In this document: positions 1-64,000 of the stretch, one piece after another | How positions within the stretch are numbered: position 1 is the first letter of the stretch | Layout: every line of letters begins with the position of its first letter | NCBI GenBank assembly: GCA_947650365.1 | Contig: OX393557.1 | Location: forward strand, 868,001-932,000 | Direction of reading: 5' to 3' | DNA length: 64,000 bases | Source of the DNA: Chamaelirium japonicum | Taxonomy: Eukaryota; Streptophyta; Magnoliopsida; Liliales; Melanthiaceae | Position numbers and translations under genes: made by a program | Notes under the pieces: generated by a model | Databases searched by the model: none | Told to the model about the DNA's origin: nothing | Seen by the model: only the letters and a program-made list of their open reading frames with translations

Positions 1-250
1 TAAGTAAGCTTGGGCTGGGCTAAGCTTGGATATCATTTCAAGCACGAACTTAAGTGTGGGTCGAGTTCGGGCTGTGATAAGCTCGGCCCGTTTACGGACA
101 AACCCGAAATAGTAAGGGTGCATTCAGTGGCGGACCCAGAATTTTTTCTTAGGGGGGCATATATATTAAAAAGTAATTGATGTCGATGTCTCGAGTTAAA
201 AACTTCAACCGGCAGTGTGACAACGTCACTATCCTTCTTTCGAGTCCTTA
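1..250. other. Unassigned intergenic sequence before the gap
   Basis: No coding signal seen. Bases 1-110 are rich in AAGCTTGG and AAGCTCGGCCCG words that resemble, loosely, the GCTCG/AAGCT-rich tandem repeat at 30459-31330. At 127 the string GTGGCGGACCCAGAA followed by a T-run and AGGGGGGC resembles a dispersed repeat motif common in plant intergenic DNA. I recall that resemblance only from general familiarity, so it is weak. The sequence runs directly into the N gap, so any element here is cut off. Confidence 0.3.
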
Positions 251-750
251 NNNNNNNNNNNNNNNNNNNNNNNNNNNNNNNNNNNNNNNNNNNNNNNNNN
301 NNNNNNNNNNNNNNNNNNNNNNNNNNNNNNNNNNNNNNNNNNNNNNNNNNNNNNNNNNNNNNNNNNNNNNNNNNNNNNNNNNNNNNNNNNNNNNNNNNNN
401 NNNNNNNNNNNNNNNNNNNNNNNNNNNNNNNNNNNNNNNNNNNNNNNNNNNNNNNNNNNNNNNNNNNNNNNNNNNNNNNNNNNNNNNNNNNNNNNNNNNN
501 NNNNNNNNNNNNNNNNNNNNNNNNNNNNNNNNNNNNNNNNNNNNNNNNNNNNNNNNNNNNNNNNNNNNNNNNNNNNNNNNNNNNNNNNNNNNNNNNNNNN
601 NNNNNNNNNNNNNNNNNNNNNNNNNNNNNNNNNNNNNNNNNNNNNNNNNNNNNNNNNNNNNNNNNNNNNNNNNNNNNNNNNNNNNNNNNNNNNNNNNNNN
701 NNNNNNNNNNNNNNNNNNNNNNNNNNNNNNNNNNNNNNNNNNNNNNNNNN
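251..750. other. Assembly gap (500 N)
   Basis: Exactly 500 consecutive N. The round length indicates a scaffold gap of arbitrary size, so the sequences on the two sides need not be 500 bp apart. Open frames drawn through it have no meaning. Confidence 0.99.
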
Positions 751-819
751 CAGTCCTTCAAAAATTTGGGGCTATAACTGGCTGACTCATCCAAAAGAAT
801 ATTAAGGCCAATAAGAAAA

Positions 820-894
820 ACATGTAGCTGTGCTTGTCTTTGTGCACGAATGAATTAGAATGAATTAGAATGGATACATGTAGCTGTGCTTGTC
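820..894 (+). repeat. Isolated satellite seed between 19-bp direct repeats
   Basis: The 19-bp word ACATGTAGCTGTGCTTGTC occurs at 820-838 and again at 876-894. Between them (839-875) lies TTTGTGCAC followed by a compact satellite piece, GAATGAATTAGAATG partly doubled and ending GGAT. The arrangement is either a 56-bp tandem duplication that happens to contain the seed, or an insertion of a satellite fragment with duplicated target. It lies about 1 kb from the next seed and 2.3 kb from the main array. Confidence 0.7.
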
Positions 895-1888
895 CATTTA
901 ATTTATTTTTATCGTTTTTAGGGGATCTATATATTTTATTGATAATGAAATACAAGAAGGGCCAAGAGCATATTAAGAGGGATCTAGGAGTTTGGTTAAG
1001 TCAATGCAAGTCCCACACATATATGAGGATAGGCTGCTAAAATAGGAGAGAAAGAGACATGGCATTCCTTCTAGGATTGCATAGCACATTTTTAGGAGAT
1101 TATGAAGGACAGCTATCTTAGCGTAATTCACTTTAGTCGCCAACTTTAAATGGCCATCGAGAGTTTTGTCTTTACTTCTTAGTCTTTTCATTATTTCGTG
1201 ATCATCCGATATCCGAAAGGCATGTAATTTAGGCCTTTTGTTGAAAGATAAGTAGAAAAAGAGCCCTCAGCCAATTAGTATAGGAGTAGTATTTGACTGA
1301 TTACTAGCCCATAAATAGACACACAACTGCTTATAAAAGATGGTCTCTTTGAAAAAATGAGGAATTTCTTTCTCATTTTTACATGGTGATTGTCTTCCTT
1401 TCGGTCCGTACTATCAATTTTCAGTCGAGTTCACACTCTTTCAGAGATTCAACCCACTGTTTCATCTACTGCCAAATCTGAAATCAATCTACAGATGTGC
1501 TCTCACTTAACAACTGCTAGATCAGAAATCGGATAAACTTATCTATGCAAATTCAATCCCAACGTTGGATGACATTACCTTACTTGGGATGTGAATGATC
1601 ACATTGATTTGTAATTATTAAGAAATGCTTCTAAATTTTCAAAGCATTTATCAAACTAACATCAAATCAATTCAATGTTGATTTTGTATCATTAATTTGT
1701 GCAACGATGTGCAGTAAAGAATACAGATAATTTTATAGGTGTAACCTTAACATATCTGTATCTATGACAATGACTCAGTGACCTAGTACATGCCACCAAA
1801 AGAACATCTCGGACAAACATGTAAAGAAAGAGCATATATGTGCACCATAAGTTCCAGCATGGTGCCCACAAATTGGGGAACTAGCAAC
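895..1888 (+). other. Unassigned AT-rich sequence with possible copia LTR remnant
   Basis: No convincing coding frame. Around 1305-1390 the order ATAAATAG, TATAAAAGATGG, GAAAAAATGAGGAATTTC, TTTCTCATTTTTACATGGTG resembles the 3' half of a short plant Ty1/copia LTR. There a TATA region is followed by a pyrimidine-rich end and ACA abutting a TGGTATCAGAGC primer site. Here only TGGT follows, so the primer site would be mutated or lost. No partner LTR is visible. This is an inference from general layout and could be chance in AT-rich sequence. The remainder of the stretch shows nothing recognisable. Confidence 0.25.
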
Positions 1889-1911
1889 GAATGCCCAGTG
1901 ACTTCTCGCAA
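1889..1911 (+). repeat. 23-bp junction word, copy 1
   Basis: GAATGCCCAGTGACTTCTCG followed by CAA lies immediately before a satellite seed at 1913. Near-identical copies are at 3140-3162 (not followed by satellite) and 3181-3203 (followed at once by the main array at 3205). Confidence 0.75.
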
Positions 1912-1912
1912 T

Positions 1913-2005
1913 GAATGAATTAGAATAGCTCGTATGAATGAATTAGAATGGTACATTCGTACGAATGAATTAGAATGGATCGTACGAATGAATTAGAATG
2001 GATCG
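1913..2005 (+). repeat. Satellite seed, about four units
   Basis: Four forward-oriented cores GAATGAATTAGAAT with linkers AGCTCGTAT, GGTACATTCGTAC, GGATCGTAC and GGATCG. It ends abruptly at AGAAAGCAGAGTC. The gypsy-related segment 2006-3180 lies between this seed and the main array. Confidence 0.9.
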
Positions 2006-2165
2006 AGAAAGCAGAGTCTCGCTTGGAGCAAGCAAAGAATGCAGAAAGAACCTTGAAGGCGAGTTTCTCGGAGAAGCAGACGAACTTGTCAGCTCGTCGT
2101 GAGCTCATGACTTCTCGCCCTCTGGAGTTGCAGCAGTTGGAGGCCACTAGAGAGGAGCCGTAGCA
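2006..2165 (+). other. Short coiled-coil-like open frame fused to satellite
   Basis: An open frame of about 50 codons runs from the satellite edge to a TAG stop at 2161-2163. It is rich in Glu, Lys, Arg and Leu with hydrophobic residues at roughly heptad spacing (KAESRLEQAKNAER, LELQQLEATREEP), so a coiled coil is likely. Its apparent Met start and first residues come from translated satellite, so the true start is lost. It lies downstream of, and antisense to, the gypsy integrase remnant. Some Tat-lineage gypsy elements of the Grande type carry an extra antisense ORF between pol and the 3' LTR, so this could be the tail of such a frame. That is inference, and I do not recognise the protein itself. 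Confidence 0.3.
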
Positions 2166-2384
2166 ACGTCTTCGTGTTTTGGATGCTCTCTATTAGTTGT
2201 AATTTTTTTTGCATCTAGTAGTCTCCTTTTCAGACTCATCTCATGACCGCTTTCCTTTGAGTAGCATTTTATAATATCATGATGTTCTCTGGACTATTCA
2301 CTTGGGGTATTGTTTGTTTCTTTTTTTTCTTTGGACTGAACCTGAAGTAACGTCTCAGGCTGCCTATGTACCCTCCTAAAAGGG

Positions 2385-3165
2385 ATCAAGTTGCACGTAG
2401 TTCATGCCTTTTTTTTTTACAAGGAGTGTAACCCTGCTTTAGGCATAGTACCTTTTAAGGTACTTGCCATTGATAGGGCCAAGCTGGGACCCTTCTGGCA
2501 TTGTAAGGAGGTATACGCTGTTGGAGTAGCCTTCCGTGACGACGTGCTGTCCATCCTACTTAACTTCAAACTTCTTCCCTCCTCGGTGCGAGAAAATGAT
2601 GGGATGCTTGACTGCCAGGACCAGTTCTCCATCTTGGAAGGTCTGAGGACAAACCCTTTTGTTAAAGGTGCGAGTCAATCTAGCTTGATAATATTCCAAT
2701 TGTTGCTGAGCTTCAGGGCGTCGCTCATCCAATGCCTCTAACTTGGCTAGGCAAAGCTGGGCGTTGTCATTGTTGGTGAGACCCTCTTGGATGGCTATCC
2801 TGAGTGACGGGATCTAGCTCGAGCATAACAACAACTTCTACTCCATACACAAGGGAGTATGGGGTTGCTTGCGTCGGAGTGCGGAAGGAAGTCCGATATG
2901 CCCACAATGCTTCTCCCATGCGTTTGTGTCAGTCTTTCTTTAACTTTAAGACGACTTTCTCCATGAGCTTGCAGAGAGTTTTATTGAGGCTTCTGCTAGG
3001 CCGTTGGCTGGAGCATTGTACATTGTCGAACACTTTTGTTTGATGTCGAACTTGGCACAGAACTGGCTGACAGCGGCGTTTTTGAACTGGGGGGACACCG
3101 TACCGGAAGATGATATCGTTTTGGATAAAGTTGATGACAGAATGCCAAGTGACTTCTCGCAACGG
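2385..3165 (-). pseudogene. Ty3/gypsy (Tat-like) integrase C-terminal remnant
   Basis: Read on the minus strand, this is the end of a gypsy pol polyprotein. In order from 3165 downward: the integrase core with INFIQNDIIFRYGVPP, FDIKQKCSTMYNAPANGLAE, LNKTLCKLMEKVV, then HKRMGEALWAYRTSFRTPTQ and ATPYSLVYGVE. These are the hallmark strings of plant Tat/Athila-type integrases. Next comes the C-terminal module with LDERRPEAQQQLEYYQAR, FNKRV, GELVLAVKHPI, KFEVKWDGQHVV, and finally a GKYLKRYY-like end near 2440. At least two frameshifts break it (near 3110 and 2965), and a TGA stands where relatives have Trp in KRDW-H. No LTR, RT or gag is seen, so it is a fragment. The group assignment rests on motif memory; an RT would settle lineage but is absent. 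Confidence 0.8.
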
Positions 3166-3203
3166 TATTGCCTAGTGACGGAATGCCCAGTGACTTATCG
3201 CAA
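3140..3203 (+). repeat. Junction word, copies 2 and 3
   Basis: GAATGCCAAGTGACTTCTCG plus CAAC at 3140-3162 and GAATGCCCAGTGACTTATCG plus CAA at 3181-3203, separated by GGTATTGCCTAGTGACG. Only the second copy abuts the satellite array. The sequence is an imperfect local tandem inside or next to the gypsy remnant. Confidence 0.75.
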
Positions 3204-3204
3204 C

Positions 3205-5675
3205 GAATGAATTAGAATAGCTCGTACGAATGAATTAGAATGGATACATTCGTACGAATGAATTAGAATGGATACATTCGTGAGAATGAATTAGAATGGA
3301 TCGTACTAATGAATTAGAACGGATCGTACGAATAAATTAGAATAGCTTGTATGAATGAATTAGAATGGATACATTCGTATGAATGAATTAGAATGGAAAC
3401 ATTCGTGCGAATGAATTAGAATGGATCGTACGAATGAATTAGAATGGATCGTACGGACAAATTAGAATGGGTCGTACGAATGAATTAGAATAGCTTGTAC
3501 GAATGAATTAGAATAGCTTGTACAAATGAATTAGAATTGTTCATACGAATGAATTAGAATGGATCGTACGAATGAATTAGAATGGATACATTCTTGCGAA
3601 TAAATTAGAATGGATCGTACGAATGAATTAGAATGGCTGCATTCGTACGAATGAATTAGAATGGATCGTACGAATGAATTAGAATGGCTACATTCGTACG
3701 AATGAATTAGAAAAGCTATATTCATACGAATGAATTAGAATGGATCGTACGAATAAATAAAAATGGATCGTACGAATGAATTAGAATGGCTACATTCGTA
3801 CGAAAGAATTAGAATAGCTACATTCGTACGAATGAATTAGAATGAATCGTAGGAATGAATTAGAATGGTTCGTATGAATGAATTAGAATGGATCGTACGA
3901 ATGAATTAGAATGGATCGTACGAATGAATAAGAATAGCTCGTATGAATGAATTTGAATAGCTCGTATGAATGAATTAGAATTGTTCGTACGAAAGAATTA
4001 AAATGTATCGTACGAATGAATTAGAATGGATACATTCGTGCGAATGAATTAGAATGGATCGTATGAATGAATTAGAATGGATCGTACTAATGAATTAGAA
4101 TGGCTGCATTCGTATGAATGAATTAGAATAGATCGTATGAATGAAATAGAATGACTACATTTGTACGAATGAATTAGAATAGCTATATTCGTACGAATGA
4201 ATTAGAATGGATAATACGAATGAATAAGAATGGATCGTACGAATGAATTGGAATGGCTACATTCGTACGAATGAATTACAATAGCTGTATTCGTACGAAT
4301 GAATTAGAATGGATCGTACGAATGAATTAGAATGGCTACATTCGTACGAATGAATTAGAATGGCTATATTCGTACGAATGAATTAAAATGGCTATATTCG
4401 TACGAATGAATTAGAATGGATCGTACAATTGAATTAGAATATATACCTTCATATGAATGAATTATACTGGCTATATACGTACTAATGAATTAGAATGGCT
4501 ATATTCGTTTGTACAAATGAATTAGAATCGCAGCATTCATACGAATGAATTAGAATGGATCGTACGAATGAATTAGAATGGATCATACGAATGAATTAGA
4601 ATAGATACCTTCGTACGAATGAATTTGAATAGCTATATTTGTACGAATGAATTAGAATGGCTACATTCGTACGAATGAATTAGAATGGATCGTACAAATT
4701 AATTAGAATAGAACGTACGAATGAATTAGAATGGCTATATTCGTACGACTGAATTCATATGAATGAATTAGAATGGAATATATGAATGAATTAAAATGAC
4801 TCATACGAATGAATTAAAATGGCTACATTCGTACGAATGAATTAGAATAGATCGTACGAATGAATTTGAATGGATCGTACGAATGAATTAGAATGGCTCG
4901 TACGAATAAATTAGAATGGCTACATTCGTACGAATGAATTATAATGGATCATAGGAATGAATTAGAATGGATCGTAGGAATGAATTAGAATGGCTACAAT
5001 CTTACGAATGAATTAGAATGATTACCTTCGAACGAATAAATTAGAATGGATCGTACGAATGAATTAAAATGGATCATACGACTGAATTAGAATGGATACA
5101 TTCATTCATACGAATGAATTAGAATCGCTACATTCGTACGAATGAATTAGAATGGATCGTCCGAATGAATTAGAATGGATAGTACGAATGAATTAGAATG
5201 GCTACATTTGAACAAATGAATTAGAATGGATACATCTGTACGAATGAATTAGACTGGATCGTACGAATGAATTAGAATGGCTATATTCATACGAATGAAT
5301 TAGAATGGGTCGTACGAATGAATTAGAATGGCCATATTCATTCGTACGAATGAATTAGAATGGCTATATTCGTACGAATGAATTAGAATGGATACCATCG
5401 TACGAATGAATTGGAATGGCTATAATTGTATGAATGAATTAGAATGGATCGTATGAATGAATTAGAATGGATCGTACGAATGAATGAGAATGGCTGCATT
5501 CGTACAAATGAATTAGAATGGCTATATTTGTACAAATGAATTAGAATGGCAACAATCTAACGAATAAATTAAAATTGATACCTTCGAATGAATGAATTAG
5601 AATGGATCATATGAATGAATTAGAATGGATCGAACGAATGAATTAGAATGGATCGTATGAATGAATTAGAATATA
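3205..5675 (+). repeat. Satellite block A1, forward
   Basis: Starts after the CAAC of the junction word and ends at GAATATAGCCATTC, where the strand flips tail to tail inside a linker. Includes an open 51-bp (23+28) dimer pattern around 3531-3725. Confidence 0.93.
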
Positions 5676-6065
5676 GCCATTCTAATTCATTCGTATGAAT
5701 GTAGCCATTCTAATTTATTCTAACGATCCGTTCTAATTCATTCGTTCGAATATAGCCATTCTAATTCATTCGTACGAATGGTGCCATTCTAATTCATTAG
5801 TACTATCCATTCTAATTCATTTGTATGATCCATTCTAATTCATTCATATGAATATAGGCATTCTAATTCATTCATACGAATGTAGCCATTCTAATTCATT
5901 CGTACGATCTATTCTAATTCATTCATTCGAACAAATATAGCCATTCTACTTTATTCCTACGGATGTAGCCATTCTAATTTATTCTTATGAATGTGGCCAT
6001 TCTAATTCATTCGTACGATCTATTCTAATCCATTCGTACGAAGGTATCTATTCTAATTCATTCGT
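5676..6065 (-). repeat. Satellite block A2, reverse
   Basis: Reverse cores ATTCTAATTCATTC. Flips back at CATTCGTACAAATG, centred on GTAC at 6064-6067. Confidence 0.93.
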
Positions 6066-7677
6066 ACAAATGAATTAGAATGGATCGTACAAATGAATTA
6101 GAATGGCTATATTCGTACGAATAAATTAGATTGGATCATACGAATGAATTAGAATGGATCATATGAAAGAATTAGAATGGATTGTACGAATGAATTAGAA
6201 TAGCTCGTACGAACGAATTAATTCGTATGAATTAATTAGAATGGCTACTTTCGTATGAATGAATTAGAATGGATATATTCGTACGAATGAATTAGAATGG
6301 ATCATACAAATAAATTAGAATGGATCGTACAAATGAATTAGAATGGCTATATTCGTACGAGTGAATTAGAATGGATCGTATGAATGAATTAGAATAGTTA
6401 CATTCGTACAAAAAAATTAGAATGGATCGTACGAACAAATTAGAATGGATCGTACGAATGAATTAGAATAGATCGTACGAATGAATTAGAATGGATCGTG
6501 CGAATGAATTAGCATGGCTACATTCGTTCGTACGAATGAATTAGAATGGCTACCTTCCTACGAATGAATTAGAATAGGTCATAAGAAAGAATTAGAATGG
6601 CTATATTCGTACGAATGAATTAGAATGGCTATATTCGAACGAATAAACTAAATTGGATCGTACGAATGAATTAGAATGTATTATACGAATGAATTAGAAT
6701 GGATCATATGAATGAATTAGAATGGCTCGTACGAATGAATTAGAATGGCTCTTACGAATGAATTAAAATGGCTATATTCATTTGTATGAATGAATTAGAA
6801 TAGATCGTATGAATGAATTAGAATGGCTATATTCATACGAATGAATTAGAATGGCTACATTCATACGAATGAAATAGAATGGATCATACGAATGAATTAG
6901 AATGGCTACATTCATACGAAAAATTAGAATGGATCGCACGAATGAATTAGAATGCATCGTACGAATGAATTAGAATGTCTACATTCGAACGAATGAATTA
7001 GAATGGATCGTACGAATGAATTAGAATAGATCGTACAAGTGAATTAGAATGGATCGTACGAATAAATTAGAATTGCTCATACGAATGAATTAGAATGGCT
7101 CATATGAATGAATTAAAACAGCTACATTTATTCGTATGAATGAATTAGAATGGCTACATTTGTATGAATAAATTAGAATGGATCGTATGAATGAATTAGA
7201 ATGGCTACATTCGTACGAATGAATTAGAGTGGATCATACGAACGAATTAGAATGGCAACATTCGAACGAATGAATTAGAATGGATCATACGAATGAATTA
7301 GAATGGATCATACGAATGAATTAGAATGGCTATATTCATACGAATGATTAGAATGGCTACATTCATACGAATGAATTAGAATGGCTACATTCGTACGAAT
7401 GAATTAGAATGGATCGTACGAATTAATTATACTGGCTATATTCATATGAATGAATTAGAATGGCTACATTCATACAAATGAATTAGAATGGATCGTACGA
7501 ATGAATTAGAATGGCTACATTCATATAAATGAATTATAATGGCTATATTCGTATGAATGAATTAGAATGGATCGTACGAATGAAATAGAATATCTCGTAC
7601 GAATGAATTAGAATGGCTACCTCCGTACGAATGAATTAGAATGGCAATATTCGTACGAATTAATTAGAATGGATCGT
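6066..7677 (+). repeat. Satellite block A3, forward
   Basis: Ends at GGATCGTACGAATGTAGC. The flip is centred on GTAC at 7676-7679 and joins a short linker to a reversed long linker. Confidence 0.93.
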
Positions 7678-9677
7678 ACGAATGTAGCAATTCTAATTCA
7701 TTCAAACGAATGTAGCCATTCTAATTCATTCTTACGAATGTAGCCATTCTAATTCATTCGTACGATCCATTCATTCGTTCGAATGTTGCCACTCTAATTC
7801 ATTCGTTCGAAGGTATCCATTCTAATTCATTCGTTCGAATGTTGCCATTCTAATTCATTTGTACGATCCATTCTAATTCATTCGTACGAATATAGCCATT
7901 CTAATTCATTTATTCGAAGGTAGCAATTCTAATACATTCGTACGATCCATTCTAATTCATTCGTACGAATGTAGCCATTCTAATTTATTCATAAGAATGT
8001 AGCTATTCTAATTCATTTGTACGAGCAATTCTAATCATTCGTACGAATGTAGCCATTCTAATTCATTTGTACGAGCTATTCTAATTCATTCATACGAAGG
8101 TAGCAATTCTAATTCATTCGTATGATCCATTTTAATTAATTCGTACGAATATAGCCATTCTAATTCATTCGTACGAATTTTGCCATTCTAATTCATTTGT
8201 ACGATACATTCTAATTCATTCGTACGATCCATTCTAATTCATTCGTTCGAATGTTGCCATTCTAATCCATTCGTAAGAACCATTCTAATTCATTTATACG
8301 ATCCATTCTAATTCATTCTTACTAACAATGTCATTCTAATTTATTTGCACCATCCATTCTAATTCATTCGTACGAATATAGCCAATATAATTCATTAGTA
8401 CGAATGTAGCCATTCTAATTCATTCATACAATCCATCCTAATTCATTCTTTCGAATGTTGCCATTCTAATTCGTTTGTATGAACGAATGTTGCCATTCTA
8501 ATTCATTCATAGGAACAAATGTAGCCATTCTAATTCATTCGTACGAGCTATTCTAATTCGTTCATATGAATATAGCCATTCTAATACATTTGTACGTACG
8601 AATGTAGCCATTCTAATTCATTCGTAAGGATGTATCTATTCTAATTCATTCGTACGAATGTAGCCAGTATAATTCATTCGTACGATCCATTCTAATTCAT
8701 TCGTACAGATATATCCATTCTAATTCATTCATACAAATGTAGCCATTCTAATTCGAATGTATGAATATACCCATTCTAATTCATTCATACAATCCATTCT
8801 AATTCATTTGTACGGTCGAATGTAGCCATTCTAATTCATTCGTACGATCCATTCTAATTCATTCGTACGAATATCGCTATTCTAATTCATTCGTACAGAT
8901 GCAGCCATTCTAATTTATTCGTACGATCAATTCTAATTCATTCGTACGATCCTTTCTAATTCATTTGTATGATCCATTCTAATTCATTCGTAAGAGCCAT
9001 TCTAATTCATTCATACGAATGTAGCCATTCTAATTCATTCATACGAGCTATTCTAACTTATTTGTACGATTCATTCTAATTCATTCGTACGAATATAGCC
9101 ATTCTAATTCATTCGTACGAACGAATGTAGCCATTCTAATTCATTCGTATGAATGTAGCCATTCTAATCCATTCGTACTAATATAGCCATTCTAATTCAT
9201 TCGAACAAATGTAGCCATTCTAATTCATTTGTACGAATATAACCATTCTAATTCATTTGTACGATCCATTCCATTTCATTCATACGATCCATTCTAATTC
9301 ATTTGTACGAATATATCTATTCTAATTCATTCATACGAATGTAGCAATTCTAATTCATTTGTACGAATATAGCCATTCTAATTCATTCGTATGAACCATT
9401 CTAATTCATTCGTACGAAGGTATCTTTTCTAATTCATTCGTACGATCCATTCTAATTCTTTCTTACGACCCATTCTAATTCATTCGTTCGAATGTTGCCA
9501 TTCTAATTCATTCGTACGGATGTGGCCATACTAAATAATTCAATTGAATATTGCTATTCTAATTCATTCGTACGAATTTAGCCATTCTATTCATTCGTAC
9601 GATCCATTCTAATTCATTCGTACGAATAAAGCCATTCTAATTCATTCGTGTGAATATAGCCATTCTAATTCACTTGT
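7678..9677 (-). repeat. Satellite block A4, reverse
   Basis: Two-kilobase reverse block. Its right junction CACTTGTCTGTGTGAATA is one of the few flips not centred on a GTAC-like palindrome. Confidence 0.93.
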
Positions 9678-12213
9678 CTGTGTGAATAAATTAGAATGGC
9701 TCTTACGAATGAATTAGAATGGATCGTTCGAATGAAATAGAATGGATCGTACAAATGAATTAGAATCGATCGTACGAATGAATTAGAATCACCACATTCG
9801 AACGAATGAATTATAATGGCTACATTCGTACGAATGAATTAGAATGGATCGTACGAATGAATTAGAATGGATCGTACAAATGAATTAGAATGGCTAAATT
9901 CGTACGAATGAATTAGAATGGATCGTATGAATGAATTAGAATGGATCGCATGAATGAATTACAATGGATCGTACGAATGAATTAGAATGGCTATATTCGT
10001 ACTAATGAATTAGAATGGATCGTAGGAACAAATTAGAATAGCTACACTCGTACGAATGAATTGGAATGGCTATATTGGAACGAATGAATTAGAATGGCTC
10101 ATACGAAAGAATTAGACTGGCTACATTCGTACGAATGAATTAGAATAGATCATAAGAAAGAATTTGAATGGCTACATTCGTATGATTGAATTAGAATAGC
10201 TCGTACGAATAAATTAGAATGGATCGTACAAATGAATTAGAATGGCTGGCTATATTCATACGAATCAATTAGAATGGCAACATTCGAACGAATGAATTAG
10301 AATAGATCGTACGAATAAATTAGAATAGATACCTTCGTACGAATGAATTAGAATGGTAACAATCGTACGAATGAATTAGAATGGGTTCATTCATACGAAT
10401 AAATTAGAATGGATCATACGAATGAATTGGAATGGGTCGTACGAATGAATTAGAATGGCTCATACGAATGAATTAGAATGGATCGTACGAATGAATTAGA
10501 ATGGATCGTACGAATGAATTATAATGGCTACATTCATACAAATGAATTAGAATAGCATTTACGAATGAATTAGAATGGATCGTACGAATGAATCAGAATC
10601 GCTACATTCATATGAATGAATTAGAATGGTACTTACGAATGAATTAGAATGGCTACATTCGTACGAATGAATTAGAAAGGCTACATTCGTACAAATAAAT
10701 TAGAATGGCTACATTCGTTCGAATGAATTAGAATGGATCGTACGAATGAATTAGAATGGATCTTCCGAATGAATTAGAATGGCTACATACCTTCATACGA
10801 ATGAATTAGATTGGATCGTACAAAAGAATTAGAATGGATGTACAAATGAATTAGAATGGATCATACGAATGAATTAGAATGGTTACCATCAAACCAATGA
10901 ATTAGAAAGGATCATACGAATGAATTAGAATGGCTATATTCGTACGAATGAGTACGAATGAATTAGAATAGATACCTTCGTATGACTGAATTAGAATAGT
11001 TCGTACGAATGAATTAGAATAGATTGTACAAATGAATTAGAATGGCTCATACGAATGAATTAGAATGGCTATATTCATACGAATGAATTTGACTGGATAC
11101 CTTCGGATGAATGAATTAGAATAGCTCGAACAAATGAACTAGAATGGCTATATCCATACAAATGAATTATAATGGCCACCTTTGTACGAATGAATTAGAA
11201 TGGCAATATTCATACGAATGAATTAGAATAGCTCATATGAATGAATTCGAATGGATCGTACAAATAAATAAGATTGGCTATATTCGAACGAATGAATTAG
11301 AATGGATCATACAAATGAATTAGAATGGATCGTATGAATGAATTAGATTGGATCGTATCAATGAAATAGAATGGCTACATTTGTACGAATGAATTAGAAT
11401 AGCTCTTACGAATGAATTAGAATGGATCATATGAATGAATTATAATGGATCATATGAATTAATTAGAATGGCTATACTCGTTCGTACTAATGAATTAGAA
11501 TGGCTACATTCGTACAAATGAATTAGAATGGAACGTACGAAAGAATTAGAATGGCTACATTCGTACGAATGAATTAGAATGGCTACATTCGTTCGTACGA
11601 ATGAATTAGAATGGCTACATTCGTACGAATGAATTAGAATGTCTATATTCGTACGAATGAATTAGAATGGCTACATTCGTACGAATGAATTAGAATGGAT
11701 CGTAGGAACGAATTAGAATAGCTATATTCGTAAGAAAGGATTAGAATGGCTATATTCATTCGTACTAATGAATTAGAATGTCTATATTCATATGAATGAA
11801 TTAGAATGGACCGTACGAATGAATTAGAATGTCTTTTTTTGTTCAAATGAATTAGAATGGATCGTACGAATAAATTAGAATGGCTATATTCATATGAATG
11901 AATTAGAATAGATACCTTCGTACGAATGAATTAGAATGGCTACATTGGTACGAGTGAATTAGAATGGCTACATGAATTAGAATGGCTATATTCGTTCGTA
12001 CAAATGAACTAGAATGGCTATATTCGTATGAATGAATTAGAATGGCTACATTCGAACGAATGAATTAGAATGGCTACATTCGTACGAATGAATAATAATG
12101 GATCGTACAAATAAATTAGAATGGATCGTACGAATGAATTAGAATAGATACCTTCGTATGAATGTATTAGAATTGCTACATTCGAACGAATGAATTAGAA
12201 TAGATACCTTCGT
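9678..12213 (+). repeat. Satellite block A5, forward
   Basis: Right junction ACCTTCGTACGATCC is centred on GTAC (12212-12215) and joins a long to a reversed short linker. Contains the translated-satellite frame at 11643-11846. Confidence 0.93.
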
Positions 12214-12900
12214 ACGATCCATTCTAATTCATTCATACAATCGATTCTAATTAATTTGTACGATCCATTCTAATTCATTCATACAAACCATTCTAATTCA
12301 TTCGTACGAATATAGCTATTCTAATTCATTCGTAAGATCCATTCTAATTTATTCGTATAAATGTAGCTATTCTAATTCTTTTGTACGAATGTTGTCATTC
12401 TAATTCATTCGTATGATCCATTCTAATTCATTCGTACGATCCATTCTAATTCATTCATGTGAATGTAGCTATTCGAATTCATTCATACGAATGTAGCCAT
12501 TCTAATTCATTCGTACGATCCACACTAATTCATTCGTACGATCCATTCTAATTCATTCATTTAAATATTGACATTCTAATTCATTCGTACGAATGTTGCC
12601 ATTCTAATTTATTAGTAAGTGCAATTCTAATTCATTCGTACGATCCATTATAATTCATTCGTTCGAATGTAGCTATTGTAATTCATTTGTACGAATGTAG
12701 CAATTCTAATTCATTCGTACAAATATAGTCATTCTAATTCATTCGTACGATCCATTCTATTTTATTCGTACGATCCATTCTTATTCATTCGTATGAATGT
12801 ACCCATTCTAATTTATTCATACGAATGTAGCCATTCTAATTTATTCGTATGAATATAGCCTTTCTAATTCATTCGTACGATCCATTCTAATACATTCATA
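12214..12900 (-). repeat. Satellite block A6, reverse
   Basis: Ends in ACATTCATACGAATGT, a near-palindrome with ATAC in place of GTAC at the centre. Confidence 0.9.
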
Positions 12901-13087
12901 CGAATGTATTAGAATGGATCGTATGAATAAATTAAAATGGATCGTATGAAAGAATTAGAATGCCTACATTCATACGAATGAATTAGAATTGTTACATTCG
13001 TAGGAATGAATTAGAATGGCTACATTCGTACGAATGAATTAGAATGACTACATTCGCACAAATGAATTAGAATGGCTATATTCGTAC
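12901..13087 (+). repeat. Satellite block A7, forward
   Basis: Short block of about seven units. The right junction ATTCGTACGAATGAATGTAG keeps a partial core before flipping. Confidence 0.9.
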
Positions 13088-14108
13088 GAATGAATGTAGC
13101 CATTCTAATTCATTCGTATGAGCTATTCTAATTCATTAGTTTCAAGGTATCCATTCTAATTCATTCATACCAATGTAACCATTCTAATTCATTCGGACGA
13201 ATGTAGCCATTCTAATTCTTTCGTACGATCCATTCTAATTCGTTCGTACGATCCATTCTAATTCATTCGTATGAATGTAGCCATTCTAATTCAATCGTAC
13301 GATCCATTCTAATACATTTAAACGAAGATATCCATTCTAATTCATTCGTACGAACGAATGTAGCCATTCTAATTCATTCGTAACAAAGCCATTATAATTC
13401 ATTCGTACGATCCATTCTAATTCATTCGTACGAATGTAGCCATTCTAACTCGATCATACGAATGTAGCTATTCTAATTCATTCTACGAATATAGCCATTC
13501 TAATTAATTCGTACAAATATAGCCATTCTAATTAGAATGTAGCCACATCGAGGCGATACGGTCGTGCTCGGATCCATTCTAATTCATTCGTTCAAATGTA
13601 GCCATTCTAATTCATTCGTATGAATATAGCAATTCTAATTCATTCGTACGATCCATTCTAATTCATTCATATGAGCCATTCTAATTCATTCATATGAGCC
13701 ATTCTAATTTTTTGTACGATCCATTCTAATCCATTCATACGATCCATTCTAATTCATTCGTACGAATATAGCCATTCCAATTCATTCATACGAATGTAGC
13801 AATTCTAATTCATTCGTATGAATATATGTAGCCATTCTAATTCATTTTTACAAATATAGCCATTCTAATTCATTCGTACGATCCATTCGAATTCTTTCGT
13901 ACGAACTAATATAGCCATTCCAATTTATTTGTACGATCTATTCTAATTTATTTGTACGAGCCATTCTAATTCATTCGTACGAATGTAGCAATTCTAATTC
14001 ATTTGTACGATCCATTCTAATTCATTCGTATGATCCATTCTAATTCATTCGTACGAATGCAGCTATTCTAATTCATTCGTACGAAGGTATCCATTCTAAT
14101 TCATTCGT
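13088..14108 (-). repeat. Satellite block A8, reverse
   Basis: Interrupted at 13544-13570 by a unique non-satellite island. Right junction ATTCATTCGTACGAATGAAT is a perfect head-to-head palindrome on GTAC (14107-14110). Confidence 0.92.
13544..13570. other. Unique GC-richer island inside the satellite
   Basis: CACATCGAGGCGATACGG followed by TCGTGCTCG interrupts the array between a truncated reverse unit that folds back (CTAATTAGAATGTAGC) and GGATCC. It matches no satellite variant and no other part of the window that I can find. Confidence 0.75.
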
Positions 14109-14350
14109 ACGAATGAATTAGATTGGCTATATTCGTACGAATGAATTAGAATGGCTACATCGGTACGAATGAATTAGAATGGCTATATTCATACCAATGA
14201 ATTAGACTGGATCGTACGAATAAATTAGAATGGATCGTACGAATAAATTAGAATAGCTACATTCATACGAATGAATTAGAAAGGCTACATCCGGACGAAT
14301 GAATTGGAATGGCTATATTCGTACGAATGAATTAGAATGGCTTCATTCGT
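14109..14350 (+). repeat. Satellite block A9, forward
   Basis: About nine units. Right junction CTTCATTCGTACGATCC is centred on GTAC (14349-14352), the same form as the junction at 21683. Confidence 0.92.
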
Positions 14351-14679
14351 ACGATCCATTCTAATTCATTCGTACGGATGTCGCCATTCTAATTCATTAG
14401 TACAAATATAGCTATTTTAATTCATTCATACGATCAATGCTAATTCATTCGTACGATCCATTCTAATTTATTCGTACGAATATAGCCATTCTAAGTCATT
14501 CATACGATCCATTCTAATTCATTCGTATGATCCATTCTAATTCATTCGTACGAATGTAGCTATTCAAATTCATTCGTATAAATGTAGCCATTCTAATTCA
14601 TTCGTACGATCCATTCCAATTCATTCGTACGATCCATTCTAATTCATTTGTACAAATGTAGCCATTCTAATTTATTTGT
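14351..14679 (-). repeat. Satellite block A10, reverse
   Basis: Ends at TTATTTGTACGAATGAA, centred on GTAC at 14678-14681. Confidence 0.92.
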
Positions 14680-15892
14680 ACGAATGAATTAGAATTGCTA
14701 AATTCGTACGAATGAATTCAAATGGCTATATTCGTACGAATGAATTAGAATAGTTACATTCGAATGAATGAATTAGAATGGATAGTACGAATGAATTAGA
14801 ATGGATCATATGAATGAATTAGAATGGCTACATTCAAGCAAATGAGGTAGAATAACTCGTACGAATGAATTAGAATGGATTGTACGAATGAATTAAAATG
14901 GATACATTCGAACGAATGAATTAGAATGGCTATATTCATACGAATGAATTAGAATGGATCATACGAATGAATTAGAATTGATCGTACAAATGAATTAGAA
15001 TGGATCGTACGAATGAATTAGAATAGATATATTCGTACGAATGAACTAGAATGGGTCGTACGAATGAATTAGAATGGTTCTTACGAATGAATTAGAATGG
15101 ATCGTACGAATTAATTAGAATGGCTACATTCGTACGAATGAATTAGAATGGCTATATTCGTACGAATGAATTAGAATAGCTCGTACGATTGAATTATAAT
15201 AGCTACATTCGTACGAATGAATTAGAATGGCTATATTCGTATGAATGAATTAGAATGGTTCGTATAAATGAATTAGAATGGCTACATTCGTACGAATGAT
15301 TAGAATGGAACATACGAATGAATTAGAATAGATCGTACGAATGAATAGAATGGCTACATTCGTCCATACGAATGAATTAGAATAGCTCGTATGAATGAAT
15401 TAGAATGGCTATATTCGAACGAGTGAATTAGAATGGCTACATTCGTACGAATGAATTAAAATGGATCGTGTGAATGAATTAGAATGGCTACATTCGTACG
15501 AATAAATTACAATGCATACCTTCAAACGAATGAATTAGAATTGCTATATTTGTACGAATGAATTAGAATGGATCGTATGAATGAATTAGATTGGCTATAC
15601 TTGTATGAATGAATTAGAATGGCTACATTCATACGAATGAATTAGAATGGATCGTACGAATGAATTAGAATGGATCGTACGAATGAATTAGAATGGATAC
15701 CTTCGAACGAATGAATTAGAATGGTTCATAAGAAAGAATTAGAATGGCTACATTCATACGAATGAATTGGAATGGCTATATTCGTACGAATGAATTAGAA
15801 TGGCTACATTCGAACGAATGAATTAGAAGGTCTATATTCGTACGAATGAATTAGAATAGTGCATACGAATGAATTAGAATCGCTACATTCGT
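14680..15892 (+). repeat. Satellite block A11, forward
   Basis: Right junction CTACATTCGTACGAATGTAA joins two long linkers tail to tail as a palindrome centred on GTAC (15891-15894). Confidence 0.93.
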
Positions 15893-18800
15893 ACGAATGT
15901 AACCATTCAAATTTATTCTTATGAATATAGCTACTCTAATTTATTCGTACGAATGTAGCTATTCTAATTCTTTCTTACGAGCCATTCTTATTCATTCGTT
16001 CAAAGGTATCCATTCAAATTCATTCGTACGATCAATTCTAATTTATTCATACGATCCATTCTAATTCATTCGTACGAGCTATTCTAATTCATTCATTCGA
16101 ATGTAGCCATTCTAATTCATTCGTATGAATGAATATAGCTATTCTAATTCATTCTTATGATCTATTCTAATTCATTCGTACGATCCATTCTAATTCATTC
16201 ATACGAAGGTATCTATTCTAATTCATTCGTATGATCCATTCTAATTCATTCGTACGATACATTCTAATTCATTTGTACGAATGTGGCCATTCTAATTCAT
16301 TCGTACAAAGGTTGCCATTCTAATTAATTCGTACGAATGTAGCCATTGTAATTCATTCGTAGAAAGATATCCATTCTAATTCATTCATACGAACAGATGT
16401 AGCCATTCTAATTCATTCGTTCGAATGTAGCCATTTTAATTCGTTCATACGAATATAGCCATTCTAATTCATTCGTACGATATATTCTAATTCATTTGTA
16501 CGATCCATTCAAATTTATTCGTACGAAGGTATCCATTCTAATTTATTCGTATGAATGTAGCCATTCTAATTCATTTGTACGAATGTAGCCATTCTAATTC
16601 ATTCATACGAATATAGCCATTATAATTTATTCGTACGAATGTTGCCATTCTAATTCATTCGTACAAATGTAGCCATTCTAATTCATTCATACAAATATAG
16701 CAATTCTAATTCATTCATACGATCCATTCTAATTCATTCGTACGATCCATTCTAATTCATTCGTACGAATGTAGCCATTCTAATTTATTTGTATGATCCA
16801 TTCTAATTCATTCATACAAACAAAGCCATTCTAATTAATTCGTACGATCCATTCTAATTCATTCATTCGAATATAACTATTCTAATTCATCCTTACGACC
16901 TATTCTAATTAATTCGAACGATCCATTATAATTGTTTCATACGATCCATTCTAATTCATTCATACGATCCATTCAAATTCATTCGTAAGATCCATTCTAA
17001 TTCATTAGTACGAATATAGCCATTCTAATTCATTCGTACGAAGGTATATATTCTAATTCATTCGTATGAATATAGCCATTCTAAGTCATTCGTACGACCC
17101 ATTCTAATTTATTCGTACGATCCATTCTAATTCATTTGTACGATCCAATCTAATTCATTCGTACGAATATAGCCATTCTAATTAATTCGTACGAATGTAG
17201 CCATTCTAATTCATTCGTAGGATCCATTCTAATTCAATTGTACGATCCATTCTAATTCATTCGTACGAATATAGCCATTCTAATTCATTCATGAGAACAA
17301 ATGTAGCCATTCTAATTCATTCGTACGAAGGTATCAATTCTAATTCATTCATACGAATGTAGCCATTCTAATTCATTCGTACGAATATAGCCATTCTAAT
17401 TCATTCGTACGAATGTAGCAATTCTAATTCATTCGTACGAATATAGCCATTCTATTTCATTCGTACGATCCACTCTAATTTATTCACACGAAGGTAACCA
17501 TTCAAATTCATTCGTACGACCTATTCTAATTCATTCGTACGATCCATTCAAATTAATTCGTATGAATGTAGCCATTCTAATTCATTCGTACGAATATAGC
17601 CATTCTAATTCATTCGTACGATCCATTCTAATTCATTATTACGATCTATTCTAATTCATTCGTATGACCTATTCTAATTCATTCGTACGAATGTAGCCAT
17701 TCTTATTCATTCGTAAGAGCCATTCTAATTCATTCGTCTGATCCATTCCAATTCATTCGTACGAATGTAGCCATTCTAGTTCATTCGTAGGAATATAGTC
17801 ATTCTAATTTATTCGTACGAATATAACCGTTCTAATTCATTCCTACGATCCATTCTAATTCATTCGTACGATCCAGTCTTATTCATTCTTTTGAATGTAG
17901 CCATTCTAATTCATTCGTACGAACAAATATAGCCATTCAAATTCATTCGTACGATCCATTCTAATTCATTCGTACGGATAAAGCCATTCTAATTCATTCG
18001 TACGATTACACCCATTTTAATTCATTCGTACGATCCATTCTAATTTATTCGTTCAAATATATCAATTCTAATTTATTCCTACGATCAATTCTAATTCATT
18101 GGTACGATCCATTCTTATTCATTAGTACGATCCATTCTAATTCATTCGTACGACCCATTCTAATTCATTCGTAAGAATATAGCCATTCTAATTTATTCGT
18201 TCGAATGTAGCCATTCTAATTCATTCGTACGATCCATTCTAATTCATTCGTTCGAAGGTAGCCATTCTAATTTATTCGTACGAATATAGTCATTCTAATT
18301 CATTCGTACGAATATAGCCATTCTATTTCATTTATACGATCCATTCTAATTCATTCGTACGATGGTATCTATTCTAATTCATTCGTTCGAATTTATCTAT
18401 TCTAATTCATTCGTACGATGGTAGCCATTCTAATTCATTCGTACGAAGGTATCCATTCTAATTCATTCGTACGAATGTAGTCATTCTATTCATTCGTTCG
18501 AAGGTATCCATTCTAATTCATTCGTACGTGCTATTCTAATTTATTTGTACAACTATAGATATTCTAATTTATTCATTCGAAGGTATCCATTCTAATTCAT
18601 TTGTACGAACTATTCTAATTCATTCGTACGAGCTATTCTTTCGTACAACTATAGCCATTCTAATTCATTCGTACGAATATAGCCATTCTAATTCATTCGT
18701 ATGAACGAATGTAGCCATTCTAATTCATTCGTACGAAAGAATGTAGCCATTCTAATTCATTCATGTAGCCATTCTAATTCATTCGTACGAATGTAGCCAT

Positions 18801-20075
18801 TCTAATTCATTCGTATGAAGATATGTATTCTAATTCATTCGTACGGATATAGCCATTCTATTTCATTCGTACGATCCATTCTAATTCATTTGTACGATCC
18901 ATTCTAATTCATTCGTAGGAAGGTAGTCATTCTAATTCATTGGTACGATCCATTCTAATTCATTCGTACCATCCATTCTAATTCATTCGTACGAATGTAA
19001 CCATTCTAATTCATTCATACTAATGTAGCCATTCTAATTTATTCGTACGAGCTATTCTAATTCATACGTACAATCCATTCTAATTCATTCGTACAAATAT
19101 AGCCATTCTAATTCATTCGTATGATCCATTCTAATTCATTCGTACGAATGTAGCCATTCTAATTCAATCGTATGAATATAGCCACTCTAATTCATTTGTA
19201 CGAATATTGCCATTCATTTTCATTCGTACGATCCATTCTAATTCATTAGTACGATCCATTCTAGTTCATTCATTCGAATGTTGCCATTTTAATTCATTCG
19301 TTTGAATATTGCCATTCTAATTCATTGTACGATCCATTCTAATTCATTCTTACGATCTATTCTAATTCATTCGTACGAAACAATATAGCCATTCAAATTC
19401 ATTCGTACGAACGAATGTAGCCTTTCTATTTCATTCGTACGAATGTAGCCATTCTAATTCATTCGTACGAATATAGCCATTCTAATTCATTCGTACGATC
19501 CATTCTAATTCATTCATACGAATATAGCCAGTATAATTCATTCATACGAAGGTATCTATTCTAATTCAGTCGTAAGAGCCATTCTAATTCATTCGTACGA
19601 TCCATTCTAATTCATTCGTACGAAGGTAACCATTCTAATTCATTCGTACGAATATAGCCAATTCATTCGTACGATCCATTCTAATTCATTCGTACGATCC
19701 ATTCCAATTCATTCGTACGAATGTAGCCATTCTAATTCATTCGTACGATCCATTCTAATTCATTCGTACGTACGAATGTAGCCATTCTAATTCATTCGTA
19801 CGATCCATTCGAATTCATTCGTACAAACAAAGCCATTCCAATTCATTCATACGATCCATTCTAATTCATTCGCATGAATATAGCTATTCTAATTCATTCG
19901 TACGAATATAGCCATTCTAATTCATTCTATGAATATAGCCATTCTAATTCATTCGTACGAATGTAGCCATTTTAATTCATTCGTACGATCCATTCTAATT
20001 CGTATGTACTATCCATTCTAATTCATTCGTACGATCCATTCTAATTCATTCATACGACCCATTCTAATTCATTCG
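15893..20075 (-). repeat. Satellite block A12, reverse (longest single-orientation run)
   Basis: A 4.2-kb uninterrupted reverse run. It ends at CATTCGAACGAATG, where the central GTAC has become GAAC but the flip position is unchanged. Confidence 0.93.
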
Positions 20076-20436
20076 AACGAATGAATTAGAATGGCTATAT
20101 TTGTACGAGCCAATCTAATTCATTTATACGAGCCTTTCTAATTCATTCGTACGAATGAAATAGAATGGCTATATTCGTTCATACGAATGAATTAGAATGG
20201 ATCGTACGAATGAATTAGAATGGCAACATTCGAACGAATGAATTAGAATGACTAGTCCGAATGAATTAGAATGGCTATATTCGTACAAATGATTTAGAAT
20301 GGATCGTACGAATGAATTAGAATAGCTCGTACGAATGAATACGAATATAGCCATTCTAATTCATTCGTACGATCCATTCTAATTCATTCGTACGATCTGT
20401 TCTAATTCATTCGTACGACCTATTCTAATTCATTCG
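20076..20436. repeat. Satellite block A13, rapidly alternating orientation
   Basis: Sub-blocks are forward 20076-20103, reverse 20104-20149, forward 20150-20340 and reverse 20341-20436, so four changes occur within 360 bp besides the entry flip. Two are exactly at GTAC (20103-20106, 20149-20152). The next flip back is at CATTCGAAAGAATG. Confidence 0.88.
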
Positions 20437-21683
20437 AAAGAATGAATTAGAATGGCTATATTCGTACGACGAATGAATTAGAATGGATCGTACGAATGAT
20501 TTAGAATGGATCGTACGAATGGATTAGAATGGATCGTACGAATGAATTAGAATGATTGTATTTGAACTAATGAATTAGAATGGCTACATTTGTACAAATG
20601 AATTAGAATGGATCCTATGAATGAATTAGAATGGATCGTACGAATGAATTAGAATGGCTATATTGGTACGAGTGAATTAGAATGGCTATATTCATGCGAA
20701 TGAATTAGAATGGATCGTATGATTGAATTAGAAAGGATCGTATGAATAAATTAGAATGGCTACATTCGTACGAATGAATTAGAATGGCTCTTACGAATGA
20801 ATTAGAATGAATACATTCGTTCATACGAAAGAATTAGAATGGATCATAGGAATGAATTAGAATTGATCGTACGAATGAATTAGAATGGCTACATCCGTAC
20901 GAATGAATTAGAATGGCTACATTCGTACGAATGAATTAGAATGGATCGTACAAATGAATTAGAATGGCTATATTCGTACGAATGAATTAGAATAGATATC
21001 TTTGTATGAAGGAATTAGAATAGATCATAAGAATGAATTAGAATGGCTACATTCGTACGAATGAATTAGAAGGGATACATTCGTACGAATGAATTAGAAT
21101 GGATCATACGAATGAATTAGAATGACTATATTCATACGAAGGAATTAGAACGGATCGTACGAATGAATTAGAATGGATCGTATGAATGAATTAGAATGGC
21201 TACATTCTTACGAATGAATTAGAATAGATCGTACGAATGAAATAGAATAGATACATTCAAACGAATGAATTAGAATAGCTACATTCGTACGAATGAATCA
21301 GAATGGAACTTACGAATGAATTAGAATGGATCGTACGAATGAATTAGAATGGCTACATCCGTACCAATGAATTAGAATGGCAATATTTGAACGAATGAAT
21401 TAGAATAAACACCTTCGTACAAACGAATTAAAATGGTTACCTTCGAATGAATGAATTAGAATGGATCGTACGAATTAATTAGAATGGATACCTTCGTATG
21501 AATAAATTATACTGGCTATATTCTTACGAAAGAATTAGAATGGATCGTAGGAATGAATTAAAATGGATCATAATAATGAATTAGAATGGCTACATTCGTT
21601 CAAATGAATTAGAATGGCTACATCCATACGAACGAATTAGAATGGCTATATTCGTATGAATGAATTAGAATGGCTTCATTCGT
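20437..21683 (+). repeat. Satellite block A14, forward
   Basis: Right junction CTTCATTCGTACGATCC has GTAC at 21682-21685 and is identical in form to the junction ending block A9. Block A9 plus its flank may therefore be a copied segment. Confidence 0.92.
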
Positions 21684-22461
21684 ACGATCCATTCTAATTC
21701 ATTCGTACGAATGTAGCCATTCTAATTCATTCGTACGATCCATTCTAATTCGTTCATTCGAAGGTAGCCATTCTAATTCATTCGTAAGTGACATTCTAAT
21801 TCAAGCGTACGAAGCTAGCCATTCTAATTCATTCGTATGAATGTAGCCATTCTAATTCATTCGTACGATCCATTCTAATTCATTTGTAAGAGCCATTCTA
21901 ATTTATTCGTACATACTAATGTACCCATTCTAATTCATTCTTCCGAGCCATTCTAATTCATTCATACGATCCATTCTAATTCATTCATATGAATGTAGCC
22001 ATTCTAATTCATTCGTACGATCCATTCTAATTCATTCGTATGAAGGTAGCCATTCTAATTCATTCGTACGAAGGTATCTATTCTAATTCATTCGTACGAA
22101 TGTAGCTATTCTAATTCATTCGTACGAACGAATGTAGCCATTCTAATTCATTCATACGAGCCATTCTAATTCATTCGTACGAAGCTAGCCATTCTAATTC
22201 ATTCCTACGATCTATTCTAATTCATTCGTACAATCCATTCTAATTCATTCGTACGATCTATTCTAATTCATTCGTACGAATGTAGCCATTCTAATTCATT
22301 CGTACGATCCATTCGAATTCATTCGTACGAATGTAACCATTCTAATTCATTTGTTCGAATATTGTCATTCTAATTCATTCATACGATCCATTCTAATTCA
22401 TTCGTACGAACGTAACCATTCTAATTCATTTGTACGGATGTAGCCATTCTAGTTCATTCGT
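21684..22461 (-). repeat. Satellite block A15, reverse
   Basis: Ends head to head at TTCATTCGTACGAATGAA on GTAC (22460-22463). Confidence 0.92.
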
Positions 22462-23329
22462 ACGAATGAATTAGAATAAATACATTCGAACGAATGAATT
22501 AGAATGGCTTTATTCGTACGAATGAATTAGAATGGCTATATTCGTACGAATGAATTAGAACGGCTATATTCGTACGAATGAATTAGAATGGCTACATTCG
22601 TACGAATGAACTAGAATGGATCGTACGAATGAATTAGAATGGATCATACGAATAAAATAGAAAGGATCGTACAAATGAATTAGAACTGATCATACGAATG
22701 AATTAGAATAGCTACATTCGTACGAATGAATTAGAATGGCAATATTCGTTCGTACGAATAATTAGAATGGCTACATTCATACAAAAGAATTAGAATGGCT
22801 ACATTCGTACGAATGAATTAGAATGGCTACATTCGTACGAATGAATTAGAATGGCTATATTCGTTCGTACGAATAATTAGAATGGCTACATTCGTACGAA
22901 TGAATTAGAATGGCTACATTCGTACGAATGAATTAGAATGGCTACATTCAAATGAATGAATTAGGAAGGATCGTACGAATGAATTAGAATGGATCGTGCG
23001 AATGAATTAGAATTGCTATATTCATACGAATGAATTAGAATGGATCGTACGAATAAATTAGAATGGCTCTGACGAAGGAATTAGAATGGATCGTACGAAT
23101 GAATTAGAATGGATCGTACGAATAAATTAGAATGGCTAAATTCGTACGAATGAAGTAGAATGGCTACATCCATACAAATGAATAAGAATTGATCGTATGA
23201 ATGAATTAGAATGGCTACATTCATACGATTGAATTAGAATGGATCTTACGAATGAATTAGAATGGATCTTACGAATGAATTAGAATGGTTACCTTCTAAT
23301 GAATGAATTAGAATGGCTATATTCATACG
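22462..23329 (+). repeat. Satellite block A16, forward
   Basis: Contains two very similar stretches at about 22737-22830 and 22852-22930 (linker ATTCGTTCGTAC with AATAATTAG), suggesting a local segmental duplication. Right junction ATTCATACGAACGAATATAG. Confidence 0.9.
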
Positions 23330-23827
23330 AACGAATATAGACATTCTAATTCATTTGTACATTCCATTCTAATTCATTCGTACAAATGAATGTAGCCATT
23401 CTAAATTATTCGTACGTATATATATATATTCTAATTCATTCGTATGAATGTAGCCATTCTAATTCATTCGTACGATCCATCATAATTTAATCGTACGAAT
23501 GTAACTATTCTAATTCATTCGTTCGAATGAATGTAGCTATTCTAATTCATTTCGTACGATTCATTCAAATTCATTCGTACGATTGTAGCCATTCTAATTC
23601 ATTCATACGAATGTTGCCATTCTAATTCATTCATACGAGCCATTCTAATTCATTCGTACAATCCATTCTAATTCATTTGTATGATCCATTCTAATTCATT
23701 CATATGAACCATTCTAATTAATTCATACGATCCATTATAATTCATTCGTTCAAAGGTAATCATTCTAATTCATTCGTACGATCCATTCTAATTCATTCGT
23801 TCGAATATTGCATTCTAATTCATTCGT
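23330..23827 (-). repeat. Satellite block A17, reverse
   Basis: Includes a small TATATATATATATT expansion in a linker near 23418. Right junction ATTCATTCGTTAGAATAG has lost the palindromic centre. Confidence 0.9.
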
Positions 23828-26800
23828 TAGAATAGATCATACGAATGATTTAAAATGACTACATTCGTTCGAACAAATTAATTAGAATGGCTACATTCGT
23901 ACGAATGAATTAAAATGGCTCTTATGAATGAATTAGAATGGTTATATTCATACGAATTAATTAGAATAGCTCATACGAATGAATTAGAATAGCTACATTC
24001 GTACGAGTTAATGACAATGGCTATATTTGTTCGTAGGAATGAATTGGAATGGCAATATTCGAATGAATGAATTAGAATGGCTATAATCGTACGAATGAAT
24101 TAGAATAGATTCATTCGTACAAATGAATTAGAATGGATCGAAGTAATGAATTAGAATGGCGACCTTCGTACGAATGAATTTGAATAGATTGTATAAATAA
24201 ATTATAATAGACTATAGGAATGAATTAGAATGGTTGTATTCATACAAATGAATTAGAATGGCTACATTCGTATGAATGAATTAGAATGGTTACCTTCGAA
24301 CGAATGAATTAGAATGAATCATACGAATGAATTAGAATGGATCGATTGGTACGAATGAATTAGAATGGATCGTACGAATGAATTAGAATGGCTATATTCA
24401 AACGAATGAATTAGAAAGGATTATACGAAAGAATTAGACTGGCTTTTACGAATGAATTAGAATGGCTACATTCGTACGAATGAATTAGAATGATTATATT
24501 TGAACGAAAGAATTAGAATGGATCGTACGAATGAATTAGAATGGCTACATTCGTACGATGAATTAGAATAGCTCGTACGAATGAATTAAAATGGCTACAT
24601 TCGTACGAATGAATTAGAATGGATCGTACAAATGAATTAGAATGGCTACATTCATACGAATGAATTAGAATGGATCGTACTAATGAATTAGAATTGCTCT
24701 TACGAATGAATCAGAATGTCTACGTTCATTTGTACGAATGAATTAGAATGGATTGTACAAATAATTTAGAATGGCTATATTCGTACGAATGAATTAGAAT
24801 GGATATATTAGTACGAAAGAATTAGAATGGATCGTACGAATGAATTAGAATAGATCATAGGAATGAATTAGAATGGATCGTATGAATGAATCAGAATGGC
24901 TCTTACGAATGAATTAGAATGGCAACATTTGTACGAATGAATTAGAATGGCTATATTTGTATGAAAGAATTAGAATGGCTATATTCGTACGAATGAAATA
25001 GAATGGATCGTACGAATGAATTAGAATGGATCGTACGAATAAATTAGAATGGATACATTCGTTCGGATAAATTAGAATGGCTCGTATGAATGAATTAGAA
25101 TGGCTACATTCTTACGATTGAATTAGAATGGCTACATTCGTACGAATGAATTAGAATAGATACCTTCATACGAATGAATTAGAATGGATTATACGAATGA
25201 ATTAGAATGGCTCGTACGAATGAATTAGAATGTATCATACGAATGAATTCGAATTGCTACCTACATACGACTGAATTAGAATAGATTGTACGATTTATTT
25301 AGAATGGTTCGTACGAATGAATTAGAATGGCTATATTCGTACGAATGAATTAGAAAGGATCATACGAAAGAATTAGAATGGCTCTTACAAATGAATTAGA
25401 ATAGATACCTTCGTATGAATGAATTAGAATGGATCGTACGAATGAATTAGAATGGTTACCTTCAAATGAATGAATTAGAATGGCTATATTCGTACGAATG
25501 AATTAGAATGGCTACACTCGTACGAATAAATTAGAATGGCTATATTCGTACAAATGAATTAGAATAGATACATTCATATGAATGAATTAGAATGGATGCC
25601 TTCGTACGAATGAATTAGAATAGCTCTTACGAATGAATTAGAATGGCTATATTTGTACGAATAAATTAGAATAGCTACATTCGTATGAATGAATTAAAAT
25701 AACTACATTCGTTCATACGAATGAATTAGAATGGCTACATTCGTACAAATGAATTAGAATGGCGACATTCACACGAATGAATTAGAATGGATCGTACAAA
25801 TGAATTAGAATGGGTCGTACGAATGAATTAGAATGACTAGTTTCGAATGAATGAATTAGAATAGATCGTATGAATGAATTAGGATGGATCGTATGAATGA
25901 ATTAGAATGGCTACATCCGTACAAATGAATTAGAATGGCTATATTTGTTCGAATGAATTAGAATGGCTATATTCGTCCGAATGAATTAGAATGGATCGTA
26001 CAAATGAATTAAAATGGATACCTTCATACTAATGAATTAGAATGGCTACATTCGTATGAATGAATTAAAATGGATCATACGAATGAATTACAATGGCAAT
26101 ATTCGCACAAATGAATTAGAATGGATCGTACGAATGAATTAGAATTGCTACATCCGTACGAATGAATTAGAATAGATACCTTTGAACGAATGAATTAGAA
26201 TGGCTACATTCGTACGAATAAATTAGAATGACTATATTCGTATGAATGAATTAGAATGGATCATACGAATGAATTAGAATGGTTCATACGAATGAATTAG
26301 AATGGCTATATTCGTACGAATGAATTAGAATAGCTTTATTCGTATGAATAAATTAGAATGGATCATACAAATGAATTAGAATGGCTACATTCGTACGAAT
26401 GAATTAGAATGGATCGTACGAATCAATTAGAATGGATCGTACGAATTAATTAGAATGGCTATATTCGTACGAATGAATTTGAATGGATCGTACGAATAAA
26501 TTAGAATGGCTAGATTCGTACGAATGAATTAGAATGGATTGTACAAATGAATTAAAATGGATCATACGAATGAATTAGAATGGCTACATTCGTACGAATG
26601 AATTAGAATGGCTCTTACGAATGAATTAGAATGGCTATTTTCGTTCGTACGAATGAATTAATATGGATAATAGGAATGAATTAGAATTGATCGTACGAAT
26701 GAATTAGAATGGCTATATTCGCATGAATGAATTAGATTGGCTACATTCGTACGAATGAATTACAATTGATCGTACGAATGAATTAGAATAGCTACCTTCG

Positions 26801-27046
26801 TACGAATGAATTAGATTGGCTTTATTCGTATGAATGAATTAGAATCGATCGTATGAATGAATTAGAATGGCTCGTACGAATGAATTAGAATGGATTGTAC
26901 GAATGAATTAGAATGGGTCGTACGAATGAATTAGAATAGCTTGTACGAATGAATTAGAATGGCTATATTTGTATGAATAAATTACAATAGATACCTTCGA
27001 ACGAATGAATTAGAATGGATCATACGAATGAATTAGAATGGATCAT
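23828..27046 (+). repeat. Satellite block A18, forward
   Basis: A 3.2-kb forward run ending at GGATCATACGAATGTAGCC, centred on ATAC. Confidence 0.92.
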
Positions 27047-27476
27047 ACGAATGTAGCCATTCTAATTCATTCGTAAGAGCCATTCTAATTCATTCGTATG
27101 ATCCATTCTAATTCATTCGTACCAATGAATGTAGCCATTCTATATCATTCGTACGAATATAGCCATTCAAATTCATTCGTACGATCCATTCTAATTCATT
27201 CGTGCGATGATATCTATTCTAATTCTGTCGTTCGAATATTGTCATTCTAACTTATTCGTACGAATATCGCCATTCTAATTCCTTTATACGATCAATTCTA
27301 ATTCATTAGTACGACCCATTATAATTCATTCGTACGACCCATTCTAATTCATTCATATGATCCATTCTAATTCATTTGTACGATCCATTCTAATTCATTC
27401 ATACGAATATAGCCATTCTAATTCATTCGTTCGATCCATTCTAATTCACTCATATGATCTATTTTAATTCATTCGT
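27047..27476 (-). repeat. Satellite block A19, reverse
   Basis: Ends at TTCATTCGTACGAATGAA on GTAC (27475-27478). Confidence 0.92.
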
Positions 27477-28396
27477 ACGAATGAATTACAATGGATCATA
27501 CGAATGAATGAATTAGAATAGATCGTAAGAATGAATTAGTATGGCTTGTACGAATGAATTAGAATTACTATATTCGTACGAATGAATTAGAATGGCTATA
27601 TTCGTACGAATGAATTAGAATTATTACATTCGTACGAATGAATTAAAATGACTACATTTGTTCGTACGAATGAATTAGAATGGCTACATTCGTTCGAATG
27701 AATTTGAATGGCTACATTCGTACAAATAAATTAGAATGGCTACATTCGTACGAATGAATTAAAATAGGTCATACGAATGAATTAGAATGGATCGTACGAA
27801 TGAATTAGAATGGCTACATTCATACGAATGAATTAGAATGGCTATATTCCTACGAATGAATTAGAATGGATCGTACAAATGAATTAGAATAGCTACATTC
27901 ATACGAATGAATTAGAATGGCTACATTCATACAAATAAATTGGAGTGGATCATACGAATGAATTAGAATAGCTATATTTGTACGAATGAATTGGAATGGA
28001 TCATAGGAATGAATTAGAATGGCTATATCCGTACGAATAAATTAGAATGGTCCATACGAATGAATTAGAATGGATCGTACGAATGAATTAGAATGGCTAC
28101 ATTCGTACGAATGAATTAGAATAGATCGTACGAATGAATTAGAATGGATCGTACAAATGAATTATAATGGCTAAGTCCATACGAATAAATTAGAATGGCT
28201 ATATTCTACGAATGAATTAGAATGGATACATTCATTCGAATGAATTAGAATGGCTGCATTCGTTCGTACAAATGAATTAGAATGGATCGTACGAATGAAT
28301 TAGAATGGCTACATTCGTTCGTACGAATGAATTAGAATGGATCGTACGAATGAATTAGAATGGATCGTACAAATAAATTAGAATGGTTACCTTCGT
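27477..28396 (+). repeat. Satellite block A20, forward
   Basis: Right junction ACCTTCGTACGAATTTAG, GTAC at 28395-28398. Confidence 0.92.
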
Positions 28397-28673
28397 ACGA
28401 ATTTAGTCATTCTAATTCATTCGTACGATCCATTCTAATTCATCCATACGATCCATTTAATTCATTCGTACGAAGGTAGCCATTCTAATGCATTCATACG
28501 ATCCATTCTAATTCATTCGTATGAATATAGCCATTCTAATTCATTCGTACGAATGTAGCCTTTCTTATTCATTCGTACGATGGTATCTATTTTAATTCAT
28601 TCGTACGATCTATTTTAATTCATTCGTACGAGCTATTCTAATTCATTCGTATGATCCATTCTAATTCATTCAT
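28397..28673 (-). repeat. Satellite block A21, reverse
   Basis: Right junction TTCATTCATATGAATGAA is a perfect palindrome in which the centre is ATAT in place of GTAC. Confidence 0.92.
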
Positions 28674-29237
28674 ATGAATGAATTAGAATGGATCGTACGA
28701 ATGAATTAGAATAGCTATATTCGTACGAATGAATTAGAATGTCTATATTCATACAAATGAATTAGAATGGCTACATTCGTTCGTACGAATGAATTAGAAT
28801 GGCTACATTTGTTCGTACAAATGAATTAGAATGGCAACATTCGTACGAATGAATTAGAATGGATCGTACGATTGAATTAGAATAGATACATTCGTACGAA
28901 TGAATTAGAATAGATACCTTCGTACGATGAATTAGAATGGCTACATTCATACGAAGGAATTAGAGTAGATTGTACGAAGGAATTTGAATAGCTCGTACGA
29001 ATGAATTAGAATAGCTACCTTCGTACGAATGAATTAGAATGGATACCTTTGTACGAATGAATTTGAATGGCTACATTCGTACGAATGAAATAGCTACCTT
29101 CATACGAATGAATTAGAATGGATAGCTTCGTACGAATGAATTAGAATGGATTGTAGAATGAATTAGAATGGCTACATTCGTACGAATGAATTAGAATAGA
29201 TCGTATGAATGAATTAGAATAGCTCGTACGAATGAAT
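28674..29237 (+). repeat. Satellite block A22, forward, cut by the CACTA insertion
   Basis: The last unit reads GAATGAAT and stops at the transposon. The missing part resumes after the element as AATAAGAATAGATCG, with AAT duplicated. Confidence 0.95.
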
Positions 29238-29615
29238 CACTACAAAAAAGATGTATATTGCCGATGGACTATTTTTAAATCGTCGGTAATAATATGATTA
29301 TTACCGACGATAATCTATATATCCATTGGTATAATAAATTGAATTTTTTAATTATTTTTTCTATTTTAATTACCGACAACAAAATAAAATCCATCGGTAT
29401 AATAGTATTACCGATGGATATAATTGGATCCGTCAGGAAAAAGACATATTACTGACAGTAATATATATGAATGTCGGTAATACAAAATAGTATATATAAT
29501 AATATTTGATTTTATTTGTACTGACGGAAATTAAATATTTATCGATGGGTATTTAGTGTCCGTCGGTATTAATTACATATTTATCGATGGGTATTTAGTG
29601 TCCGTCAGTAAAATT
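29238..29615 (+). repeat. CACTA left TIR and subterminal repeats
   Basis: Many direct and inverted copies of a core close to ATTACCGACGG / CCGTCGGTAAT follow the TIR, for example CGTCGGTAATAAT, ATTACCGACGATAAT, TTACCGATGG, ATGTCGGTAAT, GTCCGTCGGTATTAAT. A longer direct repeat TATTTATCGATGGGTATTTA plus GTGTCCGTC occurs twice near 29537 and 29578. In En/Spm such subterminal motifs bind the element's accessory protein. That role is inferred here from family knowledge. Confidence 0.9.
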
Positions 29616-29659
29616 CCACTCTATATTACCCAAAACCCGATCCCAACCCTCTGCTGTGC

Positions 29660-29935
29660 CTTTCGGTTTTGATTCCCCCCGGTGCCCCCCTTCCCCTCCC
29701 AGGTGTTTCGATCCCCCCCCCCCCGCCCCTCGGCGCCCCCCTCCCCTCCCCGGTGTTTCGATCCCCCCGCCAGCACCCCCCCTCCCCTCCCCGGAGTTTC
29801 GATCCCCCCGCCAGTGCCCCCCTCCCCTCCTCGGTGTTTTGAACCCCCCCCCCCCCCCCGCACCCCCGCTCCCCTACTCGGTGTTTCGATCCCCCCCTCG
29901 GCGCGCCTCCTTTCCCCCTTTGCTACCTCTAGTGA
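29660..29935. repeat. C-rich minisatellite, about five copies of a 55-65 bp unit
   Basis: Each copy carries GGTGTTTCGATCCCCCC (variants GGAGTTTCGAT, GGTGTTTTGAAC) followed by a C-rich stretch with CCCTCCCCTCCCC. C-runs reach 12-17 bases. Long open frames on both strands here (Pro-rich forward, Gly/Arg-rich reverse) are by-products of composition. The minus strand has closely spaced G-runs and could form G-quadruplexes. It lies just inside the left subterminal region, where the element's promoter or leader would be expected. Confidence 0.85.
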
Positions 29936-30295
29936 GTCCCCTCCTCCTCCTCCTCTCATTTTCCTTCTCCTCCTCATTTTGTTCCAATTCGCACCCTAAA
30001 ATTTGAAATGTTAGCACAATACCCCTTTTGTCAACTGTTTTGTTCGAAAATGCACTGTAAAGTTTGAAATGCTAGCACAATACCCATTTGTTCAACTACT
30101 TAATTTTTGATTTTATCATTTTATGTGGATCTGATTTTTGGATGGATTGGATTGGAATAGAGGTGTTCGGAAAATTGTAAAAAAATTTTGGAATCCCAAA
30201 TGTTATTTCGATTTCAATTCCGAAATTTCGGAATATCAAAATCCAATTCCGATTCGAAATTATGGGAATTTTTTGGAATGTTACATTTTCGGAAA
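29936..30295 (+). repeat. CACTA left non-coding region with a ~59-bp direct repeat
   Basis: TTTGAAATGTTAGCACAATA (from 30002) and TTTGAAATGCTAGCACAATA (from 30062) each continue with CCC..TTTGT..CAACT, a degenerate two-copy repeat. The following 30120-30295 is AT-rich with several GGAATTTCGGAAT-like words and no coding signal. Confidence 0.6.
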
Positions 30296-30350
30296 TTAGG
30301 TTTAGGGTTTAGGTTAGGTTTAAGGTTTAGGTTAGGTTTAGGTTTAGGTA
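30296..30350 (+). repeat. Degenerate interstitial telomere-like repeat
   Basis: About eight tandem TTTAGG / TTTAGGG / TTAGG words, one with TTTAAGG. Related to the plant telomere unit TTTAGGG but mostly missing the third G. It lies inside the transposon, so it is not a chromosome end. Confidence 0.8.
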
Positions 30351-30359
30351 TGGCTACAA

Positions 30360-31335
30360 ACGAACCAAGCTGTTCGTAAGCGGCTCGAGGCTTGGCTCGA
30401 TAAAAGCTCGTTCCAGTTCATTCGGTTACTAGTCAAGCCAAGCCCAAGCCTAGAGTTTAGGCTCGTTTAATAAACGAGCCAAGCTTAAGCAGACCAAATC
30501 TTGACTCATTTGGGCTCGCAAACATGCTTATTTAGGGCTTGTGAGCAAAGCTCGTGAACAAGCTCGATAGGCTCATAAAGGGCTTCTGAATAGGCTCATA
30601 AATGGCTTAAATAAGTCTAACATATAGCCTAGTATGAAGTTTAGGCTCATGAACAAGCTCGATAAGGGACTGTTCAATCACAAATTGAGCATAGCCTAGT
30701 CTGAAGTTTAGGCTCGTGAATAGGCTCGAGCTGACCAAAAATTGGTTTAGGCTCGTTTAATAAACGAGCCAAGCTCAAGCAGACCAAATCTCGGCTCGTT
30801 TGGGCTCGCGAACATGCCTATTTAGGGCTTGTGAGCAAAGCTCGTTAACAAGCTGGATAGGCACATAAAAGGCTCACGAATAGCTCATAAATGGATTGAA
30901 TAAGCCTAACATATAGCCTAGTATGAAGTTTAGACTCATGAACAAACTCGATAAGGGATTGTTCAATAACTAATCGAGCATAGCCTAGTCTGAAGTTTAG
31001 GCTCGAGAACAAGCTCAAGCCGACCAAAGCTCAGTTTAGGCTTGTTTAATAAACGATCCAAGCTTATGCAGACCAAAGCTTGGCTCATTTGGGCTCGCGA
31101 ATATGCTTGTTTAGGGCTTGTGAGAAAAGCTCATGAACAAACTTGATAGGCGCATAAAGGGCTCGTGAATAGGCTCATAAATGACTTGAATAAGCCTAAC
31201 ATATATCCTAGTATGAAGTTTAGGCTCATGAACAAGCTCGATAAGGAACTGTTCAATAACTAATTAAGCATAGCCTAGTCTGAAGTTTAGGCCCGTGAAC
31301 AAGCTCAAGCCGACCAAAGCTTGGCTCAGCTTTAA
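30360..31335 (+). repeat. Three tandem copies of a ~290-bp repeat
   Basis: Copies start with AGGCTCGTTTAATAAACGAG (or a variant) at 30459, 30749 and 31038, spacing 290 and 289 bp, each with CATATAGCCTAGTATGAAGT in the second half; a partial copy precedes 30459. The word TCGTTTAATAAACGA is a 15-bp palindrome. The units are rich in AAGCTCG and GAGCC and end at the CCCCCCCACATATG near 31340. No coding frame fits all copies. Confidence 0.88.
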
Positions 31336-31605
31336 CCCCCCCACATATGAGATGCAATGTAATGCTGAAAAAAAAAACTAGTATGTACTTACCACGAAAT
31401 CCTAATATCGATCATTTAAGTTATTTTAGGTTCTAAGAACTGGTGTAGATTGCCACAGTCAATGACTAGTCTTCGGGCTTGGGATTTTTTTATTAACTAA
31501 AATTGGGCAGAAGATATCACTATTTTTTCATTAACTAAAATTGTACGGAGTCTCATAGATATGGTTTGAAATTACTGTAGGTGTTGTGTGGCCAGATAGA
31601 CGATG
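31336..31605 (+). other. Upstream region of the tnp2 pseudogene
   Basis: About 270 bp between the 290-bp repeats and the first probable codon. It contains an A9 run and a twice-used word TTCATTAACTAAAATTG / TTATTAACTAAAATTGGG near 31490-31540. I see no clear TATA box. Confidence 0.4.
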
Positions 31606-34600
31606 ATGTCTTCGATCGATAAGAGTTGAATGCGTAATTTGAATCGGATGAGCCAAGAGTACAAAGAAGGAGTCAGGAAATTTTTGGATTTTGCATTTGA
31701 GCGTCTTGCACCACTTGATGGAAAATTTGTGTGTCCCTGTATAGACTGCGAAAGGGTGACTAGGAAAGTTCAAGAGGAATGTGAGGTTGATCTGGTAATG
31801 CATGGCATTGACATTAGCTATACTCGTTGGTTCTCGTATGGTGAGGAGCTAGATGCAATCCCTATGGCAGCTTACGGTGAAAATGTGAACACAGTGATCG
31901 ATGATGATAATATTAATATGGACGATGGCGATGACATACAGGGTATGATACATGATTTGCAAGGTAGAATAGTCATGGAAACACCGTTAGGTGATCAGCC
32001 CAATATTGAAGCGGACAACTTCTACAGATTGCTTAAGGATGCCGAACAACCTCTATACCCGAGGTGTGAGAAGTTTTCAAAACTCTCTTTCACTGTAAAG
32101 CATCTTTATTTGAAGTGCCTCAATGGTTGGAGTAATAAGTCATTTAATATGTTGGTAGAGTTGTTGAAAAAGGCTTTTCCTATAGGTAAGATAGTACCGA
32201 AATCATTATACGAGGCGAAGAAGACAATTAAAGATCTCGAGCTTGGTTATGACAAAATTGATGCATGCGTTAATGATTGTATGTTGTACCAGAAGGAGTA
32301 CGAACATGCACGGTCATGCCACATATGTGGAGCAACGAAATATAAAGAGGCGGATACCGAGTCTAGTACCAATTGAAGGAAGAAAAATATATCTGCAACG
32401 GTTCTCCTATACTTCCCACTTAGGGATAGGCTTCAGAAGTTGTTTATGTCATCGAAGACTGCTGAGCATATGAGGTGGCATGCACGAGAACGTACAGATG
32501 ACAGGGTTATGAGATATCCGGTTGAATCTCTGACATGGAAAGATTTTGATCAGACCTATCCTGAATTCGCATGTGAAGTTTGCAACGTCAGGTTAGGGCT
32601 TACTAGCGATGGCTTCAATCCCTTTTGGAATATGAGTGTGTCGTACAGTATTTGGCCAGTTGTCCTAATTCTATACAATTTGCCTCCCTAGATGTGTTTA
32701 AAAAAGCTATACACAATGCTCTCCTTGCTCATTCCCGGACCCAGGTCGCCTAGTAATGATATTGACGTTTACTTGCAACCGTTGATTGAGGAGTTGAACG
32801 AGTTGTGGGAAGTTGGGGCTGATACGTATGATGCCTCATTGCGCCAGAATTTTCGGATGCATGTGGCACTTCTATGGACCACCAACAATTTTCCTGTATG
32901 TACCAACTTATCTGGGTGGAGTACTAAAGAAAAATTGGCATGCCCTACATGCAATAAGAAGAGAGATTCATTACGGTTAAAGAATAGAGACAAGTTCTAT
33001 TATATGGACCATCGAAGGTTCTTTGTTGACGGTCATAAGTGGAGGCAGAACAAAAGAGCGTTCAACGGTAAGAAGGAACTTGCAAAGGCTCCGGAGCAGC
33101 TTTCGGGGGTAGAAGTGTTGTGTGAATTAGATCAGCTTGATGAAGTGCCACTTGGAAAAGGCAAAAAGAAGAGAACGTATGAAGAATCTATACGTGAGCA
33201 TAACTGGAAGATAAAGAGTATTTTCTTTAAACTACCATACTGGAGCAGCCTACTCTTGCGGCTTAACTTGGATATCATGCATATCGAGAAAAATGTGTAT
33301 GACAATATTATAGGAACACTGCTGAATCTCGACGGTAAGACGAAAGATAATCTTAAATCTCATCTCGATCTTAAGAAGTTGGGTATCCGAAAATCACTTC
33401 ATCCCTAAGAGATTGGGGATAAGTATGTGTTGCCAGTTACATGCTACACCATGAGCTCACAGTAGAAGATAATCTTATGTGCATTCCTATGGTCTGTGAA
33501 AATGCCGGGCAGTTACTCTTCGAATATCGCACGATGCGTGTAAGAGAACGGCCGAAAGTTGTCTGGATTAAAAAGCCACGATTGTCATGTTCTTATACAG
33601 CAATTGTTATATCTTGCTATACATGGGAATTTAACCGAATAGGTGTCTGATCTGTTAATTAAGCTCAGCACTTTTTTCAGACAATTGTGTTTGAAGGTAC
33701 TTAGACTGGACCAACTTTATCAGATGGAGAGGGATATTGAAATCACAATGTGCAAGCTAGAGATGATATTTTCACCTACCTTCTTTGATGTCATGGTGCA
33801 TTTGACGATTCACTTGGCAAAAGAGGCCAAACTCGGCAACCCAGTTCATTACCGCTGGATGTATTTTATCGAGAAGTAATCGTCTCGTCTCATTTGTTAA
33901 TGTATTTGATGGTTTTTGATGTATTTATCCATAAATTTTCTTCTCAAATTAGATACTTGCGAATATTGAAATCATATGTTCGTAATAAGAGTCATCCAGA
34001 GGGATCAATTACTGAAGGATACCTGGCAGAAGAATATCTAAAATTCTGCTCAAGATACCTACATGGTATAGACATGAGATTCAATAAACTTGAGCGAAAC
34101 TATGATGATGGTCCAATAAACTTCGATGGGGGTCTGTCTATATTTGCCGAAATGGGTAGACCTCTAGGAGGAGGCAAAATCTATCGACTGTTTGTAGATG
34201 AGATTCAACAGGCACATATGTATGTATTGCACCAATGTGATGAAGTGTGGCCATTCATTGAGTAAGCATTTTACGATTATTTACTCATTCTTCCAGTCTA
34301 TTCTTTCAGTCCATTCATTAATCTAATTCATAACCTGTAATACAGGAAGCATAAAGCCATCATTAATAATCAGGGTACTCGAAATGCTCCATAAATTTAT
34401 GATCGTGAATTCCCATCGTGGTTCAAGAAACACGTAAGTGTTCACATCATGACTGAATTTTATTGACATCCATTATCGAACAATAATTATGTGTTCATAT
34501 CATGAATGTCATATGGTTATTATAGGCACAAGAGCTACACGACAACCACGATCCGCTGATGAATGAGGATCTCTGGTGCTTATCTTGTAGCCCTTTGCAA

Positions 34601-35192
34601 GATGCAATATCTTTTAATTGTTATATTATGAACGGTTATAGATTTCGGACAAAAGATAGTGAAAAATCATAAAGAACACAAAATAGTAGGGTTGTCGTCA
34701 ATGGTGAGCAAGATGAATTAGGAAATATCAACTTCTATGGCGTCCTCAACGAGATTCTCGAGATTAAATTCCTTGGCCAAAATCGGATCGTATTATTCAA
34801 ATGTGAATGGTATGATGTTAATAATCACAGGACTAGTTATAATATCGACAAATACGGTTTTATCAGCGTCAACACCGGCAAGAGATTGAATACCCAATAT
34901 CAAGATCTATTTATTCTTGTCTCTCAAGCGGAATAGATATTTTACACACCGGATAATACCTTTCCAGGTTGGAAAATTATAGACAGGTCACCACCCAGAG
35001 ATTTTTACGACATAGGAGATAAAGATACGGGGGGTCATCGATGATGATTTGGATACATACCAGAATAATGAGATAATCGTTGTCGACGCAGTACACAACA
35101 AAAATGAAGAGGTCGACAATATAAACTGGACAACGAATGAAAATCAAGTGATAGAAGAGGGATACGATGAGAGTGACAGAGATGAGCCATAA
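31606..35192 (+). pseudogene. CACTA tnp2 transposase pseudogene, four exons
   Basis: This would be the DDE-type transposase that cuts and joins element ends in the nucleus. Exons fit 31606-33875, 33953-34261, 34346-34433 and 34526-35192, all with GT-AG introns and matching phase. Exon 1 gives the transposase-associated domain (GVRKFLDFAF, CPCIDC), then tnp2 motifs NFYRLLKDAEQPLYP, CLNGWSNKSF, KIDACVNDCMLY, RLGLTSDGFNPF, YSIWPVVLILYNLPP, LLIPGPRSPSNDIDVYLQPL, LSGWSTKEKLACP, LDIMHIEKN. The DUF4218 region has FSPTFFDVMVHLTIHLAKEA and YLRILKSYVRNKSHPEGS. The last exon holds DUF4216 (NFYGVLNEILEI, VLFKCEWYDV). In-frame stops stand at 31627, 32374, 32689, 33406, 33463, 33541, 33640, 34392, 34670 and 34934. 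A probable one-base indel lies in the G-run near 35030. Stops at 31627 and 32689 replace family-conserved Trp. The gene is dead but very recognisable. Confidence 0.93.
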
Positions 35193-35294
35193 AATGACTA
35201 GACCTAGATTGTTTCATATATAAATTGGACTGTTAGAAAATGAATATCTTACTGTTTCATATATAAATCAAATTATTTCATATATAAATCATAT

Positions 35295-35384
<90 letters not shown>

Positions 35385-35522
35385 TATTGTTTTATATTGT
35401 TTCATATATAAATCAAATTGTTTCATATTGTTTCATATGTAAATCATACTGTCTCATATTAAATCAAATTGTTTTATATTTGTATCATATTATTTCGTAT
35501 AGAAAAATATTACTGCTTTCAG
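35193..35522. other. Intergenic spacer between the two CACTA genes
   Basis: AT-rich, with repeated words TTTCATATATAAATC and TTGTTTCATAT on both sides of the AT microsatellite. It probably contains the promoter of the second gene, but no element can be singled out. Confidence 0.6.
35301..35382. repeat. (AT)n microsatellite, about 41 dinucleotides
   Basis: Uninterrupted AT alternation. The Tyr-Ile open frame across it is an artefact. Purity suggests recent expansion compared with the decayed genes beside it. Confidence 0.97.
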
Positions 35523-36915
35523 ATGGCATCACGGTCGAGGGTTTGTAGAAGCAGAGGTGGTCTAGCTCAGAGCGCTCCGGTTGCCATTCCAGGGTCTGAG
35601 GCCGAGTCCTCCGGATCTGCTAGTGTTGTTTCTCTCTCCACACCAGCTCCTAAGGTCGCAGCCTCCGGAGCTTCGAGCAGCGCTCAGTACTCGGCTATAG
35701 CGTTTACGCCCACAAGTAATATTTAGATCTAAAGTTTTATACATATTGTAAATACTTGTTCAGTACTGATGTATATTTTATTTGCAGGGTCAATGATCAC
35801 TAGGCACATAGGCGACTGGGGCGTGACGACGGTACGGCGCTTGTCGAGCTTACACGAGCCGCTTTCCCTACAGTAGAGCGGCAGGTCCTTTGTGGGTAAA
35901 CACGCTTCTGACACCGTCACGTGGGTCAATATGATAGTACGGGAGGAGAGGAATATCCCTATTGTGGGGATAAAGGGGTGGAAGAACATCGATGTATCCT
36001 ATAAGGAAAGGATGTATCAGGACTTTTTGGTACGTTAGTTTTATTAAAGCATTTTAGAATAATATCGTACTTCTTTATAATTTGATTTGATAAAATTACT
36101 TATTTCTAAATTGATTTTACAAGAGAAATTTAAATGGAAGAACATGGAAACTGACACCCACTGGGAGGACTTATGGAAGACGATGAATGAGCGGTACAGG
36201 GATTACCGTCACGAGCTCTACCAGCTTTATGGTTACTTAGTCGGCGAGCCGGCTGAGGAGTTATAGGCTACGACCGTGACGAGAGATGCATTACCGCTAT
36301 ACATTCTACAATTTTTGGTCGCTCACTGGGCCACCCCTCAGTTTCAGGTATAATTATTTTTTTATTAATTCATACTTGTTTTAATGTTATACTAAAAATT
36401 TGTATTGATGCTTGAAAATTTAATCGATTAACACAAGCGAGTTCTGCTAAAGGCAAGCAGAATAGAAATGCCTCGATAACACCTGCTCCAGTGAGAGGGA
36501 GGACCTCCATGCCCCAGCTTGCCCAGTAGCTGGTAAATGATATAAACATTTTATTATTTAAAGCTCTATAAATCTTATATTAACTCATCTATTTATTTTT
36601 ATATCAAAAAATAGACACAGTCCTTGGGCCACGAGCCTAATCGGATTGACCTTTTTGAGACCTATAGGAGGCGACGTACCGATGGGACATTTTTGGATGA
36701 CAAGGTTATCTCGCAAGTCGTAAGTAATTAAATTACTGTTAATACATTCGTATACGTATCCCATCGAATATCATTGAATATCATTAGTTATTTTCATATA
36801 GAAGAGAATGCGACTTATGGTGACCCCATCGGGCGAGGCTAGCTCTTCCTCCAGCTCAGTATCTATCGACTCGGTGATAGATACTGTGCTCAGACCTAAA
36901 TTGGTCAATGCTTAG
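35523..36915 (+). pseudogene. CACTA second gene, Transposase_24-like (Ptta/En/Spm) pseudogene
   Basis: In En/Spm-type elements the second protein is an accessory DNA-binding factor acting on the subterminal repeats. Six exons can be fitted: 35523-35715 (MASRSRVCRSRGG, then a Ser/Ala-rich linker), 35788-36029 (SLHEP, KGWKNIDVSYKERM), 36126-36347 (WEDLWKTMNERYRDYRHELY, LVAHWATPQF), about 36438-36532 (SSAKGKQNRN, the family's K..NR signature), 36615-36719 (GHEPNRIDLFETYRRRRTDG, FLDDKVISQV) and 36802-36915 (KRMRLMVTPSGEA, Ser-rich tail). Introns are GT-AG. In-frame TAGs stand at 35874 and 36264 and near the end of exon 4, and the exon 3/4 phase does not fit exactly. The terminal TAG (36913-36915) lies inside the first unit of the 181-bp repeat. 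Confidence 0.85.
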
Positions 36916-36932
36916 ACTCTAAATTGGTCAAT
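36888..36932 (+). repeat. 23-bp tandem at the gene end that opens the 181-bp array
   Basis: GCTCAGACCTAAATTGGTCA plus AT (36888-36909) is followed at once by GCTTAGACTCTAAATTGGTC plus AAT (36910-36932). The first copy is coding (last codons of the Transposase_24 gene). The second contains the stop codon and is the start of the 181-bp monomer. Confidence 0.85.
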
Positions 36933-39900
36933 CGGAGGGTAAATTGTTCAAATATCTAATTAGGACTTGCTCGCAAGTTCGAAATGTCAGATGCGATCCG
37001 ATGATGATCCGATCGAATCCAAACCAATTTCAAATCCAAAACACGCTAACTTGTGATTTTCTAATGCTTCGACTCTAAATTGGTCAATCAGAGGGTAAAT
37101 TGTTAAAATATCTAATTAAGACTTGCTGGCAAGTCCGAAATATGAAAAATCATCCAAGTTTGAAATATCGGATGCAATCTGATGACGATCCAATCGAATC
37201 CAAACCAATTTTAAAACCGAAACACCCTAACTTACTTAGACTCTAAATTGGTCAATCGGAGGGTAAATTGTTAAAATATCTAGTTAGAACTCGCTTGCAA
37301 CTCCGAAATACGAAATAATTCTAAGTATAAATTATCGGATGCTGATCCGATGACGATCCGATCGAATCCAAACCAATTTCAAATCCGAAACATGCAAACT
37401 TATGGTTTTTCAACGGTTAGACTCTACATTGGTCAATCGGAGGGTAAATTATTAAAATATCCAAAAATAACTCGCTCGCAAGTCCAAAATATGAAATAAT
37501 TTTAAGTATGAATTATTGGATGCTAATCTGATGACGATCTGATCGAATCCAAACCAATTTCAAATCCGAAACACGCAAACTTATGATTTTTCAATGCTTA
37601 AACTCTAAATTGGTCAATCGAAGGGTAAATTGTTAAAATATCCAATTAGAACTCGCTCGTAAGTCCGAAATATGAAATAATTCCAAGTAAAAATTATCGG
37701 ATGTCGATCCGATGACTATCTGATCAAATCCTAACCAATTTCAAATCCAAAACACACTAACTTATGATTTTTTAACGCTTAGACTCTAAATTGGTCAATC
37801 GGAGGGTAAATTGTTAAAATATCTAATTAGAACTCACTCGTAAGTCCGAAATATGAAATAATTCTAAGTATGAATTATCGGATGTCGATCCGATGATGAT
37901 CCAAACCAATTTCAACTTTGAAACACGCTAACTTATGATTTTTCAACGCTTAGACTCTAAATTGGTCAATCGGAGGATAAATTATTAAAATATCCAATTA
38001 GAACACGCTCGCAAGTCCGAAATATGAAATAATTCCAATTACAAATTATCAGATGTCGATCCGATAACGATCCAATCGAATCCAAACCAATTTCAAATCC
38101 GAAACACGCTAACTTATGATTTTTCAATGCTTAGACTCTAAATTGGTCAATCGGAGGGTAAATTGTCAAAATATCCAATTAGAACTCGCTCACAAGTTCA
38201 AAATACAAAATAATTCCAAGTACGAATTATCGGATGCCGATCCGATGATTATCTGATCGAATCCAAACCAATTTCAAATCTGAAACACGATAACTTATGA
38301 TTTTAAAACGCTTAGACTCTAAATTGATCAATTGGAGGGTAAATTGTTAAAATATCCAATTAGAACTCACTCACAATTCCGAAATATGAAATAATTCCAA
38401 GTACAAATTATCGGCTGCCGATCCGATGACGATCCGTTCGAATCCAAACCAATTTCAAATCTGAAACACGCTAACATAAGATTTTTCAACGCTTAGACTC
38501 TAAATTGGTCAATCAGAGGATAAATTATTAAAATATCCAATTAGAACTTACTCGCAAGTCCGAAATACAAAATAATTCTAAGTATGAATTATCAGATGCC
38601 GATCTGATGATGATCCGATCGAATCCAAACTAATTTAAAATCCGAAACACGCTAACTTAAGATTTTTCAATGCTTAGATTCTAAATTGGTCAATCGAAGG
38701 GTAAATAGTTAAAATATCCAATTAGAACTCGCTCGCAAGTACGAAATACAAAATAATTCCAAGTATAAATTATCGAATGTCAATCCGATGACAATCTGAT
38801 CGAATCCAAACCAATTTCAAATCCAAAACGCTCTGAGTTATGATTTTTCAATGCTTAGACTCTAAATCGGTTAATCAAAGGGTAAATTGTTAAAATATCC
38901 AATTAGAACTCACTCTCAAGTCCGAAATATGAAATATTTCCAAGTATAAATTATCGGATGCTGATCCGATGATGATCCGATAGAATCCAAATCAATTTCA
39001 AATCCGAAACACATTAACTTATGATTTTTCAACACTTAGACTCTAAATTGATCAATCGGAGGGTAAATTGTTAAAATATCCAATTAGAACTAGCTCGCAA
39101 GTCCAAAATATGAAATAATTCCAAGTACAAATTATCGGATGCTGATCCGATGACGATCCGATCGAATCCAAACAAATTTCAAATCCAAAACACGCTAACT
39201 GATGATTTTTCAATGCTTAGACTCTAAATTGGTCAATCGAAGAATAAATTGTTAAAATATCCAATTAGAACTCGGTCGCAAGTCCAAAATACGAAATAAT
39301 TCCAAGTACAAATTATCGGATGTCGATCCGATGACGATCCAATCGAATACAAACCAATTTCAAATCCGAAACACGCTAACGTATAATTTTTCAACGCTTA
39401 GACTCTAAATTGGTCAATCGGAAGGTAAATTGTTAAAATATCCAATTAGAACTCGCTCGCAAGTCCAAAATATGAAATAATTCCAAGTACAAACTATCGG
39501 ATGCCGATCCAATGATGATCCGATCGAATCTAAACGAATTTCAAATCCGAAACACGCTAACTTATGATTTTTCAATGCTTAGACTCTAAATTGGTCAATC
39601 ACAGGGTAAATTGTTAAAATATCCAATTAGAACTCACTCGCAAGTTCGAAATACAAAATAATTCCAAGTACGAATTATCGGATACCAATCCTATAACGAT
39701 CTGATCGAATCCAAACCAATTTCAAATTCGAAACACGCTAACTTATGATTTTTCAACGCTTAGACTCTAAATTGGTCAATCGGAGGGTAAATTGTTTAAA
39801 TATCCAATTAGAACTCGCTCATAAGTTTGAAATACGAAATAATTCCAAGTACGAATTATCGGATGCTGATCTGATGACGATTCGATTGAATCCAAACCAA

Positions 39901-40304
39901 TTTCAAATCCGAAACACGCTAGCTTATGATTTTTCAACGCTTTTGACTCTAGATTGGTCAATCAGAGGGTAGATTGTTAAAATATCCAATTAGAACTTGC
40001 TTACAAGTCCAAAATACAAAATAATTCCAAGTACGAATTATCGGATGCTGATCCGATGATGATCCGATCGAATCCAAACCAATTTCAAATCCGAAACACG
40101 CTAACTTATGATTTTTCAACGCTTAGACTCTAAATTGGTCAACCGGAGGGTAAATTGTGAAAATATCCAATTAGAACTCGCTCACAAGTCCGTAATACGA
40201 AATAATTCCAAGTACGAATTATCAGCGGCATCTGATAACGATCCGATCGAATCCAAACCAATTTCAAATCCGAAACATGCTAACTTATGATTTTTCAATA
40301 CTTA
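36910..40304 (+). repeat. 181-bp tandem repeat array, left part (about 19 copies)
   Basis: The anchor CTTAGACTCTAAATTGGTC recurs at 36911, 37067, 37235, 37416, 37597, 37778, 37949, 38130, 38311, 38492, 38673, 38854, 39035, 39216, 39397, 39578, 39759, 39940 (as CTTTTGACTC), 40122 and 40301. Spacing is 181 bp for most, with shorter units at the start (156, 168) and one of 171. Each unit also carries TAAATTGTTAAAATATCC, GAAATAATTCCAAGTA, ATTATCGGATG, a GATCCGATGACGATCCGATC palindromic stretch and AACACGCTAACTTATGATTT. Short open frames repeated at 39745 and 40108 are by-products. Confidence 0.97.
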
Positions 40305-42321
40305 GGGTGTGTTTGGCATTGGTTTTGGAGGCCTAGTTTTGCGTCAAAACTAGTTTCGCTTGCCAAACTGGTTTTGGTATAAGATTTTAGTGCGTTTGGG
40401 ATTCGATTAGAAAATTGGTTTTTCAAAACCAAAACTAGAAAATCATCAAAACCCAAAAGCAGAAATTTTCTGCTTTTGGGTTCTTCTTTTGGGTTCTTGA
40501 GGCAAGAAGGCAAAACAAAAATTAAAAGAAATTATTATGAATAACATATATGTTGTAGAGTGAAACTATTGTAAAGAGAAAAAATTAAAACCGGAAGAAT
40601 ATATACATATCATATTATAGAGAGAGAAAATTATTATGGAGAGAATACTTTAGAGAAAATATAGGATAGATATAAAAATATTATAGAGAGAGAAAATTCT
40701 AAAGAAAAGAATATAGATAGAGAGTATTAAATAAATAAATATGTAATGAGAGAAAATATTGAAGATAAAAAATATTATAGAGAAGAAATATTATAGAGAG
40801 AAAATATTATCAAAAAATAAAATATTATAGAGAGAGAAAATATTATAGAAAGAGAATATTTTAGAGAGAAAATATTATAGAAAGATAATATTTTAGAGAA
40901 AGAATATGTTATAGAGTAGTTTAGATAGAAAATATTATAGAGAGAGAAAAAAACATAGAGAGGAGAAAAATATTAATAATAGCGAGAGAAGATATCATAG
41001 TGAGAGAAAATATAATAGAAATAGAATATTTTAGAGAGAGAAAATATTATGAAAAGAGAATATTTTAGAGAGAGAAATGTTATAGAGTGAAAACTTTATA
41101 GAAATAGGATATTTTAGAGAGAGAAAATATTATAGAAAGAAATATTTTATAGAGATAAAATATTATAGAAAGAGAATATTTTAGAGAGAGAATATATTAT
41201 AGAGTAAAATTTAGAAAAGAAATATTATAAAGAGAGAAAATAACTTAGAGGGAAGAAAAATATTAATTATAGAGAGAGAAGATATCATAGAGAGAGAAAA
41301 TATTCAAGAGAGAAAATATTATAGAAAGAATATTTTAGAGAAATAAAATAGTATACAAAGAGAATATTTTAGAGAGAGAAATGTTGTAGAGAGAAAACAT
41401 TGTAGAATATGATATTTTAAAGAGAAAATTTTATAGAAAGAGTATTTTAGAGAGAAAAAATATTATAGAGAGAACATTTTAGAAAGATAAAATATTGTAG
41501 TGACGAAAATAATATAAAGAGGAAAAAAATATTATACAGAGGAAATATCATAGAGAAAAAATGATATAGAAAAAAAATATTGCTGAAAGAGATCGAAGAT
41601 ATTGTAGATAGAAAAAATGTTATAGAAAGATAATATTTTATAAAGAGAAAATATTGTAAAGAGAAAATATTGTAGAAAGATAATATTATAGAGAGAAAAA
41701 ATATTGTACAAAAAAAATATTTTAGAGAGAGAAAATATTGTAAGGACAATATATTAAAGAGCAAATATTTAAAAGAGAAATTGAATGAGAGAAAATATTA
41801 TAGAGAGAAAATATCATAGAGAGAAAAAATGGGGTAGAGAGAGGAGAAATAATATTGTAGAGAGAAAATATTAGAAAAAGTGTTATAGAGAGAATTTTTT
41901 TAGAGAGAGAAAATCTTATAGCAAGAGAATATTTTAGAGAGAGAAAATATTATAGAATGAGTATATTTTAGAGAGAAAATATTGTAGAGGGATAAAATAT
42001 TGTAGAAGGAGAGTATTTTAGATAGAAAATGACGTAGTGAGAAGAGAAAATATTATAGAGAGAAAATATCATAGAGATAATATTGGGGAGAAAATATTGT
42101 AGAAAGAGAAAATATCGTAGAGAGAAAATATTGGAGAGAACATTTTAGAAAAATAACTGCAAAACTAGTTTTAGGCTCAAAACTGGTTTTCTTGCCAAAT
42201 ACTCAAATGTTGATAATTCTATAACTGGTTTTTGATAAGCTAAAACTGGTTTTGCACAAAACTAGTTCTTGGTATTCCAAAATCAAAACCTAAAATTTTA
42301 AAACCAATGCCAAACGCACCC
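40305..42321 (+). mobile_element. PIF/Harbinger-like non-autonomous element nested in the 181-bp array
   Basis: Terminal inverted repeats GGGTGTGTTTGGCATTGGTT (40305) and AACCAATGCCAAACGCACCC (ending 42321) match with one difference over at least 20 bp. The flanks duplicate TTA (40302-40304 and 42322-42324), restoring CTTAGACTC of the 181-bp monomer when removed. A TTA duplication and G-rich ends are typical of PIF/Harbinger and Tourist-type MITEs. Terminal arms of about 200 bp carry repeated AAACTAGTTTT and AAACTGGTTTT words and AACCCAAAAGCAGAAATTTT folding on AATTTTCTGCTTTTGGGTT. No transposase is present. At 2.0 kb it is long for a MITE because of its interior repeat. Confidence 0.9.
40530..42150 (+). 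repeat. Purine/AT-rich low-complexity expansion inside the PIF/Harbinger-like element
   Basis: About 1.6 kb built from shifting copies of AGAGAGAAAATATTATAG and AAAGAGAATATTTTAG, almost free of C on this strand. Periodicity is loose (roughly 16-34 bp). The minus-strand Phe/Leu/Ile-rich open frame near 41447-41764 is an artefact of composition. Confidence 0.93.
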
Positions 42322-43619
42322 TTAGACTCTAAATTGGTCAATCGGAGGGTAAATTGTTAAAATATCCAATTAGAACTCACTCACAAGTTCAAAATACAAA
42401 ATAATTCCATGTACAAATTATCAAAAGCCAATCCGATGACGATCCGATCAAATCCAAACCAATTTCAAATCCGAAACACGCTTACTTATGATTTTTCAAC
42501 ACTTAGACTCTAAATTGGTCAATCAGAGGGTAAATTGTTAAAATATCCAATTAGAACTCACTCGTAAGTCTGAAATACGAAATAATTCCAAATACAAATT
42601 ATCAGATGCCGATCCAATGACGATCCAAACCTAATTCAAATCCGAAACATGCTAACTTATGATTTTTCAACGCTTAGACTCTAAATTGGTCAATCGGAGG
42701 GTAAATTGTTAAAATATTCAATTAGAACTCGCTCGCAAATCCAAAATACAAAATAATTCCAAGTACAAATTATCAGATGCCGATCCGATCGAATCCAAAC
42801 CAATTTTAAATCCGAAACAAGCTAATTTATGATTTTTCAACGCTTAGACTCTAAATTGGTCAATCGGAGGGTAACATGTTAAAATATCCAATTAAAACTC
42901 GTTTGCAAGTCCGAAATACGAAATAATTCTAAGTACAAATTATCAGATGTTGATCAGATAGCGATCCGATCGAATCCAAATTAATTTCAAATTCAAAACA
43001 CGCTAACTTATGATTTTTCAATGCTTAGACTCTAAATTGGTCAATCGGAGGGTAGATTGTTAAAATATCCAATTAGAACACGCTAGCAAGTCCGAAATAT
43101 AAAATAATTCCATGTACGAATTATTGGATGCCGATCCGATGACAATCCGATCAAATCCAAACCAATTTCAAATCCGAAACACGCTAACTTATGATTTTTC
43201 AACGCTTAGACTCTAAATTGGTCAATCAGAGGGTAAATTGTTAAAATATCCAATTACAACTCGCTCGTAAGTCCGAAATATAAAATAATTCCTAGTACAA
43301 ATTATCGGATGCCGATCCGATGACGATCCAATCGAATCCAAACCAATTTCAAATCTGAAACACCCTAACTTATGATTTTTCAACGCTTAGACTCTAAATT
43401 GGTCAATCGATCGGAGGGTAAATTGTTAAAATATCCAATTAGAACTCACTCGCAAGTCCGAAATACGAAATAATTCCAAGTACTAATTATCGGATGCCTA
43501 TCCGATGATGATCCGATTGAATCCAAACCAATTTCAAATCTGAAACACGCTAACTTATGATTTTTCAACGCTTAGACTCTAAATTGGTCAATCGGAGGGT
43601 AAATTAGTAAATCAGAGGG
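42322..43619 (+). repeat. 181-bp tandem repeat array, right part (about 7 copies)
   Basis: Continuation of the array after the nested element. The CTTAGACTC anchor is at 42321 (reconstituted by TTA), 42502, 42673, 42843, 43024, 43205, 43386 and 43571. One unit carries a 4-bp duplication (CAATCGATCGG near 43412). The array stops at GGGTAAATTAGTAAATCAGA near 43600, where the right subterminal region begins. Confidence 0.96.
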
Positions 43620-44008
43620 CAATAATCTATTTTAATTTTTTTAATTATTTATATATTACTGATGGAAATTATGCTTCCGTCGGAAATATATAACGTATTA
43701 CCGACGGTAAGACCCTCAGCCGTCAGTATTAACCTTATATATTGCCGACGGAAGGTAATTGTCAATCGGTAATAATCTATTATATTTTTAATTAAATATT
43801 CAAATATTACTGACGGGCACTAAATATCCGTCGGTATTAATGATTAATATCGATGGCTATTTTGTGTCTGTTGCCGATTTCTCCCGATGCCTTTTTTCCA
43901 GACAGACTAGCGACGGAAATGGCTTCCGTCGCGATAAATCTTTACCGACAGAAAAGTAACTTTTTCGACAGATATATTCCATCGGTAAAAACTATTTTTT
44001 TTGTCGTG
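43620..44008 (+). repeat. CACTA right subterminal repeats and TIR
   Basis: Carries ATTACCGACGG, ATTGCCGACGG, TTACTGACGG, CCGTCGGTATT, CCGTCAGTATT and CATCGGTAAAAA, the same core as the left end, and finishes in TTTTTTTTGTCGTG. The T-to-G change in the fourth TIR base (CACGA for CACTA) is the only mismatch in the first ten. Confidence 0.92.
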
Positions 44009-44149
44009 AATAAGAATAGATCGTACGAATGAATTAGAATAGCTACCTTCATACGAATGAATTAGAATGGATACCTTCGTACGAATGAATTAGAATGGCT
44101 ACATTCATACGAACGAATTATAATGGATCGTACGAATGAATTAGAATGG
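44009..44149 (+). repeat. Satellite block B1, forward
   Basis: Continues block A22. Ends tail to tail at TTAGAATGGCCATTCTAA, a perfect palindrome centred on GGCC (44148-44151), with both linkers lost. Confidence 0.93.
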
Positions 44150-45110
44150 CCATTCTAATTCATTCGTACGATCCATTGTAATTCTTTTGTTCGAATGTTG
44201 CCATTCTAATTCATTCGTACGCACGAATATAGACATTCTAATTCATTTGTTCCAAGGTAAACATTCTAATTCATTCGTACGAATGTAGCCATTATAATTC
44301 ATTCGTACGATCCATTCTAATTTATTCGTACGAATATATCCATTCTAAATCATTCATATCCATTCTAATTCATTCGTACGATATATTCTAATTCATTCGT
44401 ACGATCCATTCTAATTCATTTGTACGAATGTAGCCATTCTAATTCATTTGTACGATCCATTCTAATTCATTCGTACGATCCATTCAAATTTATTCATTCG
44501 AAAGTAGCCATTCTAATTCAATCATCCAATCCATTCTAATTCATTCGTACGAATATTGCTATTCTAATTCATTCGTACAAATATAGCTATTCTAATTCAT
44601 TTGTACGATCTATTCTAATTAATTCGTACGAATATAGCCATTCTAATTCATTTGTATGAATATAGCCATTCTAATTCATTCGTACAATCCATTCTAATTC
44701 ATTCGTATGATCCAATCTAATTCATTCGTACGAGTATAGCCATTCTAATTCATTCGTACGAATGTAGCTATTCTAATTCATTCGTACGGATCCATTCTAA
44801 TTCATTCGTACGATCCATTCTAATTCATTCATAAGAGCCATTCTACTTCATTGGTACGATCCATTCTAATCCATTCGTATGATCCATTCTAATTTATTCG
44901 TAAGTGCCATTCTAATTCAATCGTACGGTCCATTCTAATTCATTTGTACGAAGGTATTTATTCTAATTCATTCGTACGAATATAGCTATTCTAATTCATT
45001 CGTACGAATATAGCCATTCTAATTCTTTCCTACAATCTATTCTAATTCATTCGTATGGGTGTAGCTATTCTAATTCATTCGTACCAATGTTGCCATTCTA
45101 ATTCATTCGT
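44150..45110 (-). repeat. Satellite block B2, reverse
   Basis: Ends at TTCATTCGTACGAATAAA on GTAC (45109-45112). Confidence 0.92.
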
Positions 45111-45924
45111 ACGAATAAATTAGAATGGATCCTAGGAATGAATTAAAATCGATCGTACGAATAAATTAGAATGGATTGCACGAATGAATTAGAAGAGATA
45201 CCTTCGTACGAATGAATTAAAAGGGCTATATTCGTACAAATGAATTAGAATGGCTATATCCGGATGAATGGATTAGAATGAATCGTACGAATGAATTAAA
45301 ATGGCTATATTCGTACGAATGAATTAGAATAGCTATATTCGTACGAATGAATTAGAATAGATACCTTCGTACGAATGAATTAGAATGGATCATACGAATG
45401 AATTAGAATAGCTCTTACGAATGAATTAGAATGGATCGTACGAATGAATTAGAATGGATAGTACGAATGAATTAGAATAGCTATATTCGTACGAATGAAT
45501 TATAATGGCTATACTCGTACGAATGAATTAGAATGGATCGTACAAATGAATTAGAATGAATCGTACGAATGAATTAGAATAGCTATATCCGTACGAATGA
45601 ATTAGAATGGCTATATTTGTACGAATAAATTAGAATAGCTCTTACGAATGAATTACAATGGCCATATTCGTACGAATGAATTAGAATAGAAACCTTCGTA
45701 CGAATAAATTAGAAAGGATCGTACTAATGAATTAGAATGGATCGTACGAATGTATTAGAATGGCTATATTCGTACCAATGAATTAGAATGGATGGTACGA
45801 ATGAATTAGAATAGATCGTACGAATGTATTAGAGTGCCTATATTCGTACGAATGAATTAGAATGGATGGTACAAATGAATTAGAATAGATCGTATCAATG
45901 AATTAGAATGGGTCGTACGAATGA
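45111..45924 (+). repeat. Satellite block B3, forward
   Basis: Contains a partly duplicated stretch (units with GGATGGTACGAATG at about 45790 and 45866). Right junction GAATGAAGCTTTTCTAATTC is centred on AAGCTT. Confidence 0.92.
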
Positions 45925-47102
45925 AGCTTTTCTAATTCATTCGTTCGAAGGTAACCATTCTAATTCATTCGTACGAATATTGGCATTCTAATTCATTTGT
46001 ACAATCCATTAAAATTCATTTGTACGAATGAATGTAGCCATTCTAATTCATTCATACGAATGTAGCCATTCTAATTCATTCATACGAACGAAGATAGCCA
46101 TTCTAATTCATTCGTATGAATATAGCCATTCTAATTCATTCGTTTGAATGTATCTATTCTAATTCATTCGTACGAATATTGCCATTCTAATTCATTCATT
46201 CGATCCATTCTAATTCATTCGTACAAAGTATTCTAATTTATTCGTACAATCCATTCTAATTTATTCGTACGAATATAGCCATTCTAATGCATTAGTATGA
46301 ATATTGACATTCTAATACATTCGTACGAATATAGCCATTCTAATTCAATCATACGATCCATTCTAATTCATTCGTATGAATAAATGTAGCCATTCTAATT
46401 CATTCGTACGAATGAAAGTAGCTATTCTAATTCATTCATATGCTCCATTCTAATTCATTCGTACGAATGTAGCCATTCTAATTCATTCGTACGAATATAG
46501 CAATTCTAATTCATTCATACGAATGTAGCCATTCTAATTCATTCGTACGAATGTAGCCATTCTAATTCATTTGTATGATCCATTCTAATTCATTCGTACG
46601 ATCCATACTAATTCATTCATACGATCCATTCTAATTCATTCGTACGAATGTAGGCATTCTAATTCATTCGTACGATCCATTCTAATTCATTCGTACGAAT
46701 GTAGCCATTCTAATTCATTCATACGAACGAATGTAGCCATTCTAATTCATTCGTACAAATATAGCCATTCTAATTCATTCGTATGAAGGTATCCATTCTA
46801 ATTCATTCGTACAAATATAGCCATTATAATTTATTCGTACGATCCATTCTAATTCATTCGTACGAATGTAGCCATTCTAATTCATTCGTATGATCCATTC
46901 TAATTCATTCGTACGAATGTAGCCATTCTAATTCATTCGTACAAACGAATGTAGCCATTCTAATTCGTTCGTACGAATGTAGCCATTCTAATTGATTCAT
47001 ACGAATATAACTATTCTAATTTATTCATACGAAGGTAGCCATTCTAATTCAGTCGTATGAGCTATTCTAATTCATTTGTACGATCCATTCTAATTCATTC
47101 AT
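45925..47102 (-). repeat. Satellite block B4, reverse
   Basis: Right junction TTCATTCATCGTACGAATGA, next to GTAC (47104-47107) with a short duplication. Confidence 0.92.
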
Positions 47103-48187
47103 CGTACGAATGAATTAGAATGGCTACATTCGTACAAATGAATTAGAGTGGATCGTATGGATGAATTAGAACGGCTATATTCGTACGAATGAATTAGAAT
47201 GGGTAAATTCGTACGAATGAATTAGAATGGCTCATACGAATGAATTAGAATGAATCATACGAATGAATTAGAATGGATCGTACGAATGAATTAGAATAGA
47301 TATCTTCGTACGAATGAATTATACTAGCTATATTCGTACGAATGAATTAGAAGGGATCGTACGAATGAATTAGAATGGATCGTACGAATAAATTAAAATA
47401 AATACCTTTGTAGGAATTAATTATACTAGCTATATTCGTACAAATGAATTAGAATAGATCGTACGAATGAATTAAAATGGATCGTACGAATGAATTAGAA
47501 TAGCTCGTACGAATGAATTAGAATGGATCGAACGAATGAATTAGAATGGCTACATTCGTACGAATGAATTAGAATGGGTCATCCAAATGAATTAGAATGG
47601 ATCGTACGAGTGAATTAGAATGGATCGTGAATGAATTAGAATCGATACCTTCGAATGAATAAATTAGAATGGATCGTACTAATGAATTTGAATGGATCAT
47701 ACGAATGAATTAGAATAGATACCTTCATACGAATGAATTAGAATGGATGGTACGAATGAATTAGAATGGCAATATTTGTACGAATGAATTAGAATGGATC
47801 GTACGAATGAATTAGAATAGCTACATCCGTACGAATGAATTAGAATGGATCATAGGAATGAATTAGAATGGCTACATTCGTTCGTACAAATGAATTAGAA
47901 TGGCTACATTCATATGAATGAATTAGAATGGATCGTACGAATGAATTAGAATGGATCGTACGAATGAATTAGAATGGCTACATTCGTATAAATGAATTAG
48001 AATGGATCGTACGAATAAATTAGAGTGGATCGTATGAATGAATTAGAATAGCTCGTACGAATGAATTAGAATGGATCATACGAATGAATTAAAATGGATC
48101 ATAAGAATGGATCGTTTGAATGAATTAGAATGGCTATATTCGTACGAATGAATTAAAATGGATCGTACGGATGAATTAAAATAGATT
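47103..48187 (+). repeat. Satellite block B5, forward
   Basis: Ends at AATAGATTGTAGCCATTC, a flip inside a truncated linker without a GTAC centre. Confidence 0.92.
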
Positions 48188-48313
48188 GTAGCCATTCTAA
48201 TTCATTCGTACGACCCATTCTAATTCATTCATACGATCTATTCTAATTCATTCGTACGATCCATTCTAATTCATTAGTACGATCCATTTTAATTCATTCG
48301 TACGAATATATGT
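48188..48313 (-). repeat. Satellite block B6, reverse
   Basis: Five reversed units directly against the copia LTR. Its orientation is opposite to the satellite on the other side of the element (62991 onward). Confidence 0.9.
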
Positions 48314-50499
48314 GCCTAAATCGTTCGCAGCTCTGATTTGGGTTGGTCGCCCTATCAGGATAAGCTGTTGGAATGACAGAGCATAAGAATCTCCATAATG
48401 GTCATTACCAGGCATAGTGTCTGTGGCCGAACGGAACCAATACGGTGCACAGATCGGTGAGAAAACATCGGTACACATAACCATGTTTCTGCTTAGGGTA
48501 ATCGGTCCTAAACCCTGAGGAACCATGATCGATGGACTAACCAGTTATGTGTAACTTTGGTTCACCAACGTGTGAGGGATCTAACCATGACCCAATACCA
48601 CGGTGCGCTGGGTTACCGGGCTGGTGTTGCATCGGTATGCCACTCTTGCAGGCCATCCACATCCTTACCGGGAGGTGCGTTCCTTGATATGACATACACC
48701 GCACTAAAACCAGGCCTGGTGGTCAGCAGTTAAGCTGTTGACCGGATCCGGTTGCTTGGACAAAACGATCGGAGGTGCGATGTGATAGTCAACCTGGAAG
48801 GAACCTAGTCATATGGTCACTCGAGTCTAACGGTGCTCTCCACCGCTCGAGTTGACTCATGGCACAAAGTGGAGGGACATCATATTACCAATACTAAGCG
48901 GAGAGCAGGGGTATGCGAGAGAGCTTAATAAGTCTGGGAGAATTGGAGTGCAGCCTGCGTCGCACTCTGGGTGGCCACGCAGGTTAACCGGAACCCAGAG
49001 GATTGACAGGGACACTTAGGTAGTGTGTCGATCGGGTTCGGTTGGAAGCCATGAATCCTAGTCCCTGAAGGTTCCACCCTATCCACTATCATTACGGATC
49101 ATTACTTTCTCCTTGTCTCACATCATATTATGAGTTGAAGAAATAATGCCTAATCATCCTATATTCCGTGAGTGCATCGCACTGGAGTATGGTGGTTGCA
49201 CAGGACTAAGTGTGTTCACTAGGGGGCAACCCCAGAGTAGTGTAGAGACATACGATGTTGTTATTATACCATGAGGAGTCAATTCCGTGTGTGTGTGTTG
49301 CACTAGAACACAGAATACGAGTTTAGTAATTTTTACTATGGGGCACCCCACCTTTTACTAAGGGCACCCTAGTAAATAGTAAAAATATTATTCATCATCC
49401 CATGGTGTATTGACTTGTTGTTGATGCCGATGAGGTGCCCTAAGTGTTAGGGTGCATTATCATGCACGAAGATGGGCCATACATAGTCCCGCATGAGGTG
49501 AACGACCACTAGATGCATGGGGGCATTTTGGTCATTTCAAAATGTCCCGCATGCCCTAATGGCCGCCATCCTCACTAGGGCTAGATTGCATGGCCATCAA
49601 ACTTATAATTAATGGATTAATTCAGATTTAAAAGCTTTTGAATCATCTCCTTAATTACAACAATTTTAATATGGCAACTAGTAATAAAAAGGGGCATTGA
49701 ATTTGAGAGTAATGATATGGAGAGAGAGAGGAACGGTTTCAAATAATAAGGGAGAGTAAGGGGCACAAATTTAAGATCTGAAATGGTGAATCCTTCTTAG
49801 ATTTCCTATGAAGAATCAAACCCCCTTCACTTATGGTTCGGATTTTTAGCCATCTCTCTCTCTCGAGTTCATCTCTTCTCTCTCCCTTATCTTCTTCTCC
49901 AAGTGTGTGTGTGAGATTGATGGAGATCGCTTGCACTCTGAGGCACTCAGAGATTAGAGTGCAAGGATCCGGGACGATATGTGAGATCGGGTGAATCCAA
50001 TAAGATTCATTTCTCTCTTGCGCGAGGATCCCGCTCGTGATTGCTGCCCAGATTTTACGGACAGATCTGCACTGTTTCGATTACTGTAGCAGTTAAAGAA
50101 GTACAAATAACTTCAAGCTACTTGCAAATTCTTGGCGTTGAAGTCTTCTTTCCGAAAAATCAAGTTTCGCTCCGTTCCGATGTCGGGATAGAAAGTTACG
50201 GCCTTCGGACTGAAGTGTGTTCGTGCAGATCCGAATTCATCTTCATCAACATTGAAGAAATTCTTCGCGGTGTTAAATCCCGCACGAAGGTATAACCTAC
50301 TAACCCCTAGATCTATCATAATGCATATATATGAAATATGTTAATCATTTCGATAAATTACTATAGGGGTTCGATTTGTATTTGTTTTATCATTTGCACA
50401 TATGATTAATATGAATGAAAATTTTAAAATGCACCGCACACCGAAACAATCCTTGCAATTAACTCCACCTTCCGTTGCGCCTCTGATATTATTCCAACA
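48314..50499 (+). repeat. Copia left LTR, missing first 180 bp
   Basis: Aligns by eye along its full length to 60823-62990. It starts at GCCTAAATCGTTCGCAGC and ends at ATTCCAACA. Relative to the right copy it has a 20-bp insert at 48791-48810 that duplicates a TAGTC edge. The deleted first 180 bp include the TATAAAGG seen in the right LTR (60719), so this copy may lack its promoter. Open frames seen on both strands (48266-48526, 50041-50295) recur in the right LTR and are non-coding matches. Confidence 0.93.
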
Positions 50500-50501
50500 A
50501 A

Positions 50502-50513
50502 TGGTATCAGAGC
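50502..50513 (+). promoter_or_regulatory. Primer-binding site (initiator Met-tRNA)
   Basis: TGGTATCAGAGC, three bases after the CCAACA end of the left LTR, is complementary to the 3' end of plant initiator methionine tRNA. It primes minus-strand DNA synthesis in most plant copia elements. Confidence 0.95.
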
Positions 50514-51640
50514 CATTTTGGTGTGCGATTCATGAGAAAATTTTTCATGGAACGAATCGTATGTGCATTTGATGAACGAATGCGTCACCGGGGTTTGCGT
50601 AGATCATATATTCATATATGTCGCATGTTATGCATAGTGTGTTTTGCAGGGCACCGCTATAGTGTGATTGTTTGCTTTCGGGGGTCGAACCCCGAAATTT
50701 AATTGCATGGTATTTCGATTGTTTCTGTAATGAATGAATGTAAGGCCTAAAGGGACAAGCGCGTGGAGGTTGACCACGGCTTGGTTTTTCTCGGCCCTTA
50801 TTTGTATTCTTGTCTTTTTTCTTCTACCTAGGAAAATGTGTACGAACGAGCAATTGCTCAAAGCGTACTAGTATTTTCAGTTACAGGTTGAAGTCTTGGA
50901 GGATAAGGATAGATCGAAGATTCATCACTGGAGGACCGAGTGCGGTGGCCCGAAGCAAGAGGAATCTCTGGAAGATGCCATTGAAGAAATGTCAGAGCAT
51001 TGCTAGTCAGGTTCAGGGGTCGGACCCTGAACTTGATATCAATGGATATTTGTTTTTCCTTGGTTGGATATTTCTTTAAACCCCGGTGAAAGAATATAAT
51101 CTGATGCAGTATGTGTTAGTTTGTGGGATGCCTATTCCCCACTTGGTCTATGCGACCATTAGGTTAGATCTCCATTTAATGACACCCGTAGTCTAATTGG
51201 TGTTTGATGGTAGTTGGATCCCATAACACTCGGTTATGCCACCGTGATGTAATGACCGGCACTCCAATGTGTTTTCGCCCAGAGCAACCCAGTTATCATA
51301 ATATTATTTTAATAGCTTTGGTTGTGGTGCTGTTGGTTGTACTCGAGCGGGACCAGGCAATGGGTCCCGGACCCGGGTTGCGAGGCAACACAGTGTTGGT
51401 GGAATGATGCGTGTGCAAGGGTGTGAGTATGTTGTGCATGTGTGCGTGCATGCGTGCAAAGTGTTAAGCGTGCTTGTGAGTACATAATATAATTTTTTTA
51501 TATATAATTGTTTGTATGCTGTCGACTGGGGTTTGTCCCTATAGCAACCCGCCGCTGAGCAGTGCAGATTTCGGGACTCAGCAGGGTCAACCCACGCTTC
51601 GACCTAAGGCCGAAATATGATCTCGATCAACCGATCATAC
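50514..51640 (+). other. Copia leader, no clear gene
   Basis: About 1.1 kb after the primer site. A short acidic frame around 50881-51000 reads LEDKDRSKIHHWRTE and EESLEDAIEEMSEH before a stop. It looks protein-like, but I cannot assign it. The rest (GGATCCCATAACACTCGG, GTGCATGTGTGCGTGCATGC) shows no conserved motif. Confidence 0.4.
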
Positions 51641-51897
51641 TAGATAGGGTGGTCTCGGCTTTCGAGACGTAGACCGACTTCTGATTTTCCCGGCCCCAAG
51701 ATCCATCTCTCTCCTTCCCCATCCATCGGATTTCAATCCGACGTACCAGGACTCCACCACACTACTCAAAAAAAAAATAATAATAAAATAAAAATAAAAG
51801 TCTATCTTAACCCAACTTATGTACACCCCAACCCATTTCCATCCAACCCGTCAAACCTATTCAACCAACCCCATCTCCAAACCCAAAAACCCAACAA

Positions 51898-51969
<72 letters not shown>

Positions 51970-54300
51970 AACCCAAACCCATCCCCAACCCTCACCCAAC
52001 CCCCAAACACAAAACCCGACCCATTCCTCTCTCTCTCTCTCTCTCTCTCTCTCATCTGAACTCTCTCCTCTCAGATCTCTCTCCCTCTCTTCGGATCTCC
52101 TTCCCCTCTCTTCGGATCTCAGCTCCCCCCTCTCACCCGACCCTCTCTCTCTCTCTCCCCAAAACCCGATCCGACCTGACCCTCTCCCCCAAAGACCGCC
52201 GCCTCTCCCCTCATCTCGAGACCGGGATTTCGGCCCGGATTCCCACCGGTCGCCGCGCCCCTACCCTGCTGTCGCCCCCCCCCCCCCCCCTACCCAGTCG
52301 GTCGTCGCCCCCTATCCTGCAGTCGCCGCCCCCTTACGCCCTTTTAAAAGAAAACCTAACCCGACCCCTTTCCCTCTCCTCAGTTCGACCCCCTCTCCCA
52401 TCCGATCTCTCTCTTCCCCCTTCGGTCTCTCTCTCCCTCTCCATCTCTCTCTCTCTCTTCTGATCCCTCGATCTCCTTCTGGGTGGCTGCGCGCAGCCGA
52501 CTGGAGTAGAGGTGGCCGGCGTCCGAGGGGAAGCAGCCGACCGGGAAAGGAACAACAGCCACCACCACCCCCTTTTGATCTCTCTCTCTCTTGCTCCCAA
52601 TCACCCTCTCTCTGTGGTGATTCGGCACGTGACGAGGCAAGAGAAGGAGCATCCGACTGGAGCAAAGGCAGCCAACACACGAGAAGAGCAAGGAGGAGGA
52701 GGAGCTGCGATGGTTCCCCCCTGAGTTGGGTCAGCCCCTCTTCCCCCCCCCCCTCTTCATCATTCTCATTCTTTTTGTTGTTTCTGTTGAGACCGGCCCA
52801 ACCCGCAACCCTAGGTGGCCTTTGCCATGTTGCAGCCATGGCTGCCGGCCTAGTGGATGGCTTCTGCGCAGCCATCGAGGCCAAACCCAGTAGGTCAGCC
52901 CCTACACCCCCTCGCTCTTTAACTTTGCATGAGCCAAGCCTTACGATTGTTTGCCTTTTTTTTTACCAACGTAATGGCCGCCGGCCATGTGGCCGGCGAT
53001 TGAACGATGACACCCACAGTCATGAGCACCCCATCACTAGACACATGCCTCGACAACCCCCAACCCCTGTGGTGGTTGATCGCAACCATTGACCCCTACA
53101 TGGCATTTGGAGTTCATGCCATGACCTGTTAAACCTTCTTGAATGGTCATTTTCCGACCCACCATGTGTTGCGATTCAGCGAAAACCTCTTGATGGTTAA
53201 TAATCTTAATTCTTTCACCGATTCGGTTATGGTTGTATTCGACCGAGTTTCGAGCCCTCATCTCGAGATAATGAGCCAATATCTTCGGGCCATGCCTACC
53301 TCGACGTCGGCACTTCCCATGATCACCACATAAATTATTATGTGCAGTTGTGACTCCAACATTGCTAGGCAATTAAGTCAAGCCATAGGGCATCAACGAC
53401 TATCGATAGGCCCCTTGGCCTTGAACTTAGCCCTAGCCTTGCCCTACCTTGTTTCTTGTGCAAACCCATCGTGCCGTTGCACACGGTGTCATGAGCCACC
53501 ATGTTGGTCATTTATTTCCTCACTCGTAGTGGCCATTACTCCCTCTATGTCAACCCTACCCATTTCGAGACACGATCTGACGAGGCATGTTACTTAATTT
53601 TTTTATCATAATTGTATATGTCGATCAAGCCCCTTAAGCCCACACGTGTGGTTAACGGGCCTGATCTTATCGGGTCGCGCATGCCTCGGGATTGATAATA
53701 CCGATGCAGATTCGACCGCCTAGGTATAGTAAGGTCATAGAATACCTTGAGTAGCCATGTGCGCACGAAGCCGACCCATGACGGCAATGATGCGCTACTT
53801 AGCGGCCTAGACTGGCCACTAGTACGATTCCCGTGTAAACCCCTCCTTGCATGCTAGTGGCAATAGCCAATGCGGATGCGACCGTTTTGGCAGAATAGTA
53901 TAGTTGAGCTGTAGTGGGATTCTTCGCATCGGCAATGCCAACTGACCAAGACTTTAGCATCGTTTTGCGTGCCGATACACTGGCATCCGATAACACCTAA
54001 ATTTCTCGACTCGGCCAACTCGGCCCTAAACCCGCATTATTCGTTAGCAAGCATTGACCATGGGTCCACTATGTATGAATTTGGCAGTGCGTAACTGGGA
54101 CGATTCAGCCGTAGATGGAGCAGAGACCGATCAAGAGCAGTTAACGAGAATTTGTGCACGATCGACAACCAGGTGACATCTACTTCCCTTCCCGTGGTCT
54201 TTGATAGTGGGAAATGAGCACAACTATGGTAGGTGTCCTCGATACTGCATGCGGATCCCGCCGGGCATCGCTGCATGTGGTCATGTGGACCCCTCCTTGT
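51641..54300. other. Unassigned pyrimidine- and GC-rich region inside the copia element
   Basis: A composition break from its surroundings: CT microsatellites, C-runs at about 52278-52290 and 52745, then GC-rich sequence to 54300. Long open frames on both strands between 51819 and 53600 are Ser/Leu/Pro- or Arg/Glu-rich and follow the CT repeats, so I do not call genes. A word ACCCCTCCTTG(C/T)ATGC occurs near 53838 and 54289. It could be part of a nested element (for example a long gypsy LTR or leader), but no matching ends or target duplication were found. Confidence 0.4.
51901..51968. repeat. (CT)n microsatellite
   Basis: About 34 uninterrupted CT dinucleotides, with further shorter CT tracts at 52027-52053, 52145-52158 and 52446-52460. 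Confidence 0.97.
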
Positions 54301-54324
54301 ATGCGAAGCCGCGAGTCCGGCGAC

Positions 54325-54415
54325 GCATGCTTTAAAATATTATTAAAATAGGCATGCTTTAAAATATTAATAAAATAATCATACTTTAAAATATTAATAA
54401 ATTAATAATAATTTT
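54325..54415 (+). repeat. Three copies of a ~28-bp AT-rich repeat
   Basis: CATGCTTTAAAATATTATTA, CATGCTTTAAAATATTAATA and CATACTTTAAAATATTAATA succeed each other, each followed by AAATA or AATTAA. Confidence 0.85.
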
Positions 54416-57180
54416 TGCATGGACACCGTAATTAGGTATTTCCCTTAAATTAAAATGTAATTTGATTAAATAATAATTATCGGGGCCCACCCTCCTGAGT
54501 GGAGTGTGGAGACCTGGACACACGGGAATACGGGCGAGAGTAATTTAAGTTTATTGTGATGCATGGGTTGCGAGAGTAGTGCGGGACCAGGGTTAAAACG
54601 TTGCAAATCATTAATTAATGCATGTACCTTTTTATCTGTCTCGGTATATTTTTTAAAAGTAGTTATTCACTATGTTGAGTTTTTTGACACTTTTGTTTAA
54701 TAATAATATAATATGATAATCTATATTGTGGAAAGATTGGACCCCGTGCGCGCAAGGGCCGTGAACCACCCTGCGCGCACAGCCGAAGATCAGTAGGCTA
54801 GGGGGTCACGGGCAGGGATTGTGGTAAAGCCAATAGGTGGTGCCCTCGAAGAGGGATTGGCCTAGCAATCCTGTTCCGGGGTAGTTGAAGCCCCCAAGGA
54901 AAGCAAGTTGGGCGGTAGAGCTCCACCGTGAAAGACGGGAAACCCCTTATGATCATATGGGTGACTTTGCGCATGGTGTCGGAGTATGCGCGGCGAGAGA
55001 GTTGGCCCTCTACATCGAAATAAAAGGCCCTATAGTAATGCCCGACCGGGGGCAGGATGAACAAAATATCCGAGGTTCACAGTATGATAGATATTTGCTA
55101 ATTACAACTATGGAATCTTTATGCGAATTATGAAATTTTAGAGCATGATAATCTAGTAACATTTAGATGTTCTTTTTTTTTAAATAGTTCATTAATACTA
55201 TAGAACATTGAATGAACTTTAATATTAGACAATCTAGTAGCAATAGGAATTGTATGAGGAAATAGACTGCTGGTAATATTAGGTTATTCTTCTGGGAATA
55301 CTAATATTACGCACTAGAATTCCTAAAGATAATTTAATCGGTTGTCTCATATTATTAAAGGCTATTAGGATGTCACTAGCCATTAATTTGGCTAATCTCC
55401 CAATTTCTCATTGGGGGCTACTCTTTCCCACGAGTAGGCTCTTATGCAGGTTTAGAGGCTCAGGATCGGAGTAGCGGTGGTAGTTCAGAGACAGAGTTGG
55501 TGTCCTACCTTGTCTTCCTTTTTAGTATGTCAATTTTTGTAGTAGTACTTTTTTCATTCGATGTAATCGACATGGATTGGAATAAGAGTTTATAAGTTCT
55601 TTAGTTTAGTGCTCTGAGTTTGATAGTAGTAGTGTGCCAGCTGAATTTTTGGGTAAGCCTCTCCTCAAGGCCCCAAGCCTAGTTTAGACCACAATGAAAA
55701 TATAAGGAGAGATTGACCTAATTTGACAAACCCGTAGATAGGACCCATAAACCACTGCCCGAGTGTTAGGGAGTGGGTGAGGCTACTCGGCTCGCCATCA
55801 GAGGCTTGAGTCTCGTGCTCCTTTAAGAGGGACTTCTGTCAGCATGTGGGGCACCGGCAGGCCGCACATGCTGAGAGGATAGCCCGGTTGAAGGTTGAGC
55901 GTGATCATCTCTTTATCGACAAAAAATTTATCTCTCTTTTGAAAATAAAAAAAAATATTTTTCACAAAAATCAAGTTTTAAAATACCCCTTGTTTCTCCC
56001 CCGTCCTTTTTCATTTATGAGAGAGTCGAAGACCTGTGAGAAACCCTAATTGGTGTAGTTAGTCGACTAAACCCTAAATCCCTTGGTTTTTCCTCACCTC
56101 ACACCCCAGGAATCGGTCCCAGATTTCTGGGGCGTGACAGTTAGGTAGAGGTCCGACGGAGGTTATCGGATGTCCCTAATTGGTTTGACATCGAAACCAA
56201 TAGTGATGTGGTGATCATCTACGACATCAGACATCAAGTTAGTTATGAGGAGTCATACTAATGGAAGACCTTTCCTTGTGTATCTAGATCATAGGCTAGG
56301 CTCTAGAGTACAAAGGGTAATGATCAATTTATTTAGTATTGAAGGCTTGGAGAGTACGTAATGTGATTCTCGGGAGAAAGGTGACAACTGAGTATCCACG
56401 GGATAGGGACTATGGTCCTTTCCAGGCCTATCTATACTTTATAAGAGGTCTTAACTCTAGTGGGAGCGCGGTATGACCAGGGTCTAGGTCTAGGTTGTCG
56501 TAACCTAGGATCTAAAATACTTGCATTAAAATAACCCTCACTATAATTAAGGGATGTGTAAGAGGACTCAGTGTGAGTGCCCCTGGCCTCCACGGCCAAT
56601 TGCTGAATTTCTGGGTGATAGGGTATGGCTCAACATCCCCCTCGGGTGAGAGTTATGTTCTGTCATGCCGAAGGCTTAGCAGTCTCCTTCGGGATATGGT
56701 GGTCACGATGCCAGGAGAGAAGGGCTTTTCCCGCCCTTGCGGGAGCTGCATGAACTCCCGTGTCGTGATTGCCTAGGCTCGTGGGTAAGCATCCGAAGCA
56801 CCCGTGAGACTACCCGTTGCGTCGCATGGAGATCACGGGGGGGTGGCCAAAAGGTACCATGGTCCATCATAGCCCGATGTGGCAGATTTGGATTGGGTCG
56901 GAAAGATCCGATGTGAGCGGAGGACGATACACACTGCCCCCTCGGACGGGTGTATCTGAATCCGAGATCTCACATACATGGTAAATTACTCCATGGAGAT
57001 GTCTTCGCTTTAAGGGTAGCGTTGGCATATGGATGTAATTAGCTTGTTTTAAAAATATCCTTAAAATAAGTTTTAATACAATCTATATTCAACCATAGAT
57101 CCCCTATCCGCTATCCCATTAGACAACTAGATAACGGGTACCGACTTCGTAGACCGGTAATGCCAACATGACCTTATATT
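54416..57180. other. Unassigned region between the AT repeat and copia gag
   Basis: No intact gene. A GTGCGCGCA (54746) / TGCGCGCAC (54772) inverted repeat could form a hairpin. The string TCTGGGGCGTGACA ending at 56148 resembles the 3' end of some plant gypsy LTRs (complement TGTCACGCCCC), but no partner start was found upstream. Frames at 54885, 55846 and 56573 do not resemble known proteins. The region probably mixes copia leader with older insertions. Confidence 0.4.
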
Positions 57181-57197
57181 TAGGGTTGGTAAACTAC

Positions 57198-57658
57198 AAT
57201 GGCTATAAATCTTAATGTCCCTAAACCAGACCCATCGGGTCTAGATGCCACTGTGGTACAGGCTAGGGCATATAACGACTAACGAAAGTCTGTAGAGATG
57301 TGCAAGTGCTATGTCATAGCATACTTGCGGACAACTCTTCAAAAGTAAGTCAGACATATGCCAGGTCCTCTGATGTAATGTTATGTTACAACATCAGATG
57401 TCTGAGGGGCGCAGTCAAATGACTCGCTATCTTACCATCAAGAAACTTGTCAGTACTAAGATGTTTGATGGAATACTAGTTTGGAAACATATTCTTGGGT
57501 TCCAGAGCGAACTGGTTTTCTTTGACATAGTGCTAGATGTCGAGGTGATGGAGAACATCAGTCTTGCATCCTTATATGGAACCTTTGAAGGATTTGTCAG
57601 AGACTTCAGCCTTTACAAACTGGAGATGACAAATGCGAAACTTCTGGGAGCTATCTAG
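57198..57658 (+). pseudogene. Copia gag (UBN2-like) remnant
   Basis: Gag would form the cytoplasmic virus-like particle of the retrotransposon. The open part (57383-57658) reads SLASLYGTFEGFVRDFSLYK followed by LEMTNAKLLGAI. This fits the pattern of the copia gag region where short leucines and a phenylalanine-rich helix precede the zinc knuckle. No CCHC zinc knuckle is visible. Upstream codons are broken by stops. Position immediately before integrase supports the call, and sequence alone gives only moderate confidence. Confidence 0.6.
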
Positions 57659-58365
57659 GTCACTAAGGATAGGATCAAGATTATAGGTGATTCCTTTAGT
57701 GCATAACTTAGGCCTTTTATGAAGTGCCTAAAAGTAAGAACTGATCAGAAACTAAAAACAATGCCTGTATAGAATCAGGAGCGGACTCTTAAGTCTGGTG
57801 AAGCCTAGTACGAAAGTGCTTCCGATGTGGCAACACAAGGGGTATTGGAAGATTGAATATGGTCTCAGGGTGGCAGGATAGGTAAACATCAACTCTTAGC
57901 AGAGTTGAATTGCTATCTAGTAACAGTTCTTCTGCTTCTTGAAATATAGACGTTATATCTATAGAGATTCAAGGAAAGTAGAAGGTTACTTATTGGTAAG
58001 GTGGTCCTAGCATAGATACTGATACCATAACTACTACGGAAGCTGTTAATATGTTATCTTAGATTTTTCGATAGAAGGATTTTGATCCTTAGAGATTTAG
58101 TTATGTTTCCTCCAAGCTAAATAAAGGTTTTCAGTTCTAATAGATAAATTGAGTGCATCTCTTAAACTAAATAGGTACCTTCATTGCTAAATGAATAGCT
58201 CATAATAATCTCTTTGTATTAAAATCTAGTTCGAAAATAGATTACATAACATATGTAGTGCCTAATTCATATTCATCTTAATCCTTAGGATAACCTAACC
58301 CAATTGTGGCTCCTATGACTTAGATATATTGTCTCAGACATAATTCAAAGGTTAGTGAAGGCCGA
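57659..58365 (+). pseudogene. Degenerate gag-protease interval
   Basis: Between the gag remnant and the integrase. No frame longer than about 40 codons holds, and neither a zinc knuckle nor the protease D(S/T)G motif could be identified with confidence. By copia order the protease belongs here. Confidence 0.4.
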
Positions 58366-59170
58366 GTTTCTACATACAGATCTCTCGGAGACCCTTTTGA
58401 CCTATGAGTCTTGTTTGGAAGGCAAAATGACTAAAAGGGCCACTGAGGTATTGGAGTTAACCCATTCTGACGTATGTGGTTCCAAGAGCATCCAGATGGA
58501 TAATATCCATTGGATGAGTTCCATAGGTACTTGATGGGGCATAGGATAATATCCCAGTTAATTGCTCCAGGGACACTATGCCAGAATGGAATATATAAGA
58601 GAAGGAATCAGACCCTGTTGGACATGGTCTATAGAATGATGACTTTTGCCAAGTTTACTACCCACCTTCTATGGGTTACACCCTGAGAAACAGTAGAGTA
58701 TATCTTGAATAATGTCTCATCTAATCAATGCCTCATACCCCTGAAAAGCTGTGATCTGAGCGAAAGCCGATACTACGGCATTTTAGTATATGGGGATGTC
58801 CTGCATATGTGCAGAAGGACAAGAGGGATAAGATGGAGACTAAGTTCAAGGTGTATCTATTTATAGGTTATCCTAGAAAAATATGAGGTGGACTATCCAT
58901 GATCCTGAGGAATAGAAGGTGATCGTTTCTACAAATGCCATCTACCTAGAGCGGGATTCTATTATAGACCATATGTCCACTAGTAAGGTAGTTCTGGGTG
59001 AATTACTGGATACTAGTGGAGAGTGCATGATCGGAAATGTAGTGGTAGTAGATGATGCAGACACTAGTATACCAGAAACTGTAAAAATATTTTGCTCTGT
59101 ACCACAACCATCTTGTCACAGTGGGAGCACCATTAGAGCTCTTGAAAGATTTTATGGACAAACTTTGTAA
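58366..59170 (+). pseudogene. Copia integrase remnant
   Basis: Integrase inserts the cDNA into host DNA. Visible parts in order: pre-integrase tail ESCLEGKMTKRA, core start LELTHSDVCGS (relatives have HTDVCGP), GTLCQNGIYKRRNQTLLDMV with the catalytic Glu replaced by Tyr or shifted, and TFAKFTTHLLWV, YILNNVSSNQCL, then the C-terminal FVGYP-like region and an open stretch 58919-59170 (VSTNAIYLERDS). Numerous stops and small indels separate these pieces. About 150 bp of the core, including the second catalytic Asp region, appears deleted after 58540. Confidence 0.82.
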
Positions 59171-59184
59171 ATTAGTCCATAAAT

Positions 59185-59870
59185 TCAAGATTATGGCCCC
59201 TTGAGCTACGACGAAGAAGTGAAATTTTTTGACAGAACTATCTGACAGAAAGTCATGGAGGCAAAGCTTGCATCAGTGTCCAGTGATACTCTTTTGTACC
59301 AGCGTTGACCAAAGCTTTATTAAAGCATATTTGGATTGTGTCAAAGTGAAAGACCCGTGTAAGCGGATCACTGTGCGCACCCTCCCTCGAGTGGGCGTAT
59401 ACTGAATCTAAGGCTTGCGCAACTGGCAACTTAGCCCATTGGGTAGAAGTTGGCAGAAGAGAGGATATATGATGCAGTTTCCAGGCTTAAGAGTTAACAG
59501 GTCAGGGAATACCTGGCTTACAGAATTGCAAAGGTTCATTTATGGACTGAAGCAAGTATCCAGGAGAAGCAATATCTATCTTGATCAAGTATGATCTATT
59601 CATACAGATTTGATCAAAATAAGCCAAGTGTATACAAGAGGAGCGATGAAACTATAGAGGTGTACTTAGTACTTTACATAGACGATGTTCTACTGATTGA
59701 AAATAAAGTAGGAACGTTGCCTAAGTTAAATGTCTGGTTATTATCTTAATACGACTGAAAGACCTTCGTGAGGCGAGTTATGTTGTGGAGATCATGGTAA
59801 CTCGAGATCGTCATAACAGGATTCTCACGCTATCACAGGCTATGCATAGCGATATGGTTCTAGCCAGAAT
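59185..59870 (+). pseudogene. Copia reverse transcriptase remnant
   Basis: Copies RNA to cDNA in the particle. Seen: the SYDEEV start (59197), then a gap where the KARLVAKG/DVKTAFL part should be (degraded or replaced), IYGLKQVSRRS near 59535, YSYRFDQNKPSVYKRSDE, and the catalytic motif Y-I-D-D at 59675-59686 in LVLYIDDVLLIE. Then comes a LKDLREASYVVEIMVTRDR-like stretch with small indels, and LTLSQA. Frameshifts occur between nearly every pair of motifs. Confidence 0.85.
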
Positions 59871-60600
59871 CAATATACAAGACTCCAAAAGGGGTTTCTT
59901 CCTAAAGCTTGAAACTATCGAATGATATAAATCATATGACACCTAAGGAGATGGCAGAAATACAGAAGGTGCCCTATGCTTATGCAGAGGGTAGTCTTAT
60001 GTATGCCATGATTGTATAAGATGCTAGTTATCTGTTACACAACAGGAATAGTGGGTCGGTTTTAGTCGAATCCGGGTCCAGTTAACTGGACTGATGTGAA
60101 GAGTATACTCGATATCCTCGTCAAAGAAGGACTATGAGTTAGTTTACACTTCACAAGACTTGACGCCGATTGGATGAACAAGATCTGATTTAGCATCAGA
60201 TGTGTAATCCAGATAATCGACTTCAGGTATAGTTTTCACCTTGGGATGATAAGTGGTTAGTTAGCAGAGTGTGAAGCTATAATGCATCACTGGCTCCACT
60301 ACAGAAGCCTAAGCACATTGAAGTGTGCGAGGAGGAAAAATAGGTGGTATGGCTCGGTAAGTTCATAGTAAACTTGGAAAGCATACCAGAGGCTCAGTTT
60401 TTTGTTTTAACAACAAAAGAGCGATAGCAAGAGCCTAGGCACCACCATAAAGGGGAAACATAACAAATACAAATTCTACTTGATCTGGTAGTTTTAGGAG
60501 GAAAGGCAAGTGGCGGTAACTGAGGTAGCATCTGCAGATAATGTTGCTGATTTCTTTAGGGAATTCCTGCAAAGGCTTTTGGGTAGCATATAGAAGCTAT
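59871..60600 (+). pseudogene. Copia RNase H remnant
   Basis: Removes the RNA strand after cDNA synthesis. Recognisable: QDSKKG (59879), VPYAYAEGSLMYAMI (59971), DASYLLHNRNSGSV replaced from the usual ...VGIVSR region, then TGSTTEA (60288) of the catalytic Glu segment, VVWLGKFIVNLESIPEAQ, and HHKGKHNKYKFYLI (relatives have HIERKYHLIR). Stops and shifts throughout. It ends shortly before the polypurine tract. Confidence 0.83.
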
Positions 60601-60630
60601 AGAGCTTATGACCGTTTTTCCTCGCGAGAC

Positions 60631-60641
60631 CAAATGGGAGA
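60631..60641 (+). promoter_or_regulatory. Polypurine tract
   Basis: CAAATGGGAGA directly before TTGTTAGG. GTGGGAGATTGTTGG-type strings are the usual plus-strand primer/LTR border of plant copia elements and fix the right LTR start at 60643. Confidence 0.9.
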
Positions 60642-60642
60642 T

Positions 60643-62990
60643 TGTTAGGTTTGATGTGGTCTATAGCTCGTAAAACCCTAGGTTTGGCTGTATATGGTTG
60701 ATAGTTTATTTAGGATTGTATAAAGGTACATATTATTATACGTGTTCTGTTTACAGAACTTAAAGAGCCATGGCTATATAGTAGTCCATCTGAGTGGGAG
60801 ACTCAGTGGATTGGTCCTATGAGCCTAAATCGTTCGCAGCTCTGATTTGGGTTGGTCGCCCTATCAGGATAAGCTGTTGGAATGACAGAGCATGAGAATC
60901 TCCATAATGGTCATTACCAGGCACAGTGTCTGGGGCCGAACGGAACCAATACGGTGCACAGATCGGTGAGCAGACATCGGTGCACATAGTCGTGTTTCTG
61001 CTTAGGGTAATCGGTTCTAAACCCTGAGGAACCAAGATCGATGGACTAACCAGTTACGTGTAACTTTGGTTCACCAACGTGTAAGGGATCTAACCATGAC
61101 CCAATACCACGGTGCGCTGGGTTACCGGGCTAGTGTTGCATCGGCATGCCACTCTTGCAGGCCATCCACATCCTTACCGGGAGGTACGTTCCTTGATATG
61201 ACATACACCGCACTAAAACCAGGCCTGGTGGTCAGCAGTTGAGCTGTTGACCGGATCCGGTTGCTTGGCCAAAGCGATCGGAGGTGCGATGTGATAGTCA
61301 TATGCTCACTCGAGTCTGACGGTGCTCTCCACTGCTCGAGTTGACTCATGGCACCAAGTGGAGGGACATCGTATTACCAATACTAAGCGGAGAGCAGGGG
61401 TATGCGAGAGAGCTTAATAAGTCTGGGAGAATTGGAGTGCAGCCTGCGTCGTACTCTGGGTGGCCACGCAGGTTAACCGGTACCCAGAGGATTGACAGGG
61501 ACACTTAGGTAGTGTGTCAATCGGGTTCGGTTGGAAGCCATGAATCCTAGTCCCTGAAGGTTCCACCCTATCCACGATTGTTATGGATCATTACTTTCTC
61601 GTTGTCTCACATAATATTATGAGTTGAAAAAATAATGCCTAATCGTCCTGTATTCCATGAGTGCATCGCACTGGAGCATGGTGGTTGCACAGGACTAAGT
61701 GTGTTCACTAGGGGGCAACCCCAGAGTAGTGTAGAGACATACGATGTTGCCATTATACCATGAGGAGTCCATTCTGTGTGTGCGTGTTGCACTAGAACAC
61801 AGAATGCGAGTTTAGTAATTTTTACTAGGGGGCACCCCACCTTTTACTAAGGGCACCCTAGTAAATAGGAAAAATACTATTCATTATCCCATGGTGTATT
61901 GACTTGTTGCTGATGCCGATGAGGTACCCTAAGTGTTAGGGTGCATTATCATGCACGAAGATGGGCCATACATAGTCCCGCATGAGGTTAACGATCACTA
62001 GATGGATGGGGGCATTTTGGTCATTTCAAAATATCCCGCATGCCCTAATGGCCGCCATCCACACTAGGGCTAGATTGCATGGCCATCAAACTTATAATTA
62101 AGGGATTAATTCAGATTTAAAATATTTTGAATCATCTCCTTAATTGCAATAATTTTAATATGGCAACTAGTAATAAAAAGGGGCATTGAATTTGAGAGTA
62201 ATGAGATGGAGAGAGAGAGAGGAACGGTTTCAAATGGCAAGGGAGAGTAAGGGGCACAAATTTCAGATCTGAAATGGTGAATCCTTCTCAGATTTTCTAT
62301 GAAGAATCAAACCCCCTTCACTTATGGTTCGGATTTTTAGCCATCTCTCTCTCTCGGGTTCATCTCTTCTCTCTCCCTCATCTTCTTCTCCAAGTGTGTG
62401 TATGAGATTGATGGAGATCGCTTGATCTCTAAGGCACTCAGAGATTAGAGTGCAAGGATCTAGGACGATATGTGAGATCGGGTGAATCCAATGAGATTCA
62501 TTTCTCTCTTGCGCGAGGATCCCGCTCGTGATTGCTGCCCAGATTTTACGGGTAGATCTGCACAGTTTTGATCACTGTAGCAGTTATAGAAGTCCAAATG
62601 ACTTCAAACCAGTTGAAAATTCTTGTGGTTGAAGTATTCTTTTCGGAAAATCAAGTTTTGCTCCGTTCCGATGTCGGGATAGAAAGTTACGGCCTTTGGA
62701 CTGAAGTGTGTTCGTGCAGATCCGAATTCATCTTCATCAACATTGAAGAAATTCTTCGCGGTGTTAAATCCCGCACGAAGGTATAACCTACTAACCCCTA
62801 GATTTATCATAATGCATACATATGAAATATGTTAATCATTTCGATAGATGACTATAGGGGTTCGATTCGTATTTGTCTTATCATTTGCACATATGATTAA
62901 TATGAATGAAAATTTTAAAATGCACCGTACACCGAAACGATCCTTGCGATCAACTCCACCTTCCGTTGCTCCTCCGATATCATTCCAACA
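60643..62990 (+). repeat. Copia right LTR, complete
   Basis: 2348 bp from TGTTAGGTTTGATG to ATTCCAACA, with imperfect TGTT(A/G)G...CCAACA ends. A TATAAAGG candidate promoter box lies at 60719. A GAGAGAGAGAGAGG tract near 62208 and a TCTCTCTCTC tract near 62346 are shared with the left copy. By eye most 60-base stretches differ from the left LTR by only a few substitutions. Confidence 0.95.
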
Positions 62991-63519
62991 GAATGGATCA
63001 TGCGAATGAATTAGAATGGATCGTACAAATGAATTAGAATAGCTACATTCGTATGAATGAATTAAAATGGGTCATACGAATGAATTAGAATGGCTATATT
63101 CGAACGAATGAATTAGAATGGATCATACGAATGAATTAGAATGGCTCTTACGAATGAATTACAATGGCTCGTACGAATGAATTAGAATGGCTACATTCGT
63201 ACAAATGATTTAGAATGGATACCTTCATACGATTGAATTAGAATGGCTACATTCGTACGAATGAATTAGAATGGATCGTACGAATGAATTAGAATAGATA
63301 CCTTCGTATGAATGAATTAGAATGGATCGTACGAATGAATTAGAATGGCTACATTCGTATGAATGAATTAGAATGGATCATACAAATGAATTTAAATGGT
63401 TACATTCGTACGAATGAACTAGAATGGCTACATTGGTACGAATGAATTAGAATGGCTATATTCGTGCGAATGAATTAGAATGGCTACATTCATACGAATA
63501 AATTAGAATGGATCGTACA
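62991..63519 (+). repeat. Satellite array C, forward
   Basis: About 20 units directly after the copia LTR, starting in mid-unit (GAATGGATCATGCGAATG) and ending at GGATCGTACA against the next LTR-like start. No flips. Confidence 0.96.
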
Positions 63520-64000
63520 TGTTGGGGATATTTTTCGCCGGTCCATGCGATTGCCCTGCAAGACAGAAAAAGCGTGAGAACGGCTGGCTCCCTTCGGAGC
63601 GCAGACCCTCCGATGCTCAAGTCAGAATAGGTGCAAACAGGGGAAAGCTGTAGTAGTTGGAATTGGTAGGGTTGTGGGTTTCGAACCTATACTTTGGAGC
63701 CATGGGGTGTACCTTTATAGACTTCTGTAGCCTATCAGAGCCCAACACGTGGCAGTTCTTCCCGTACCTTCCATGCCCCCATTTGCCGGCCCACGTGAGC
63801 TCTGACAGCTTTTGTCATTTAGCCTGCCAGGCAGTGGAAAAGGGGGACGCATTGGTCTTGTCCTTGCCAGGTGGCAGTTCTGAAAAGTTCAAGTCTGGAA
63901 AGTCCCAGACTGACCTTGGTTGGCTTCTATGTACTGCAATCGTCCATGTAGCTTCACAGGGGCTGTGACAGCTGGCAAATTGGTACCGCCATACTGTACG
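63520..64000 (+). mobile_element. Probable 5' end of another LTR retrotransposon, cut by the window
   Basis: Starts with TGTTGGGGATATTTTTCGCC exactly at the satellite edge. Then it carries CCCTCCGATGCTCAAGTCAG, a string type often met in plant LTRs, and further downstream CTTTATAGAC, CACGTGGCAGTT and CCAGGTGGCAGTT. Composition is GC-richer than the satellite. The open frame 63657-63968 does not resemble a known protein and probably is LTR sequence. Without the second LTR or a primer site the class cannot be given. A solo LTR is equally possible. Confidence 0.55.

Follow-up and report, generated by a model that had tools for sequence, protein, structure and literature searches.

Orientation changes in the satellite array of this stretch of Chamaelirium japonicum DNA (64,000 nucleotides of contig OX393557.1, hereafter the window) fall predominantly on a palindrome within the repeat unit. 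A core scan recovered 29 changes between 3203 and 48313, exactly the number given in the earlier note, and 22 of them lie on the unit lattice, on the CGTACG dyad. The best explanation, and in our judgement a probable one, is that opposite strands of different units were joined via microhomology.

Identity and layout of the array

The array is composed of units of 23 bp (S), 28 bp (L) and, in some cases, 32 bp (X), with a 16-base core and a linker of 7 (n=522) or 12 (n=532) bases among 1,150 in the core scan of the window. Judged by its sequence, it is the holocentromere satellite Chio (Chio1/Chio2) of Chionographis japonica, for which an assembly with 12 chromosome scaffolds and an N50 of 81.11 Mb has been described (PMC10264360). 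Mixed orientation and an 8-bp dyad are already published for Chio: its 23- and 28-bp units are intermingled, forward and reverse arrays are mixed, and a hairpin is predicted at the dyad between adjacent monomers (Kuo et al. 2023, PMC10264360). The window array likewise has monomers of 23 and 28 bp, which differ by the 5 bp missing from the short one, together with the 29 flips and TCGTACGA in its consensus. We take TCGTACGA to be the published dyad, whose letters are given there in a figure; TTCGTACGA is printed as text in PMC12722358. Exact satellite cores number 6.41 million in the genome, in keeping with the abundance of Chio1/Chio2. Among the paper texts in which satellite words were sought, one word was matched, in unrelated papers only.

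The window differs from Chio1/Chio2 as published in its long unit, whose linker is often CTACATTCGTAC, a form uncommon in the genome, where 1,518 exact 29-mers were counted, 39 in the window; the other sampled arrays have ATACATTCGTGC. The latter presumably marks the main Chio2 form, as we deduce from the published "5-bp deletion and 1-bp substitution", and the window contains one exact 29-mer of it against 39 of the CTAC/GTAC form. Substitutions in the window are mostly C-to-T or G-to-A. The window array is a member of a rare, decayed, old subfamily. The order of S and L units is close to random, and neighbouring units show no extra similarity to each other.

The array is interrupted by two elements:

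3203..29237, no strand assigned: Chio-type minisatellite array A, 24 of the 29 flips (HMM segmentation, core scan)
29238..44006, + strand: CACTA-type transposon inside a + unit of the array, with a 3-bp AAT repeat at both ends
44007..48308, no strand assigned: array B, the continuation of array A past the CACTA element, 5 of the 29 flips (HMM, core scan; AAT flanks)
48309..62990, + strand: LTR retrotransposon, LTRs 94.0% identical over 2204 bp, ends placed by us
62991..63518, + strand: satellite past the LTR element, + orientation only (HMM segmentation)

The first element has Pfam matches to Transpos_assoc, Transposase_21 and DUF4218, and is presumably of CACTA type from these matches and from its CACTA terminus. 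The LTR element has an imperfect target duplication (GAATA/GAATG) and what we take to be a primer-binding site; it has apparently inserted into, and hides, another out-of-phase head-to-head flip. An N gap lies at window positions 251-750.

Orientation flips and unit phase

All flips were read from the assembled sequence and were called by core-to-core spacing, since an HMM with a 32-bp state displaced some junctions by 4 bases. There are 14 head-to-head and 15 tail-to-tail flips. The in-phase flips, all from the core scan and with no strand assigned, are as follows:

6064..6067: head-to-head, pivot GTAC
7676..7679: tail-to-tail, S to L, pivot GTAC
12212..12215: tail-to-tail, L to S, pivot GTAC
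12898..12901: head-to-head, pivot ATAC
13084..13087: tail-to-tail, 24-nt spacer read as L to X, pivot GTAC
14107..14110: head-to-head, pivot GTAC
14349..14352: tail-to-tail, L to S, pivot GTAC
14678..14681: head-to-head, pivot GTAC
15891..15894: tail-to-tail, L to L, pivot GTAC
20075..20078: head-to-head, pivot GAAC
20103..20106: tail-to-tail, L to S, pivot GTAC
20149..20152: head-to-head, pivot GTAC, likely copied from the 20075 flip
20436..20439: head-to-head, pivot GAAA
21682..21685: tail-to-tail, L to S, pivot GTAC, possibly copied from the 14349 flip
22460..22463: head-to-head, pivot GTAC
23325..23328: tail-to-tail, 24-nt spacer read as L to X or as two L end to end, pivot ATAC
27045..27048: tail-to-tail, S to L, pivot ATAC
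27475..27478: head-to-head, pivot GTAC
28395..28398: tail-to-tail, L to L, pivot GTAC
28672..28675: head-to-head, pivot ATAT
45109..45112: head-to-head, pivot GTAC
45915..45918: tail-to-tail, S to L, pivot GTAC

The remaining seven of the 29 are out of phase (core-scan labels in brackets):

5675..5676: tail-to-tail, joined via GAAT (5659)
9676..9683: head-to-head, filler-like bases (9660)
20349..20350: tail-to-tail, joined via GAAT (20333)
23826..23842: head-to-head (23810)
44149..44150: tail-to-tail, cores abut (44134)
47101..47107: head-to-head (47085)
48185..48191: tail-to-tail (48169)

Eleven of the 14 head-to-head flips are on the lattice with a 4-nt spacer, as are 11 of the 15 tail-to-tail flips, with spacers of 15 (n=7), 20 (n=2) and 24 (n=2) but none of 10 nt; the two 24-nt spacers count as phased only if one side is a 32-bp unit, and otherwise 20 of the 29 flips are in phase. 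When the window's own runs were joined at random, the 4-nt spacer arose in 2.9% of head-to-head joins (p = 4e-15 for the observed count), and a spacer of 10, 15, 20 or 24 in 13.8% of tail-to-tail joins (p = 3e-7). The earlier note had cautioned that a palindrome blurs the breakpoint and could enrich such flips by chance. Because phase is a unit-to-unit spacing, it is independent of where the break is placed inside the palindrome, and the simulated joins rule out chance from palindrome length alone.

The proposal that the pivot palindrome preserves unit phase therefore holds for the window array. An intact GTAC is present in 16 of the 22 in-phase flips, where at least fifteen had been claimed, and GTAC stands at a flip at each of the fourteen positions listed for it. 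The one-base variants reported earlier (ATAC, GAAC, ATAT) were all seen. From their letters, we read ATAC and ATAT as products of C-to-T decay at the two CpGs of CGTACG; such decay does not account for GAAC, nor for GAAA. The flips labelled 20133 and 21658 look like copies of other flips.

Phasing in other arrays

Strict flip matches in the genome number 38,564 tail-to-tail and 59,239 head-to-head. For the window subfamily genome-wide, 26 of 62 matched head-to-head flips are in phase versus 3.0% expected, and a doubled GTACGTAC junction occurs in 9 of the 62, which may be copies of one event. Phasing is weaker in a megabase array (10 of 100 among the matches listed). In the array next door (L001), 8 of 11 tail-to-tail flips are in phase and 0 of 12 head-to-head. 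The commonest linker of the C1 array carries the same dyad, yet its flips are mostly elsewhere among the matches listed. The exception among the other sampled arrays is L005, in which the pivot is not weaker. We accordingly reject a universal GTAC rule for the satellite: the pivot described earlier is right for the window array, but does not stand as a general rule.

Origin of the flips

Joins of the MMEJ and MMBIR/FoSTeS type have a few to about ten shared bases, change orientation and occasionally carry filler, and the window flips resemble them in all three respects. They differ in that the shared bases here are the palindrome of the repeat itself, which yields a phased inversion within the array. 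We suppose that a break or stalled fork at the dyad would be followed by MMEJ or template switching, so that the + strand of one unit and the - strand of another are linked via a short common stretch, in phase and with direction reversed. How the events started and which enzymes acted is what we infer, as is the prevalence of two-ended inversion, one-ended template switching and insertion of a reversed circle.

In simulated joins sharing k bases, the window flips were best fitted by k = 7 (logL -55.2 vs -100.6 for random joining), and by k = 7 again after leaving out the two likely copies; the junctions thus share more bases than random joins. A single k is a simplification, since head-to-head flips alone fit about 9 and tail-to-tail flips alone about 5. 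From the consensus, the stretch shared between opposite strands is 8 bp for S-S, 11 for S-L and 14 for L-L. The CGTACG dyad is the longest such stretch in the subfamily, so that joins would usually fall in unit phase. Two of the 15 tail-to-tail flips have a 2-nt spacer via GAAT, an out-of-phase class favoured by joins sharing 3 to 6 bases. Deduplication by short context left 11 flips in the window and gave best k values of 5 there, 2 in L001, 3 to 4 in L005 and 0 in C1; it leans against the rule because all in-phase flips merged into one class, and we report these values without relying on them. Against microhomology joining as a whole stands the lack of a single rule across arrays, as in the head-to-head flips of L001.

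One form of microhomology joining is two-ended inversion, in which the dyads of two direct copies cross over or are end-joined and the block is reversed; every event then produces a pair of flips, one tail-to-tail and one head-to-head. It predicts unlike unit types, unmirrored arms and phase at both ends, all of which are seen in the window. A clean dyad exchange would not give the disparity between the two flip types in L001, however, and we regard this form as possible but doubtful.

The earlier note offered two mechanisms. The data fit one of them, pairing between palindromes, provided that the palindromes belong to different units. The other, fold-back, in which one strand hairpins at its own palindrome and serves as its own template, producing an inverted duplication centred on GTAC, seems unlikely. 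The pivot is indeed the palindrome, which is predicted to form a hairpin (PMC10264360). Yet unlike unit types, which folding of one unit cannot give, are joined in 9 of the 11 in-phase tail-to-tail flips, or in 7 of 9 once the two 24-nt spacers are left out; the same type is joined in the other two (2 of 9), both L to L and compatible with fold-back. Fold-back would also leave mirrored arms, and S/L order is mirrored across flips in 94 of 188 cases, which is chance (0.499 +/- 0.037 with shuffled partners). The mean alignment score of arms within a flip is no better than between flips (18 flips). In flip 7680 the arms resemble each other more closely than do those of any of the 18 control pairs, although this flip joins S to L. 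Both the unit types and the mirror test thus speak against single-unit fold-back, with the reservation for the latter that, S/L order being nearly random, later reshuffling could have wiped out mirrored arms.

An artefact of assembly or reads, through fold-back chimeric reads or collapsed repeats, is very improbable. The flips are read from the assembly alone, in an array within repeat and in a window with an N gap at 251-750. Nevertheless, PacBio HiFi reads at 58.5x, assembled with hifiasm, underlie the published assembly (PMC10264360), and mixed orientation is itself published (PMC10264360) and contrasted with the sister genus (PMC12722358). Mirrored arms, expected of chimeras, are on average lacking; the C-to-T/G-to-A dominance is as in methylated DNA and unlike sequencing error; and the 43-base junction string of the 47101..47107 flip is found again on contig C16.

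Equally hard to credit is a site-specific nuclease or recombinase cutting the dyad. The strong concentration of flips on one 4-8 bp site in the subfamily and the doubled junction would suit it, but out-of-phase flips are joined via different shared words, GAAT among them, C1 flips mostly avoid its dyad among the matches listed, and the sister genus has TTCGTACGA in one-orientation arrays (PMC12722358).

Relation to another centromere satellite

The 60-bp centromere satellite Chama of Chamaelirium luteum has the 9-bp TTCGTACGA (PMC12722358), which is common to Chama and Chio. Chama arrays are homogeneous and consistently oriented (PMC12722358), whereas Chio arrays flip; the dyad alone is therefore not the cause of flipping. 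Hairpins that TTCGTACGA may form, a structure known to collapse forks, were suggested to promote ectopic repair, the mechanism of the chromosome-wide distribution of centromere units remaining unknown according to the authors (PMC12722358). The available text of PMC10264360 and PMC12722358 contains no description of flip placement on the dyad or within the unit.

Orientation flips are a record of past joins. Their concentration on the dyad, the roughly 7 shared bp and the missing fold-back arms in an old subfamily provide sequence evidence for part of the hairpin and ectopic-repair idea, while the weaker pattern in other arrays restricts its reach. The further suggestion of the earlier note, a satellite spreading in both directions, was not borne out. 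As a speculation that we hold to be rather unlikely, the dyad common to the satellites of both genera would be an active rearrangement site, and serial template switching would have built the Chio arrays and spread the holocentromere. If so, repair at the dyad would move the polymerase between units on either strand, so that the order of units and their direction were randomised jointly. One such template-switching process may have left the phased flips, the near-random S/L order and the absence of similarity between neighbours as its traces.

Satellite content and identity

A 23/28-bp minisatellite totals ~31 kb of the window and is distributed as follows.

3203-29237: array A, minisatellite
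44007-48308: array B, minisatellite
about 62991-63518: further satellite piece
1913-2005: four satellite units

The core scan yielded 1,189 units of the core GAATGAATTAGAATGG at ≤4 mismatches, 483 of them exact. Among 1,150 typed linkers, 522 are 7 bases long (S; commonest ATCGTAC, 219), 532 are 12 bases long (L; commonest CTACATTCGTAC, 87, and CTATATTCGTAC, 65) and 55 are 16 bases long (X). The window corresponds to C9:868001-932000, and exact core copies number 6.41 million genome-wide (1.519 Gb, 3,253 contigs). Since the units agree in size, in their mixed orientation and in the dyad, as do the assembly numbers, we firmly identify the satellite as Chio of Chionographis japonica, the comparison being with the description in the published text and not with published monomer letters. 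The satellite, its dyad and its mixed orientation are already described in the text of PMC10264360. Both satellite starts (1880-2005 and 3150-3260) have ~23 bp of upstream GAATGCCCAGTGACTTnTCGCAA in common and a nearly identical first unit, as if the four-unit copy and the long array derived from a single duplicated junction.

Phase of the orientation changes

The core scan recovered 29 orientation changes (flips), the same number as the earlier note had counted. The gap between cores is exactly 4 nt in 11 of the 14 head-to-head flips (7, 8 and 17 nt in the remaining three), and the 15 tail-to-tail spacers measure 15 (seven), 20 (two), 24 (two), 2 (two), 0 and 7 nt (one each). Unit phase on the CGTACG dyad is thus kept in 22 of 29 flips, or in 20 if the two flips with 24-nt spacers are set aside, since these count as phased only if one side is a 32-bp unit. 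As phase is measured by unit-to-unit spacing, it is unaffected by sliding of the breakpoint within the palindrome.

GTAC is intact at 16 of the 22 phased flips, and 606 of 1,109 ordinary linkers have an intact GTAC end. Transitions occur at 439/4,176 (S) and 709/5,320 (L) C/G consensus sites versus 81/7,830 (S) and 111/9,576 (L) A/T sites, although the L figure for C/G partly reflects a genuine C/T linker subtype. This excess accords with the high CpG methylation of Chio reported in the text of Kuo et al. 2023 (PMC10264360), and ATAC and ATAT pivots are the expected products of C-to-T change at the two pivot CpGs.

To model chance, segments drawn at random from the runs in the window were joined with k shared bases required. 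The simulated 4-nt head-to-head spacer rises from 2.9% at k=0 to 30% at 4, 57% at 7 and 82% at 10. The likelihood over the 29 flips is best at k=7 (-55.2, versus -56.4 at k=6, -55.8 at k=8 and -100.6 at k=0), and this optimum is unchanged without two flips that are likely copies. Without these copies, head-to-head flips alone fit k=9 and tail-to-tail flips alone k=5.

Possible origin of the flips

The likeliest origin is that the dyad served to join one unit to the opposite strand of a different unit, either in microhomology-mediated repair or by template switching. Identical junctions would be expected from two-ended inversion, one-ended switching or insertion of a reversed circle. Two-ended inversion, by exchange at the dyads of two copies, seems to us possible but doubtful; the asymmetry between head-to-head and tail-to-tail flips in L001, a neighboring satellite locus, argues against a clean exchange of this kind there.

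Fold-back of a strand on its own palindrome, joining a unit to itself and leaving mirrored arms, is improbable. It requires tail-to-tail junctions to be S|S or L|L, but among the 11 phased ones seven are S|L or L|S, two are read as L|X (at 23301 two L units end to end are also possible), two are L|L and none is S|S. Mirrored S/L order matches at 94/188 positions, versus 0.499 ± 0.037 for shuffled partners. In 300-bp arm alignments, mean similarity is 0.505 within versus 0.519 between flips (10 tail-to-tail) and 0.578 versus 0.586 (8 head-to-head with clear arms); at one flip, 7680, arm similarity exceeds all 18 of its control pairs. Because the arms are on average not mirrored, fold-back chimeric reads are also disfavored.

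The text of PMC12722358 (2025) proposes TTCGTACGA as a possible hairpin former that could thereby collapse forks. The flips are compatible with a join at TTCGTACGA, while the initiating event lies beyond what they show. According to the same text, arrays of the sister genus (Chamaelirium luteum) contain the TTCGTACGA motif, yet their orientation is consistent.

In main-text excerpts of PMC10264360 and PMC12722358, and among the matches listed by literature text searches, we found no placement of flips on the dyad, no 7-bp estimate of shared length, no case against single-unit fold-back and no rare CTACATTCGTAC subfamily.

State of the array and inserted elements

The array in the window is old and unhomogenised. 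Exact shared 40-mers fall in the same run, the same direction and the opposite direction at 0.062, 0.451 and 0.487, versus 0.063, 0.449 and 0.489 for all pairs. Variants are unclustered, with 28/304 linker and 20/246 core neighbors ≤10 units away (26.6 and 20.3 when shuffled). S and L units follow each other almost at random; lag 2 carries a weak signal (r = -0.128, z = -3.9), repeated 6-unit words slightly exceed expectation (3,235 vs 2,874 ± 129), and the longest exact within-run repeat found is 82 bp. Among the other satellite loci, variants cluster in L005 (linkers 74/125 vs 59.6 shuffled, cores 31/71 vs 24.6), only core variants cluster in L003, and the shuffle test detected no linker or core clustering in L001.

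A CACTA element lies inside the array with AAT at either side. Within it are a 181-bp tandem repeat (~25 copies, 36990-40305 and 42321-43605, interrupted by an AGAGA-rich tract) and a short telomere-like interstitial run of TTTAGG variants (30296-30349). An LTR element, with LTRs 94.0% identical and an imperfect target duplication (GAATA/GAATG), is preceded by - units and followed by + units. From this arrangement we read it as probably inserted into a further flip joined through GAATG, which would then predate the insertion.

Flips in other arrays

The rule of dyad-phased flips is general only in part and is weaker outside the CTACATTCGTAC subfamily. In L001 (C9:858001-868000, across an assembly gap on the window's contig), 0/12 head-to-head and 8/11 tail-to-tail flips are in phase; the corresponding values are 0/4 and 0/4 in L003 and 3/5 and 3/6 in L005, with 0/1 tail-to-tail in L016. 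In the megabase array of contig C1, 10 head-to-head and 25 tail-to-tail flips are in phase among the first 100 listed of each class, by our own reading of spacer length and letters, many listed junctions repeating identical letters. The C1 flips share little sequence (best k = 0 in a fit after a deduplication that leans against the rule), which the consensus shared length does not explain. At C1:1.37-2.44 Mb, junctions recur with identical letters, e.g. ATCGTGCACGAATGTAT and ATTAGCACGATCCATGCTAAT; flips in this large array seem to have been amplified along with their surroundings. Genome-wide, 14,675 in-phase head-to-head matches (11-letter flanks) compare with 59,239 at all spacers ≤30 (12-letter flanks), a share of about a quarter at most.

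Long units carrying CTACATTCGTAC are rare: 1,518 exact 29-mers occur genome-wide, 39 of them in the window and none in 34 further fetched loci with the ATACATTCGTGC form (31 from one C1 stretch, some overlapping). This subfamily is expected to stand out because by consensus the long unit shares 14 pivot bases between strands, versus 8 for S-S. Its linker marks 66 head-to-head matches at 62 distinct places, four duplicates having been merged. Phase is kept at 26 of the 62 (12-nt spacer, ≤2 mismatches), versus 3.0% in random joins, and these 26 are spread over 20 contig/1-Mb bins; because some are re-amplified or allelic copies, p = 1.7e-23 assumes more independence than they have. Nine more carry a doubled GTACGTAC, versus 3.5% in random joins. 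These nine places lie on C2, C7, C10, C59, C322 and C3015, and one reads GTACATAC; they look as if two unit ends met blunt, and may be copies of one event.

The 43-base junction string of the flip at 47085 recurs on contig C16, as does a junction string from C9:949012 (the places on C16 being 911085-911127 and 980181). This contig is possibly the other haplotype of the window region and could serve to test the flips.
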